Positions 1 to 64,000 of a DNA stretch of 64,000 bases are shown in pieces. The notes under the pieces were generated by a model. The model had not been told where the DNA came from and did no database searches. It worked only from the letters and a program-made list of their open reading frames with translations. The DNA lies in contig NC_058520.1 of assembly GCF_904849725.1 (NCBI RefSeq), positions 322,597,186 to 322,661,185 of the forward strand, written 5' to 3'. Origin of the DNA: Hordeum vulgare subsp. vulgare. Its lineage: Eukaryota; Streptophyta; Magnoliopsida; Poales; Poaceae. The translations under genes and the position numbers were made by a program. Positions within the stretch are counted from its first letter, which is position 1. Each line of letters opens with the position of its first letter.

Positions 1-529
1 GTCGTACTTTCCATCCAAGGCTCTAAGGATCTTCTTGATGATGAATTTGTCGATCATCTCTTTGCTTCCTAAGACGGCAATCTCATTTGTGATGAGAGCA
101 AGCCTATAGTACATTCACCGACTCTTTCACCACCTTCATCTTGAACTTGTCAAGTTGACTTTGTAGCACATCCTACTTAGATTCCCTCGTGAATTCGGTA
201 CATTCATGCATATCAACCAAAGTATCCTAAATTTCCTTTGCATTCTGAAGACGACAAATTTTGTTGAACTCTTCGGAGCATAGGCAGTTGAATAAAATGT
301 CGCATGATTGAGCGTTGTATTACAACATCTTCAATTCTTACGCGGTCACTTCACGATCGAGTTCCCTTCCATCACCAAAGAATTCACCTTGCCATCCAAC
401 ACAAACAACAGCTCAAACGGCAAGATTATGACCAAGAATATAGATTATATTTTTATGCTTCCAACTAGCAAAGTTTGTACCATCAAAATATGGACCTCTA
501 TGGTGGTCCTTTCCCTCACTAGATGCCAT
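1..529 (-). pseudogene. Ty1-copia gag fragment (N-terminal part)
   Basis: Read on the minus strand, an ATG at 529-527 opens a gag-like stretch with the motif FDGTNFASWKHKN near its start and ALDGKYD near the window edge. Both are typical of plant copia gag (UBN2 / Retrotran_gag_2 type), the nucleocapsid precursor that packages element RNA. Several in-frame stops and shifts break it, so no long ORF survives. It lies just downstream of the primer site and LTR of the same element (569-2057), the expected order LTR, primer site, gag. The rest of the element lies left of the window. Assignment to copia is good; the family is not determined. Confidence 0.7.
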
Positions 530-568
530 ACTCTCCTAGGTTGTTAAATCAATGCAATAGAGGCCATA

Positions 569-580
569 GCTCTGATACCA
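569..580 (-). other. Primer binding site of the left copia element
   Basis: The minus strand reads TGGTATCAGAGC, the sequence complementary to the 3' end of initiator methionine tRNA that primes minus-strand synthesis in plant copia elements. It lies two bases from the CA end of the LTR at 583, the usual spacing. Confidence 0.9.
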
Positions 581-582
581 CT

Positions 583-2057
583 TGTAGGATTCGAAGTATG
601 TCTAGAGGGGGTGATTAGACCACTTGACCAAATAAAAACTTAACCTTTTCACAATTTTAGCTGAGGGCAAGTTTTCAAAATTGTAGCAAGTCAAGCACAT
701 GCTACACATGCAAGTCTAAGAGTATAGTAGTGGAAAGTAAAGACATGCACATGTAAATAGAGGGTAGGTATAGGAAGATCAAGAGCAAATATTGACATGG
801 AGATTTATGGCGTGGTTATGATAGGTGGTGCCATCGTATGTCCATGTTGATGGAGAATTCAACCCATGTAGGGTAACGGCCGCAAGAGTCCATGGAGGGC
901 TCAATCCCTCAATGGCCATGGAGAAGTTACCTTGTATATTTCATCATTTCTTACATCCACGAAGGACTAGCCTCACTCAGGGTAGATCTTCACGAAGTAG
1001 GCGATCTCCTTGCCCTTATGAACTTCTTGGTTCAACTCCACACGAAGTCGTTGGCTCCTAAGCGACACCTAACCAATCTAGGAGACACCACTCTCCAAAA
1101 GGTAATACATGTGGTAGTATGGTGAACTCCTTGCTCTTGTGCTTGAAAAGATAGTCTCCTCGACACTCAATCACTCTCTCACAGATTTGGCTTGGGTAAA
1201 GGAGATTTACTTGGGGAGGCTAGAAATCAAGATTTATATGGTAGGAATAGAATATATTTATCTCAACACATGAGTAGGTAGTTCTCTCTTAGAAAAAATG
1301 GATGGGGAAGTGTTGGTTCGTTCTAAGTGCTTCCTCTATGAATGAGAGGTTGGTGGAGGGTATATATAGGCATCTCCCAAAATCCAACCGTTACAACATT
1401 ATTGCCCAACTCGGTGACACCGAAGTAAAATCTCTGTGGCACCGACTAGTGCAAAATGTGGGAACTTTAGGCTTTTCGGTGAGACCGATATATAAATCTT
1501 TGAGGAGCCGATTTTGGCTGGCCCGGGCAGTTACCAGACTCGATGGGACCGATTTGCAAAACTTGGAAATTCCTATTATAGAAAATGTCTAACCATGGAG
1601 TTGTTTGGTTAGACCGAAACCAAACTTAGTTGTACCGAGATGCTAGGGTTTAGCATAGGTTGTTTCTAGGGTAAAACATGGTGGGTCCTATTTGGAAATA
1701 TTGGTGGCACTGAATTTGACTTTGTTGTTTGGAGAAAATGTTTATGGGATAATTTCATGAGCATTTTTGATGGCTAATCTCTAAGCACTTGAGCAACCAG
1801 ATCATCCTAGTCACCTCATCCCCTTTTAATAGTATTGGCTTTCCTATAGACTCAAATGTGGTTTCTCACGAAATATAAAATGTAGAGTCTTCAAGATTGT
1901 TGCCAATAGATTTTCCTTGCATCCAACATTCCCCACACAATCCTTAGCCAAATCATCATTCAACCTTTCCTCAAATATACTAGATAGAATCATTAGTCCA
2001 ATGACATATATGTTGTTAATAATTACCAAAACCACCTAGGGAGAAGTTGTGTTTTCA
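583..2057 (-). mobile_element. Copia 5' LTR, about 1.47 kb
   Basis: The minus strand starts TGAAAACACAAC at 2057 and ends CCTACA at 583, giving TG...CA termini next to a methionine-tRNA primer site. The start could also be placed at 2059 (TGTGAAAAC). The LTR carries no coding capacity; short frames at 825-1125 and 1302-1592 are chance. Its right edge abuts the interior of a gypsy element, so this copia probably inserted there. The second LTR is outside the window, so no target duplication can be tested. Confidence 0.75.
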
Positions 2058-2362
2058 CACGTGTGCCCCCTAGTGCGTATTAGCCTCCAAAAATTCTTAA
2101 ATATTCCAGAAAAAATAATGTAGAAATTTTGAGACATTCTGTGCACTTTTATTATTGAGTCTTTTTTATTGCACAGATAATTCAAAGAACAGGATAATCA
2201 TGGCATTTTATTTTTTAAAACTAAAAATAATAGAGAGTAAACTATAAGTACACAAGGTTGTGCATCGCATGCCTCTCAAAAAGGATCCTTTAATGATGTT
2301 GATCAAGTCTTATTAAGAAATTGTTTTTGATTGACATGAAACCGAACAATTTTCATATAACA
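2058..2362 (-). other. Non-coding part of a gypsy interior downstream of the protease
   Basis: This stretch follows the protease remnant on the minus strand and has no frame longer than chance. It is AT-rich and contains no reverse transcriptase motif. In related Triticeae gypsy elements without pol, non-coding sequence follows gag-protease, and this fits that pattern. It ends abruptly at the copia LTR at 2057. Confidence 0.5.
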
Positions 2363-2880
2363 CTAAGTTACCTCAATGGGGATTTGCATATCCCCAACAA
2401 TAAGAATATCACATTTCATTTTGGCTGTAGGAAGAGGAAATTTAAATCCTCCAACAGTAATTGCGGCCACTTGCTCAATGGTATTAATACTATTTACCGA
2501 ATCTTGTTTCTTCAGAAAGTGCATTATATGTTGTTTCCCATTGACGTGAAAAGTAACTTTGCTTTTGTTGTAATCAATCAACGCCCCTGCAGTATTTAGA
2601 AAGGCTCTACCAAGGATAATTGACATGTTGTCATCCTCGGGAATATAAGGAATAACAATGTCTATTAATATAGTAACGTTTGCAACCGCAACACGGACAT
2701 CCTCACAAATTCCAATAGGTAGAGCAGTCGATTTATCAGTCATTTGCAAATATTTTTAATATGTATAAGCTTATTAAAATCAAGTTTTCTTTATAAAGAT
2801 AAAGGCATAACACTAACATCGACTCCTAAATCACATAAGGCAGTTTTAACATACCTTTATTTAATGGAGCAAGGTATTGT
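2363..2880 (-). pseudogene. Gypsy retropepsin-like aspartic protease remnant
   Basis: The minus-strand frame 2749-2363 reads through a domain with the motifs PEDDNMSIILGRAFLNTAGA and VTFHVNGK, typical of the C-terminal half of retroviral-type aspartic proteases in Athila-lineage plant gypsy elements. Upstream in another frame (about 2850-2790) the catalytic stretch appears as CDLGVDVS, with the Asp codon at 2832-2830. A stop and at least one frameshift separate it from the rest. The enzyme would cleave Gag or Gag-Pol during particle maturation. It follows the gag remnant in the normal order. The element has no visible reverse transcriptase before it is cut by the copia LTR at 2057. Confidence 0.75.
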
Positions 2881-2969
2881 GGGTATACCAGGATCTCCCA
2901 ACTTCTTAGGCACTCCACCATCAAAATAATAATTATCAATCATGGTAGAAATTTCAGTTTCGAGTATCT

Positions 2970-5042
2970 TTATTTTTTGGTGATAATATATTTCATACAC
3001 TTAGCATATGGAGCCATCTTCAAAATATCAGTCAAACGGGTGCGCAAAAAGATATATGTAATCATTTCCGCAAAGCGTTCAAAATCCTCCTCATCCTTAC
3101 TCCTTGAAGGATTACGAGGGAATGTCATGGGTTTCTGAACCCATGGCTCTATTACTCTGCCATGTTTTCTAGCAGCAAAGTCCCTCTTATCATAACATTT
3201 ATTTTTTGGGATGTGTGTTATCAAGATCTTTAGTAAGTTCTGTTTCAACATCATTATCATTTTATTTATAATTACTTGTTCGAGCATCTATGTGAACATC
3301 ATTATTTTCATTATCATTATCACTAGGTGAATGTTCACTACCAGGTTGTGTCTCAGCATCACAAATAGAAATATCATTATGATTCTCAGTAGGTTTTTTA
3401 CTAACAGGTTCACTAGTAGCATGCAATGTGCTATCATTTTTCTTTTTCCTTTTCTTTTGAGATGGACTAGGTGCATAATTGTTAATTCTATGAGAATATT
3501 GTTCCATTCTTTTAGTGTGTCCTTCAGGATAAAGATGTTCCTGGGTCATTCTAACAACATGATCATTCATGTTATCATTCATTCGAGCAAGGAAATCATT
3601 TTGTGACTTGGCAATTTGTTCAAGTTGAGTGTGAACCATGGAAGCATGTTCACTTACACCTTTAACATCATTAGCAATTCTAAACATGAAGTCACTCAAG
3701 CGATCAATCATCATAGCATTTCATTGTAATTGATCTTTAACATAACTATTAAAATGTTTTTGCTTAACAATGTAATTACCAAACTTATCCATGCATTGGC
3801 TAGGAGTTTAATTGTAAGGTATATCACTTTCAGAAAATCTACAGAGAGAATTTACCTCTACTACACGTGTAGGGATATCTAGTCCATGTACTTCCTCAAC
3901 AGGTGGTAAATTCTTGACATCTTTAGATTTAATACCTTTCTCTTTCATAGTTCTCTTGGCTTCTTGCATATCTTCTCCACTGAGGAATAGACTACCTCTC
4001 TTCTTTTAAATAGAATCTAGTGGTTCGGGAAGTGTCCAATCATCCACATTTTTCAATATATTATTCAATAGTTCTTCAGGTTGTCCAATAGTTTGTTCCC
4101 TGAAAACACAACTAGCCCAACTATCTAGGTAATCCCTAGAAGTATCAGTTAGTCCATTATAAAAGATATCAAGTATTTTATTTTTCTTAAGAGAATGATC
4201 ATGCAAAGATTTAAGTAGATAGACAAGCCTCGCCCAAGATTGAGGGAGATTCTCTTCTTCAATTTGCACAAAGATAATTATTTCCTCTGAAGCAACTTGT
4301 TTCTTATGAGCAGGAAAATATTTTTTGGAGAAGTAATGAATCATATCCTAGGGACTACGCATACAACCAGGAGCAAGAGTAAGAAACCAATTCCTAACAT
4401 CACCTTCTAGTGAGTAAGGAAGAAAACTTAAGTATGTAGAAGTAGCGAATATTTTCCTCATGAGAAAATAAGGTGGCAATATCATGAAATTTAGTAAGGT
4501 GTTCCTTAACAGTTTCAGTTTCATAACCATGAAAAGGATCATATTCTACTAAGGTAATTAACTCAAGATCAACATAGAACTTATAATCCTTATCAATAAC
4601 ACATAGGATAAGTAGCAAATTCAGGATCATGTTTCATTTTCTCCATCATAGATTTTTCTTTCAGTTTACATAGCAAATTTTTGAAATCATCTATATCATT
4701 GCAAGAAAGAAAGTCTCTAGATATCTACCCATCCTTAACATAACCTTCAAGTACATCACACACATCATATCTATTAGGAGAGTTAGACATAATAGGTGAA
4801 TAATAGTTTTCATCAGTTTCAGCGTTCTAAATTTTTATAGATCTAGTAATACGAGTCTCAACCAATTCACGAAGTGACACAATTTCAGTTTTATCAAGAA
4901 TAGAAGTAGCATCATCATAAGTTTCATGGAATTCAGATTTAGCATCATCAAGTACTTGCGACATATCAGAACAAACAACAAGTGGTGGTGGCATAAGGTG
5001 ATTCAAAACAGTAGCTGAATCAGAAAAAGAGCTAGATGGCAT
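2970..5042 (-). pseudogene. Gypsy gag remnant (Retrotrans_gag)
   Basis: Consecutive minus-strand frames (5042-4827, 4630-4400, 4542-4348, 4344-4006, 3714-3262, 3287-2970) together make a decayed gag. The Retrotrans_gag core is recognisable: EGDVRNWFLTLAPG in one frame and IHYFSKKYFPAHK followed by FYNGLTDTSRDYLDSWA in the next. The part at 3714-3262 is a hydrophilic region that begins with a helical stretch and ends in a basic KKRKKK cluster and acidic repeats, as in the spacer between gag core and protease in this lineage. The first ATG at 5042 lies shortly after the degenerate primer site. Multiple frameshifts and stops mean it is not functional. Confidence 0.8.
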
Positions 5043-5119
5043 CCCTTACCTCCCCTCGTCTTATAGGGTATGATCTTGGTTATGGTATCTTTTAGATTCT
5101 TCATAGTGACAGTTGGATA

Positions 5120-5141
5120 TCCCCAAGACAACGGCATCACC
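5120..5141 (-). other. Degenerate gypsy primer binding site
   Basis: The minus strand reads GGTGATGCCGTTGTCTTGGGGA, an evident mutated form of the Athila-type site TGGCGCCGTTGCCGGGGA, which occurs intact in another element of this window at 47551. It sits about 10 bases after the LTR end at 5151, as expected. Confidence 0.65.
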
Positions 5142-5609
5142 GAATAGTCTTGATAACCCACAAGTGTAGGGTATCGCAACAGTCTTCAAGGGTAGTATTA
5201 CACCCGATTTTATCATTTGATACAAGGGGAGCCAACGAATATTTATTGATCTTAGCAGTTGAGTTGTCAATTCAAACACACCTTGGATATCTCTATGTAT
5301 CAGCAGATTTAGTATCACAGAAAATAGTAGTAGTAATGGTAACAGTAACAACAACAATTTTGTAGTGATTGTAACAACAGTAGCAGCAATAGTAACTTAA
5401 GAAGATTCAATATATGAAAAAAGTAGGCATTTGAATTGGTGATGGATAAGTATATTGGAAAACATTCTTGATGTAACAATTAGAAACTAGAGAGACAAAG
5501 AACTAGCTCCAATTCACCAATGTAATGTAGGCATGTATTCGATATATAGTCATATGTGCTTATAATAAGAACTTGCATGACATCTTTTGTCCTGCCCACC
5601 TGTGGAAGC

Positions 5610-5614
5610 AGGGT
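5610..5614. repeat. Target site duplication, left copy of the solo LTR
   Basis: The bases agggt here match ggggt at 6954-6958 in four of five positions and bracket the solo LTR exactly. A 5-bp duplication is standard for LTR retrotransposon integrase. Confidence 0.65.
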
Positions 5615-6953
5615 TGATACTTGTGATGACCGTTGTATTTTCCATGAAGAGGAACGGGTTATCACAGCACAATGCGGGTAATTATTTCCCTGAGTTATGA
5701 AACCATAGTTTATCGAACCAATAGGAATATCAACCACAACCGTCTTGAACGGTGCACACAAAAGAACAAATAGCTTGCACCCTACGCGGGCAAGAGAGTT
5801 GTCAATCCCCTTGGTCTCATCATTCACAAGAAAATGAGGTGTGTAGATAATTGTAAAATGAAAAATAAAACAAAAGCAGATAAATGGCAGCAAGGTATTG
5901 GAGGTTTTAGCAATATATTGTGAATAAACATGGGTCCATAGTTTTCCCTAATGGCATCTCTCATGAAAATAACATACGATGGGTAAACAAATCACCGTTG
6001 GGCAATTGATAGAAGAGCAGATAGTTATGCGATTTTCACGACAACGATCATGTAAATATAGTCATCACGTCCATAAACAAATAAGTCGAGTGATGTCTAC
6101 ACCTATTACTATTACTTCACTTCAAGAGCGCTTCTATGCTTGCCTCTCTACGTATTAAGTTCATGACAAAGGAAGTAATGCTTGGAGAAAGATGACATGA
6201 TGTAGACAAAGTAAACTCAACCAATATGAATAAACCCCACCGTTTTATCCTTAGTAGCAGCAACAAAAGATGCAACTTGTCCACTTCTGCTAGTAGGATA
6301 TAGAAACTCGCCAGGTTGAACCTACTACAACGCACTACACGAAAGAGTTACATCATATGGATCAAAGCAAAGATGTGATGGTCATTCTATTGAAGATCAA
6401 AGTGTGAGAGAGAGATTGCCATTTAGGTACTGGCTATGGACCCGTAGGTCTATGGTGAACTACTAACACATCATCACGAGGGAAGCATGGTTGGTGAAGA
6501 AGCCCTCCGTGATCGATCCCCCTTTGGCAGATTGCCGGTACGGAGCTCTAGATGGCCTTCTGTAGGAACAAAGACTTGCGGCGGCGTAAAAAAAGTTGGG
6601 AACTCCCTCTACGCCACGAGGGGGCCACAAGTCATCAAGGTGCCCCCCTAGGACGCGCCCTGTTGGCTTATGGGGCCCTCGTGCACCCTACTGCCTCCTT
6701 CCGATGCTCCATGGTCTTGTTTTGGTCTGGAAAAATACACAAAAAGTTTCAGCTCAATTGGTCTTCGTTTGGTACTCAAAACCTGAAAAGTGGAAAAACA
6801 CGCAGAACACAGCAACTGGCACTGGGCACTAGGTCAAAAGGTTAGTGCTCAAAAATAATATAAATTGGTAGCTAAGTACATAAAAAGTGTTCTAAAATGA
6901 TAACATAATAGCTTGGAACAATCAAAAATCACGGATTCGTTAGAGACGTGCCA
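5615..6953 (-). mobile_element. Solo LTR of a Sabrina-like gypsy element
   Basis: This 1,339-bp segment is an LTR without interior: on the minus strand it starts TGGCACGTCTCTAACG at 6953 and ends CAAGTATCA at 5615. It resembles, along its length, the LTR pair at 9255-47539 and 50845-52395, for example the TTTATTCATATTGGTTGAG and GCCCAAC-GTGATTTGTTTACCC blocks. It is flanked by agggt (5610-5614) and ggggt (6954-6958), a 5-bp target duplication with one mismatch. Solo LTRs arise by recombination between the two LTRs of one element. The start would normally be TGATACGTC, so the first bases have mutated. Confidence 0.8.
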
Positions 6954-7540
6954 GGGGTCCATAAGGAAACTAAGGTATATTAAGGCCTCCTTTTAATAGA
7001 GAAACAAAGCATTAACACATAGTGAATACATGAACTCCTCAAACTACGGTAATCACCGGAAAGAATCCCAATTATTGTCACCTTGGGGTATGTGGATCAT
7101 GACATTTCATAGGTGCGTATAACTTGCAAGATAAGATCCAAAACACTCTCATATTCATGGAAAAATAAAAGGTTCATATCTAAAATCATGCCACTCGGGC
7201 CCTAGTGACAAGCATTAAGCATAGCAAAGTCATAGCAACATCAATCTCAAAACATAGTGGATACTAGGGATCAAGCTCTATCAAAATAACTCGATTACAT
7301 GATAAATCTCATCCAACCCCATCACCGTCCAGCAAGCCTATAAAGGAATTACTCAATCCTAATGGTGACCATCATGAAGGTTTGATGGAGAAGGGTTGGT
7401 GACAATGACCGTGATGGATCCCCTCTCCGGAGCTCCAAATGGACGCCAGATCATCCCTCCCGACGAAGAACACGAGGTGGCGGCGGCTTCATCTTGTAAA
7501 ACACAGTGAAATCTTCTCTTATGTTTTTTCTCCAAAAATA

Positions 7541-7550
7541 GGAATTTATA
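7541..7550 (-). promoter_or_regulatory. Putative TATA box in the gypsy LTR
   Basis: The minus strand has TATAAATTCC about 320 bases inside the LTR start, upstream of a GC-rich stretch that would be the transcribed R region. The placement is what is expected for an LTR promoter; activity is inferred. Confidence 0.4.
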
Positions 7551-7866
7551 GGACTATAATTGGGTTCGGCGGAGCCACGAGGTGGCCCCAAACCATCAGG
7601 GCACGCCTAGGAGGGTGGCCACGCTCTGTTGGCTTGGCAGCAACACGGGCCCCCCTTCGGTGGGTCTTTCCTCCAATAATGTTTGTATATTCTAGAGAAA
7701 TTCTCCAAAAAGTTTCATCAAATGTCGAGAACTTCTATTTATGAACAAAAACAACACCATGGTAGTTCTGTTGATAACAATGTCAACCCGGATTAGTTTC
7801 ATTCAAATTAGAGTCCAAAACTAGAGCAAAAGTGTTTGGAAAAGTAGATACGTTGAAGACGTATCA

Positions 7867-8690
7867 GTGGGCACCGAGGCGGCGTCCTCAGAGCCCCTCT
7901 CCCTCGTGGCGTCGTCCTTCTCATCAAGACCTTTGGTGAGTTGTTGTCAAGCCAACCTCAATCCTCATAGCATGGCGGCGCTGCTAGGCGACAGCAAAGA
8001 AGGCCACGTCATGCTTCATCTCCATGGAAATGTCTCCCATTGAGCTTTGCACATGCAGTCACGTCGGATGCGGTGCAAGGGAGAAGGATGGGGCAAAACT
8101 TGTGTTGCTACATGGAGTTAGCCAATGTGGCTGCCTTTAAATAGCATATTTCGGTGAGGCAACGCGTCAATGCATGACGCTAGAGAGGGTTTATCGGTTG
8201 GCGAGACGGCTTAATGGCGGTATACGGACGAACGGGGCATTGAACTCATGGCAGGTTTCTATCTCGTCCTGTCTAGTAATGTGTCGCCAACATTTAATAG
8301 GTTCGGTCACGGGGAACGCATCGCGAGCGACGCCCTATATTGACATGTCATGTCAATGGTGGAGGCACACAGAGGTTGTGTCTGCCCTGAGCTGACTTCA
8401 ATGTGGAGCGGCATGCTCTAAAGCAGCATGAATGCGGGCAGGTGGCACCGAGCGGGAATGCATGCAGGGAGGATGGGGTTTGGGTAGTCTAGGATGGTCA
8501 GCAGCGGGAATTGGTGCTTTCCGGACACCCGCAAAGCCCCCCATGATTTTCTCTAGTTTTCATGAGAAATTGCATCTGCACTAAAACATGCCCACGTTGT
8601 ATGGCTTCTACGGTCCGGACAACGTGATCCGGACATATGTAGACGGCTTGTAGGTCACTGTTGAAGATGCCCTAACACCTCAAACTAGAA
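7867..8690. other. Unassigned GC-richer segment, possibly a decayed repeat
   Basis: No frame longer than 73 residues and no domain is visible. The minus strand reads GGGCATCTTCAACAGTGACC near 8680 and later has a TTTAAA box near 8140, followed by a GC-rich stretch. This arrangement resembles a frequent Triticeae repeat or promoter-like sequence known to me only loosely. It is the flank into which the gypsy element at 5151-7866 inserted. Confidence 0.3.
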
Positions 8691-9254
8691 AATCGAGGAT
8701 TTTAATTTTTGAAGAAGGGCTACAGATATATAATGTTTATCATGTTGAATTGTGTGTGAGTACTGCGAACGCAGTGCCAAACTTTTAATTCTAGCTTAAC
8801 TCACAGTCACGAAGGAAGAGTTAGTTGGCTTTTATCACACATATTTCTCTTTTTTCTCAGTAAGACCCAATATGAATAACAGATTTGTTTATTTTACTCT
8901 TTTCTATATTAATAAAATTAGCATAACTTTTTCCTCTTTCATAAAGAACTAGAGATCATATCGTACACGATACTGTGGAAATTGTTTTGCAATTATTCAA
9001 TAAGATTTGGTTGTATGAAACATTAGTACAGTGATAATATGTAACTAAAACTAAAATATAAATATATATATAAGTTACTGTTTTGCATCATTACTATATA
9101 ATTATAAAATGTTTACATACTATGAGTAGCATACAAGGTGCACATTAAATGGGGTTCTTCTTTATCCATGTTGGCACGATGACTTAGCATAGTTGCATGT
9201 TGAGAGAATTAGAATTAGTGAGACCAATTATTTATGTGTATACTACATGATATG
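8691..9254. other. AT-rich spacer without recognised features
   Basis: About 560 bases of AT-rich sequence with short AT runs (for example 9050-9080). No ORF, terminal repeat or RNA gene is seen. It is the left flank of the gypsy element that starts at 9255. Confidence 0.5.
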
Positions 9255-10199
9255 TGATACGTCTCCAACGTATCTAAATTTTTTATTGTTCCTTGTTGAT
9301 ATATTATCATTCTAGAATACTTTTGGGGTATTTATGTACCTTTTTATATTATTTTTTAGCACTAATCTATTGACCCAGTGCTGAGTGCGAGTTGCAGTTT
9401 TCTTCATGTTTTTCATTTTCTAGGTTTTCCGTACAAAATGGTATCCAATTGCCCTGAAACTTTTTGATGCTTTTTGTGGACCAAAAGCAGGCCAATGAGC
9501 GCCGGAAGAAGGCTGGAAGCCTCACGAGGGGCCCACAAGCTAACAGGGCGCGACCTGGGGGGCACCCTGTTAGCTTGTATATCCCTCATGGCCCTCTCAA
9601 CTCTGTTCTTTGGCTTATATATTCTCATCTACCCTAAAACCATGAGAGGGTGTCCCGAAACACTTTTTACGCCGCCACAAGTCACTGTTACGACGGGAGG
9701 CCATTAGGAGCTCCGTTCCAGCACCCTTTCGGAGGGGGGTCAATGTCGGAGGGCCTCTTCATCAACCGTGCTTCCCTCATGACAATGTGTGACTAGTTCA
9801 TCACAGACCTACGGGGCCATACTCAGTACCTAGATGGCAATCTCTCTCTTTGATCTTCAATACAACGATCATCACATCTTCGCTTTGATCCATAATATGT
9901 AATTCCTTTTGTGCAGTGTGTTCGTTGGGATCCGATGAATTGCGGGTTCATGTTTACATTATTCATGATAAATATTTGAGTCTCCTATGAATACTTATAT
10001 GATTCTTCTGTGCATGATTATGGTAGCTTCGTAATTGTCTCCGGTCAATTGAAATAGTTTGAACAACTAGATCGATATTTCTTCGATGAGAGAGGTGCGT
10101 TGTGGTAGGTTCAACCTGGCGAATTTCTATATCCCAGTGACAAAAGGGGACAAGATGCATCATTGTGTTCCTGCTACTAAGGATAAAACGACGGGGTTT
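9255..10199 (+). mobile_element. Gypsy 5' LTR (Sabrina-like), left part
   Basis: It starts TGATACGTCTCCAACG and is collinear with the 3' LTR at 50845-51784. The LTR breaks off at ...GGGGTTT where the CACTA element begins, and resumes at 46933 with ATTCATAT. At the same point the uninterrupted 3' LTR reads GGGGTTTATTCATAT. A TATA-like TATATA is at 9616-9621. The two parts together make about 1.55 kb, the same as the 3' LTR. The five bases before the LTR (atatg) only weakly match those after the 3' LTR (atacc), so the target duplication is not convincing. Confidence 0.9.
9616..9621 (+). promoter_or_regulatory. Putative TATA box in the gypsy 5' LTR
   Basis: TATATA here aligns with TATAAATT at 51201-51208 in the 3' LTR, about 360 bases from the LTR start in both. 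It is the likely LTR promoter element. The CACTA insertion downstream at 10200 would separate it from the element interior. Confidence 0.4.
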
Positions 10200-10214
10200 C
10201 ACTACTGGAATTCC
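10200..10214 (+). repeat. Left terminal inverted repeat of the CACTA element
   Basis: CACTACTGGAATTCC pairs with the inverted right end (CACTACAGGAATCAC read from 46929 inward): the first six bases and GGAAT agree. The TNP2 transposase of this class acts on such ends. Confidence 0.9.
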
Positions 10215-10217
10215 TAT

Positions 10218-10404
10218 ATTTGCCGTCTGCCAAATCTTTGCCATCAGCCAGCAGACGGCGAAGAACCTCTTTACTGTGTGTTGGCAAAAAACAAACGGCA
10301 AAGCTATCCCACCCCACCCCTCCTCTCTCCCCATCCCACCCCGGCCCCACCCACCCCTTTGCCGTCTGCCTGACTAGCTTTGCCGTCCGTGGCAGACGGC
10401 AAAG
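10218..10404. repeat. Left subterminal repeats of the CACTA element
   Basis: About six copies of the core TTTGCCGTCTGCC or its inverse GGCAGACGGCAAAG occur at about 10219, 10249, 10294, 10357, 10378 and 10393, some as head-to-head pairs. Such motifs are the known binding sites of the second CACTA protein (TNPA/TNPD type), which brings the ends together. Sequence variants such as TTTGCCGTCCG are present. Confidence 0.8.
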
Positions 10405-10728
10405 GAGATGGACCCCCCAAATGTTAACGGTCGCCGCACGCCCCACCTCTCTCCTCTCTCCCACGCACTCTCTCTCACCGCTCTCCCCTCAGCGCCGCCG
10501 CAGCAGCCCCCGGCCCCCAGCGCCGCCGCCGCCCCACCGCCGCCGCCGCCGACGCCACCCCCACCCCACCTCCCCACCCCACCGCCGCCCTGCGCCCGCC
10601 CCTGCGGCCCTCCTCCTCCTCCCCCCGCCGCCGCCGCCGCCGCTGCCGCCGACGCCACCCCCACCCCACCGCCGCCCTGCACCCTCCTCCACCGCTGCCG
10701 TCCTCCCCCTGCGGCCTTCCTCCCCCTG
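10405..10728 (+). other. GC-rich 5' untranslated exon of the CACTA transposon
   Basis: A strongly C-rich tract with CCGCCG and CCACCC repeats runs up to a splice-donor-like CTG|GTAAGT at 10729. Open frames on both strands here are long only because the base composition excludes stops. The position between the subterminal repeats and the transposase gene, and the donor at its end, suggest a non-coding first exon. No transcription start can be assigned. Confidence 0.45.
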
Positions 10729-10759
10729 GTAAGTTTCTATTTCTTCTTTTTTAATAGTT

Positions 10760-10978
10760 TTTGTTTAATTAGTTCTTACTTTTAGTTTAGTTTTAGTTTC
10801 AGTTTTAGTTTAGGTTTAGTTAGGTTAGTTTCAGTTTTAGTTTAGTTAGTTTCAGTTTTAGTTAGGTTAGTTTCAGATTTAGTTAGGTTAGTTTCAGTTT
10901 TAGTTAGGTTAGTTTCAGTTTTAGTTTAGTTTTAGTTTTAGTTTCAGTTTTAGATTAGGTTTAGTTAGTTTAGGTTTA
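10760..10978 (+). repeat. TTTAGTT-type tandem repeat
   Basis: About 220 bases of irregular repeats built from TTTAGTTTTAG, TTAGGTTAG and TTTCAGTTTTAG. The tract lies at the start of the 5' intron and changes abruptly to a purine tract at its right end. It is not the plant telomere repeat TTTAGGG. Confidence 0.85.
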
Positions 10979-11146
10979 GAAGAAGAAGAAGAAGGAGAAA
11001 GGAGATGAAGAAGAAGGAGAAAGGAGAACAAAAAAATAAGAAGAAGAAGGAAAAGAAGAAGAAGGAAAAGGAAGGGAAGGAGAAGAACCAAGAAGAAGAA
11101 GAAGAAAAATAGGAGAGGAAGAGAAGAATAAGAGGAAAAAAGAAAA

Positions 11147-11177
<31 letters not shown>

Positions 11178-11262
11178 AAGAGAAGAAGAAAACAAGACGA
11201 AGGAAAAGAAGAATAAGAGGAAAAAGAAAAAAGAAAATAAGAAGAAGAAGAAGAAGAATAAA
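10979..11262 (+). repeat. Purine-rich GAA/GGAA tract
   Basis: About 280 bases almost free of pyrimidines on the plus strand, mainly AGAAGAAGAAG with GGAAAAG interruptions. It resembles the purine arm of the satellite unit further right but has no matching pyrimidine arm nearby. Confidence 0.85.
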
Positions 11263-11394
11263 TTAGTAGATTTAGTAGGTAGTTTCTGTTAGTTAATTAG
11301 TAGATTTAGTAGGTAGTTTAGTGGTAGATTAGTAGTTAATTAGTAGTTTTAGTGGTAGATTCTGTTAGTTAATTAGTAGATTTAGTAGAAGAAA
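11262..11394 (+). repeat. TTAGTAGATTTAGTAGG tandem repeat
   Basis: Irregular tandem copies of a unit around TTAGTAGATTTAGTAGG with interspersed CTGTTAGTTAATTAG. It continues the intron's repeat-rich character. Confidence 0.7.
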
Positions 11395-11840
11395 AGAAGA
11401 AGAAAAGAAGAAGAGAAGAAGAAGAGAAGAAGAGAAGAAATAGGCAAAATGGGCTAATTAACCCAACAATGACATAACCTGAAAAGTAGTATAGGTAACC
11501 TGGAAAGTCCTCTGGACCAAAAGGGCAACTTCTGGACCTGCTTAATAGAAAGAATATGAAGAAGAAGAAGAGGAGGAGGAGGAGAAGAGGAGGAGGAGGA
11601 GAAGAGGAGAAGAGGAGGAGGAGAAGAAGAAGAAGAAGAAGAAGAAGAAGAAGAGGAGGAGGAGGAGGAGACAAAAATAAGAAGGAGAAGAAGAAAAGAA
11701 GTAGTATAGGACAATGACATAACCCAGTTCATTAATATTATATACTTAGCTTGTTTTCCTCTAAAATGGGATAATTAGCCCATTTAGCTCAAAAAAGACA
11801 TAATTAGGTAATTTAGCTCCAACATAATTAGGTAATTGTT
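11395..11840 (+). repeat. Diverged satellite-unit pieces in the 5' intron
   Basis: Two blocks match the 400-bp unit of the main array. At 11430-11472 there is AGAAGAAATAGGCAAAAT joined directly to TTAACCCAACAATGACATAA. At 11734-11837 there is ATTATATACTTAGCTTG followed by TAATTAGCCCATTTAGCTC and AGACATAATTAGGTAATTT. Between them are non-unit sequence and a GAGG/GAA tract (11560-11700). The long pyrimidine arm and the GGCCAAGGACC core are absent, so these pieces cannot fold as array units do. Confidence 0.75.
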
Positions 11841-11991
11841 GTACGAGCTCCGCCCCTGCATTCGTGGGTCAGTACAAATTTCATCTCCTCCCCGCCCCTT
11901 CATTTACTGTGGCTCGGCTTCCGGATGCAACTTTCTAGATTTAGGTAATTCAATTAATTTATCAGTATGCGTGACCAGTATGCGTCTCCCG

Positions 11992-12055
11992 TTCGAAAGG
12001 GTGACATCTATAAATATGCATGTCTTTGCATATTTATAACCGCCATCCTTTCGAA
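11992..12055. repeat. Inverted repeat, 29-base arms, 6-base loop
   Basis: Arms 11992-12020 and 12027-12055 pair (TTCGAAAGG...ATAAATATGCA with its inverse) around the loop TGTCTT, with a few mismatches in the middle. It lies about 370 bases upstream of the transposase start. Confidence 0.85.
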
Positions 12056-12079
12056 TTGTCCAACATTATCCATGGACAG

Positions 12080-12295
12080 CCCGAGTATGTGTAGATTGGG
12101 TTCGTTTTCCCGTATGCTGTGCTCTGGATCCGATGCGGAATTTCGTCAGTGCCTCCCTGTTGTTCTCCGGATGCACATCCTCTCTGTTTATTGCGGAGAC
12201 GTGTATCAGGAGAACAGTAGGGAGGTGCTGCCGAAGTTTTGCGTTGGATCCGGAGCAGAGCATGGGAAAACGAACCCTATCTACACATACTCGGG
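12080..12295. repeat. Large foldback, arms of about 100 bases
   Basis: The left arm begins CCCGAGTATGTGTAGAT at 12080 and the right arm ends ATCTACACATACTCGGG at 12295. The arms pair nearly throughout, for example GGGTTCGTTTTCCC with GGGAAAACGAACCC, and leave a short loop around 12180-12196. An RNA of this region would be a long hairpin. It ends about 130 bases before the transposase ATG. Confidence 0.9.
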
Positions 12296-12422
12296 TGGGA
12301 TTAGGACCTATCTTTACCTATTAGCGTGTAGGTTGCCTGGACATAATAAAAATGGCGAAAGATGAATATAAATGCTAAATTATATATAAATATATTTCTT
12401 CTGTCTTTAGTAGCTACGCAAG

Positions 12423-14314
12423 ATGAGTGATCGTGCGTGGATGTATACCGGTCACCCTAGTCAGAAAGAGATGACGAAAGAATGGTTTTTAAAAACAAAG
12501 GAATTTGTGAAAGCCGCATTCGCAAATGGCCAGGAAAGAAACTATTGCCCCTGTCTTGGATGCGACAACTATAAAAAGACGACAGAGGCTGTAATGATTA
12601 AACACCTGCAGAGGAGGGGTTTTAAGCCTAATTATACGGTGTGGACATTTCATGGTGAGTCTATACAATGCACAAGAGCTGAGGTGGTCCGTCGTCGCAC
12701 GGACGAGCATGGTACTGGGATCGAAGACATGGTGCAAGACTTTGATGATGCTCGGGACTCGGAAGATGAGATGGAGGAATCTGCAAAGGCCTTTTATGAA
12801 ATGTTGGAGTCTTCAAAACATCCTCTCCATGAGCACACCGAGCTCTGTCAGCTGGATGCAATTGCACAAGTAATGGCTCTGAAGGCTCAGTTCAACTTGG
12901 GAAGAGAATGCTACGACGCGATGATGACACTATTTGGACGTTTCCTACCCAAAGGCCATGTCATGCCTGCAAACCTGTACCAGTCGGACAAAATACTTCG
13001 TGTACTTAAGATGCCCTATGAGAAGATAGATGCATGTGAGAAAGGATGTGTCTTATTTAGGAAGGAGTATGCACACTTGGACTATTGTCCCAATTGCGAG
13101 TCTTGCAGGTATCTTGTGGTAGATAACGGTATGGGTGAGAAGAGGCAGACCAAAATCGCAGTTAGTGTTCTTCGGTATATGCCAATCGTACCAAGACTTC
13201 AACGTCTTTTCATGGCCGAAGAGACAGCCAGACAGATGACATGGCACAAATTGGGCAAAAGAACCGAACTAGATGCGGATGGGAATAAGATGATGGTACA
13301 CACATCGGATGGGGAAGCGTGGAAACATTTCAATGGATTGCATCAGGATAAAGCGGCAGATCCAAGGAATCCTCGAGTCTGCGCCGCCACGGATGGGTTT
13401 AATCCCTTCGGCATGACGGCAACCCAATACAGTTGTTGGCCTGTATTTGTCATTCCACTGAATCTCCCCCCCCCGGGCAGATTATGCAAAGAAAGAACAT
13501 ATTTCTGACGTTGATAATTCCAGGGCCCAATTATCCGGGGAAGAATATGAATGTGTACCTGCAACCTCTTAAGGATGAATTGGAAGAAGCTTGGGAAAAT
13601 GGGGTCAAGACATACGATGCCGCTAGAAAAGAAAACTTCAAAATGCATGTGTGGTACATGTACTCTATGCATGACTTGCCAGCGTATGCGCTATTCTCTG
13701 GATGGTGTATGCATGGAAGGTTCCCGTGCCCCCAATGCAAGGCAGCTCTTCAGTTTCATTGGTTGAACGAGGGTCGGAAGTATTCTTGCTTTGACTTGCA
13801 TAGACAGTTCCTGGATCCTGACCATCAGTTCAGAAAAGACAAGAAGAACTTTACCAAAGGTAAAGTTGTCAAAAACTTGGCACCACATGCGTTCACAGGC
13901 CAACAGATCCTGGATCAGTTAAACGCCCTCGAGCCTGATCCAGAGCGTCTAGGGTATTTCAAGGGGTATAATTCAAAACATGCTTGGACTCACAAGCCAT
14001 GCTTCTGGGATCTGCCTTACTTCAAAGACCTCCTTCTTCCACACAATATCGACATGATGCACACTGAAAAGAATATCGGAGAGGCTATTTTTGGTACATT
14101 GTTCGACATAGATGGGAAGACAAAGGATAATATTAAGGCTAGAGTCGATCAAGAGACACTATGTCATAGACCGTTACAAAACATGCGAGAAGGCAAAGGA
14201 AAGCAGAAGTGGTCGAAGCCAAAGGCCTGGTTCAATCTTGGAAGGCCAGCTAGAGTCGATCAATTTTTTTATGCTGAACTAATTTCTTTTAATCTTTATC
14301 ATGGCAGGTGTTGA
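12423..14314 (+). pseudogene. CACTA transposase, TNP2 type, frameshifted and 3'-truncated
   Basis: The ATG at 12423 follows a splice-acceptor-like TTTAG by twelve bases. Residues about 4-78 form the N-terminal transposase-associated domain (WMYTGHPS, then CPCLGC, then HLQRRGF). From about residue 195 the Transposase_21 region starts (MPYEKIDACEKGC, then YCPNCESCRY). TDGFNPFGM and PHNIDMMHTEKNI are the conserved stretches that carry likely catalytic acidic residues. The frame breaks at a run of nine Cs (13466-13474) and continues one frame over from 13482 to 14314. After KPKAWFNLGRPAR the family's C-terminal part is missing, and AT-rich intron-like sequence follows from about 14252. The normal protein would cut and join the CACTA ends in the nucleus. 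This copy should be inactive. Confidence 0.9.
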
Positions 14315-14317
14315 AAG

Positions 14318-15587
14318 ATGGTGGGCGCGGGTCCAGATCGCTCGACGGGTTCTTCCCAGGCACCCCACACGAGGGGTGGTACTTCCATTCCACCCCTATC
14401 TCTCCGTAGAGCCTTGGCAGACAGTCTTTCGACACCAGCCGTGGGTTCTTCTTCATCGGCGGCATTGCCCGCTGGGAGAGGTGCTGGTCGGGTAGGTAAG
14501 AAGGGGAAGGGTACAGGGAGAGGTGGTGGCCGCGGAAGATCCAGGAGGACTGTTGAGCCGTCCTCTCCACCACCACCAGCTCATTCACCCGAGCATAGGA
14601 CTAGTATGGTCGACCCGTTTGCGGAGGAGGCTACGGGGACTCCGGTCCAGGAGCCTGGTGTTCACGGGCATTCGTCCCATGAGACTCCGGTCCAGGAGCA
14701 TCCTCGGGTCGAGGTGCACTCGGCCCAGGAGCAGCCGGAGGAGACTACGGTTCCGGAGGCTTCACCCGACGTGGAGAGGTCCGGATGGGAGCCTTGGCCG
14801 GATCGTACTGAGTTGCCGGATTGGACCGAGGGTCCGGGTGGCTCAGGGGGCGGGGATGGCGGGGATGAGCTTACGGATAGCGAGGGCGATGTGCAGGTGG
14901 ACGGGGCCCCGGCTACCGTGTACAAGCGTGGTAGTACACATCTCCCGGTCGAGCAACTGTCGTGAGATAACGCGTCGTCCACGGCCAGTCGAACTTGCCA
15001 TCGAGGTTAGTTGTACGGACTAAGAACACTTTCATCCATTTCATTATGTGTGTCACCATAGATCATTACTGTGGTAACGAGGAATGGTTTTTCAGGCTGC
15101 TCTTCAGAAAGAGAGAGCGGCAAACTAGGCTGCTCTTGAGAAAGAGAGATTGGCAAGCCAGGCTGCTCTTCAGGCTGCTCTTGATGAGAGGGACCAGAGC
15201 ACGGCACGATTGCTTGAGGAGGAGAGGGCCTGGAATGAGGCGGGTCAACGGGCCCTGTACGAGCTTTTTGTTGTATGTTTTTTTTCACATTAGCCAAATC
15301 ATGTGTGTAATGTCTGTTTCAATACTAACTAATACGACCAACTCTTCAGGGTCTGTGCGAGAAGAGCGGTCAAGTCCCTCCGCCGATGCCCGTCTTCTCT
15401 TCGATTGGCACGGTGAGTTTCATTATAAACTAGTATTAATAATTGAGTGTCATCATGCTAACTGAGACATTGCAAAATATCTTTTCTGCAGAATAACTCC
15501 CGAGCGGCATCGCATGACCCTTCTCCAGGGCAACCGTCTCCAAACGAAGCCGGCGCGAGCAACCGTGGTGTTTCTCCTCCTTCATGA
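14318..15587 (+). pseudogene. Second CACTA gene, N- and C-terminal parts, core deleted
   Basis: The first part (14318-14965) reads 215 residues: Ser/Gly/Arg-rich, then Pro- and Glu-rich with repeats of TPVQE, ending VYKRGSTHLPVEQ before a stop. Such a low-complexity N-terminus precedes the DNA-binding core in CACTA second genes. Three downstream exons fit in phase: 15096-15272 (coiled coil with AALEKERLASQAAL), 15350-15412 (CEKSGQVPPPMPVFSSIGT) and 15492-15587 (ending ASNRGVSPPS, stop TGA at 15585). Introns 15006-15095, 15273-15349 and 15413-15491 have GT/AG ends. The core domain normally between the first part and the coiled coil is absent. A TAG at 15126-15128 replaces a likely Gln codon. 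The family protein binds subterminal repeats; this copy cannot be complete. Confidence 0.7.
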
Positions 15588-18500
15588 CCACTACGGTAAG
15601 TTTCTCCTCCAAACTTAGCTTGTTTTCCTCTAAAATGAGATAATTAGCCAATTTAGCTCCAAGAAGACATAATTAGGTAATTTAGCTCGAAAAAGACATA
15701 ATTAGGTAATTTAGCTCAAAAAAAACATAAAGAGGCGGAGGAGGAGGAGAAGGCCAAGGACCTTCTATCCTTCTCCTCCTCCTCCTTCTCCTCCTCATCC
15801 TCCTTCTTCTTGATTTCTTCTTCTTCTCCTCCTCCTCCTCTTTCTTCTCCTCTTTCATATTATCCTTGCTTTAATTAACCCAACAATGACATAATTAGCC
15901 CATTTAGCTCCAAAATACCATAATAAGCTCAAAATGGCACAAGAACCTTGGTTAGCTCATGAATATTATATACTTAGCTTGTTTTTCTCTAAAATGACAT
16001 AATTAGCCCATTTAACTCAAAAAAGATATAATTAGGTAATTTAGCTCCAACACGAGGAGAAGAGGAGAAGAAATAGGCAAAATGAAAAGAAAGAAGAAGA
16101 AGAGATGAAGAAGAAGAGAAGAAGGAGGAGGAGGAGGAGGAGGAGGAGGAGGACGAGGAGGAGGAGAAGGCCAAGGACCTTCTATCCTTCTCCTCCTCCT
16201 CCTTCTCCTCCTCCTCCTCCTTCTTCTTGATTTCTTCTTCTTCTCCTCCTCCTCCTCTTTGTTCTACTATTTCATATTATCCTTTCATTAATTAACCCAA
16301 CAATGACATAATTAGCCCATTTAGCTCCAAAATACCATAATAAGCTCAAAATGGCATAAGAACCTTGGTTAGCTCATGAATATTATATACTTAGCTTGTT
16401 TTCCTCTAAAATGACATAATTGGAATATTTAGCTCAAAAAAGACATAATTAGGAAATTTAGCTCCAACAAGAGGAAAAGAGGAGAAGAAATAGGCAAAAT
16501 GAAAAGAAAGAAGAAGAAGAGATGAAGAAGAAGAGAAGAAGGAGGAGGAGGAGGAGGAGGAGAAGGCCAAGGACCTTCTATCCTTCTCCTCCTCCTCCTT
16601 CTCCTCCTCCTCCTCCTTCTTCTTGATTTCTTCTTCTTCTCCTCCTCCACCTGTTTCTGCTCCTCTTTCATATTATCCTTGCTTTAATTAACCCAACAAT
16701 GACATAATTAGCCCATTTAGCTCCAAAATACCATAATAAGCTCAAAATGGCACAAGAACCTTCGTTAGCTCATGAATATTATATACTTAGCTTGTTTTTC
16801 TCTAAAATGACATAATTAGCCCATTTAGCTCAAAAAAGACATAATTAGGTAATTTAGCTCCAACACGAGGAGAAGAGGAGAAGAAATAGGCAAAATGAAA
16901 AGAAAGAAGAAGAAGAGATGAAGAAGAAGAGAAGAAGGAGGAGGAGGAGGAGGAGGAGGAGGAGGAGGAGGACGAGGAGGAGGAGAAGGCCAAGGACCTT
17001 CTATCCTTCTCCTCCTCCTCCTTCTCCTCCTCCTCCTCCTCCTTCTTGATTTCTTCTTCTTCTCCTCCTCCTCCTCTTTCTTCTCCTATTTCATATTATC
17101 CTTGCTTTAATTAACCCAACAATGACATAATTAGCCCATTTAGCTCCAAAATACCATAATAAGCTCAAAATGGCATAAGAACCTTGGTTAGCTCATGAAT
17201 ATTATATACTTAGCTTGTTTTCCTCTAAAATGACATAATTGGAATATTTAGCTCAAAAAAGACATAATTAGGTAATTTAGCTCCAACAAGAGGAGAAGAG
17301 GAGAAGAAATAGGCAAAATGAAAAGAAAGAAGAAGAAGAGATGAAGAAGAAGAGAAGAAGGAGGAGGAGTAGGAGGAGGAGCAGGAGGAGGAGAAGGCCA
17401 AGGACCTTCTATCCTTCTCCTCCTTCTCCTTCTCCTCCCCCTCCTCCTTCTTCTTGATTTCTTCTTCTTCTCCTCCTCCTCCTCTTTCTTCTCCTCTTTC
17501 ATATTATCCTTGCTTTAATTAACCCAACAATGACATAATTAGCCCATTTAGCTCCAAAATACCATAATAAGCTCAAAATGGCATAAGAACCTTGGTTAGC
17601 TCATGAATATTATATACTTAGCTTGTTTTTCTCTAAAATGACATAATTAGCCCATTTAGCTCAAAAAAGACATAATTAGGTAATTTAGCTCCAACAAGAG
17701 GAGAAGAGGAGAAGAAATAGGCAAAATGAAAAGAAAGAAGAAGAAGAGATGAAGAAGAAGAGAAGAAGGAGGAGGAGGAGGAGGAGCAGGCCAAGGACCT
17801 TCTATCCTTCTCCTCCTCCTCCTCCTCCTCCTTCTTGATTTCTTGTTCTTCTCCTCCTCCTCCTCCTCTTTCTTCTCCTCTTTCATATTATCCTAGCTTT
17901 AATTAACCCAACAATGACATAATTAGCCCATTTAGCTCCAAAATACCATAATAAGCTCAAAATGGCATAAGAACCTTGGTTAGCTCATGAATATTATATA
18001 CTTGGCTTGTTTTTCTCTAAAATGACATAATTAGCCCATTTAGCTCAAAAAAGACATAATTAGGTAATTTATCTCCAACAAGATGAGAAGAGGAGAAGAA
18101 ATAGGCAAAATGAAAAGAAAGAAGAAGAAGAGATGAAGAAGAAGAGAAGAAGGAGGAGGAGGAGGAGGAGGAGGAGGAGGAGAAGGCCAAGGACCTTCTA
18201 TCCTTCTCCTCCTCCTCCTTCTCCTCCTCCTCCTCCTTCTTCTTGATTTCTTCTTCTTCTCCTCCTCCTCCTGTTTCTGCTCCTCTTTCATATTATCCTT
18301 GCTTTAATTAACCCAACAATGACATAATTAGCCCATTTAGCTCCAAAATACCATAATAAGCTCAAAATGGCACAAGAACCTTGGTTAGCTCATGAATATT
18401 ATATACTTAGCTTGTTTTTCTCTAAAATGACATAATTAGCCCATTTAGCTCAAAAAAGACATAATTAGGTAATTTATCTCCAACACGAGGAGAAGAGGAG

Positions 18501-21500
18501 AAGAAATAGGCAAAATGAAAAGAAAGAAGAAGAAGAGATGAAGAAGAAGAGAAGAAGGAGGAGGAGGAGGAGGAGGAGGAGGAGGACGAGGAGGAGGAGA
18601 AGGCCAAGGACCTTCTATCCTTCTCCTCCTCCTCCTTCTCCTCCTCCTCCTCCTCCTTCTTGATTTCTTCTTCTTCTCCTCCTCCTCCTCTTTCTTCTCC
18701 TATTTCATATTATCCTTGCTTTAATTAACCCAACAATGACATAATTAGCCCATTTAGCTCCAAAATACCATAATAAGCTCAAAATGGCATAAGAACCTTG
18801 GTTAGCTCATGAATATTATATACTTAGCTTGTTTTCCTCTAAAATGACATAATTGGAATATTTAGCTCAAAAAAGACATAATTAGGTAATTTAGCTCCAA
18901 CAAGAGGAGAAGAGGAGAAGAAATAGGCAAAATGAAAAGAAAGAAGAAGAAGAGATGAAGAAGAAGAGAAGAAGGAGGAGGAGGAGGAGGAGGAGAAGGC
19001 CAAGGACCTTCTATCCTTCTCCTCCTCCTCCTTCTCCTCCCCCTCCTCCTTCTTCTTGATTTCTTCTTCTTCTCCTCCTCCTCCTCTTTCTTCTCCTCTT
19101 TCATATTATCCTTGCTTTAATTAACCCAACAATGACATAATTAGCCCATTTAGCTCCAAAATACCATAATAAGCTGAAAATGATATAAGAACCTTGGTTA
19201 GCTCATGAATATTATATACTTAGCTTGTTTTTCTCTAAAATGACATAATTAGCCCATTTAGCTCAAAAAAGACATAATTAGGTAATTTAGCTCCAACAAG
19301 AGGAGAAGAGGAGAAGAAATAGGCAAAATGAAAAGAAAGAAGAAGAAGAGATGAAGAAGAAGAGAAGAAGGAGGAGGAGGAGGAGGAGCAGGCCAAGGAC
19401 CTTCTATCCTTCTCCTCCTCCTCCTCCTCCTTCTTGATTTCTTGTTCTTCTCCTCCTCCTCCTCCTCTTTCTTCTCCTCTTTCATATTATCCTTGCTTTA
19501 ATTAACCCAACAATGACATAATTAGCCCATTTAGCTCCAAAATACCATAATAAGCTCAAAATGGCATAAGAACCTTGGTTAGCTCATGAATATTATATAC
19601 TTGGCTTGTTTTTCTCTAAAATGACATAATTAGCCCATTTAGCTCAAAAAAGACATAATTAGGTAATTTATCTCCAACAAGAGGAGAAGAGGAGAAGAAA
19701 TAGGCAAAATGAAAAGAAAGAAGAAGAAGAGATGAAGAAGAAGAGAAGAAGGAGGAGGAGGAGGAGGAGGAGGAGAAGGCCAAGGACCTTCTATCCTTCT
19801 CCTCCTCCTCCTTCTCCTCCTCCTCCTCCTTCTTCTTGATTTCTTCTTCTTCTCCTCCACCTCCTCTTTATTTTCCTCTTTCATATTATCCTTGCTTTAA
19901 TTAACCCAACAATGACATAATTAGCCGATTTAGCTCCAAAATACCATAATAAGCTCAAAATGGCATAAGAACCTTGGTTAGCTATGAATATTATATACTT
20001 AGCTTGTTTTTCTCTAAAATGACATAATTAGCCCATTTAGCTCAAAAAAGACATAATTAGGTAATTTATCTCCAACAAGATGAGAAGAGGAGAAGAAATA
20101 GGCAAAATGAAAAGAAAGAAGAAGAAGAGATGAAGAAGAAGAGAAGAAGGAGGAGGAGGAGGAGGAGGAGGAGGAGGAGGAGAAGGCCAAGGACCTTCTA
20201 TCCTTCTCCTCCTCCTCCTTCTCCTCCTCCTCCTCCTTCTTGATTTCTTCTTCTTCTCCTCCTCCTCCTGTTTCTGCTCCTCTTTCATATTATCCTTGCT
20301 TTAATTAACCCAACAATGACATAATTAGCCCATTTAGCTCCAAAATACCATAATAAGCTCAAAATGGCACAAGAACCTTGGTTAGCTCATGAATATTATA
20401 TACTTAGCTTGTTTTTCTCTAAAATGACATAATTAGCCCATTTAGCTCAAAAAAGACATAATTAGGTAATTTATCTCCAACACGAGGAGAAGAGGAGAAG
20501 AAATAGGCAAAATGAAAAGAAAGAAGAAGAAGAGATGAAGAAGAAGAGAAGAAGGAGGAGGAGGAGGAGGAGGAGAAGGCCAAGGACCTTCTATCCTTCT
20601 CCTCCTCCTCCTTCTCCTCCCCCTCCTCCTTCTTCTTGATTTCTTCTTCTTCTCCTCCTCCTCCTCTTTCTTCTCCTCTTTCATATTATCCTTGCTTTAA
20701 TTAACCCAACAATGACATAATTAGCCCATTTAGCTCCAAAATACCATAATAAGCTCAAAATGGCATAAGAACCTTGGTTAGCTCATGAATATTATATACT
20801 TGGCTTGTTTTTCTCTAAAATGACATAATTAGCCCATTTAGCTCAAAAAAGACATAATTAGGTAATTTATCTCCAACAAGAGGAGAAGAGGAGAAGAAAT
20901 AGGCAAAATGAAAAGAAAGAAGAAGAAGAGATGAAGAAGAAGAGAAGAAGGAGGAGGAGGAGGAGGAGGAGAAGGCCAAGGACCTTCTATCCTTCTCCTC
21001 CTCCTCCTTCTCCTCCTCCTCCTCCTTCTTCTTGATTTCTTCTTCTTCTCCTCCACCTCCTCTTTATTTTCCTCTTTCATATTATCCTTGCTTTAATTAA
21101 CCCAACAATGACATAATTAGCCGATTTAGCTCCAAAATACCATAATAAGCTCAAAATGGCATAAGAACCTTGGTTAGCTATGAATATTATATACTTAGCT
21201 TGTTTTTCTCTAAAATGACATAATTAGCCCATTTAGCTCAAAAAAGACATAATTAGGTAATTTATCTCCAACAAGATGAGAAGAGGAGAAGAAATAGGCA
21301 AAATGAAAAGAAAGAAGAAGAAGAGATGAAGAAGAAGAGAAGAAGGAGGAGGAGGAGGAGGAGGAGGAGGAGGAGGAGAAGGCCAAGGACCTTCTATCCT
21401 TCTCCTCCTCCTCCTTCTCCTCCTCCTCCTCCTTCTTCTTGATTTCTTCTTCTTCTCCTCCTCCTCCTGTTTCTGCTCCTCTTTCATATTATCCTTGCTT

Positions 21501-24500
21501 TAATTAACCCAACAATGACATAATTAGCCCATTTAGCTCCAAAATACCATAATAAGCTCAAAATGGCACAAGAACCTTGGTTAGCTCATGAATATTATAT
21601 ACTTAGCTTGTTTTTCTCTAAAATGACATAATTAGCCCATTTAGCTCAAAAAAGACATAATTAGGTAATTTATCTCCAACACGAGGAGAAGAGGAGAAGA
21701 AATAGGCAAAATGAAAAGAAAGAAGAAGAAGAGATGAAGAAGAAGAGAAGAAGGAGGAGGAGGAGGAGGAGGACGAGGAGGAGGAGAAGGCCAAGGACCT
21801 TCTATCCTTCTCCTCCTCCTCCTTCTCCTCCTCCTCCTCCTCCTTCTTGATTTCTTCTTCTTCTCCTCCTCCTCCTCTTTCTTCTCCTATTTCATATTAT
21901 CCTTGCTTTAATTAACCCAACAATGACATAATTAGCCCATTTAGCTCCAAAATACCATAATAAGCTCAAAATGGCATAAGAACCTTGGTTAGCTCATGAA
22001 TATTATATACTTAGCTTGTTTTCCTCTAAAATGACATAATTGGAATATTTAGCTCAAAAAAGACATAATTAGGTAATTTAGCTCCAACAAGAGGAGAAGA
22101 GGAGAAGAAATAGGCAAAATGAAAAGAAAGAAGAAGAAGAGATGAAGAAGAAGAGAAGAAGGAGGAGGAGGAGGAGGAGGAGAAGGCCAAGGACCTTCTA
22201 TCCTTCTCCTCCCCCTCCTCCTTCTTCTTGATTTCTTCTTCTTCTCCTCCTCCTCCTCTTTCTTCTCCTCTTTCATATTATCCTTGCTTTAATTAACCCA
22301 ACAATGACATAATTAGCCCATTTAGCTCCAAAATACCATAATAAGCTCAAAATGATATAAGAACCTTGGTTAGCTCATGAATATTATATACTTAGCTTGT
22401 TTTTCTCTAAAATGACATAATTAGCCCATTTAGCTCAAAAAAGACATAATTAGGTAATTTAGCTCCAACAAGAGGAGAAGAGGAGAAGAAATAGGCAAAA
22501 TGAAAAGAAAGAAGAAGAAGAGATGAAGAAGAAGAGAAGAAGGAGGAGGAGGAGGAGGAGCAGGCCAAGGACCTTCTATCCTTCTCCTCCTCCTCCTCCT
22601 CCTTCTTGATTTCTTGTTCTTCTCCTCCTCCTCCTCCTCTTTCTTCTCCTCTTTCATATTATCCTTGCTTTAATTAACCCAACGATGACATAATTAGCCC
22701 ATTTAGCTCCAAAATACCATAATAAGCTCAAAATGGCATAAGAACCTTGGTTAGCTCATGAATATTATATACTTGGCTTGTTTTTCCCTAAAATGACATA
22801 ATTAGCCCATTTAGCTCAAAAAAGACATAATTAGGTAATTTATCTCCAACAAGAGGAGAAGAGGAGAAGAAATAGGCAAAATGAAAAGAAAGAAGAAGAA
22901 GAGATGAAGAAGAAGAGAAGGAGGAGGAGGAGGAGGAGGAGGAGAAGGCCAAGGACCTTCTATCCTTCTCCTCCTCCTCCTTCTCCTCCTCCTCCTCCTT
23001 CTTCTTGATTTCTTCTTCTTCTCCTCCTCCTCCTCTTTATTCTCCTCTTTCATATTATCCTTGCTTTAATTAACCCAACAATGACATAATTAGCCGATTT
23101 AGCTCCAAAATACCATAATAAGCTCAAAATGGCATAAGAACCTTGGTTAGCTATGAATATTATATACTTAGCTTGTTTTTCTCTAAAATGACATAATTAG
23201 CCCATTTAGCTCTAAAAAGACATAATTAGGTAATTTAGCTCCAACAAGAGGAGAAGAGGAGAAGAAATAGGCAAAATGAAAAGAAAGAAGAAGAAGAGAT
23301 GAAGAAGAATAGAAGAAGGAGGAGGAGGAGGAGGAGGAGGAGAAGGCCAAGGACCTTCTATCCTTCTGCTCCTCCTCCTCCTTCTTCTTGATTTCTTATT
23401 CTTCTCCTCCTCCTCCTCTTTCTTCTCCTCTTTCATATTATCCTTGCTTTAATTAACCCAACAATGACATAATTAGCCCATTTAGCTCCAAAATACCATA
23501 ATAAGCTCAAAATGGCATAAGAACCTTGGTTAGCTATGAATATTATATACTTAGCTTGTTTTTCTCTAAAAGGACATAATTAGCCCATTTAGCTCAAAAA
23601 AGACATAATTAGGTAATTTAGCTCCAACAAGAGGAAAAGAGGAGAAGAAATAGGCAAAATTAAAAGAAAGAAGAAGAAGAGATGAAGAAGAAGAGAAGAA
23701 GGAGGAGGAGGAGGAGGAGGAGAAGGCCAAGGACCTTCTATCCTTCTCCTGCTCCTCCTTCTCCTCCTCCTCCTCCTTCTTCTTGATTTCTTCTTCTTCT
23801 CCTCCTCCTCCTCTTTCTTCTCCTCTTTCATATTATCCTTGCTTTAATTAACCCAACAATGACATAATTAGCCCATTTAGCTCCAAAATAACATAATAAG
23901 CTCAAAATGGCATAAGAACCTTGGTTAGCTCATGAATATTATATACTTGGCTTGTTTTTCTCAAAAATGACATAATTAGCCCATTTAGCTCAAAAAAGAC
24001 ATAATTAGGTAATTTAGCTCCAACAAGAGGAGAAGAGGAGAAGAAATAGGCAAAATGAAAAGAAAGAAGAAGAAGAGATGAAGAAGAATAGAAGAAGGAG
24101 GAGGAGGAGGAGGAGGAGGAGGAGGAGAAGGCCAAGGACCTTCTATCCTTCTCCTCCTCCTCCTTCTCCTCCCCCTCCTCCTTCTTCTTGATTTCTTCTT
24201 CTTCTCCTCCTCCTCCTCTTTCTTCTTCTCTTTCATATTATCCTTGCTTTAATTAACCCAACAATGACATAATTATCCCATTTAGCTCCAAAATACCATA
24301 ATAAGCTCAAAATGGCATAAGAACCTTTGTTAGCTCATGAATATTATATACTTAGCTTGTTTTTCTCTAAAATGACATAATTAGCCCATTTAGCTCAAAA
24401 AAGACATAATTAGGTAATTTCGCTCCAACAAGAGGAGAATAGGAGAAGAAATAGGCAAAATGAAAAGAAAGAAGAAGAAGAGATGAAGAAGAAGAGAAGA

Positions 24501-27500
24501 AGGACGAGGAGGAGGAGGAGGAGGAGGAGAAGGCCAAGGACCTTCTATCCTTCTCCTCCTCCTCCTTCTCCTCCTCCTCCTCCTTCTTCTTGATTTCTAC
24601 TTCTTCTCCTCCTCCTCCTCCTCTTTCTTCTCCTCTTTCGTATTATCCTTGCTTTAATTAACCCAACAATGACATAATTAGCCCATTTAGCTCCAAAATA
24701 CCATAATAAGCTCAAAATGGCATAAGAACCTTGGTTAGCTCATGAATATTATATACTTAGCTTGTTTTTCTCTAAAATGACATAATTAGCCCATTTAGCT
24801 CAAAAAAGACATAATTAGGTAATTTAGCTCCAACAAGTGGAGAAGAGGAGAAGAAATAGGCAAAATGAAAAGAAAGAAGAAGAAGAGATGAAGAAGAAGA
24901 GAAGAAGGAGGAGGAGGAGGAGGAGGAGGAGGAGGAGGAGGAGGAGGAGATGGCCAAGGACCTTCTATCCTTCTCCTCCTCCTCCTTCTCCTCCCCCTCC
25001 TCCTTCTTCTTGATTTCTTCTTCTTCTCCTCCTCCTCCTCTTTCTTCTCCTCTTTCATATTATCCTTGCTTTAATTAACCCAACAATGACATAATTAGCC
25101 CATTTAGCTCCAAAATACCATAATAAGCTCAAAATGGCATAAGAACCTTGGTTAGCTCATGAATATTATATACTTAGCTTGTTTTTCTCTAAAATGACAT
25201 AATTAGCCCATTTAGCTCAAAAAAGACATAATTAGGTAATTTAGCTCCAACAAGAGGAGAATAGGAGAAGAAATAGGCAAAATGAAAAGAAAGAAGAAGA
25301 AGAGATGAAGAAGAAGAGAAGAAGGAGGAGCAGGAGGAGGAGGAGGAGGAGGAGGAGAAGGCCAAGGACCTTCTATCCTTCTCCTCCTCCTCCTTCTCCT
25401 CCTCCTCCTCCTTCTTCTTGATTTCTTCTTCTTCTCCTCCTCCTCCTCCTCTTCCTTCTCCTCTTTCATATTATCCTTGCTTTAATTAACCCAACAATGA
25501 CATAATTAGCCCATTTAGCTCCAAAATACCATAATAAGCTCAAAATGGCATAAGAACCTTGGTTAGCTCATGAATATTATATACTTGGCTTGTTTTTCTC
25601 TAAAATGACATAATTAGCCCATTTAGCTCAAAAAAGACATAATTAGGTAATTTAGCTCCAACAAGAGGAGAATAGGAGAAGAAATAGGCAAAATGAAAAG
25701 AAAGAAGAAGAAGAGATGAAGAAGAAGAGAAGAAGGAGGAGGAGGAGGAGGAGGAGGAGGAGGAGGAGAAGGCCAAGGACCTTCTATCCTACTCCTCCTC
25801 CTCCTTCTCCTCCCCCTCCTCCTTCTTCTTGATTTATTCTTCTTCTCATCCTCCTCCTCTTTCTTCTCCTCTTTCATATTATCCTTGCTTTAATTAACCC
25901 AGCAATGACATAATTAGCCCATTTAGCTCCAAAATACCATAATAAGCTCAAAATGGCATAAGAACCTTGGTTAGCTCATGAATATTATATACTTAGCTTG
26001 TTTTTCTCTAAAATGACATAATTAGCCCATTTAGCTCAAAAAAGACATAATTAGGTAATTTAGCTCCAACAAGTGGAGAAGAGGAGAAGAAATAGGCAAA
26101 ATGAAAAGAAAGAAGAAGAAGAGATGAAGAAGAAGAGAAGAAGGAGGAGGAGGAGGAGGAGGAGGAGGAGGAGAAGGCCAAGGACCTTCTATCCTTCTCC
26201 TCCTCCTCCTTCTCCTCCCCCTACTCCTTCTTCTTGATTTCTTCTTCTTCTCCTCCTCCTCCTCTTTCTTCTCCTCTTTCATATTATCCTTGCTTTAATT
26301 AACCCAACAATGACATAATTAGCCCATTTAGCTCCAAAATACCATAATAAGCTCAAAATGGCATAAGAACCTTGGTTAGCTCATGAATATTATATACTTA
26401 GCTTGTTTTTCTCTAAAATGACATAATTAGCCCATTTAGCTCAAAAAAGACATAATTAGGTAATTTCGCTCCAACAAGAGGAGAATAGGAGAAGAAATAG
26501 GCAAAATGAAAAGAAAGAAGAAGAAGAGATGAAGAAGAAGAGAAGAAGGAGGAGGAGGAGGAGGAGGAGGAGGAGAAGGCCAAGGACCTTCTATCCTTCT
26601 CCTCCTCCTCCTTCTCCTTCTTCATGATTTCTACTTCTTCTCCTCCTCCTCCTCCTCTTTCTTCTCCTCTTTCGTATTATCCTTGCTTTAATTAACCCAA
26701 CAATGACATAATTAGCCCATTTAGCTCCAAAATACCATAATAAGCTCAAAATGGCATAAGAACCTTGGTTAGCTCATGAATATTATATACTTAGCTTATT
26801 TTTCTCTAAAATGACATAATTAGCCCATTTAGCTCAAAAAAGACATAATTAGGTAATTTAGCTCCAACAAGAGGAGAAGAGGAGAAGAAATAGGCAAAAT
26901 GAAAAGAAAGAAGAAGAAGAGATGAAGAAGAAGAGAAGAAGGAGGAGGAGGAGGAGGAGGAGGAGGAGGAGGAGGAGAAGGCCAAGGACCTTCTATCCTT
27001 CTCCTCCTCCTCCTTCTCCTCCCCCTCCTCCTTCTTCTTGATTTCTTCTTCTTCTCCTCCTCCTCCTCTTTCTTCTCCTCTTTCATATTATCCTTTCTTT
27101 AATTAACCCAACAATGACATAATTAGCCCATTTAGCTCCAAAATACCATAATAAGCTCAAAATGGCATAAGAACCTTGGTTAGCTCATGAATATTATATA
27201 CTTAGCTTGTTTTTCTCTAAAATGACATAATTAGCCCATTTAGCTCAAAAAAGACATAATTAGGTAATTTAGCTCCAACAAGAGGAGAAGAGGAGAAGAA
27301 ATAGGCAAAATGAAAAGAAAGAAGAAGAAGAGATGAAGAAGAAGAGAAGAAGGAGGAGGAGGAGGAGGAGGAGGAGAAGGCCAAGGGCCTTCTATCCTTC
27401 TCCTCCTCCTCCTTCTCCTCCTCCTCCTCCTTCTTGATTTCTTCTTCTTCTCCTCCTCCTCCTCTTTCTTCTCCTATTTCATATTATCCTTGCTTTAATT

Positions 27501-30500
27501 AACCCAACAATGACATAATTAGCCCATTTAGCTCCAAAATACCATAATAAGCTCAAAATGGCATAAGAACCTTGGTTAGCTCATGAATATTATATACTTA
27601 TCTTGTTTTCCTATAAAATGACATAATTGGAATATTTAGCTCAAAAAAGACATAATTAGGTAATTTAGCTACAACAAGAGGAGAAGAGGAGAAGAAATAG
27701 GCAAAATGAAAAGAGAGAAGAAGAACAGATGAAGAAGAAGAGAAGAAGGAGGAGGAGGAGGAGGAGGAAGAGGAGGAGAAGGCCAAGGACCTTCTATCCT
27801 TCTCCTCCTCCTCCTTCTCCTCCTCCTCCTCCTTCTTCTTGATTTCTTCTTCTTCTCCTCCTCCTCCTCTTTCTTCTCCTCTTTCATATTATCCTTGCTT
27901 TAATTAACCCAACAATGACATAATTAGCCCATTTAGCTCCAAAATACCATAATAAGCTCAAAATGGCATAATAACCTTGGTTAGCTCATGAATATTATAT
28001 ACTTAGCTTGTTTTTCTCTAAAATGACATAATTAGCCCATTTAGCTCAAAAAAGTCATAATTAGGTAATTTAGCTCCAACAAGAGGAGAAGAGGAGAAGA
28101 AATAGGCAAAATGAAAAGAAAGAAGAAGAAGAGATGAAGAAGAAGAGAAGAAGGAGGAGGAGGAGGAGGAGAAGGCCAAGGACCTTCTATCCTTCTCCTC
28201 CTCCTCCTTCTCCTCCTCCTCCTCCTCCTTCTTGATTTCTTGTTCTTCTCCTCCTCCTCGTCCTCTTTCTTCTCCTCTTTCATATTATCCTTGCTCTAAT
28301 TAACCCAACAATGACATAATTAGCCCATTTAGCTCCAAAATACCATAATAAGCTCAAAATGGCATAAGAACCTTGGTTAGCTCATGAATATTATATACTT
28401 GGCTTGTTTTTCTCTAAAATGACAAAATTAGCCCATTTAGCTCAAAAAAGACATAATTAGGTAATTTATCTCCAACAAGAGGAGAAGAGGAGAAGAAATA
28501 GGCAAAATGAAAAGAAAGAAGAAGAAGAGATGAAGAAGAAGAGAAGAAGGAGGAGGAGGGGGAGGAGGAGAAGGCCAAGGACCTTCTATCCTTTTCCTCC
28601 TCCTCCTTCTTCTCGATTTCTGCTTCTTCTCCTCCTCCTCCTCTTTCTTCTCCTCTTTCATATTATCCTTGCTTTAATTAACCCAACAATGACATAATTA
28701 GCCGATTTAGCTCCAAAATACCATAATAAGCTCAAAATGGCATAAGAACCTTGGTTAGCTATGAATATTATATACTTAGCTTGTTTTTCTCTAAAATGGC
28801 ATAATTAGCCCATTTAGCTCAAAAAAGACATAATTAGGTAATTTAGCTCCAACAAGAGGAGAAGAGGAGAAGAAATAGGCAAAATGAAAAGAAAGAAGAA
28901 GAAGAGATGAAGAAGAAGAGAAGAAGGAGGAGGAGAAGGCCAAGGACCTTCTATCCTTCTCCTCCTCCTCCTTCTCCTCCTCCTCCTCCTTCTTCTTGAT
29001 TTCTTCTTCTTCTCCTCCTCCTCCTCTTTCTTCTCCTCTTTCATATTATCCTTGCTTTAATTAACCCAACAATGACATAATTAGCCCATTTAGCACCAAA
29101 ATACCATAATAAGCTCAAAATGGCATAAGAACCTTGGTTAGCTATGAATATATATACTTAGTTTGTTTTTCTCTAAAATGACATAATTAGCCGATTTAGC
29201 TCAAAAAAGACATAATTAGGTAATTTAGCTCCAACAAGAGAAGAGGAGAAGAAATAGGCAAAATGAAAAGAAAGAAGAAGAAGAGATGAAGAAGAAGAGA
29301 AGAAGGAGGAGGAGGAGGAGGAGGAGGAGAAGGCCAAGGACCTTCTATCCTTCACCTGCTCCTCCTTCTCCTCCTCCTCCTTCTTCTTCTTGAATTCTTC
29401 TTCTACTACTCCTCCTCCTCTTTCTTCTCCTCTTTCATATTATCCTTGCTTTAAATAACCCAACAATGACATAATTAGCCCATTTAGCTCCAAAATAACA
29501 TAATAAGCTCAAAATGGCATAAGAACCTTGGTTAGCTCATGAATATTATATACTTAGCTTGTTTTTCTCTAAAATGACATAATTAGCCCATTTAGCTCAA
29601 AAAAGACATAATTAGGTAATTTAGCTCCAACAAGAGGAGAATAGGAGAAGAAATAGGCAAAATGAAAAGAAAGAAGAAGAAGAGATGAAGAAGAAGAGAA
29701 GAAGGAGGAGGAGGAGGAGGAGGAGGAGAAGGCCAAGGACCTTCTATCCTTCTCCTCCTCCTCCTTCTCCTCCTCCTCCTCCTTCTTCTTGATTTCTTCT
29801 TCTTCTCCTCCTCCTCCTCCTCTTCCTTCTCCTCTTTCATATTATCCTTGCTTTAATTAACCCAACAATGACATAATTAGCCCATTTAGCTCCAAAATAC
29901 CATAATAAGCTCAAAATGGCATAAGAACCTTGGTTAGCTCATGAATATTATATACTTGGCTTGTTTTTCTCTAAAATGACATAATTAGCCCATTTAGCTC
30001 AAAAAAGACATAATTAGGTAATTTAGCTCCAACAAGAGGAGAATAGGAGAAGAAATAGGCAAAATGAAAAGAAAGAAGAAGAAGAGATGAAGAAGAAGAG
30101 AAGAAGGAGGAGGAGGAGGAGGAGGAGAAGGCCAAGGACCTTCTATCCTTCTCCTCCTCCCCCTTCTCCTCCCCCTCCTCCTTCTTCTTGATTTCTTCTT
30201 CTTCTCCTCCTCCTCCTCTTTCTTCTCCTCTTTCATATTATCCTTGCTTTAATTAACCCAACAATGACATAATTAGCCCATTTAGCTCCAAAATACCATA
30301 ATAAGCTCAAAATGGCATAAGAACCTTGGTTAGCTCATGAATATTATATACTTAGCTTGTTTTTCTCTAAAATGACATAATTAGCCCATTTAGCTCAAAA
30401 AATACATAATTAGGTAATTTAGCTCCAACAAGAGGAGAAGAGGAGAAGAAATAGGCAAAATGAAAAGAAAGAAGATGAAGAGATGAAGAAGAAGAGAAGA

Positions 30501-33500
30501 AGGAGGAGGAGGAGGAGGAGGAGAAGGCCAAGGACCTTCTATCCTTCTCCTCCTCCTCCTTCTCCTTCTCCTCCTCCTTCTTCTTGATTTCTTCTACTTC
30601 TCCTCCTCCTCCTCCTCTTTCTTCTCCTCTTTCATATTATCCTTGCTTTAATTAACCCAACAATGACATAATTAGCCCATTTAGCTCCAAAATACCATAA
30701 TAAGCTCAAAATGGCATAAGAACCTTGGTTAGCTCATGAATATTATATACTTGGCTTGTTTTTCTCTAAAATGACATAATTAGCCCATTTAGCTCAAAAA
30801 AGACATAATTAGGTAATTTAGCTCCAACAAGAGGAGAAGAGGAGAAGAAATAGGCAAAATGAAAAGAAAGAAGAAGAAGAGATGAAGAAGAAGAGAAGAA
30901 GGAGGAGGAGGAGGAGGAGGAGAAGGCCAAGGACCTTCTATCCTTCTCCTCCTCCTCCTTCTCCTCCTCCTCCTCCTTCTTGATTTCTTCTTCTTCTCCT
31001 CCTCCTCCTCTTTCTTGTCCTCTTTCATATTATCCTTGCTTTAATTAACCCAACAATGACATAATTAGCCGATTTAGCTCCAAAATACCATAATAAGCTC
31101 AAAATGGCATAAGAACCTTGGTTAGCTATGAATATTATATACTTAGCTTGTTTTTCTCTAAAAGGACATAATTAGCCCATTTAGCTCAAAAAAGACATAA
31201 TTAGGTAATTTAGCTCCAACAAGAGGAGAAGAGGAGAAGAAATAGGCAAAATGAAAAGAAAGAAGAAGAAGAGATGAAGAAGAAGAGAAGAAGGAGGAGG
31301 AGGAGGAGGAGGAGAAGGCCAAGGACCTTCTATCCTTCTCCTCCTCCTCCTTCTCCTCCTCCTCCTCCTTCTTCTTGATTTCTTTTTCTTCTCCTCCTCC
31401 TCCTCCTCTTTCTTCTCCTCTTTCATATTATCCTTGCTTTAATTAACCCAACAATGACATAATTAGCCCATTTAGCTCCAAAATAACATAATAAGCTCAA
31501 AATGGCATAAGAACCTTGGTTAGCTCATGAATATTATATACTTGGCTTGTTTTTCTCTAAAATGACATAATTAGCCCATTTAGCTCAAAAAATACATAAC
31601 TAGGTAATTTAGCTCCAACAAGAGGAGAAGAGGAGAAGAAATAGGCAAAATGAAAAGAAAGAAGAAGAAGAGATGAAGAAAAAGAGAAGAAGGAGGAGGA
31701 GGAGGAGGAGGAGGAGGAGAAGGCCAAGGACCTTCTATCCTTCTCCTCCTCCTCCTTCTCCTCCTCCTCCTCCTTCTTCTTGATTTCTTCTTCTTCTCCT
31801 CCTCCTCCTCTTTCTTCTCCTCTTTCATATTATCCTTGCTTTAATTAACCCAACAATGACATAATTAGCCGATTTTGCTCCAAAATACCATAATAATCTC
31901 AAAATGACATAAGAACCTTGGTTAGCTATGAATATTATATACTTAGCTTGTTTTTCTCTAAAATGACATAATTAGCCCATTTAGCTCAAAAAAGACATAA
32001 TTAGGTAATTTAGCTCCAACAAGAGGAGAAGAGGAGAAGAAATAGGCAAAATGAAAAGAAAGAAGAAGAAGAGATGAAGAAGAAGAGAAGAAGGAGGAGG
32101 AGGAGGAGGAGGAGGAGGAGAAGGCCAAGGACCTTCTATCCTTCTCCACCTCCTCCTTCTCCTCCTCCTCCTCCTTCTTCTTGATTTCTTCTTCTTCTCC
32201 TCCTCCTCCTCTTTCTTCTCCTCTTTCATATTATCCTTGTTTTAATTAACCGAACAATGACATAATTAGCCCATTTAGCTCCAAAATACCATAATAAGCT
32301 CAAAATGGCATAAGAACCTTGGTTAGCTATGAATATTATATACTTAGCTTGTTTTTCTCTAAAATGACATAATTAGCCCATTTAGCTCAAAAAAGACATA
32401 ATTAGGTAATTTAGCTCCAACAAGAGGAGAAGAGGGGAAGAAATAGGCAAAATGAAAAGAAAGAAGAAGAAGAGATGAAGAAGAAGAGAAGAAGGAGGAG
32501 GAGGAGGAGGAGGAGGAGGAGGAGAAGGCCAAGGACCTTCTATCCTTCTCCTCCTCCTCCTTCTCCTCCTCCTCCTCCTTCTTCTTGATTTCTTCTTCTT
32601 CTCCTCCTCCTCCTCTTTCTTCTCCTCTTTCATATTATCCTTGCTTTGATTAACCCAACAATGACATAATTAGCCCATTTAGCTCCAAAATAACATAATA
32701 AGCTCAAAATGGCATAAGAACCTTGGTTAGCTCATGAATATTATATACTTAGCTTGTTTTTCTCTAAAATGACATAATTAGCCCATTTAGCTCAAAAAAG
32801 ACATAATTAGGTAATTTAGCTCCAACAAGAGGAGAAGAGGAGAAGAAATAGGCAAAATGAAAAGAAAGAAGAAGAAGAGATGAAGAAGAAGAGAAGAAGA
32901 AGGAGGAGGAGGAGGAGCAGCAGGAGGAGGAGGAAAAGGCCAAGGACCTTCTATCCTTCTCCTCCTCCTCCTTCTCGTCCTCCTCCTCCTTCTTCTTGAT
33001 TTCTTCTTCTTCTCCTCCTCCTCCTCTTTCTTCTCCTCTTTCATATTATCCTTGCTTTAATTAACCCAACAATGACATAATTAGCCCATTTAGCTCCAAA
33101 ATACCATAATAAGCTCAGAATGGCATAAGAACCTTGGTTAGCTCATGAATATTATGTACTTGGCTTGTTTTTCTCTAAAATGACATAATTAGCCCATTTA
33201 GCTCAAAAAAGACATAATTAGGTAATTTAGCTCCAACAAGAGGAGAAGAGGAGAAGAAATAGGCAAAATGAAAAGAAAGAAGAAGAAGAGATGAAGAAGA
33301 AGAGAAGAACGCGGAGGAGGAGGAGGAGGAGGAGGAGGAGAAGGCCAAGGACCTTCTATCCTTCTCCTCCTCCTCCTTCTCGTCCTCCTCCTCCTTCTTC
33401 TTGATTTCTTCTTCTTCTCCTCCTCCTCCTCTTTCTTCTCCTCTTTCATATTATCCTTGCTTTAATTAACCCAACAATGACATAATTAGCAGATTTAGCT

Positions 33501-33597
33501 CCAAAATACCATAATAAGCTCAAAATGGCATAAGAACCTTGGTTAGCTATGAATATTATATACTTAGCTTGTTTTTCTCTAAAATGACATAATTAGC

Positions 33598-36500
33598 CCA
33601 TTTAGCTCAAAAAAGACATAATTAGGTAATTTAGCTCCAACAAGAGGAGAAGAGGAGAAGAAATAGGCAAAATGAAAAGAAAGAAGAAGAAGAGATGAAG
33701 AAGAAGAGAAGAAGGAGGAGGAGGAGGAGGAGGAGAAGGCCAATGACCTTCTATCCTTCTCCTCCTCCTCCTTCTCCTCCTCCTCCTCCTTCTTGATTTC
33801 TTCTTCTCCTCCTCCTCCTCTTTCTTCTCCTCTTTCATATTATCCTTGCTTTAATTAACCCAACAATGACATAATTAGCCGATTTTGCTCCAAAATACCA
33901 TAATAATCTCAAAATGACATAAGAACCTTGGTTAGCTATGAATATTATATACTTAGCTTGTTTTTCTCTAAAATGACATAATTAGCCCATTTAGCTCAAA
34001 AAAGACATAATTAGGTAATTTAGCTCCAACAAGAGGAGAAGAGGAGAAGAAATAGGCAAAATGAAAAGAAAGAAGAAGAAGAGATGAAGAAGAAGAGAAG
34101 AAGAAGGAGGAGGAGGAGGAGGAGGAGGAGGAGAAGGCCAAGGACCTTCTATCCTTCTCCTCCTCCTCCTTCTCCTCCTCCTCCTCCTCCTTCTTGATTT
34201 CTTTTTCTTCTCCTCCTCCTCCTCCTCTTTCTTCTCCTCTTTCATATTATCCTTGCTTTAATTAACCCAACAATGACATAATTAGCCCATTTAGCTCCAA
34301 AATAACATAATAAGCTCAAAATGGCATAAGAACCTTGGTTAGCTCATGAATATTATATACTTGGCTTGTTTTTCTCTAAAATGACATAATTAGCCCATTT
34401 AGCTCAAAAAATACATAACTAGGTAATTTAGCTCCAACAAGAGGAGAAGAGGAGAAGAAATAGGCAAAATGAAAAGAAAGAAGAAGAAGAGATGAAGAAA
34501 AAGAGAAGAAGGAGGAGGAGGAGGAGAAGGCCAAGGACCTTCTATCCTTCTCCTCCTCCTCCTTCTCCTCCTCCTCCTCCTTCTTCTTGATTTCTTCTTC
34601 TTCTCCTCCTCCTCCTCTTTCTTCTCCACTTTCATATTATCCTTGCTTTAATTAACCCAACAATGACATAATTAGCAGATTTAGCTCCAAAATACCATAA
34701 TAAGCTCAAAATGGCATAAGAACCTTGGTTAGCTATGAATATTATATACTTAGCTTGTTTTTCTCTAAAATGACATAATTAGCCCGTTTAGCTCAAAAAA
34801 GACATAATTAGGTAATTTAGCTCCAACAAGAGGAGAAGAGGAGAAGAAATAGGCAAAATGAAAAGAAAGAAGAAGAAGAGATGAAGAAGAAGAGAAGAAG
34901 GAGGAGGAGGAGGAGGAGGAGAAGGCCAATGACCTTCTATCCTTCTCCTCCTCCTCCTTCTCCTCCTCCTCCTCCTTCTTCTTGATTTCTTCTTCTCCTC
35001 CTCCTCCTCTTTCTTCTCCTCTTTCATATTATCCTTGCTTTAATTAACCCAACAATGACATAATTAGCCGATTTTGCTCCAAAATACCATAATAAGCTCA
35101 AAATGACATAAGAACCTTGGTTAGCTATGAATATTATATACTTAGCTTGTTTTTCTCTAAAATGACATAATTAGCCCATTTAGCTCAAAAAAGACATAAT
35201 TAGGTAATTTAGCTCCAACAAGAGGAGAAGAGGAGAAGAAATAGGCAAAATGAAAAGAAAGAAGAAGAAGAGATGAAGAAGAAGAGAAGAAGAAGGAGGA
35301 GGAGGAGGAGGAGGAGGAGGAGAAGGCCAAGGACCTTCTATCCTTCTCCTCCTCCTCCTTCTCCTCCTCCTCCTCCTCCTTCTTGATTTCTTTTTCTTCT
35401 CCTCCTCCTCCTCCTCTTTCTTCTCCTCTTTCATATTATCCTTGCTTTAATTAACCCAACAATGACATAATTAGCCCATTTAGCTCCAAAATAACATAAT
35501 AAGCTCAAAATGGCATAAGAACCTTGGTTAGCTCATGAATATTATATACTTGGCTTGTTTTTCTCTAAAATGACATAATTAGCCCATTTAGCTCAAAAAA
35601 TACATAACTAGGTAATTTAGCTCCAACAAGAGGAGAAGAGGAGAAGAAATAGGCAAAATGAAAAGAAAGAAGAAGAAGAGATGAAGAAAAAGAGAAGAAG
35701 GAGGAGGAGGAGGAGAAGGCCAAGGACCTTCTATCCTTCTCCTCCTCCTCCTTCTCCTCCTCCTCCTCCTTCTTCTTGATTTCTTCTTCTTCTCCTCCTC
35801 CTCCTCTTTCTTCTCCTCTTTCATATTATCCTTGCTTTAATTAACCCAACAATGACATAATTAGCAGATTTAGCTCCAAAATACCATAATAAGCTCAAAA
35901 TGGCATAAGAACCTTGGTTAGCTATGAATATTATATACTTAGCTTGTTTTTCTCTAAAATGACATAATTAGCCCATTTAGCTCAAAAAAGACATAATTAG
36001 GTAATTTAGCTCCAACAAGAGGAGAAGAGGAGAAGAAATAGGCAAAATGAAAAGAAAGAAGAAGAAGAGATGAAGAAGAAGAGAAGAAGGAGGAGGAGGA
36101 GGAGGAGGAGAAGGCCAATGACCTTCTATCCTTCTCCTCCTCCTCCTTCTCCTCCTCCTCCTCCTTCTTCTTGATTTCTTCTTCTCCTCCTCCTCCTCTT
36201 TCTTCTCCTCTTTCATATTATCCTTGCTTTAATTAACCCAACAATGACATAATTAGCCGATTTTGCTCCAAAATACCATAATAAGCTCAAAATGACATAA
36301 GAACCTTGGTTAGCTATGAATATTATATACTTAGCTTGTTTTTCTCTAAAATGACATAATTAGCCCATTTAGCTCAAAAAAGACATAATTAGGTAATTTA
36401 GCTCCAACAAGAGGAGAAGAGGAGAAGAAATAGGCAAAATGAAAAGAAAGAAGAAGAAGAGATGAAGAAGAAGAGAAGAAGAAGGAGGAGGAGGAGGAGG

Positions 36501-37166
36501 AGGAGGAGGAGAAGGCCAAGGACCTTCTATCCTTCTCCTCCTCCTCCTACTCCTCCTCCTCCTCCTCCTTCTTGATTTCTTTTTCTTCTCCTCCTCCTCC
36601 TCCTCTTTCTTCTCCTCTTTCATATTATCCTTGCTTTAATTAACCCAACAATGACATAATTAGCCCATTTAGCTCCAAAATAACATAATAAGCTCAAAAT
36701 GGCATAAGAACCTTGGTTAGCTCATGAATATTATATACTTGGCTTGTTTTTCTCTAAAATGACATAATTATCCCATTTAGCTCAAAAAATACATAACTAG
36801 GTAATTTAGCTCCAACAAGAGGAGAAGAGGAGAAGAAATAGGCAAAATGAAAAGAAAGAAGAAGAAGAGATGAAGAAAAAGAGAAGAAGGAGGAGGAGGA
36901 GGAGAAGGCCAAGGACCTTCTATCCTTCTCCTCCTCCTCCTTCTCCTCCTCCTCCTCCTTCTTCTTGATTTCTTCTTCTTCTCCTCCTCCTCCTCTTTCT
37001 TCTCCTCTTTCATATTATCCTTGCTTTAATTAACCCAACAATGACATAATTAGCCGATTTTGCTCCAAAATACCATAATAAGCTCAAAATGACATAAGAA
37101 CCTTGGTTAGCTATGAATATTATATACTTAGCTTGTTTTTCTCTAAAATGACATAATTAGCCCATT
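33598..37166. repeat. Higher-order repeat: three copies of a three-unit block
   Basis: The variant core GGCCAATGACC occurs with a fixed spacing: the GAAGGC before it starts at 33735, 34921 and 36110, i.e. 1,186 and 1,189 bases apart. The two units after each also repeat in the same order, one with a GAAGAAGGAGG start of the purine run and one with the variants AAATACATAACTAGG and GATGAAGAAAAAGAG. The blocks are nearly identical, pointing to recent amplification of three units at a time. Confidence 0.85.
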
Positions 37167-40100
37167 TAGCTCAAAAAAGACATAATTAGGTAATTTAGCT
37201 CCAACAAGAGGAGAAGAGGAGAAGAAATAGGCAAAATGAAAAGAAAGAAGAAGAAGAGATGAAGAAGAAGAGAAGAAGGAGGAGGAGGAGGAGGAGGAGG
37301 AGGAGAAGGCCAAGGACCTTCTATCCTTCTCCACCTCCTCCTTCTCCTCCTCCTCCTTCTTCTTCTTGATTTCTTCTTCTTCTCCTCCTCCTCCTCTTTC
37401 TTCTCCTCTTTCATATTATCCTTGTTTTAATTAACCCAACAATGACATAATTAGCCCATTTAGCTCCAAAATACCATAATAAGCTCAAAATGGCATAAGA
37501 ACCTTGGTTAGCTATGAATATTATATACTTAGCTTGTTTTTCTCTAAAATGACATAATTAGCCCATTTAGCTCAAAAAAGACATAATTAGGTAATTTAGC
37601 TCCAACAAGAGGAGAAGAGGGGAAGAAATAGGCAAAATGAAAAGAAAGAAGAAGAAGAGATGAAGAAGAAGAGAAGAAGGAGGAGGAGGAGGAGGAGGAG
37701 AAGGCCAAGGACCTTCTATCCTTCTCCTCCTCCTCCTTCTTCTTGATTTCTTCTTCTTCTCCTCCTCCTCCTCTTTCTTCTCCTCTTTCATATTATCCTT
37801 GCTTTAATTAACCCAACAATGACATAATTAGCCCATTTAGCTCCAAAATAACATAATAAGCTCAAAATGGCATAAGAACCTTGGTTAGCTCATGAATATT
37901 ATATACTTAGCTTGTTTTTCTCTAAAATGACATAATTAGCCCATTTATCTCAAAAAAGACATAATTAGGTAATTTAGCTCCAACAAGAGGAGAAGAGGAG
38001 AAGAAATAGGCAAAATGAAAAGAAAGAAGAAGAAGAGATGAAGAAGAAGAGAAGAAGAAGGAGGAGGAGGAGGAGCAGCAGGAGGAGGAGGAAAAGGCCA
38101 AGGACCTTCTATCCTTCTCCTCCTCCTCCTTCTCGTCCTCCTCCTCCTTCTTCTTGATTTCTTCTTCTTCTCCTCCTCCTCCTCTTTCTTCTCCTCTTTC
38201 ATATTATCCTTGCTTTAATTAACCCAACAATGACATAATTAGCCCATTTAGCTCCAAAATACCATAATAAGCTCAGAATGGCATAAGAACCTTGTTTAGC
38301 TCATGAATATTATGTACTTGGCTTGTTTTTCTCTAAAATGACATAATTAGCCCATTTAGCTCAAAAAAGACATAATTAGGTAATTTAGCTCCAACAAGAG
38401 GAGAAGAGGAGAAGAAATAGGCAAAATGAAAAGAAAGAAGAAGAAGAGATGAAGAAGAAGAGAAGAACGAGGAGGAGGAGGAGGAGGAGGAGGAGGAGAA
38501 GGCCAAGGACCTTCTATCCTTCTCCTCCTCCTCCTTCTCCTCCTCCTCCTCCTTCTTCTTGATTTCTTCTTCTTCTCCTCCTCCTCCTCTTTCTTCTCCT
38601 CTTTCATATTATCCTTGCTTTAATTAACCCAACAATGACATAATTAGCCCATTTAGCTCCAAAATAACATAATAAGCTCGAAATGGCATAAGAACCTTGG
38701 TTAGCTCATGAATATTATATACTTAGCTTGTTTTTCTCTAAAATGACTTAATTAGCCCATTTAGCTCAAAAAAGACATAATTAGGTAATTTAGCTCCAAC
38801 AAGAGGAGAAGAGGAGAAGAAATAGGCAAAATGAAAAGAAAGAAGAAGAAGAGATGAAGAAGAAGAGAAGAAGGAGGAGGAGGAGGAGGAGGAGGAGGAG
38901 GAGAAGGCCAAGGACCTTCTATCCTTCTCCTCCTCCTCCTTCTCCTCCTCCTCCTCCTTCTTCTTGATTTCTTCTTCTTCTCCTCCTCCTCCTCCTCTTT
39001 CTTCTCCTCTTTCATATTATCCTTGCTTTAATTAACCCAACAATGACATAATTAGCCCATTTAGCTCCAAAATAACATAATAAGCTCAAAATGGCAAAGA
39101 ACCTTGGTTAGCTCATGAATATTATATACTTGGCTTGTTTTTCTCTAAAATGACATAATTAGCCCATTTAGCTCAAAAAAGACATAACTAGGTAATTTAG
39201 CTCCAACAAGAGGAGAAGAGGAGAAGAAATAGGCAAAATGAAAAGAAAGAAGAAGAAGAGATGAAGAAAAAGAGAAGAAGGAGGAGGAGGAGGAGGAGGA
39301 GGAGGAGAAGGCCAAGGACCTTCTATCCTTCTCCTCCTCCTCCTTCTCCTCCTCCTCCTCCTTCTTCTTGATTTCTTCTTCTTCTCCTCCTCCTCCTCTT
39401 TATTCTCCTCTTTCATATTATCCTTGCTTTAATTAACCCAACAATGACATAATTAGCCAATTTTGCTCCAAAATACCATAATAAGCTCAAAATGACATAA
39501 GAACCTTGGTTAGCTATGAATATTATATACTTAGCTTGTTTTTCTCTAAAATGACATAATTAGCCCATTTAGCTCAAAAAAGACATAATTAGGTAATTTA
39601 GCTCCAACAAGAGGAGAAGAGGAGAAGAAATAGGCAAAATGAAAAGAAAGAAGAAGAAGAGATGAAGAAGAAGAGAAGAAGAAGGAGGAGGAGGAGGAGG
39701 AGGAGGAGGAGAAGGCCAAGGACCTTCTATCCTTCTCCTCCTCCTCCTTCTCCTCCTCCTCCTCCTCCTTCTTGATTTCTTTTTCTTCTCCTCCTCCTCG
39801 TCCTCTTTCTTCTCCTCTTTCATATTATCCTTGCTTTAATTAACCCAACAATGACATAATTAGCCCATTTAGCTCCAAAATAACATAATAAGCTCAAAAT
39901 GGCATAAGAACCTTGGTTAGCTCATGAATATTATATACTTGGCTTGTTTTTCTCTAAAATGACATAATTAGCCCATTTAGCTCAAAAAATACATAACTAG
40001 GTAATTTAGCTCCAACAAGAGGAGAAGAGGAGAAGAAATAGGCAAAATGAAAAGAAAGAAGAAGAAGAGATGAAGAAAAAGAGAAGAAGAAGGAGGAGGA

Positions 40101-43100
40101 GGAGGAGGAGGAGGAGGAGAAGGCCAAGGACCTTCTATCCTTCTCCTCCTCCTCCTTCTCCTCCTCCTCCTCCTTCTTCTTGATTTCTTCTTCTTCTCCT
40201 CCTCCTCCTCTTTCTTCTCCTCTTTCATATTATCCTTGCTTTAATTAACCCAACAATGACATAATTAGCCGATTTTGCTCCAAAATACCATAATAAGCTC
40301 AAAATGACATAAGAACCTTGGTTAGCTATGAATATTATATACTTAGCTTGTTTTTCTCTAAAATGACATAATTAGCCCATTTAGCTCAAAAAAGACATAA
40401 TTAGGTAATTTAGCTCCAACAAGAGGAGAAGAGGAGAAGAAATAGGCAAAATGAAAAGAAAGAAGAAGAAGAGATGAAGAAGAAGAGAAGAAGGAGGAGG
40501 AGGAGGAGGAGGAGGAGGAGAAGGCCAAGGACCTTCTATCCTTCTCCACCTCCTCCTTCTCCTCCTCCTCCTTCTTCTTCTTGATTTCTTCTTCTTCTCC
40601 TCCTCCTCCTCTTTCTTCTCCTCTTTCATATTATCCTTGTTTTAATTAACCCAACAATGACGTAATTAGCCCATTTAGCTCCAAAATACCATAATAAGCT
40701 CAAAATGGCATAAGAACCTTGGTTAGCTATGAATATTATATCCTTAGCTTGTTTTTCTCTAAAATGACATAATTAGCCCATTTAGCTCAAAAAAGACATA
40801 ATTAGGTAATTTAGCTCCAACAAGAGGAGAAGAGGGGAAGAAATAGGCAAAATGAAAAGAAAGAAGAAGAAGAGATGAAGAAGAAGAGAAGAAGGAGGAG
40901 GAGGAGGAGGAGGAGAAGGCCAAGGACCTTCTATCCTTCTCCTCCTCCTCCTTCTCCTCCTCCTCCTCCTTCTTCTTGATTTCTTCTTCTTCTCCTCCTC
41001 CTCCTCTTTCTTCTCCTCTTTCATATTATCCTTGCTTTAATTAACCCAACAATGACATAATTAGCCCATTTAGCTCCAAAATAACATAATAAGCTCAAAA
41101 TGGCATAAGAACCTTGGTTAGCTCATGAATATTATATACTTAGCTTGTTTTTCTCTAAAATGACATAATTAGCCCATTTATCTCAAAAAATACATAATTA
41201 GGTAATTTAGCTCCAACAAGAGGAGAAGAGGAGAAGAAATAGGCAAAATGAAAAGAAAGAAGAAGAAGAGATGAAGAAGAAGAGAAGAAGAAGGAGGAGG
41301 AGGAGGAGCAGCAGGAGGAGGAGGAAAAGGCCAAGGACCTTCTATCCTTCTCCTCCTCCTCCTTCTCGTCCTCCTCCTCCTTCTTCTTGATTTCTTCTTC
41401 TTCTCCTCCTCCTCCTCTTTCTTCTCCTCTTTCATATTATCCTTGCTTTAATTAACCCAACAATGACATAATTAGCCCATTTAGCTCCAAAATACCATAA
41501 TAAGCTCAGAATGGCATAAGAACCTTGGTTAGCTCATGAATATTATGTACTTGGCTTGTTTTTCTCTAAAATGACATAATTAGCCCATTTAGCTCAAAAA
41601 AGACATAATTAGGTAATTTAGCTCCAACAAGAGGAGAAGAGGAGAAGAAATAGGCAAAATGAAAAGAAAGAAGAAGAAGAGATGAAGAAGAAGAGAAGAA
41701 CGAGGAGGAGGAGGAGGAGGAGGAGGAGGAGGAGAAGGCCAAGGACCTTCTATCCTTCTCCTCCTCCTCCTTCTCCTCCTCCTCCTCCTTCTTCTTGATT
41801 TCTTCTTCTTCTCCTCCTCCTCCTCTTTCTTCTCCTCTTTCATATTATCCTTGCTTTAATTAACCCAACAATGACATAATTAGCCCATTTAGCTCCAAAA
41901 TAACATAATAAGCTCGAAATGGCATAAGAACCTTGGTTAGCTCATGAATATTATATACTTAGCTTGTTTTTCTCTAAAATGACATAATTAGCCCATTTAG
42001 CTCAAAAAAGACATAATTAGGTAATTTAGCTCCAACAAGAGGAGAAGAGGAGAAGAAATAGGCAAAATGAAAAGAAAGAAGAAGAAGAGATGAAGAAGAA
42101 GAGAAGAAGAAGGAGGAGGAGGAGGAGGAGGAGGAGGAGGAGAAGGCCAAGGACCTTCTATCCTTCTCCTCCTCCTCCTTCTCCTCCTCCTCCTCCTTCT
42201 TCTTGATTTCTTCTTCTTCTCCTCCTCCTCCTCCTCTTTCTTCTCCTCTTTCATATTATCCTTGCTTTAATTAACCCAACAATGACATAATTAGCCCATT
42301 TAGCTCCAAAATAACATAATAAGCTCAAAATGGCAAAGAACCTTGGTTAGCTCATGAATATTATATACTTGGCTTGTTTTTCTCTAAAATGACATAATTA
42401 GCCCATTTAGCTCAAAAAAGACATAACTAGGTAATTTAGCTCCAACAAGAGGAGAAGAGGAGAAGAAATAGGCAAAATGAAAAGAAAGAAGAAGAAGAGA
42501 TGAAGAAAAAGAGAAGAAGGAGGAGGAGGAGGAGGAGGAGGAGGAGGAGAAGGCCAAGGACCTTCTATCCTTCTCCTCCTCCTCCTTCTCCTCCTCCTCC
42601 TCCTTCTTCTTGATTTCTTCTTCTTCTCCTCCTCCTCCTCTTTCTTCTCCTCTTTCATATTATCCTTGCTTTAATTAACCCAACAATGACATAATTAGCC
42701 GATTTAGCTCCAAAATACCATAATAAGCTCAAAATGACATAAGAACCTTTGTTAGCTATGAATATTATATACTTAGCTTGTTTTTCTCTAAAATGACATA
42801 ATTAGCCCATTTAGCTCAAAAAAGACATAATTAGGTAATTTAGCTCCAACAAGAGGAGAAGAGGAGAAGAAATAGGCAAAATGAAAAGAAAGAAGAAGAA
42901 GAGATGAAGAAGAAGAGAAGAAGGAGGAGGAGGAGGAGGAGGAGGAGAAGGCCAAGGACCTTCTATCCTTCTCCTCCTCCTCCTTCTCCTCCTCCTCCTC
43001 CTTCTTCTTGATTTCTTCTTCTTCTCCTCCTCCTCCTCTTTCTTCTCCTCTTTCATATTATCCTTGCTTTAATTAACCCACAAATGACATAATTAGCCCA

Positions 43101-43200
43101 TTTAGCTCCAAAATACCATAATAAGCTCAAAATGGCATAAGAACCTTGGTTAGCTATGAATATTATATACTTGGCTTGTTTTTCTCTAAAATGACATAAT
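36777..43200. repeat. Higher-order repeat: 3.23-kb (eight-unit) duplication
   Basis: Rare variants recur at one offset. GAGCAGCAGGAGG starts at 38073 and 41306, and ATTATGTACTT starts at 38309 and 41542, both 3,233 bases apart. The same pair also occurs at 32915 and 33151, 5,158 bases left of the first. Unit order around them is kept (for example the TCTCCACCTCC unit at about 37330 and 40550). This is a segmental duplication of about eight units with a further related block to the left. Confidence 0.8.
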
Positions 43201-45631
43201 TAGCCCATTTAGCTCAAAAAAGACATAATTAGGTAATTTAGCTCCAACAATAGGAGAAGAGGAGAAGAAATAGGCAAAATGAAAAGAAAGAAGAAGAAGA
43301 GATGAAGAAGAAGAGAAGAACGAGGAGGAGGAGGAGGAGGAGGAGGAGGAGAAGGCCAAGGACCTTCTATCCTTCTCCTCCTCCTCCTTCTCCTGCTCCT
43401 CCTCCTTCTTCTTGATTTCTTCTTCTTCTCCTCCTCCTCCTCTTTCTTCTCCTCTTTCATATTATCCTTGCTTTAATTAACCCAACAATGACATAATTAG
43501 CCCATTTAGCTCCAAAATAACATAATAAGCTCAAAATGGCATAAGAACCTTGGTTAGCTCATGAATATTATATACTTAGCTTGTTTTTCTCTAAAATGAC
43601 ATAATTAGCACATTTAGCTCAAAAAAGACATAATTAGGTAATTTAGCTCCAACAAGAGGAGAAGAGGAGAAGAAATAGGCAAAATGAAAAGAAAGAAGAA
43701 GAAGAGATGAAGAAGAAGAGAAGAAGAAGGAGGAGGAGGAGGAGCAGCAGGAGGAGGAGGAGAAGGCCAAGGACCTTCTATCCTTCTCCTCCTCCTCCTC
43801 CTTCTTCTTGATTTCTTCTTCTTCTCCTCCTCCTCCTCTTGCTTCTCCTCTTTCATATTATCCTTGCTTTAATTAACCCAACAATGACATAATTAGCCCA
43901 TTTAGCTCCAAAATACCATAATAAGCTCAGAATGGCATAAGAACCTTGGTTAGCTCATGAATATTATATACTTGGCTTGTTTTTCTCTAAAATGACATAA
44001 TTAGCCCATTTAGCTCAAAAAAGACATAATTAGGTAATTTAGCTCCAACAAGAGGAGAAGAGGAGAAGAAATAGGCAAAATGAAAAGAAAGAAGAAGAAG
44101 AGATGAAGAAGAAGAGAAGAACGAGGAGGAGGAGTAGGAGGAGGAGGAGGAGGAGAAGGCCAAGGACCTTCTATCCTTCTCCTCCTCCTCCTTCTCCTCC
44201 TCCTCCTCCTTCTTCTTGATTTCTTCTTCTTCTCCTCCTCCTCCTCTTTCTTCTCCTCTTTCATATTATCCTTGCTTTAATTAACCCAACAATGACATAA
44301 TTAGCCCATTTAGCTCCAAAATACCATAATAAGCTCAAAATGGCATAAGAACCTTGGTTAGCTCATGAATATTATATACTTAGCTTGTTTTTCTCTAAAA
44401 TGACATAATTAGCCCATTTAGCTCAAAAAATACATAATTAGGTAATTTAGCTCCAAGAAGAGGAGAAGAGGATAAGAAATAGGCAAAATGAAAAGAAAGA
44501 AGAAGAAGAGATGAAGAAGAAGAGAAGAAGAAGAAGGAGGAGGAGGAGGAGGAGGAGGAGAAGGCCAAGGACCTTCTATCCTTCTCCTCCTCCTCCTTCT
44601 CCTCCTCCTCCTCCTTCTTCTTGATTTCTTCTTCTTCTACTCCTCCTCCTCTTTCTTCTCCTCTTTCATATTATCCTTGCTTTAATTAACCCAACAATGA
44701 CATAATTAGCCCATTTAGCTCCAAAATACCATAATAAGCTCAAAATGGCATAAGAACCTTGGTTAGCTCATGAATATTATATACTTAGCTTGTTTTTCTC
44801 TAAAATGACATAATTAGCCCATTTAGCTCAAAAAATACATAATTAGGTAATTTAGCTCCAAGAAGAGGAGAAGAGGATAAGAAATAGGCAAAATGAAAAG
44901 AAAGAAGAAGAAGAGATGAAGAAGAAGAGAAGAAGAAGAAGGAGGAGGAGGAGGAGGAGGAGAAGGCCAAGGACCTTCTATCCTTCTCCTCCTCCTCCTT
45001 CTCCTCCTTCTTCTTGATTTCTTCTTCTTCTCCTCCTCCTCCTCTTTCTTCTCCTCTTTCATATTATCCTTGCTTTAATTAACCCAACAATGACATAATT
45101 AGCCCATTTAGCTCCAAAATACCATAATAAGCTCAAAATGCCATAAGAACCTTGGTTAGCTCATGAATATTATATACTTAGCTTGTTTTTCTCTAAAATG
45201 ACATAATTAGCCCATTTAGCTCAAAAAAGACATAATTAGGTAATTTAGCTCCAACAAGAGGAGAAGAGGAGAAGAAATAGGCAAAATGAAAAGAAAGAAG
45301 AAGAAGAGATGAAGAAGAAGAGAAGAAGAAGGAGGAGGAGGAGGAGGAGGAGGAGGAGGAGAAGGCCAAGGACCTTCTATCCTTCTCCTCCTCCTCCTTC
45401 TCCTCCTCCTCCTCCTCCTTCTTGATTTCTTTTTCTTCTCCTCCTCCTCCTCCTCTTTCTTCTCCTCTTTCATATTATCCTTGCTTTAATTAACCCAACA
45501 ATGACATAATTAGCCCATTTAGCTCCAAAATACCATAATAAGCTCAAAATGGCATAAGAACCTTGGTTAGCTCATGAATATTATATACTTAGCTTGTTTT
45601 CCTCTAAAATGACATAATTGGAATATTTAGC

Positions 45632-45955
45632 TCAAAAAGAAGGAGAAGGAAGAAGAAGAAGAAGAGAAGAAGAATAGAAGGAGAAGGAGAAGAATAAGGA
45701 GGAGGAGGAGAAGAAGAAGGAGGAGGAGGAGAAGAAGAGAAGAAGAAGGAGAAGGAGGAGAAGAAGAAGGAGAAGGAGAAGGAGCCTTCTTCTCCTTCTT
45801 CTTCTCTCCTTCTTCTCCTCCTTCTTCTCATTCTTCTTCTCTTCTTTTTTCTTCTTCTCCTCCTCCTTCTCCTTCTCCTTCCCCTTCCCCTCCTCCTCCT
45901 CCTCCTTGTTTTTCTTCTCCTTGTTCTCTTATTGCTTCTTCTCTTTCTTCTTCAA
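45632..45955. repeat. Purine/pyrimidine inverted repeat after the array
   Basis: About 150 bases of GAAGGAGAAGAAG-type purine sequence up to 45784 are followed directly by about 170 bases of CTTCTTCTCC-type pyrimidine sequence. The turn is at GGAGAAGGAGCCTTCTTCTCC. It is organised like one array unit but with longer, less regular arms and no AT-rich part. Confidence 0.8.
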
Positions 45956-46022
45956 TTTAGCTTATTTGTCATATATATGTTGTTGTTCTTCTTCTACTTA
46001 CTTTCTTATTCCCATTTTGCAG

Positions 46023-46330
46023 ATTGGATGTACTACATGCATGGAAGCTGGCATTGGAGTGCTTTAGTTTCCGTTTTTATTTGAGTTGATGAACAATGTG
46101 TTGGTTCTTTGTATGTGTTGATCAACAATATATGTGCAACTATATGTATGTATATATGGATGAAACTTCGTATGTGTTGGTTCTTTTGATATATGGGATG
46201 TACGTTGATGAACAAATGGCATTGATGAGCTTTATATGTATATCATATATGTGTTGTGATCTATTTATGATATATGTGCTCTGAATTATATGTATATGTG
46301 ATGTGAAATAGAAAAAATAAATAAAAATGG
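46023..46330 (+). other. 3' untranslated exon of the CACTA transcript
   Basis: It follows the acceptor TTTTGCAG and starts ATTGGATGTACTACATGC. It is T- and TATG-rich without a coding frame. GAAAAAATAAATAAAAATGG near 46311 could serve as a polyadenylation region. No reading frame was found that joins it to the second gene, whose stop is at 15585-15587. Confidence 0.45.
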
Positions 46331-46339
46331 GACAATATA

Positions 46340-46912
46340 GGATCTTTGCCGTCTGCCAGCTGATGGCAAAGGCCTTTGCCATCAGCCAGCAGACGGCAAA
46401 GGTGCCACGTGGCGCCCAGCTGTGCAACCTGGGCAGTAGCAGCTGGCCATATAGTCTCTTTGCCGTCTGCCTGATGGGTGGGCAGACGGCAAAGAAGACA
46501 AAAGTGGAGAGAGGGGGGAGGGGAGGACACGGCAGACGACAAAGATAGTCAAGGGGGCAGACGGCAAAGATGGAGGGAGGGAGGGGAGGGGAGGAGAAGG
46601 CGGACGGCAAAGCTTGACCGGGAGGCAGACGGCAAAGATTGCTGAGGAGGCAGACGGCAAAGGCTCCGTTAACCCCTAACGGAGGCAACGCCTCTCGGCT
46701 GCCGTCCCAAACTCTTTGCCGACTGCTCCTCAGGAAAGCTGACGGCAAAGAGCTTTGCCGTCCGCTTTAGGGGGGCAGACGGCAAAGAAGGTCCTATGCC
46801 GTCGTAGGCTGACGCAGAAAATTTGCCGGCCGTGACAATCTTTGCCGTCTGTGGTACTGTCTTTGCCGTCCGGGTATTTGTCTTCGCCGTCTGTGATGGC
46901 AGACGGCAAAGA
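46340..46912. repeat. Right subterminal repeats of the CACTA element
   Basis: About sixteen copies of CTTTGCCGTCTGCC or its inverse GGCAGACGGCAAAG, in both orientations, fill about 570 bases. Variants include CTTTGCCGTCCGC and CTTCGCCGTCTG. This is two to three times as many as at the left end. They are the expected binding sites for the second CACTA protein. Confidence 0.85.
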
Positions 46913-46914
46913 AG

Positions 46915-46929
46915 GTGATTCCTGTAGTG
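46915..46929 (+). repeat. Right terminal inverted repeat of the CACTA element
   Basis: GTGATTCCTGTAGTG is the inverted counterpart of the left end and is followed by TTT (46930-46932), the second copy of the target duplication. Confidence 0.9.
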
Positions 46930-46932
46930 TTT

Positions 46933-47539
46933 ATTCATATTTCTTGAGTTTACTTTGTCTACATCATGTCATTGTTCTCCATACATTAATCTGTTTTACT
47001 TAATAGTCTAGATGAATGCTGCATAGCGGCCGATGAGTGGAGTAATAGTAATAGGTGCAAGCAGGAGTCGACCTATTTGTTTATGGACATGATGCCTATA
47101 TACACATGATCATTTCCATGAATATCGCATAACTATCCGCTTTTCTGTCAATTGCCCAACAATAATTTGTTTACCCACCGTATGCTATTTTTCCATGAGA
47201 GATGCCATTAGGGAAAGCTATGGCCCTAGGTCTATTCACAACATATTTATAAAACATTCATTACCTTGCTTCCACTTACTTTATTTTATTTTATCTTGCT
47301 ACCTACAATTACCACACACCTCGCTTGCATATAACAAGACAAGAGGATTGACCATCCTCTTGCCAACGCTGGGGGCATGTTGTTTGTTCTTTTGTGTGCA
47401 GCCATTGAAAACGGTTGTGTTTGATATTCCTATTGGTTCGATAAACCTTGGTTTCATAACTGAGGGAAATCCTTACCCGCTTTGTGCTGCGATAACATGT
47501 TCCTCTTCATGGAAAACCCAACGCGGACCACGAGTATCA
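46933..47539 (+). mobile_element. Gypsy 5' LTR (Sabrina-like), right part
   Basis: It continues the LTR that breaks at 10199, starting ATTCATATTTCTTGAG, and is collinear with 51785-52395. It ends CACGAGTATCA, a CA terminus, 11 bases before an intact primer site. The frame 47195-47773 crosses the LTR end and primer site and has no domain, so it is not a gene. Confidence 0.9.
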
Positions 47540-47550
47540 CAAAGGATTTC

Positions 47551-47568
47551 TGGCGCCGTTGCCGGGGA
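47551..47568 (+). other. Primer binding site of the gypsy element
   Basis: TGGCGCCGTTGCCGGGGA is the primer site typical of the Athila lineage of plant gypsy elements. It is intact, unlike the counterpart at 5120-5141. Confidence 0.9.
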
Positions 47569-50500
47569 ATGTCATCACCAACTACCAAGTGAGCCCACAC
47601 GAATTTTCAATCACTTGTTCCTATTTTTATTTTCTCGTATATTTAGCTGGTCTCATAAAAAGCAAAAATATCAAAATATGTACCTTTGCTTGTCACCAGT
47701 TTGCATCTTTGCTCTCTATTTTACTTGCCTAGCTATGCTATCTTTATCTTTGTCACACCAAAACAGAAAGTAAAATGCAAATACTAAGATGAATGGATCC
47801 TCATCCACTAGATAATCTTTTTAAAATACCCGTTTATGTTGAAACAATTTCTACTCAGAGTGCACTAGATTATCTTTTGAGGTCTTGCTTGAAAATCATG
47901 AATCCAAAAATTGTGAAATTTATAAAGTGATTAATGATTGTTCCTTGAATGAAAAGCATGATTGATATATTATTGAATTTGAACAATCCTACATGTAATC
48001 ATTATGATATAGGCAAGTGTGGTTATAGATATTTTCATGTTACTCACTTACCTCTCTCGGTATTCAAATTGTTAATGCTTCATTCTTCCTACTTGCTTAT
48101 GATAGACACTTCTTGTCTTGATAAATTCTTTGCTTATAAAATGCCTATGCATAGGAAGTATGTTAGACTTAAATTTTCTTCTCACATGTTTTATGACACT
48201 ATCTTTGTGATTAAATTCTTGTCTTTTATGTGGGCATTATTGAAATTTCAAGCCTATCTTAATGGCTATAAAGAAATAGCTTGTTGGGAGACAACCCAAT
48301 AATTATCATCTATTTCTGTTAGTGTGTGATAACTTGATTATTGCCTTTGTAATGATTGTGTTTTTATGTTTTAATTATTTTTTGTGCCAAGTAAATCCTT
48401 TGGGATGATTTACATGATGAGTAGAATTGATACGGTGCAAAAAAACTTTCACATCGAGTGCAGAATTCCTTTGATTTTACCGGAACATCTTTTTAAGCTG
48501 AAGTTTGTACATGGTATTGACATACAGATTCCTTAGGTATTCCTAATTTTCCAAAAAAATTGGAGTTAGAGAAGTATAGGTTCATTACAGATTACTAAAA
48601 AATGTTCTATTTTAGTCAGATCCTGTTTTTGCATGTGTAGGCTTGTTATGATGATGTTATGGATTGTATCGGGGGGTATAAGCTATGGAGGAGTTAAGAT
48701 ATAGTACCCTATGCTAAAATAAATTAAGAATCAATGTGTAACAACACCTGAAATTATTTTATATGTTGCTTATACTAACGGATCTCATGAAGATTTATTG
48801 AGTTTTATGTGATTGAAGTTTTCAAGTTTTGGGTATTGTGCCGATTGACAAAGGATTGAGGAGCACCAAAAACCTAAGCTAGGGGATGCCCAAGGCACCC
48901 CAAGGTAATATTCTAGGAAGAATCAAGTGTCTAAGATTGGTGATGCCCCGGAAGACATCCCCTCTTTTCGTCTCAATCCATCGGTATGTTACTTGGAACT
49001 ATATTTTTATTCATCACATGATATGAGTTTTGCTTGGAGAATCGTTTTCTTTTGTTTGCTTTTACTTTCAGTATACCGCACTCATTGTTTTTTTACACGC
49101 CTATTCGATAGGGAAATCACATCATCATAATTTGTTAGAATATTCTATGTTCTTCACTTATATCTTTTGAGCTTACTAGTTGCTCTAGTACTTCACTTAT
49201 ATCTTTTTGAGCACGGTGGCGCGTAGATTTTATAGAAATATTATGCTCTCGTTATTCACTTGTATTTGTTTCATAGCTGGATGAATAGTGACGGTAATTT
49301 GCATGGGTCATAATACTATATCAAAAATAATGAGTACCCAATGAATGATGATAAAAACCATCATGTAGCACACATAGAGAAATTGTGGGTTAATGATGTT
49401 GATGTGGTGATATGAAAAAGGTGTGAGTGCATCATTATTAATTCAGATAGGTGTCAATATTAATATATGTTAAACTTATTTTTCAACTAAATTTTTTAAA
49501 AGGCATGGTGATTATGTGTGAGCATTTCTATTCCTCGTTTAAAAATGTGTGTTGTTTTGAGTCAGAGCCGCGCGATGGTTAATTCCTACCAACTCTCTCC
49601 CTCGGGGCATGCAAGTAGTACTTTGTTTCATGATAAACCTAATAAAACTTTGCAGTAAGTATATGAGTTCTTCATGACTAATGTGACACTAGGGACATAC
49701 GCACTCTCACCTCCTCATATTTGTTAGCCTCTTCGGTACCGCGCATCGCCCGTTATCACCTTGAGGATCGGTGCAACTTTCGCTGGTGTATCCAAACGCA
49801 GTGACATGACATGCTCTATTTCACATAAGCCTTTTTATATACTCATCAAAATAGACACCATACCTACCTATCATGGCATTTCCATAGCCATTTCGAGATA
49901 TATTGCCATGCAAATGTCATCGTCACTTCACATGACTAGTTAGTTCATCATCATAATTGTTTGCATGATCATATAGAGCTGGCATAGTATTTCTGGCAAA
50001 ACCATCGTTCCTCATGTTTTTGATACATGTCATGCTAGATCTTTGCACATCCTGGTACACTGCCAGAGGCATTCATTCAGATTCATATCGTCCTATCAGT
50101 TTTCATGATGAATTGTAAGTAAATAAAACTGTGATGATCATCATTATTAGAGCATTATCCCAGTGAGGAAATAAAAATGGGAGAGTACAAATGATTCCAT
50201 ATAGAGGGTCTCATGTTATATCATTCATATGCTAGTGGGTATCACTTTTTCATAAAATTGGCTTGTATATTCCATGACAGGCATTCTAAAATTCCCGATG
50301 TATTCATCAGCATGCAAGTTGGATTCACACCCCACCTAGCTTCAGCGGAGCAATCCCTACTCCTTACAGCGATATCTATCGATGGGCATCTCCATAGCTC
50401 GTTGGTACTCATAGTTGATGTGAGATTATCTTCTCCACTTTTAACCCTTTGAAACCTACCACCACATTCTATTCCACCTTTTTGATATGTCCAATGGTTC

Positions 50501-50828
50501 ACAATCATGTATTATGTGAAGAATAAAAATTTGATGCGTATTGAAAAAGTACGATCCAATTGCTTGACTGGAACAGCGTGGTGCTTGACATTTGTATTAA
50601 TATGGTGAAGATGGAGCCATGCCTTGCTAATATAATAAAGATGGATGGGGGTAAAAAATCTCCAGGGATCGTATACTTTGAAAGAGTAATGTTTTATTAC
50701 TTATACCTATAAGTATTGCTATGTTAATATTTGTTAATGAGCATACATGCATAAGGTTACATCATGGATAGCATGTCACATCAAAAATCCTTTTTTTATC
50801 ATTTACCTACTCGAGGACGACCATGGCT

Positions 50829-50844
50829 TAAGCTTGGGGATGCT
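50829..50844 (+). other. Likely polypurine tract of the gypsy element
   Basis: TAAGCTTGGGGATGCT directly precedes the 3' LTR start TGATAC. The same arrangement is usual in related elements, where plus-strand synthesis starts from this purine-rich stretch. Confidence 0.55.
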
Positions 50845-52395
50845 TGATACATCTCCAACGTATCTATAATTTTTTATTGTTCCATGCTGATATATTATCA
50901 TTCTAGAATACTTTTTGGTATTTATTTACCTTTTATATTAGTTTGAGCACTAACTTATTGAACCAGTGCCCTGTGCCAGTTGCTATTTCTGCGTGTTTTT
51001 CACTTTGTGGGTTTTCCATACCAAACGAGGTCGAATTGCCGTAAAACTTTTTGATGATTTTTTGGACCAAAAGAAGACCAACGAGCATCGAAAGAAGGCT
51101 GAAAGCCTAAAGGGGGCCCACAAGCTAACAGGACGCGACCTGGGGGTGCGCCATGATAGCTTATTCCTCCCTCGTGGCTTTCCGACTCTGTTCTTTGGCT
51201 TATAAATTCTCATCTACACTAAAAACACGAGAGGGTCTTGAAACACTTTTTACGCTGCTACAAGTTTGTGTCCCGATAGGAGGCCATCTGGAGATCCATT
51301 TCGGCACCCTATCAAAGAGGGGATCGATCATGGAGGGCCTCTTCATCAACATTGCTGCCCTCAAGATGATGTGTGAGTAGTTCACCATAGACCTATGCGT
51401 CCATACCCAGTACCTAGATGGAAATCTCACTCTTCGGTCTTCATTACAATGATCATCGCATCTTTGGTTTGATCTATATGATGTAATTCCTTTTGTCCGG
51501 TGTGTTTGTTGGGATCCGATGAATTGTGGGTTTATGTTCATATCATCCTTGATAAATATTTGAGGCACATCTGAATACTTATATGATTATTATGTGCATG
51601 ATTATGATAGCTTGGTAATTCTCTCCGGTCTATTGAAATAGTTTGGCCAACTAGATCGATATTTCTTTGGTGAGAGAGGTGCGTTGTCGTAGGTTCAACC
51701 TGGTGAATTTATAGATCCCAGTGATAGAAGGGGACAAGATGCGTCTTTGTGTTGCTGCTACTAAGGCTAAAATGATGGGGTTTATTCATATTGCTTGAGT
51801 TTACTTTGTCTACATCATGTCATTGTTCTCCATGCATTAATCTATTTTACTTAATACTCTAGATGCATGCAGGATATCAGTCGATGAGTGGAGTAATAGT
51901 AATAGGTCCAGGAAGGAGTCGGCCTATTTTTTTATGGACGTGATGCCTATATACACATGATCATTTCCGTGAATATTACAGAACTATCCGCTTTTCTGTC
52001 AATTGCCCAACAGTAATTTGTTTACCCACCGTTTGCTATTTTTCCATGAGAGACGACATTAGGGAAATCTATGGCCCCGGGGTCTATTTACAACATACTG
52101 ATAAAACATTCATTACCTTGCTGGCATATAATTGTTTTTATTTTATCTCGCTTTATACAATTATCTACACACCTCACTTGCTTGCAAATAAGAAGACAAG
52201 AGGTTTGACAACCCTCTTGCCTGCGTTGGGTGCAAGTTGTTTGTTCTTTTGTGTGAAGCCGCTGAAGATGATTGTGGTTGCTATTCCTATTTGTTCGATA
52301 AACCTTGTTTCATAACTGAGGGAAATACTTACCCACTTTGTGTTGCGATAACCCGTTCCTCTTCACGGAAAACCCAACGTAGATCATGAGTACCA
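50845..52395 (+). mobile_element. Gypsy 3' LTR (Sabrina-like), uninterrupted
   Basis: It runs from TGATACATCTCCAACG to ATGAGTACCA, 1,551 bases. The 5' copy without the CACTA insertion is about 1,552 bases, so both are full length. The copies differ by scattered substitutions and small indels, which shows the insertion is not very recent. At the point where the CACTA interrupted the 5' copy, this one reads GGGGTTTATTCATAT without a break (about 51778-51792). Confidence 0.9.
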
Positions 52396-52479
52396 ATACC
52401 ACATCCGTTGCGAGTGATTTGTATATATAGTTTCTAAATACTTTGTATAATACAGAATTAGTCCTTACCATTTAAACTA
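52396..52479. other. Short spacer between gypsy and copia elements
   Basis: Eighty-four bases of AT-rich sequence without features; probably the remnant of the host site between two insertions. Confidence 0.5.
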
Positions 52480-53815
52480 TGTGAAAAATTGAAAGATCGA
52501 GATGGACCGAGAGGGGGTGAATAGGTACAATTACAAATTTTAGTTGTTACTTAGCAATTATTAGGCAATAATGCAGAATCTGAAATGTAGCCTAATAATT
52601 ACAAGGGCGATAAGGTGACAAGTATGATATACGAGTTAAGCACCTAAATAGATAAACAAGCCATAATAAAAAACTCATGAAACATATAAGGAGACAAGTA
52701 ACCACAAGTAAGGAGCTAGGGTTAGGAATAACCGCAACTCCGAGAGACGAGGACGTATCCCGATGTTCACTTTCTTGGAGGGAAGCTACGTCACCGTTTA
52801 GAGAGGTGGATGTTACCATGAAGGCACACCAATGCCACGAAGCCTCACCCTATTCTCTCCTTGATAAAACACCACGAAGGCTTTTCGCAACAACTAGGGC
52901 TAGGCCTTGAGGTGTCCTCCAAACCCTCACAAACTTTCCGGCGGAAATCAATGAACGATTCCTCACCGAAGTACTCCTACTTCCTAGGAGTCTCCAACCT
53001 CCAAGAGTACCAAGATGCACCACAAAAACAAGGGGAATTCAAATTTTTCTTTGGTGAATGTGTAGATCAGGCACTCCTCCTTCAATCCTCAAAAGATCAA
53101 GAGCTTTAGTTGGCTAAGGAGGGATAACTCCAAGAAATCGAGGTCTGGATATAGTGGAGAGAGAAATGGTGTCGTCACCTTCTTCGTGGGGAAGTTCCAG
53201 GGATGCCCCAGAAAATGCGGACCCCGAAAGTTCTCACCAAGTTTTGGGCTAACCAAAGAGTTTCCATCCTCTCTAGGGTACGCCGGAAGCTGCTAGAACT
53301 ATGGACGGAAATTCCGCTGCTAGGAAGCTCCGTCAAGCCCGGAAGTTCCAGCCAAGGTTCCGATAATGTTCCAGGCTACCCAGAGAGTTTGCACAAAAGT
53401 GCAGTGTTCCTCAGTGACTCAAAATCTTCCCGGAACAATCCCGGACCTTCTGGTCCCTGGAAGTTCCGGACGTCCCAGAAGTTCTGGCGTGATTAGAAAC
53501 ATTTCACAAGTATAGTATTCAGACCACTTTTGAAAATTAGTTGTGATAGGTCATATGTGTACGTGAAGTTGAATCTAAGGTATTTTCATGATGCACCCCC
53601 TCTTAATAGTGTGATTGCCCTAAGGACTCAAGAAAGAAGAAAACACTATGGCACACCCTTTTTACTTTTTCCATGTACAGGGAGAATAACCATCCATGCT
53701 TCACTTCAAATTTGACGGTGATGTTTTCATTAGAGCATGTGGTTAGAAACTCAAATGAAAGTGTCATATATGTCAAAAACTATTAAGGGCAACAATGCAC
53801 TTTCAGTCTCCCCCT
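52480..53815 (-). mobile_element. Copia 3' LTR
   Basis: On the minus strand the LTR starts TGAAAGTGCATTG at 53815, right after a polypurine tract, and would end ...TTTCACA at 52480. This gives about 1.34 kb with TG...CA ends. Its distal part (GATCGAGATGGACCGAGAGG and GGGTGAATAGG, plus strand) resembles the equivalent part of the left copia LTR (GTCTAGAGGGGGTGATTAG), so both belong to related groups. Several short frames in it (52677-53109, 53203-53496) have no domain. The 5' LTR is not in the window. Confidence 0.65.
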
Positions 53816-53817
53816 TT

Positions 53818-53829
53818 TTGACATAGATG
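53818..53829 (-). other. Polypurine tract of the copia element
   Basis: The minus strand reads AAAAAGGGGGAG immediately before the LTR start at 53815. This is the classic primer for plus-strand synthesis and fixes the LTR boundary and the element's orientation. Confidence 0.8.
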
Positions 53830-54359
53830 ACAACATTACTTGAGAGGGTAGCCACAAGGTATGTATGATGTAAAGCAGTTTCAATGAAAGGCAGAAACTC
53901 CTCCACAACCAATGTCTTACTTTAGATTTGCATTTGAATACATAAGACACGGTTGTAAGGAGCTCCCCCTCACATTGTGCTACCTACACAAGGAAGGACA
54001 TAGCAACATAGAATGATTTACTAAACTTGTTTTTTACATGTGATGGGACATATAAGGATATATTAATCATGATAAATGTCGCTCATAGTATGGGATAATA
54101 ATATAGAGCATATCCATGCAACATATTATAGACCCTGAAGTGCTCACACATGGATAGATAATTAAGGAACATATAACGCTAAGGTTTAAACAAGAGCAAG
54201 GGTTATAAGAGAAAAATAGAAGCAAAGGTTCCAATAAGCATAGAATAGGCAAATGAAGAACGATAAGTCAACGCCCAAGTCTATCAAGCAACCCAACATC
54301 TCCCGTTTTGACATAAAAATGGAAAAAAGCAAAAAACGAAGGATGCACTACCCCAGCCC
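53830..54359 (-). other. Non-coding stretch between additional ORF and 3' LTR
   Basis: AT-rich, no frame above 61 residues and no domain. It is the trailing region of the copia element. Confidence 0.55.
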
Positions 54360-55349
54360 CTAGGTGAGGGAAGCAGATGAGTCATCGGTTGACTCTCCAG
54401 AGGACACCCTGCCGTGAGGGCAATGAGAAGAGGCTTCATCTCCATCTTCGACATCAAACCGAGCATGGTTGTACTGGTATTTATCGAAAGGACTTACGTT
54501 AGACTTGGAACCGTGAGCAAGAGGCACACCAGATGCACGCAAGTCATCCTTCAGGGCCTTCATGCCCTCCTTCCTAGACTTGTGCTCCTCCCAGTGCTTC
54601 TTGTGCATATCTTGCTGCAGACAAAACATGTTCCTGAAAAGACTCCAAAATTTCTTGCTCTTTATAGACCCGGAGTCACTAGGTTCCCCACAACGATAAA
54701 TATGTGAGCGAGAGCAAAGTTCAAAGTGGTGTGCAGCCCTAGCATGAAGATCCTCCTCATCATCATCCTCAAACTCATTAAAAGTATCCTTGAATTTCTT
54801 AACCAACATGTTAACACTTGAATGAACAGTCAGACGCCGGCCAGCAGATTCTTCAGGAGAAACCTCAGAAATCATGGTAATGATATAGGGAGCATAGAAT
54901 GGCACCTTGCGGTTCATCACCACACTATACATTTCATGCCATACAAAATCCATCACATCAATGGGGCCCTGCTCAGAGTTGTGACAAGCATGGTAGAGAA
55001 GATTCATCAGGTGACCATGAATCTTGTTTTTGTCACCTACTTTGACTACAAGAACTTCATGAAAGATCCGGTGCATGATATCATAAAAGGGTAGAAGATC
55101 GCCAACAAAAACAACTTTTCCGCCAGGAAGGTGTAAATTAGCCAAGTGGTGGACCTGAAAGACCCCCTTTTCATGGATCTTGACCCCACGATCAACAGTA
55201 GTATCAGTGTACTCATAGGCCAAAATATGAGCCAACATAGAGAGTTGGGCAGAGAACTTCTCATCACCAGACATCAAAATAAGAGTACGCTGCATATCAG
55301 TCCCGAAATGCACCATGGCATAGAACTGAGCCACATGAGGTGGAGACAC
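54360..55349 (-). pseudogene. Additional ORF of a copia element, plant-transposon-protein domain
   Basis: This is one of the longest frames in the window, 329 residues without a stop. VAQFYAMVHFGTDMQRTLILMSG, then a stretch ending PFYDIMHRIF, then GPIDVMDFVWHEMYSVV and VPFYAPYI are, from memory, hallmarks of the putative plant transposon protein domain (Pfam Transposase_32-like) carried by additional ORFs of Triticeae retroelements. The C-terminal third is acidic, then charged and Ser-rich (FEDDDEEDLHARAAHH). Upstream sequence to about 55610 continues the same domain (GPRFWTAFPQRTYHEIL) but is separated by stops near 55470 and 55355. A basic Lys-rich frame at 55910-55689 may be its original N-terminus. 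It follows the reverse transcriptase on the same strand. Its role in the retroelement is unknown. Confidence 0.6.
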
Positions 55350-55887
55350 ATCAGGCTAAAAACTCATGAGATGAAGGATGTTGAGCTTGACACACATACT
55401 ATGGATCCCATCAAAATATGCAGTTTTGGTGGGAATCTTGTCAAAATGAGTTGTGTTGATACTCTTTCAAATGACACATTTGTTGACAAACTGAGTGAGA
55501 ATCTCATGATAGGTGCGTTGCGGAAATGCAGTCCAAAACCTGGGGCCAGCCATACTTTCACGGTCGTGAGGATAAGGATTGTTCCTACGCTGAGCAACCC
55601 ACTCTGGTGTTGGTAGTTATTTCATAGAGACATGCACATGTGGAGGAGGATCAACAGGAACATGCTTGGCCTTCTTGGAAGTATTCTTTCACTTCTTGGA
55701 ATGAGTGGGAACAAGAGGAGGGGTGCCATGGTCTTCAGACTCAACATTAGCCTTAGGATGGCGGTCAAACATGTTCTCATGACCTAAAAAAACAGCCCTA
55801 GTCTTCTTGACACTCTTTTTGGGTTTCTGTTCATACACCTTGGATGTGCGAGCACCCGAGCCAGAACTGCGTGTGTTTGTATCTTCA
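55350..55887 (-). pseudogene. Decayed N-terminal part of the additional ORF
   Basis: Minus-strand pieces continue the 54360-55349 frame upstream in changing frames: a stretch with FWTAFPQ and HFDKIPTKTAYFDGI, and a basic segment at 55910-55689 with KVYEQKPKKSVKKTR. At 55888-55910 this basic frame overlaps the end of the reverse transcriptase remnant. The RNase H region that should lie between the two is missing. Confidence 0.5.
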
Positions 55888-56690
55888 TTAAGAAGAATTT
55901 TGGTTGGCATGGGTGTCTTTGCATGGACTAGTGTTTGTCATTATGAACTTTGCAAGAATGTCCTTGACATACTTCGTTTGAGACAAGAAAATTCCTTCTT
56001 GACATTGTTGAATTTGACAACCGAGGAAGAACTTCAAGTCCGCATTAAGTGACATCTCAAAGGTCTTCGTCATGGAATCAGGAAACTTCTTGCATAAATG
56101 GATGTTAGGAGAACCAAAAATGATATCATCTATGTAAATTTGGCTTAAGATCGAATCACCCTTTTCCCTCTTTGTGGATAGAGTCGGGTAAATCACCCCT
56201 CTCACAAAACCACCGTCGAGTAGAAACAACTTCAAATGATCATACCAAGCATGAGGTGCTTGTTTGAGGCCATACAAAGTGTTGTGAAGTTTGTACATAT
56301 AGTCTTTGTGATCGGGGTCAACGAAACCGGGTGGTTGTGATACATATACTTCTTCTTGTTAAGGACCAATAAGAAAATCACTCTTCACATCCATTTGATG
56401 TAAGTAAAACCATTGAAAGCAGCATAAACAAGTAAGATGCAAATTGATTCAAGATGGGCAATGGGGGCAAAGGTCTCATCAAAGTCCAAACCTTCAACTT
56501 GTGAGAACTCTTGATCCACTAACCTGGCATTGTTTCTGATGATTAAGCCATTCTCATCTTGTTTGTTCTTGAAGATACATTTTGTTCCAATGACATTGTG
56601 CTCCTTGGTTGGTCTTCTAACTAAAGACCACACTTTGTTGCGCTTGAAGCTGTTCAACTCTTCTTGCATCGCAACAAGCCAGACATTGTC
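55888..56690 (-). pseudogene. Copia reverse transcriptase remnant (RVT_2)
   Basis: Three minus-strand pieces make an RVT_2 domain. The piece 56762-56385 has NKVWSLVRRP, NVIGTKCIFKNKQDENG and LDFDETFAPIAHLESI. The join at about 56384-56300 reads DVKSDFLIGP, a stop, then VYVSQPPGF. The piece 56298-55888 has [15 protein letters not shown] and the polymerase motif YIDDIIFGS. Both metal-binding Asp positions (DVKS and YIDD) are therefore present, but a stop and frame changes break the enzyme. It ends in DTHANQ, just where RNase H should begin. Confidence 0.85.
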
Positions 56691-57377
56691 AGTCAGTGCA
56701 TCTTGTGCCTTCATTGGCACAACACTAGAGACAAACAAAATGTGGGCACAAAAGTTTGTCAATTGTTTATGAGTGACTCTACCTTCCTATATCCTGAGAA
56801 GAATTTGATCAACATCAACACGACTGGCCACATGACGCATTATGGAGGTTAATGTTTCATGAGGTTCAACTTCATTCCCATTATCAACATCTTCAACATA
56901 AGGATTTATAATTTGTGGTGGAAGATATTCTTATTAATGCATAATTTGCTGAGGTTCACCATCATCAGAAGGTTCGTCATCATCGACATGTGCATGTTCT
57001 TGTTCTTCTACTTGATGATGAACTTGCTCGTGTTCTTGTACTTGACGGTGAACATCTTCTTTCTCTTGGATTATGGACTCCTCTTGAGGGATGATATCTT
57101 GTGGTGATGTAGGTGTAGTAGTTAGGTAAGCATGAGTGGTGCTTTTGTACTCACCTTCACCTTCACAAGGAACATGTTCCATTGGAGGGAGAGGACCCAC
57201 ACCCATGGTTAAAATGTCTTGCGAAGGATCTTCGTCACCTGCATTACTTAGATCAGCTTGCTCCCCATGGGAGCCATTAAATTCATCAAACACCACGTCG
57301 CAAGTTTCTACAATCCATCTGGTGGGTTTTTAGTAGACCCTATAGGCATGGGAATTTGATCCATAACCAACAAATGT
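56691..57377 (-). pseudogene. Copia integrase C-terminal linker
   Basis: The 120-residue frame 57296-56934 is acidic and Gln/His-rich (QVQEHEQVHHQVEEQEH, DDDEPSDDGEPQQIMH). This is the usual low-complexity linker between integrase and reverse transcriptase in copia polyproteins. MVFDEFN at its start matches the end of the integrase-associated VVFDE motif. The flanking bases are decayed linker. Confidence 0.65.
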
Positions 57378-58006
57378 TCATTCGGTTGTTTTAGATTGAC
57401 ATTTTCCTAACTGTTCTCTCTTGTTGAGAATGAAATATTTGCAAACAAATACCCAAAAATACTTGACATTTAGCTTGTTTTTGGTTATCAGTTCATATGG
57501 TGTCTTCTCTAAGATGTTGCAAAGGAAGAGACGATTTGATCCATGGCATGCGGCGTCGACGACTTCTGCCCAAAAGCTATGAGGTGATTTGTACTCATGG
57601 AACTTGGACCTTGCCGTCTCCACAATTGTGTGGTTCTTCCTCTTGTCTACCCCATCTAGTTGTGGGGTATATGGTGTGGGGTACAGATGCTCAATTCCTT
57701 CATCACTAAGAAGTCCTCCAAGGTGTAGTTCTTGAATTCGGATCCATTGCCACTTCTTATTTCCAAGATTTCTTTCTCAAACTTTCGTTGAGCTTGCTTG
57801 GAAAATATGATGGTGATCTTTGTCTCATCCTTGGATATGAGAAAAAACACCCATGTGTATCTTGAGTAATCATCAACAATGATGAAGATCTCGTCCTCGG
57901 ATTTGATAAAGAACACCCATGTGTATCTTAAGTAATCATCAACAATGACAAACCCATACTTCTTCCCACCAAGTCTTTCCCATAAAGGAGGCCCAAATAG
58001 ATCCAC
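57378..58006 (-). pseudogene. Copia integrase core remnant with internal duplication
   Basis: The minus strand starts MDLFGPP (58006) and reads GGKKYGFVIVDDY, the first catalytic Asp region of the DDE core. Then VDDY-RYTWVFF appears twice, from a 66-bp in-frame tandem duplication. FEKEILEIRSGNGSEFKN follows; the family has DHG or DNG here and the second catalytic Asp has become Gly or has been shifted. After a frame change, 57623-57378 has SPHSFWAEVVDAACH and LEKTPYEL, the third-residue region and C-terminal part. Integrase inserts the DNA copy into the genome; this one cannot. Confidence 0.85.
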
Positions 58007-58672
58007 ATGAAGGATCTCTAAAGGTCTTGAAATTGATACTATATTCTTGGGGGTGATCTTATTGATGTTGCTTATCGGTTATGCCTCCACTACACACACA
58101 ATATTTCTCAAAAGATATATTGGTTATTCAAATGATGTGTTCACCCGTTAAGAGATCTTGAAGATTTCCCATGTCGACATGGGATAGCCAGTGATGCCAT
58201 ATCCATCCCTTATCGGCCTTGGATATGAGGAAAGTTGCATGGAATGTGCTCTCTTTAGAGAAATTAGTCGTGTAAAGGTTGCCATACAACTCCCCCATAA
58301 AGGCAAATTCAAGAGTATATCTCTTAATCTTTTACATCCATTATCCCGAGTAGTGTATCATAACCAACAAAGGCCAATTGACGAATGAAAAGCAAGTGAT
58401 ATTTAAGGGATTGGACAAGCATGACATTTGCACGTGACATGTCATTGGTGATAGCCACCTTACCCAACACAAGTACATGTCCTTTAGACCCTCAACCAAA
58501 GATAATGCTCATAAATGGTCGAATAGCTTCCATGAAGTCCATGAGCAATGTGCCATCTCGGGTCTTATGATTGGTGCATCTGCTAACAATCACTCATTTC
58601 AATCCATCGGATAAGGCAGCCTACAAACATTTAAAGTATTGGTTAGAGGCACCTATTTTACAATGGGACCTC
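58007..58672 (-). pseudogene. Copia protease and GAG-pre-integrase remnant
   Basis: Reading minus strand, ADKGWIWHHWLSHVDMGNLQDL near 58210-58160 is the GAG-pre-integrase domain (the HLSH zinc-binding type), and EILHVDLFGPP leads into the integrase. Further upstream, 58591-58567 reads IVSRCTNH, the place of the protease motif IVDSGCTNH, with the catalytic Asp codon deleted and Gly changed to Arg. Many stops break the segment, and no long frame survives. Confidence 0.65.
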
Positions 58673-59121
58673 TCAAGTTAGTAACATGGGTCTTAGAAAC
58701 CCAAATTGCATAGAAACAAAAGGCATTCCTATGGCCAACGAATTGTGCATAACATCTCCATCTTTTGAATTGCGAAGCACATATGATGGAGGCATACATA
58801 CTTTTGGCTTGTTAGGAGTAGGCTGGCCCCTTGTGGCCTTCCTACTCGCAAAATTCCCAATGTTACCCATTCCTTCCTTTGTGTGCCCTTCTCGCGCAAA
58901 TATCTCCTTGAGTGGAGTTGTGGCCTTATGTGTCGCCATTTTATTCTTACATGTGCTTCCATCAAATCCAAGCCCTTCCTTAACCACAACCTCCTTGTGT
59001 TGACTCAACACTTCATTGAGGGTTTTTTGTCCTTGGGCACATGACATGAGCCCTTTTTCAATTTGAGCCTTCAGCAACCGGTTCTCCTCAAGTACGCTAG
59101 CTAGGTCACTACTAGGGTAAG
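58673..59121 (-). pseudogene. Copia gag C-terminal part, cut by an LTR insertion
   Basis: The frame has a coiled-coil segment LASVLEENRLLKAQIEKG followed by LNEVLSQHKEVVVKEGLGFD and a Lys/Thr-rich tail. This is the standard C-terminal gag of this copia group, just before the protease. It stays open for more than 130 residues. The N-terminal gag, primer site and 5' LTR are absent because a BARE-like LTR begins at 59122, inside gag. The first residues of the predicted frame (59167-59122) belong to that LTR. Confidence 0.8.
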
Positions 59122-60745
59122 TGTTGGAAATATTCCCCAGAGACAATAATAAATTGTTTATTATCATATTTACCTGTTGATGAAAAACGTCTATTATCCA
59201 TGCTAGAATTGTATTGATCGGAAACTCAAATACGTGTGCAGATACATAGACAATGTTGTATCCCTAATGAAGCTCTACTAGACTAGCTCATTGATCAAAG
59301 ATGGTTAAGGTTTCCTAACCATAGACATGAGTTGTCATTTGATAATGGGGTCACATCATTAGGAGAATGATCTGATGGACATGACCCAACCGTAAGCATA
59401 GCACATGATCGTATCACTTAGTTTGTTGCTACTACTTTCTTCATGTCAAGTATTTGTTCCTAAGACCATGAGATCATGCAATTCCCTGACACCGGAGGAA
59501 TTCCTTGTGTGTATGAAACATCACTTCATAACCGGGTGATCATAGAGGTACTCGACAGGTATCTCCGAGTGCGTCTGTTGGGTTAGCATGGAAATACGGA
59601 CATCACAAGGAGCTTGCAAGCAATGTTACTAAGGAGTTAGTCATGGGATCTTGTATTACGAAACAAGTAAAGAGATTTGCCAGTAACGAGATTGAACTAG
59701 GTATGGAGATACCAACGATCGAACCTCGGTCAAGTAACATACCACTAGACGAAGGGAACATCATGCGGGATTGACTGAATTCTTGACATCATTGTTCAAC
59801 GGATAAGGTTCTTCATGGAATATGTAGGAACCAATATTGGTCATCTAGGTCCCGCTAATGGTTATTGACCAGAGAGGTGTCTCTGTCATCTCTACATGAT
59901 TCACGAACCTGTAAGGTCCGCACACTTAACGCTCAATAATGCTCAAGTTGTACTCAGATATGTACATTGGTGACCAAATTTTTTTGGAGTCCCAGATGAG
60001 ATCCCGGACATAACAAGGAGCTCCGAAATGGTTCGAAAGTAAATATTTATATACGGGAAGTCATATTCAGGGTTTCAGAAAATGTTCGAGATTTTTCGGT
60101 ATTGTACCGTGAAGGTTCTAGAAGGTTCCCGAGGGGGGACCACCTGCATGGGGAGCCACATGGACGTGAGTAGTGGGGAAGTCCCCACACCCCTGGTCTA
60201 GGTCCATCGATATTTCCCCTTAAAAGGAATAGGATCATATCCCGAAAGGATAAGATTGAGATCCCTAAAAAGGGGAGATAATGATCGATGGGTAAGGAAA
60301 GGGGGGATTTCCTTCCTCCCCCCCTTGACCAACGACCCTAGGGGATTGGAGGGGAAGCAACCAGACCTTCTCACACCTATATAAATGTGGGGAGGTGCAA
60401 GGGGGCAGTAGACTCTCCCACGGCAGCGGCCTTCCCCCCATCTCCCCTGTTTCTTCCTCGTACGTAGTTCTGGAGGCGCTTGGCAAAGCTCTATTGGCAC
60501 TGCGACACCACCATCTCCACCAACCGTCATGTTGGTTGAGATCCCATCTACTTCTCCTTCCTCTCTTGCTGGATCAAGAAGGATGAGACGTCATCGAGCC
60601 CCACGTGTGCTGAACGCGGAGGTGTCGTTCATACGGCGCTGGATCGGATTGGATTGGGATTGGATCGTGAAGAGTACGACTACATCAACTGCATTATATA
60701 TGCTTCCGCTTAGACATCTATAAGGTTATGTAGATGCACTCCCCC
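59122..60745 (+). mobile_element. BARE/WIS/Angela-like copia 5' LTR, left part
   Basis: It starts TGTTGGAAATATTCCCC and follows the known order of these Triticeae LTRs: GAGACAATAATAAA, CACATCATTAGGAGAATG, AGACCATGAGATCATG, GATTGAACTAGGTATGGAG and GAGTCCC-GATGAGATCCCGGA. A TATA box (60378) lies about 1.26 kb from the start. The LTR is cut at 60745 by a mini-CACTA and resumes at 62990; net length is about 1.70 kb. It inserted in the gag of the minus-strand copia element; the five preceding bases are gtaag, and the other side is outside the window. Confidence 0.88.
60378..60386 (+). promoter_or_regulatory. TATA box of the BARE-like LTR
   Basis: TATATAAAT lies just before the GTGGGGAGGTGCAAGGGGG stretch. 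The position about 1.26 kb into the LTR is where BARE-type LTR promoters sit. The element would be transcribed rightward. Confidence 0.6.
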
Positions 60746-61066
60746 CGCTAGTGCGGAAAACCTAGCTATGGTGTGGCAAAAATGGCCTTGCTAGCGTGGA
60801 ACCCCGACGCCATTAATATGGCGCCACAGTTAGCAAATAGTTGTGGCATTGGATCCTATGCTAGCAGTATGTGACATGTTGCTAGCGTCCAACTTTTTCA
60901 GACACCAACAATTTTTTTTAATAAAAAATATTACTTTAGAAACTAAGAGCTTAAACTTCACAAAAGATACTGATCAACTAAACATACTTATAAACTTCAG
61001 AGTTTAAAACTTAGTATTGATCACCTAAACATTATCATAATTAAATTTCAGAGTTTAAAACTACTC

Positions 61067-61420
61067 TTCATCAAGGATTATGCTCAGCTAGCGAAGCTTC
61101 TTCCGATTGTTTTCTCCTTCTTTTTTGGACTGAGCAACGTCCGTATTTAGGTTACTGTTCTTTATCCTGAGTTCTTTTTTGTTCTGCTTGAGGATGTCCC
61201 TCTCATCCGTCAATTGATCTCTCAGCTCCCTCAGTTTCTTTGACTAGGTGAGGGCATTAGTACCATATGTGAACAGACTATCTGTTTCAATCTTCATCGC
61301 GACATTGTCTTCTTTGAGGATTTTGATAAGCCACTCTAACCCCTCTAATTTGCACTAATTCCACTTCTCCACATCGCCCATCAGTTCGTGGCCTGGTGAA
61401 TAGTCCATATGTTTGTTTCG
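61067..61420 (-). pseudogene. Coiled-coil protein fragment inside the mini-CACTA
   Basis: On the minus strand from about 61415, a segment reads DYSPGHELMGDVEKWN, then after stops WLIKILKEDNVAMKIETDSL and KKLRELRDQLTDERDILKQNK, then SKKEGENNRKKLR near 61090. The Lys/Glu/Leu-rich heptad pattern resembles the C-terminal coiled coil of CACTA second genes. At least three stop codons interrupt it. It is probably a leftover of the parent autonomous element. Confidence 0.5.
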
Positions 61421-62480
61421 AATTAAAACTTGTAATGAAATCTACAAAATAAATAGAACATAGTTAAGCACCATAGAATTGTTAGCAAAAAGAACTAAGT
61501 TTGTATAACAGAAAAAGAACTATGTTTATACCACCAAAAAGAAGTAAGTTTGTACAACAAAAAAGGACTAAGTTTATACAACAAAGAAGAACTAAGTTTA
61601 TACAACAAAAAAGAACTAAGGACCCATTTTTTAGATTAACATTGTTTTATTTACAACGAGTTGTTAGGTTGCCCTAAGAACAGTGCTTTTGATACTTCTA
61701 TATTGGAAAAATTGTGGTTTTTATATGTATAATAAAAAGAAACCAAGGCCACTTTTTTAAAAAATAGAGCAGCCAAAAGAAGGGACTACCCTCGATGGTG
61801 ATGCGGAGAAGGGCAAGCTGCTTTGTCTATGTGTAGCTTCACCACCACATGAGTCACAGGAAACACCATGCCGGGGTGGTCTTTTTTGTATACACAAGCT
61901 AGTCGTTTAGTTCTTATGTATGCACATCGTCAGGGATATCCAGCTAGCTAGCCACAAAAGCTCAAAGGAAACATTGTTCAAATAGTCAGCCAGGTGCTTC
62001 TGCTAACGGGTAGGTAGGTGTGTGTGTTCGAATTTGAACGCAATGGCTAGCAGTAATACTGTGTTTTGCAACAACAGCCAATATTGTGTTATGCTGCAAT
62101 AGCCAAACAAGTTTGATGTATTGTGAATACTTTAAAATACTCTATTATGGCAAAACCATAGTATCATGTACTTATGGATAAAATTACTGTAGTTTTGGAT
62201 ACTTTGATTTATATAATACTTTGTTATCAAACATAGCCTTAGGCCCCGTTTGATACCAAAGTATTTTAAAGGTATTCTAAGAATACTACATTTTCTCATA
62301 TTACTATAATTTTATTTACAAAGGGTTGTGTGGTTGCGCCTAAAAACTGTGGTTTTGATACTAGAGTATTTGCCAAACCACATTATTTTCTCTCCATAAT
62401 AAAAATAACCTCGGACCAAAGTTTGATACAAGAGTATTTGCCAAACCATGCACTGATTTTGGGTTCAATCAACAATTTAA
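61421..62480. repeat. AT-rich segment with direct repeats, possible MITE remnants
   Basis: The block TTTATTTACAA-GAGTTGT-AGGTTGCCCTAA at about 61645-61685 recurs diverged at about 62312-62345, each followed by a TTTTGATACT stretch. AGGCCCCGTTTGATACCAAAG at about 62232 is the kind of terminal sequence seen on hAT-like MITEs, and AAAGTTTGATACAAGAG follows at 62419. An AAAAGAACTAAGTTTATACAA-type minisatellite of about 28 bases lies at 61490-61620. Exact MITE borders cannot be set. Confidence 0.4.
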
Positions 62481-62870
62481 GGGAGAGGGCGCAAGACTTA
62501 CCAGAGAGGTGCTCGAGGCATGGAGGCGGTGGCGGGGGCGGGGGCGAGCGGAAGTGGCGGCGTTATCGAGCGGAGGTGGCGGCATCGTCGGACAGAGGCA
62601 TCGGTGAAGTCTGGAGACTGCGGAGGCATGGGCGAAGGTGTCGCCGGAGGCATCAGGCGGAGGTGTCGGTGAAGTATGTTGGGGCGACGAAGACGTAAGG
62701 AGGCACGACAGCGGGGATCGGAAGGAGGACGGGGCCAATGCAGTTGGGATCGAGAGGAGGACGAAATTAGGACGATAAGCTACGTCAGTCAGAAGCATAG
62801 TGCTGGTGTGGGCCTAATGGGCATAATGAGCCACATCGGGCCTAATTTGGCAACACTAGCACTAAGAAAA
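62481..62870. other. GC-rich part of the mini-CACTA, no recognised gene
   Basis: GC-rich sequence with repeats of GGAGGTG-CGG and GGCATCGGTGAAG/GGTGTCGGTGAAG. Frames of 109-122 residues on both strands overlap each other and have only low-complexity Arg, Gly, Ser and Pro content. I see no domain. Confidence 0.5.
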
Positions 62871-62989
62871 TAGCTATGGCGTGCGAATTTGCTGACCTCA
62901 ACACTATTTGAAAATATTAGTTCTGTTGTTGGTGAGAAATGGCGTGCCATGAACAAGAGTTGTGGCTATCCATTTCTCCACTAGTGCCC

Positions 62990-63068
62990 TCTCATAGATG
63001 TTGATATCCATAGATTTATCTTGGTGATCGTAGGAATTTTTTTTGTTTCCCATGCGACATTCCCAACA
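62990..63068 (+). mobile_element. BARE/Angela-like copia 5' LTR, right part
   Basis: It completes the LTR and ends CATTCCCAACA at 63068, directly followed by the primer site. The end matches known BARE-type LTR ends (CCCAACA). Confidence 0.8.
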
Positions 63069-63069
63069 G

Positions 63070-63081
63070 TGGCATCATGAG
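63070..63081 (+). other. Primer binding site of the BARE-like element
   Basis: TGGCATCATGAG is a variant of TGGTATCAGAGC (initiator methionine tRNA). It is one base after the LTR end. Confidence 0.7.
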
Positions 63082-64000
63082 TTAGGTCTATGCATAGATA
63101 ACATGCACGAGTAGAACACAAACGAGTTTGTGGGTGTTCATGTTCATATTGATTATTTCCTTCTTCTTGTTTTTATTAGGAGGTATTGTGGGATGAAGCG
63201 CCCCGGACCAACCTTACTCGTCCATGTAAGAGAGACCGGTTCCATCGACTAACATGCAACTTGTTGCATAAGATGGCTCATTGGTGTCTGTCTCTCCCAG
63301 TTTAGTTGAATCGGATTTGATACAGGCGGTCCTTGTAGCAGGTTAAATAGCAACTTGAATATCACTGTTGTGGCTTCACGTAGGTAAGAACAGTTCTTGC
63401 TCATTACCCATAGCAGCCACGTAAAACATGCAACAACAAAGTAGAGGTCGTCTATCTTGTTTTTGCAGGGTATGTTGTGATATGGTATGGCCAATGACAT
63501 GATGAGATATATGTGATGTATGACATGATCATGTTTTCTATAGAATTATCACGACTTGCATGTTGATGAGTACGGCAACACGCAGGAGCCATAGGGTTGT
63601 TTTTAATTATTAGCACCTTTTTTTACTTTATTTCTATGAGTTAGCAATAGTGGTAGAAGCATAGTTGGTGCAACAACTCCAATGGCGACAAAATTGGAGA
63701 TCATGATGATGGACATCATGGTGTCATGCAGCTGATGATGGAGATCATACCAATGCTATGGAGTTAGAGATCAAAAGCACAAGATGATGATGTCCATATC
63801 ATGTCACTATTATGATTTGAATGTGATGTTAATCCTTTTATGAATCTTATTTTTCTTAGGACGATGGTAGCATTATAAGATGACCCCTCACTAAAATTTC
63901 AAGATAAAATTGTGTTCTCCCCAAGTGTGCACCTTGGTGAAGGTTCATCATTTCGAAGCACCACGTGATGGTCGGTGTGATAGACACTATGTTCGCATAC
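63082..64000 (+). mobile_element. Leader of the BARE/Angela-like element, runs off the window
   Basis: Sequence such as GGATGAAGCGCCCCGGACC, GCAGCCACGTAAAACATGC and GTAGCATTATAAGATGA is the untranslated leader I associate with Angela/BARE-like elements. No gag frame is seen before the window ends; the longest frame (63249-63500, minus) is on the wrong strand. The element continues to the right. Confidence 0.7.

Follow-up and report, generated by a model that had tools for sequence, protein, structure and literature searches.

The window, a stretch of 64,000 nucleotides of the barley (Hordeum vulgare subsp. vulgare) genome analysed here, holds a CACTA transposon in which the remains of a transposase gene and a second gene are followed by a long tandem array. 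The features, all on the forward strand, are as follows.

10197..10199, +, left target-site duplication, TTT
10200..46929, +, CACTA element, 36,730 bp from TIR to TIR, recognised by its TIRs, subterminal TTTGCCGTCTGCC repeats, target-site duplication and empty paralogous site
10729..12410, +, probable 5' intron with TTTAG and GAA-rich repeats and GTAAGT at 10729; ends judged by eye, the acceptor near 12410 being a guess
11726..11824, +, unit-like stretch inside the 5' intron, 95% identity to the unit consensus
12423..14314, +, transposase remains with Transpos_assoc (PF13963) and Transposase_21 (PF02992)
14318..15587, +, second gene, stop TGA at 15585-15587 (reading frame at the stop judged by eye); its first open reading frame has no Pfam match
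15596..46022, +, 3'-UTR intron as defined by its ends, 30,427 bp, with donor GTAAGT at 15596 and acceptor CATTTTGCAG ending at 46022
15613..45880, +, tandem array of units of about 400 bp: 75 anchored ones, preceded by a partial first unit from 15613
46023..46340, +, 3'-UTR exon, 1.3-1.6% divergence from four other copies
46340..46929, +, 3' subterminal region with TTTGCCGTCTGCC repeats and the 3' TIR
46930..46932, +, right target-site duplication, TTT
50845..52395, +, element-free paralogue of the target sequence, its empty site near 51783

The CACTA element and its genes

The TIRs of the window element, read in the sequence as CACTACTGGAATTCC at 10200 and GGTGATTCCTGTAGTG ending at 46929, begin with CACTA as the CACTA (En/Spm) superfamily requires (CACTACTGGAATTCC and CACTACAGGAATCACC), and the superfamily's other marks are present as well: TTTGCCGTCTGCC motifs at both element ends, a 3-bp target-site duplication (TSD), which is TTT here with an empty site and ATG and TAT in two relatives, and a tnp2-type transposase (Transposase_21), though one that is broken by a frameshift, with a deletion after it. 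A 3-bp TSD is weak evidence on its own, but the insertion is backed by an empty paralogous site within the window: the joined flanks of the element align to positions 51386-52181 over 796 bp at 87.7% identity, with two gap positions, and this paralogous site carries a single TTT and no element. Both target duplications are intact, one TTT on each side, as the preliminary description of this DNA had stated.

The genes have fared less well. Transposase_21 is split over two frames (E = 7e-21 and 3e-44) by a break in a C run near 13470, the window transposase lacks about 1.88 kb near 14252 that is present in four other copies, and the second gene is about 1.28 kb shorter near 14945 than in four other copies. 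The window element is an internally deleted derivative with a broken transposase. The preliminary description was unaware of these internal deletions and of the unit-like stretch in the 5' intron; unit anchors also occur upstream of the transposase in two other copies, c3_361 and c3_255.

The array and the putative intron around it

A search with a 25-nt unit anchor, with up to four edits allowed, detects 75 units between 15957 and 45572, and TRF on the window reports 75.3 copies of period 405 with 94% matches over 15732-45879, in agreement with the earlier count of about 75 units of about 400 bp filling more than 80% of a 36.7-kb element. Mean pairwise identity from unit to unit is 97.5% (73 anchor-to-anchor intervals, one of which, at 778 bp, is two units). 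Each unit is built of an AT-rich core, a GAA-rich arm and a TTC-rich arm, the arms forming an imperfect inverted repeat, and a single unit folds back with z = -8.2, none of 100 shuffles being equally stable. The unit cores diverge by 2.6% within this array, which also contains duplicated blocks of 3-7 units that differ by 3-8 substitutions in all and are private to it.

The donor-to-acceptor span, 15596-46022, makes up 83% of the 36,730-bp element. The donor-like site does lie where it had been placed, eight bases past the stop of the second gene (TGA at 15585-15587, an 8-nt gap, GTAAGT at 15596). Under a simple rule for acceptor-like sites (at least 12 pyrimidines in 15, the preceding 14 nt being free of AG), the 30,427-bp intron holds three, at 17895, 45959 and 46021. 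The acceptor ending at 46022, previously singled out as the first convincing one after the array, is found at the same site in related copies, but the site at 45959 also follows the array and precedes the chosen one. By the same rule the unit itself has no acceptor-like site, where shuffles average 2.3 per dimer and 6% of them likewise have none.

Scanning for GT...AG intron ends in 10 sequences, we find the donor in seven (the left side lies outside the fetched stretch in two, and c5_157 has no donor) and the acceptor in nine, with AG kept in all nine; the scan of the fetched stretch downstream of the c1_409 array gives neither an acceptor nor a 3' exon, with gene 2 present upstream. One further copy, beyond the 10, has the acceptor AG changed to GG, and a genome-wide search for the joined exon-exon junction, with up to two mismatches, returns 0 matches. 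The ends kept between copies fit a spliceosomal intron, which would be spliced out of the transcript. That upstream genes would not notice the expansion, as had been suggested, does not apply to the window copy, a deletion derivative with a broken transposase; because this copy is defective, selection for splicing no longer acts on it.

The family elsewhere in the barley genome

Exact genome matches number 916 for a donor 34-mer (459 + 457), 1,942 for an acceptor 34-mer (976 + 966) and 16,982 for the unit anchor 25-mer (8,470 + 8,512), and the reversed controls of the donor, acceptor and unit words give 0. Scaled from the 50 of 75 window anchors that match exactly, this corresponds to an estimated 25,000 units or so, 10 Mb and 0.24% of the assembly, and the best unit matches fall on all seven large sequences. 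A search of viral and genome contig collections with unit words gives 0 matches, which is uninformative for a plant repeat. Among the matches listed, all on C1 below 189 Mb, 24 of the 48 exact donors have an exact same-strand acceptor within 60 kb downstream, 23 of them within 12 kb; the pairing controls give 0 on the wrong strand and 1 upstream. The introns paired in this way, each with exact donor and acceptor words, span 626-11,361 bp (median 3.0 kb), plus one doubtful intron of 44.5 kb.

Seven of these 24 introns, picked from the shorter ones, were read and contain 0, 2, 3, 3, 2, 4 and 6 anchors. The first anchor lies 386-420 bp past the donor in the six small introns that have anchors, and this recurring distance of about 400 bp indicates that unit 1 is the intron's own first part; the 626-bp intron without a full anchor is still made of unit-like sequence. 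The distance from donor to first anchor is about 350-365 bp in the window and in c3_183, and the stretch it covers is unit-like there, as in the six small introns. This register is broken in c6_383, where the first anchor comes about 120 bp past the donor, and in c3_361, c6_276 and c1_207, where it comes 1.5-2.6 kb past it, the gap in c3_361 containing a GC-rich insert.

The 40 scored candidates matched about 32 loci, of which 11 were read (the window and 10 others, mostly the best-scoring), and landmarks of the element family stand beside the units in all 11. Eighteen C1 clusters lack an exact landmark; of the five read, four end at the same or a diverged 3' exon, and the other, at 14.78 Mb, has three units and then runs into unrelated sequence, so that units outside elements are possible. 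The two points on which the preliminary description had proposed to judge a transposon-borne satellite are largely borne out: the unit sits mostly in CACTA copies of this family (11 of 11 read loci and four of the five landmark-less clusters read), and unit numbers differ between loci, from 0 to about 74 in the copies read. The numbers at other loci are about 74, 45, 36, 32, 16, 14, 11, 6 and 4, several of which are truncated where the fetched stretch ends or is masked, with those for c1_409, c4_279 and c2_497 lower bounds or cut. The array of c3_183 is broken up by another, diverged CACTA copy. In c5_157 there are no gene landmarks, and the element reads TIR, 5' part, insert, 45 units, 3' exon, TIR, with TSD TAT. 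Each complete copy has its own TSD (TTT in the window, ATG in c3_361, TAT in c5_157), which places a tandem array within element boundaries at three independent insertions.

Two linked multi-site unit subtypes, A (ATTAGCCCATTT) and B (ATTGGAATATTT), coexist at six loci (the window, c3_183, c1_207, c5_157, c6_276 and c3_361), and this recurrence suggests that arrays probably moved with the element, by transposition, although gene conversion between loci may also explain the common subtypes. Small introns L036 and L037 have no terminal B unit, so a rule of A...B edges is valid in part of the family only. Outside the array, copies of the element diverge mostly by 1.0-2.9%, comparable to the 2.6% core divergence within the window array; the pace of change may be higher in repeats than elsewhere in the element. 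For 71 of 74 units the closest relative is another unit of the same array. A comparison with ten other arrays shows no order of several units in common with the window array, the best 5-unit diagonal scoring 0.980 there and 0.997 within the array. The private block duplications of the window array point to growth in place too. The element had been said either to have moved with its array or to have grown it in place; each half of that statement finds support, but not the choice between them, since both appear to have happened. The array did not originate in the window copy.

Origin, growth and spread of the array

We consider it likely that the array arose by overgrowth of the 3'-UTR intron in a single barley CACTA family of high copy number, and that it grows by duplication and spreads by transposition. 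The unit would be the intron's own first ~390 bp, with its AT-rich core and GAA- and TTC-rich arms able to fold back. The pattern of repeats indicates that the intron lengthens by duplicating this first segment and later blocks of 3-9 units, presumably through exchange or replication, and because the donor and acceptor remain at the intron ends the transcript should stay unaffected. Transposition would then bring an element to new sites together with the array inside it, as the common subtypes and different TSDs suggest, and each insertion would grow or shrink independently thereafter, as the private block duplications suggest. With units in the 5' intron as well, the genes are flanked by direct repeats, and the gene-less relative with 45 units and TSD TAT shows that the satellite can travel without a transposase of its own, presumably on that of other copies.

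Growth of the whole array after the window insertion, from one or two units, would agree with the close kinship of units inside the array and with its private blocks, but the same two linked subtypes recur at six loci, and divergence within the array is about that between element copies outside it; we judge this history improbable. No better are the prospects of the converse, that the satellite first formed free arrays, was captured by CACTA elements and then spread, as proposed for the 'captured satDNA' of Chenopodium. PMC8978399 describes Chenopodium CACTA elements with captured satDNA as well as a related array unconnected with CACTA, and in barley capture would account for the C1 cluster at 14.78 Mb and for the arrays out of simple register with the donor in c6_383, c3_361, c6_276 and c1_207. 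It sits poorly with the register of the window, of c3_183 and of six small introns, whose first anchor lies about one unit past the donor behind unit-like sequence, with a 626-bp intron of the same kind of sequence, and with 11 of 11 read loci (of about 32) within elements of one family.

Transcripts might instead end or be processed within the array, with donor and acceptor as relics. The empty junction search, the defective window copy and the one acceptor changed to GG would all fit, but the read copies that hold those regions retain both donor and acceptor, which recur as 916 and 1,942 exact genome words, and the unit lacks the acceptor-like sites that its shuffles mostly have, so that we think such a non-intronic array unlikely. 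Tandem arrays are error-prone in assembly, and the unit number could in principle reflect expansion or collapse, which is very improbable here: the window has no N, no exact repeat within the array is longer than one of 720 bp, the median difference between units is 9 substitutions and many array sizes occur at other loci. The first two of these observations make a gross artefact unlikely and leave a miscount of units possible.

The overgrown intron has relatives among known systems. Jozin, a CACTA-like element of Chenopodium quinoa, carries, close to its 3' end, a 5,550-bp internal satDNA made up of 32.5 monomers of 171 bp, present in several copies with monomers 97.7-98.8% similar (PMC8978399), and is like the barley family in having a tandem array at that position; its array is much shorter and its satDNA is described as captured or added, and the passages concerned describe neither an intron placement nor a graded series of unit numbers. 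The satellite CficCl-61-40 derives from tnp2 of Jozin (PMC7320549), so its monomers too were born from a CACTA element, though from a transposase domain and not an intron. ENSAT1 from the Atenspm 5' UTR and PisTR-A from the Ogre 3' UTR are likewise satellites from untranslated transposable-element parts; the lines on them in PMC9659126 mention no intron, and Ogre, unlike CACTA, is an LTR retrotransposon. Within the Triticeae, the wheat CACTA 'Conan' contains an Afa-family repeat, a satellite within a CACTA element but as a single unit (PMC3017796), and wheat satellites such as TaeSat01-584, with EnSpm/CACTA homology by RepeatMasker only, resemble the barley unit in being dispersed and thought derived from or part of CACTA elements, with no position within the element given in the relevant section of PMC10827815. 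CACTA-borne satellites are already known in Chenopodium; the barley case varies this in that the satellite would have arisen and expanded inside an intron.

In design, and perhaps in abundance, the unit resembles HvuSat02-444 as described. PMC11447152 gives HvuSat02-444 as the second most abundant Hordeum vulgare satellite (0.55% of the genome, 59% AT), a (TTC)n-core-(GAA)n inverted-repeat cassette (130/174/139) at many loci scattered along chromosomes, its core called a sequence of unknown origin; 95-100% of its sequence, a figure given jointly for it and HvuSat01, is related to EnSpm/CACTA. The barley array unit has the same cassette with somewhat different arm and core lengths (about 400 bp with a core of about 200 bp, against 444 bp and 174 bp, compared by description only), and its estimated share of about 0.24% of the assembly stands against 0.55% of the genome. 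The satellite that this CACTA family has apparently spread is probably one of the most abundant in barley. On balance we lean, by a little, towards HvuSat02-444 being mainly the self-multiplied introns of one CACTA family and not a free-standing satellite, one born in, tolerated by and spread via a spliced-out intron, which sheds gene-less transposable 'TIR-satellite-TIR' elements.

These findings bear on the old question of how satellites originate and how they reach many chromosomes at once. Hundreds of element copies lie in one genome. At one position, the few dozen that have been measured grade from a 626-bp intron without a full anchor repeat up to the 75 units of a 30-kb array, which opens the first duplication, block growth, transport and gene loss to dating. 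A position where splicing could hide the repeat suggests why its growth is tolerated, and if the unit is HvuSat02-444, a major barley satellite with a core of unknown origin would be given its origin.

Element, target site and genes

The assembly comprises 4,214,333,890 bases, with the window on its 621.5-Mb sequence, and the following features define the insertion.

10200-46929, CACTA element, bounded by CACTA termini and flanked by TTT on either side, with subterminal TTTGCCGTCTGCC repeats
~5614-6949, long repeat, copy 1, inverted
9255-10199 and ~46930-47539, long repeat, copy 2, split by the element
50845-52395, long repeat, copy 3, without an element

The target is a repeated sequence present elsewhere in the window: the left flank (9255-10199) matches 50845-51783 at 84% and the right flank (46929-47539) matches 51780-52395 at 87%, and because the joined flanks align to this paralog through the insertion point (796 bp), the paralog is an empty site. 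Downstream, Copia-type reverse transcriptase pieces (RVT_2, PF07727) occupy two ORFs at 55888-56762 on the minus strand.

Pfam matches in the element are Transpos_assoc and Transposase_21, the latter divided over two frames. Compared with related copies, named by chromosome and Mb, ~1.88 kb is missing near 14252 (versus c3_361, c1_207, c3_255 and c6_383) and ~1.28 kb near 14945 (versus c3_361, c1_207, c3_183 and c6_383); the element is a deletion derivative, which as it stands cannot make a whole transposase. Upstream of the transposase start, a 32-bp inverted repeat (12080-12111 and 12264-12295) is 97% complementary, its arms 152 nt apart.

The array and its relatives across the genome

We count 75 anchored units of ~400 bp in the window array, in line with the ~75 of the preliminary description, with a mean identity of 97.5%. 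Unit-like sequence starts 17 nt past the donor start (92% over 84 bp), and the array stops ~140 bp short of the acceptor. The first anchor, a 25-nt word marking one unit, lies ~350-365 bp past the donor in the window and c3_183 and 386-420 bp past it in the six small introns that have anchors; since the sequence before it is unit-like, the first part of the intron is probably unit 1. Exceptions to this register are c6_383 (~120 bp), c3_361 (~1.5 kb, GC-rich insert included), c6_276 (~1.8 kb) and c1_207 (~2.6 kb). Within the window array, u52-58 resembles u60-66 with 8 substitutions over ~2.8 kb, u45-49 pairs with u48-52 and u6-10 with u14-18, and four more blocks of 3-4 units are duplicated.

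A unit search, in which 40 of 2,076 first-look candidates were scored, matched ~32 loci on all seven large sequences. Four copies are located as follows.

c3_361 (L013+L014), C3:361.70 Mb, complete element, 14.0 kb, TSD ATG
c5_157 (L030+L029+L019+L020), C5:157.57-157.61 Mb, complete, 21.3 kb, TSD TAT
c3_183 (L033+L031+L015+L016+L032), C3:183.42-183.47 Mb, 9 + 65 units
c1_409 (L017+L018), C1:409.52-409.54 Mb, 16 anchors, gene 2 upstream

Unit numbers differ between copies (e.g., 4, 45, 9 + 65), answering a question raised in the preliminary description. The c3_361 element has 4 units in its 3' intron and one anchor in its 5' intron; a ~1.1-kb GC-rich, gene-fragment-like stretch separates the array from a partial first unit. 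Part of this insert recurs in c5_157, and the window copy is without it. The complete c5_157 element, in which no gene landmark was found, runs from one TIR and the 5' part through a GC-rich insert and 45 units to the 3' exon and the other TIR; this gene-less relative is literally a transposable satellite. The c3_183 array is apparently interrupted by a nested, diverged CACTA copy with a transposase 85% identical. Elsewhere, c3_255 carries 4 anchors upstream of its transposase, c2_497 and c6_383 form a diverged group (3' exon identity 70-72%), and no 3' exon was found downstream of the c1_409 units.

Exact words in the barley genome number 916 for the donor, 1,942 for the acceptor and 16,982 for the unit anchor, with 0 matches to reversed control words. 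Anchors are exact in 50 of the 75 window units, and scaling by this share gives a rough total of ~25,000 units, 10 Mb or 0.24% of the assembly. That acceptor words are more than twice as frequent as donor words fits many gene-less derivatives like c5_157, and could also come from faster change of the donor side. Among the C1 matches listed below 189 Mb, an exact acceptor could be matched to 24 of the 48 exact donors, giving introns of 626 to 11,361 bp plus one doubtful 44.5 kb; seven read, picked from the shorter ones, hold 0, 2, 3, 3, 2, 4 and 6 anchors.

The preliminary description asked whether the unit is confined to this CACTA family. Landmarks of the family are present in all 11 loci read (the window and ten others, of the ~32). 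Below 41.4 Mb on C1, 23 of the 41 anchor clusters are accompanied by an exact donor or acceptor word, or by a partner cluster on the same strand 7.5-11.3 kb off, about the 5'-to-3' intron distance. Of five clusters read among the 18 others, four finish at the same or a diverged 3' exon; against confinement, the fifth (L046+L049, C1:14.78 Mb) runs from three units into unrelated GC-rich sequence. One copy (L047+L043, C1:35.62 Mb) has GG for the acceptor AG.

Probable transport and local change

Two unit subtypes, A and B, are separated by four linked changes, 0 of them in a consensus CpG, with B making up 6 of the 75 window units. Both occur in the window, c3_183, c1_207, c5_157, c6_276 and c3_361, with A at the start and B at the end in all six arrays; c4_279 has B only, in a part read without its left edge. 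No B was found in array units of c2_497, c1_409, c6_383 or c3_255, save one c3_255 edge unit, and the arrays of two small introns (L036 and L037) finish without the ending of the A-first, B-last pattern. Unit cores diverge by 2.60% inside the window array versus 3.0-5.2% to same-group arrays, and outside the array the divergence from c3_361, c1_207, c3_183 and c6_276 is 1.0-2.9% for most parts of the element, rising to 5.8-5.9% at the 3' end of two compared copies and to 10-14% where the nested copy of c3_183 gets matched instead. Because the within-array and element divergences are comparable, much of the diversity among units seems to date back to the separation of the copies, and the arrays probably travelled with the element. 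The nearest relative of 71 of 74 units lies inside the window array, and no multi-unit order common to this and other arrays was found; each array appears to have changed on its own after transport. Of the two routes first proposed, the shared subtypes favor moving with the array and the home-nearest units favor local growth.

Proposed splicing and amplification, and known satellites

The analysis shows where the array sits, how its unit number varies, that blocks were duplicated, that subtypes are shared between loci, that one relative lacks genes and, in some copies, the register with the donor. In the proposed model slippage, unequal exchange or break repair would multiply units, aided by GAA/TTC fold-back, splicing would remove the array-bearing intron, and gene-less copies would be mobilized in trans. 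A single unit folds as a long GAA/TTC hairpin (-73.3 kcal/mol versus -40.3, sd 4.0, for 100 shuffles). The gene 2 stop lies 8 nt before the donor in the window and 11 nt before it in other copies (same frame, by eye). Introns of the 3' UTR at so short a distance from a stop codon are not known to trigger nonsense-mediated decay. By a simple rule, a unit dimer has 0 acceptor-like sites versus an average of 2.3 in shuffles, 6% of which have none, so that this freedom is suggestive only. A genome search for the exons joined over the intron, at ≤2 mismatches, returned no copy.

CACTA elements of Chenopodium are reported to carry internal satellite arrays (PMC8978399), satellites arising from CACTA sequence are likewise on record (PMC7320549), and a review lists satellites born in UTRs (PMC9659126). 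The barley satellite HvuSat02-444, 0.55% of the genome and said to be related to EnSpm, shares an unusual design with the window unit when compared by description (PMC11447152, the one paper that a search for its name matched). Among the literature matches listed, none by title or abstract opening locates a satellite array inside an intron of a transposon, and the intron-borne array is therefore treated as a variant on known CACTA and UTR satellites: as far as these sources extend, what would be new is the intron as the site of the array.
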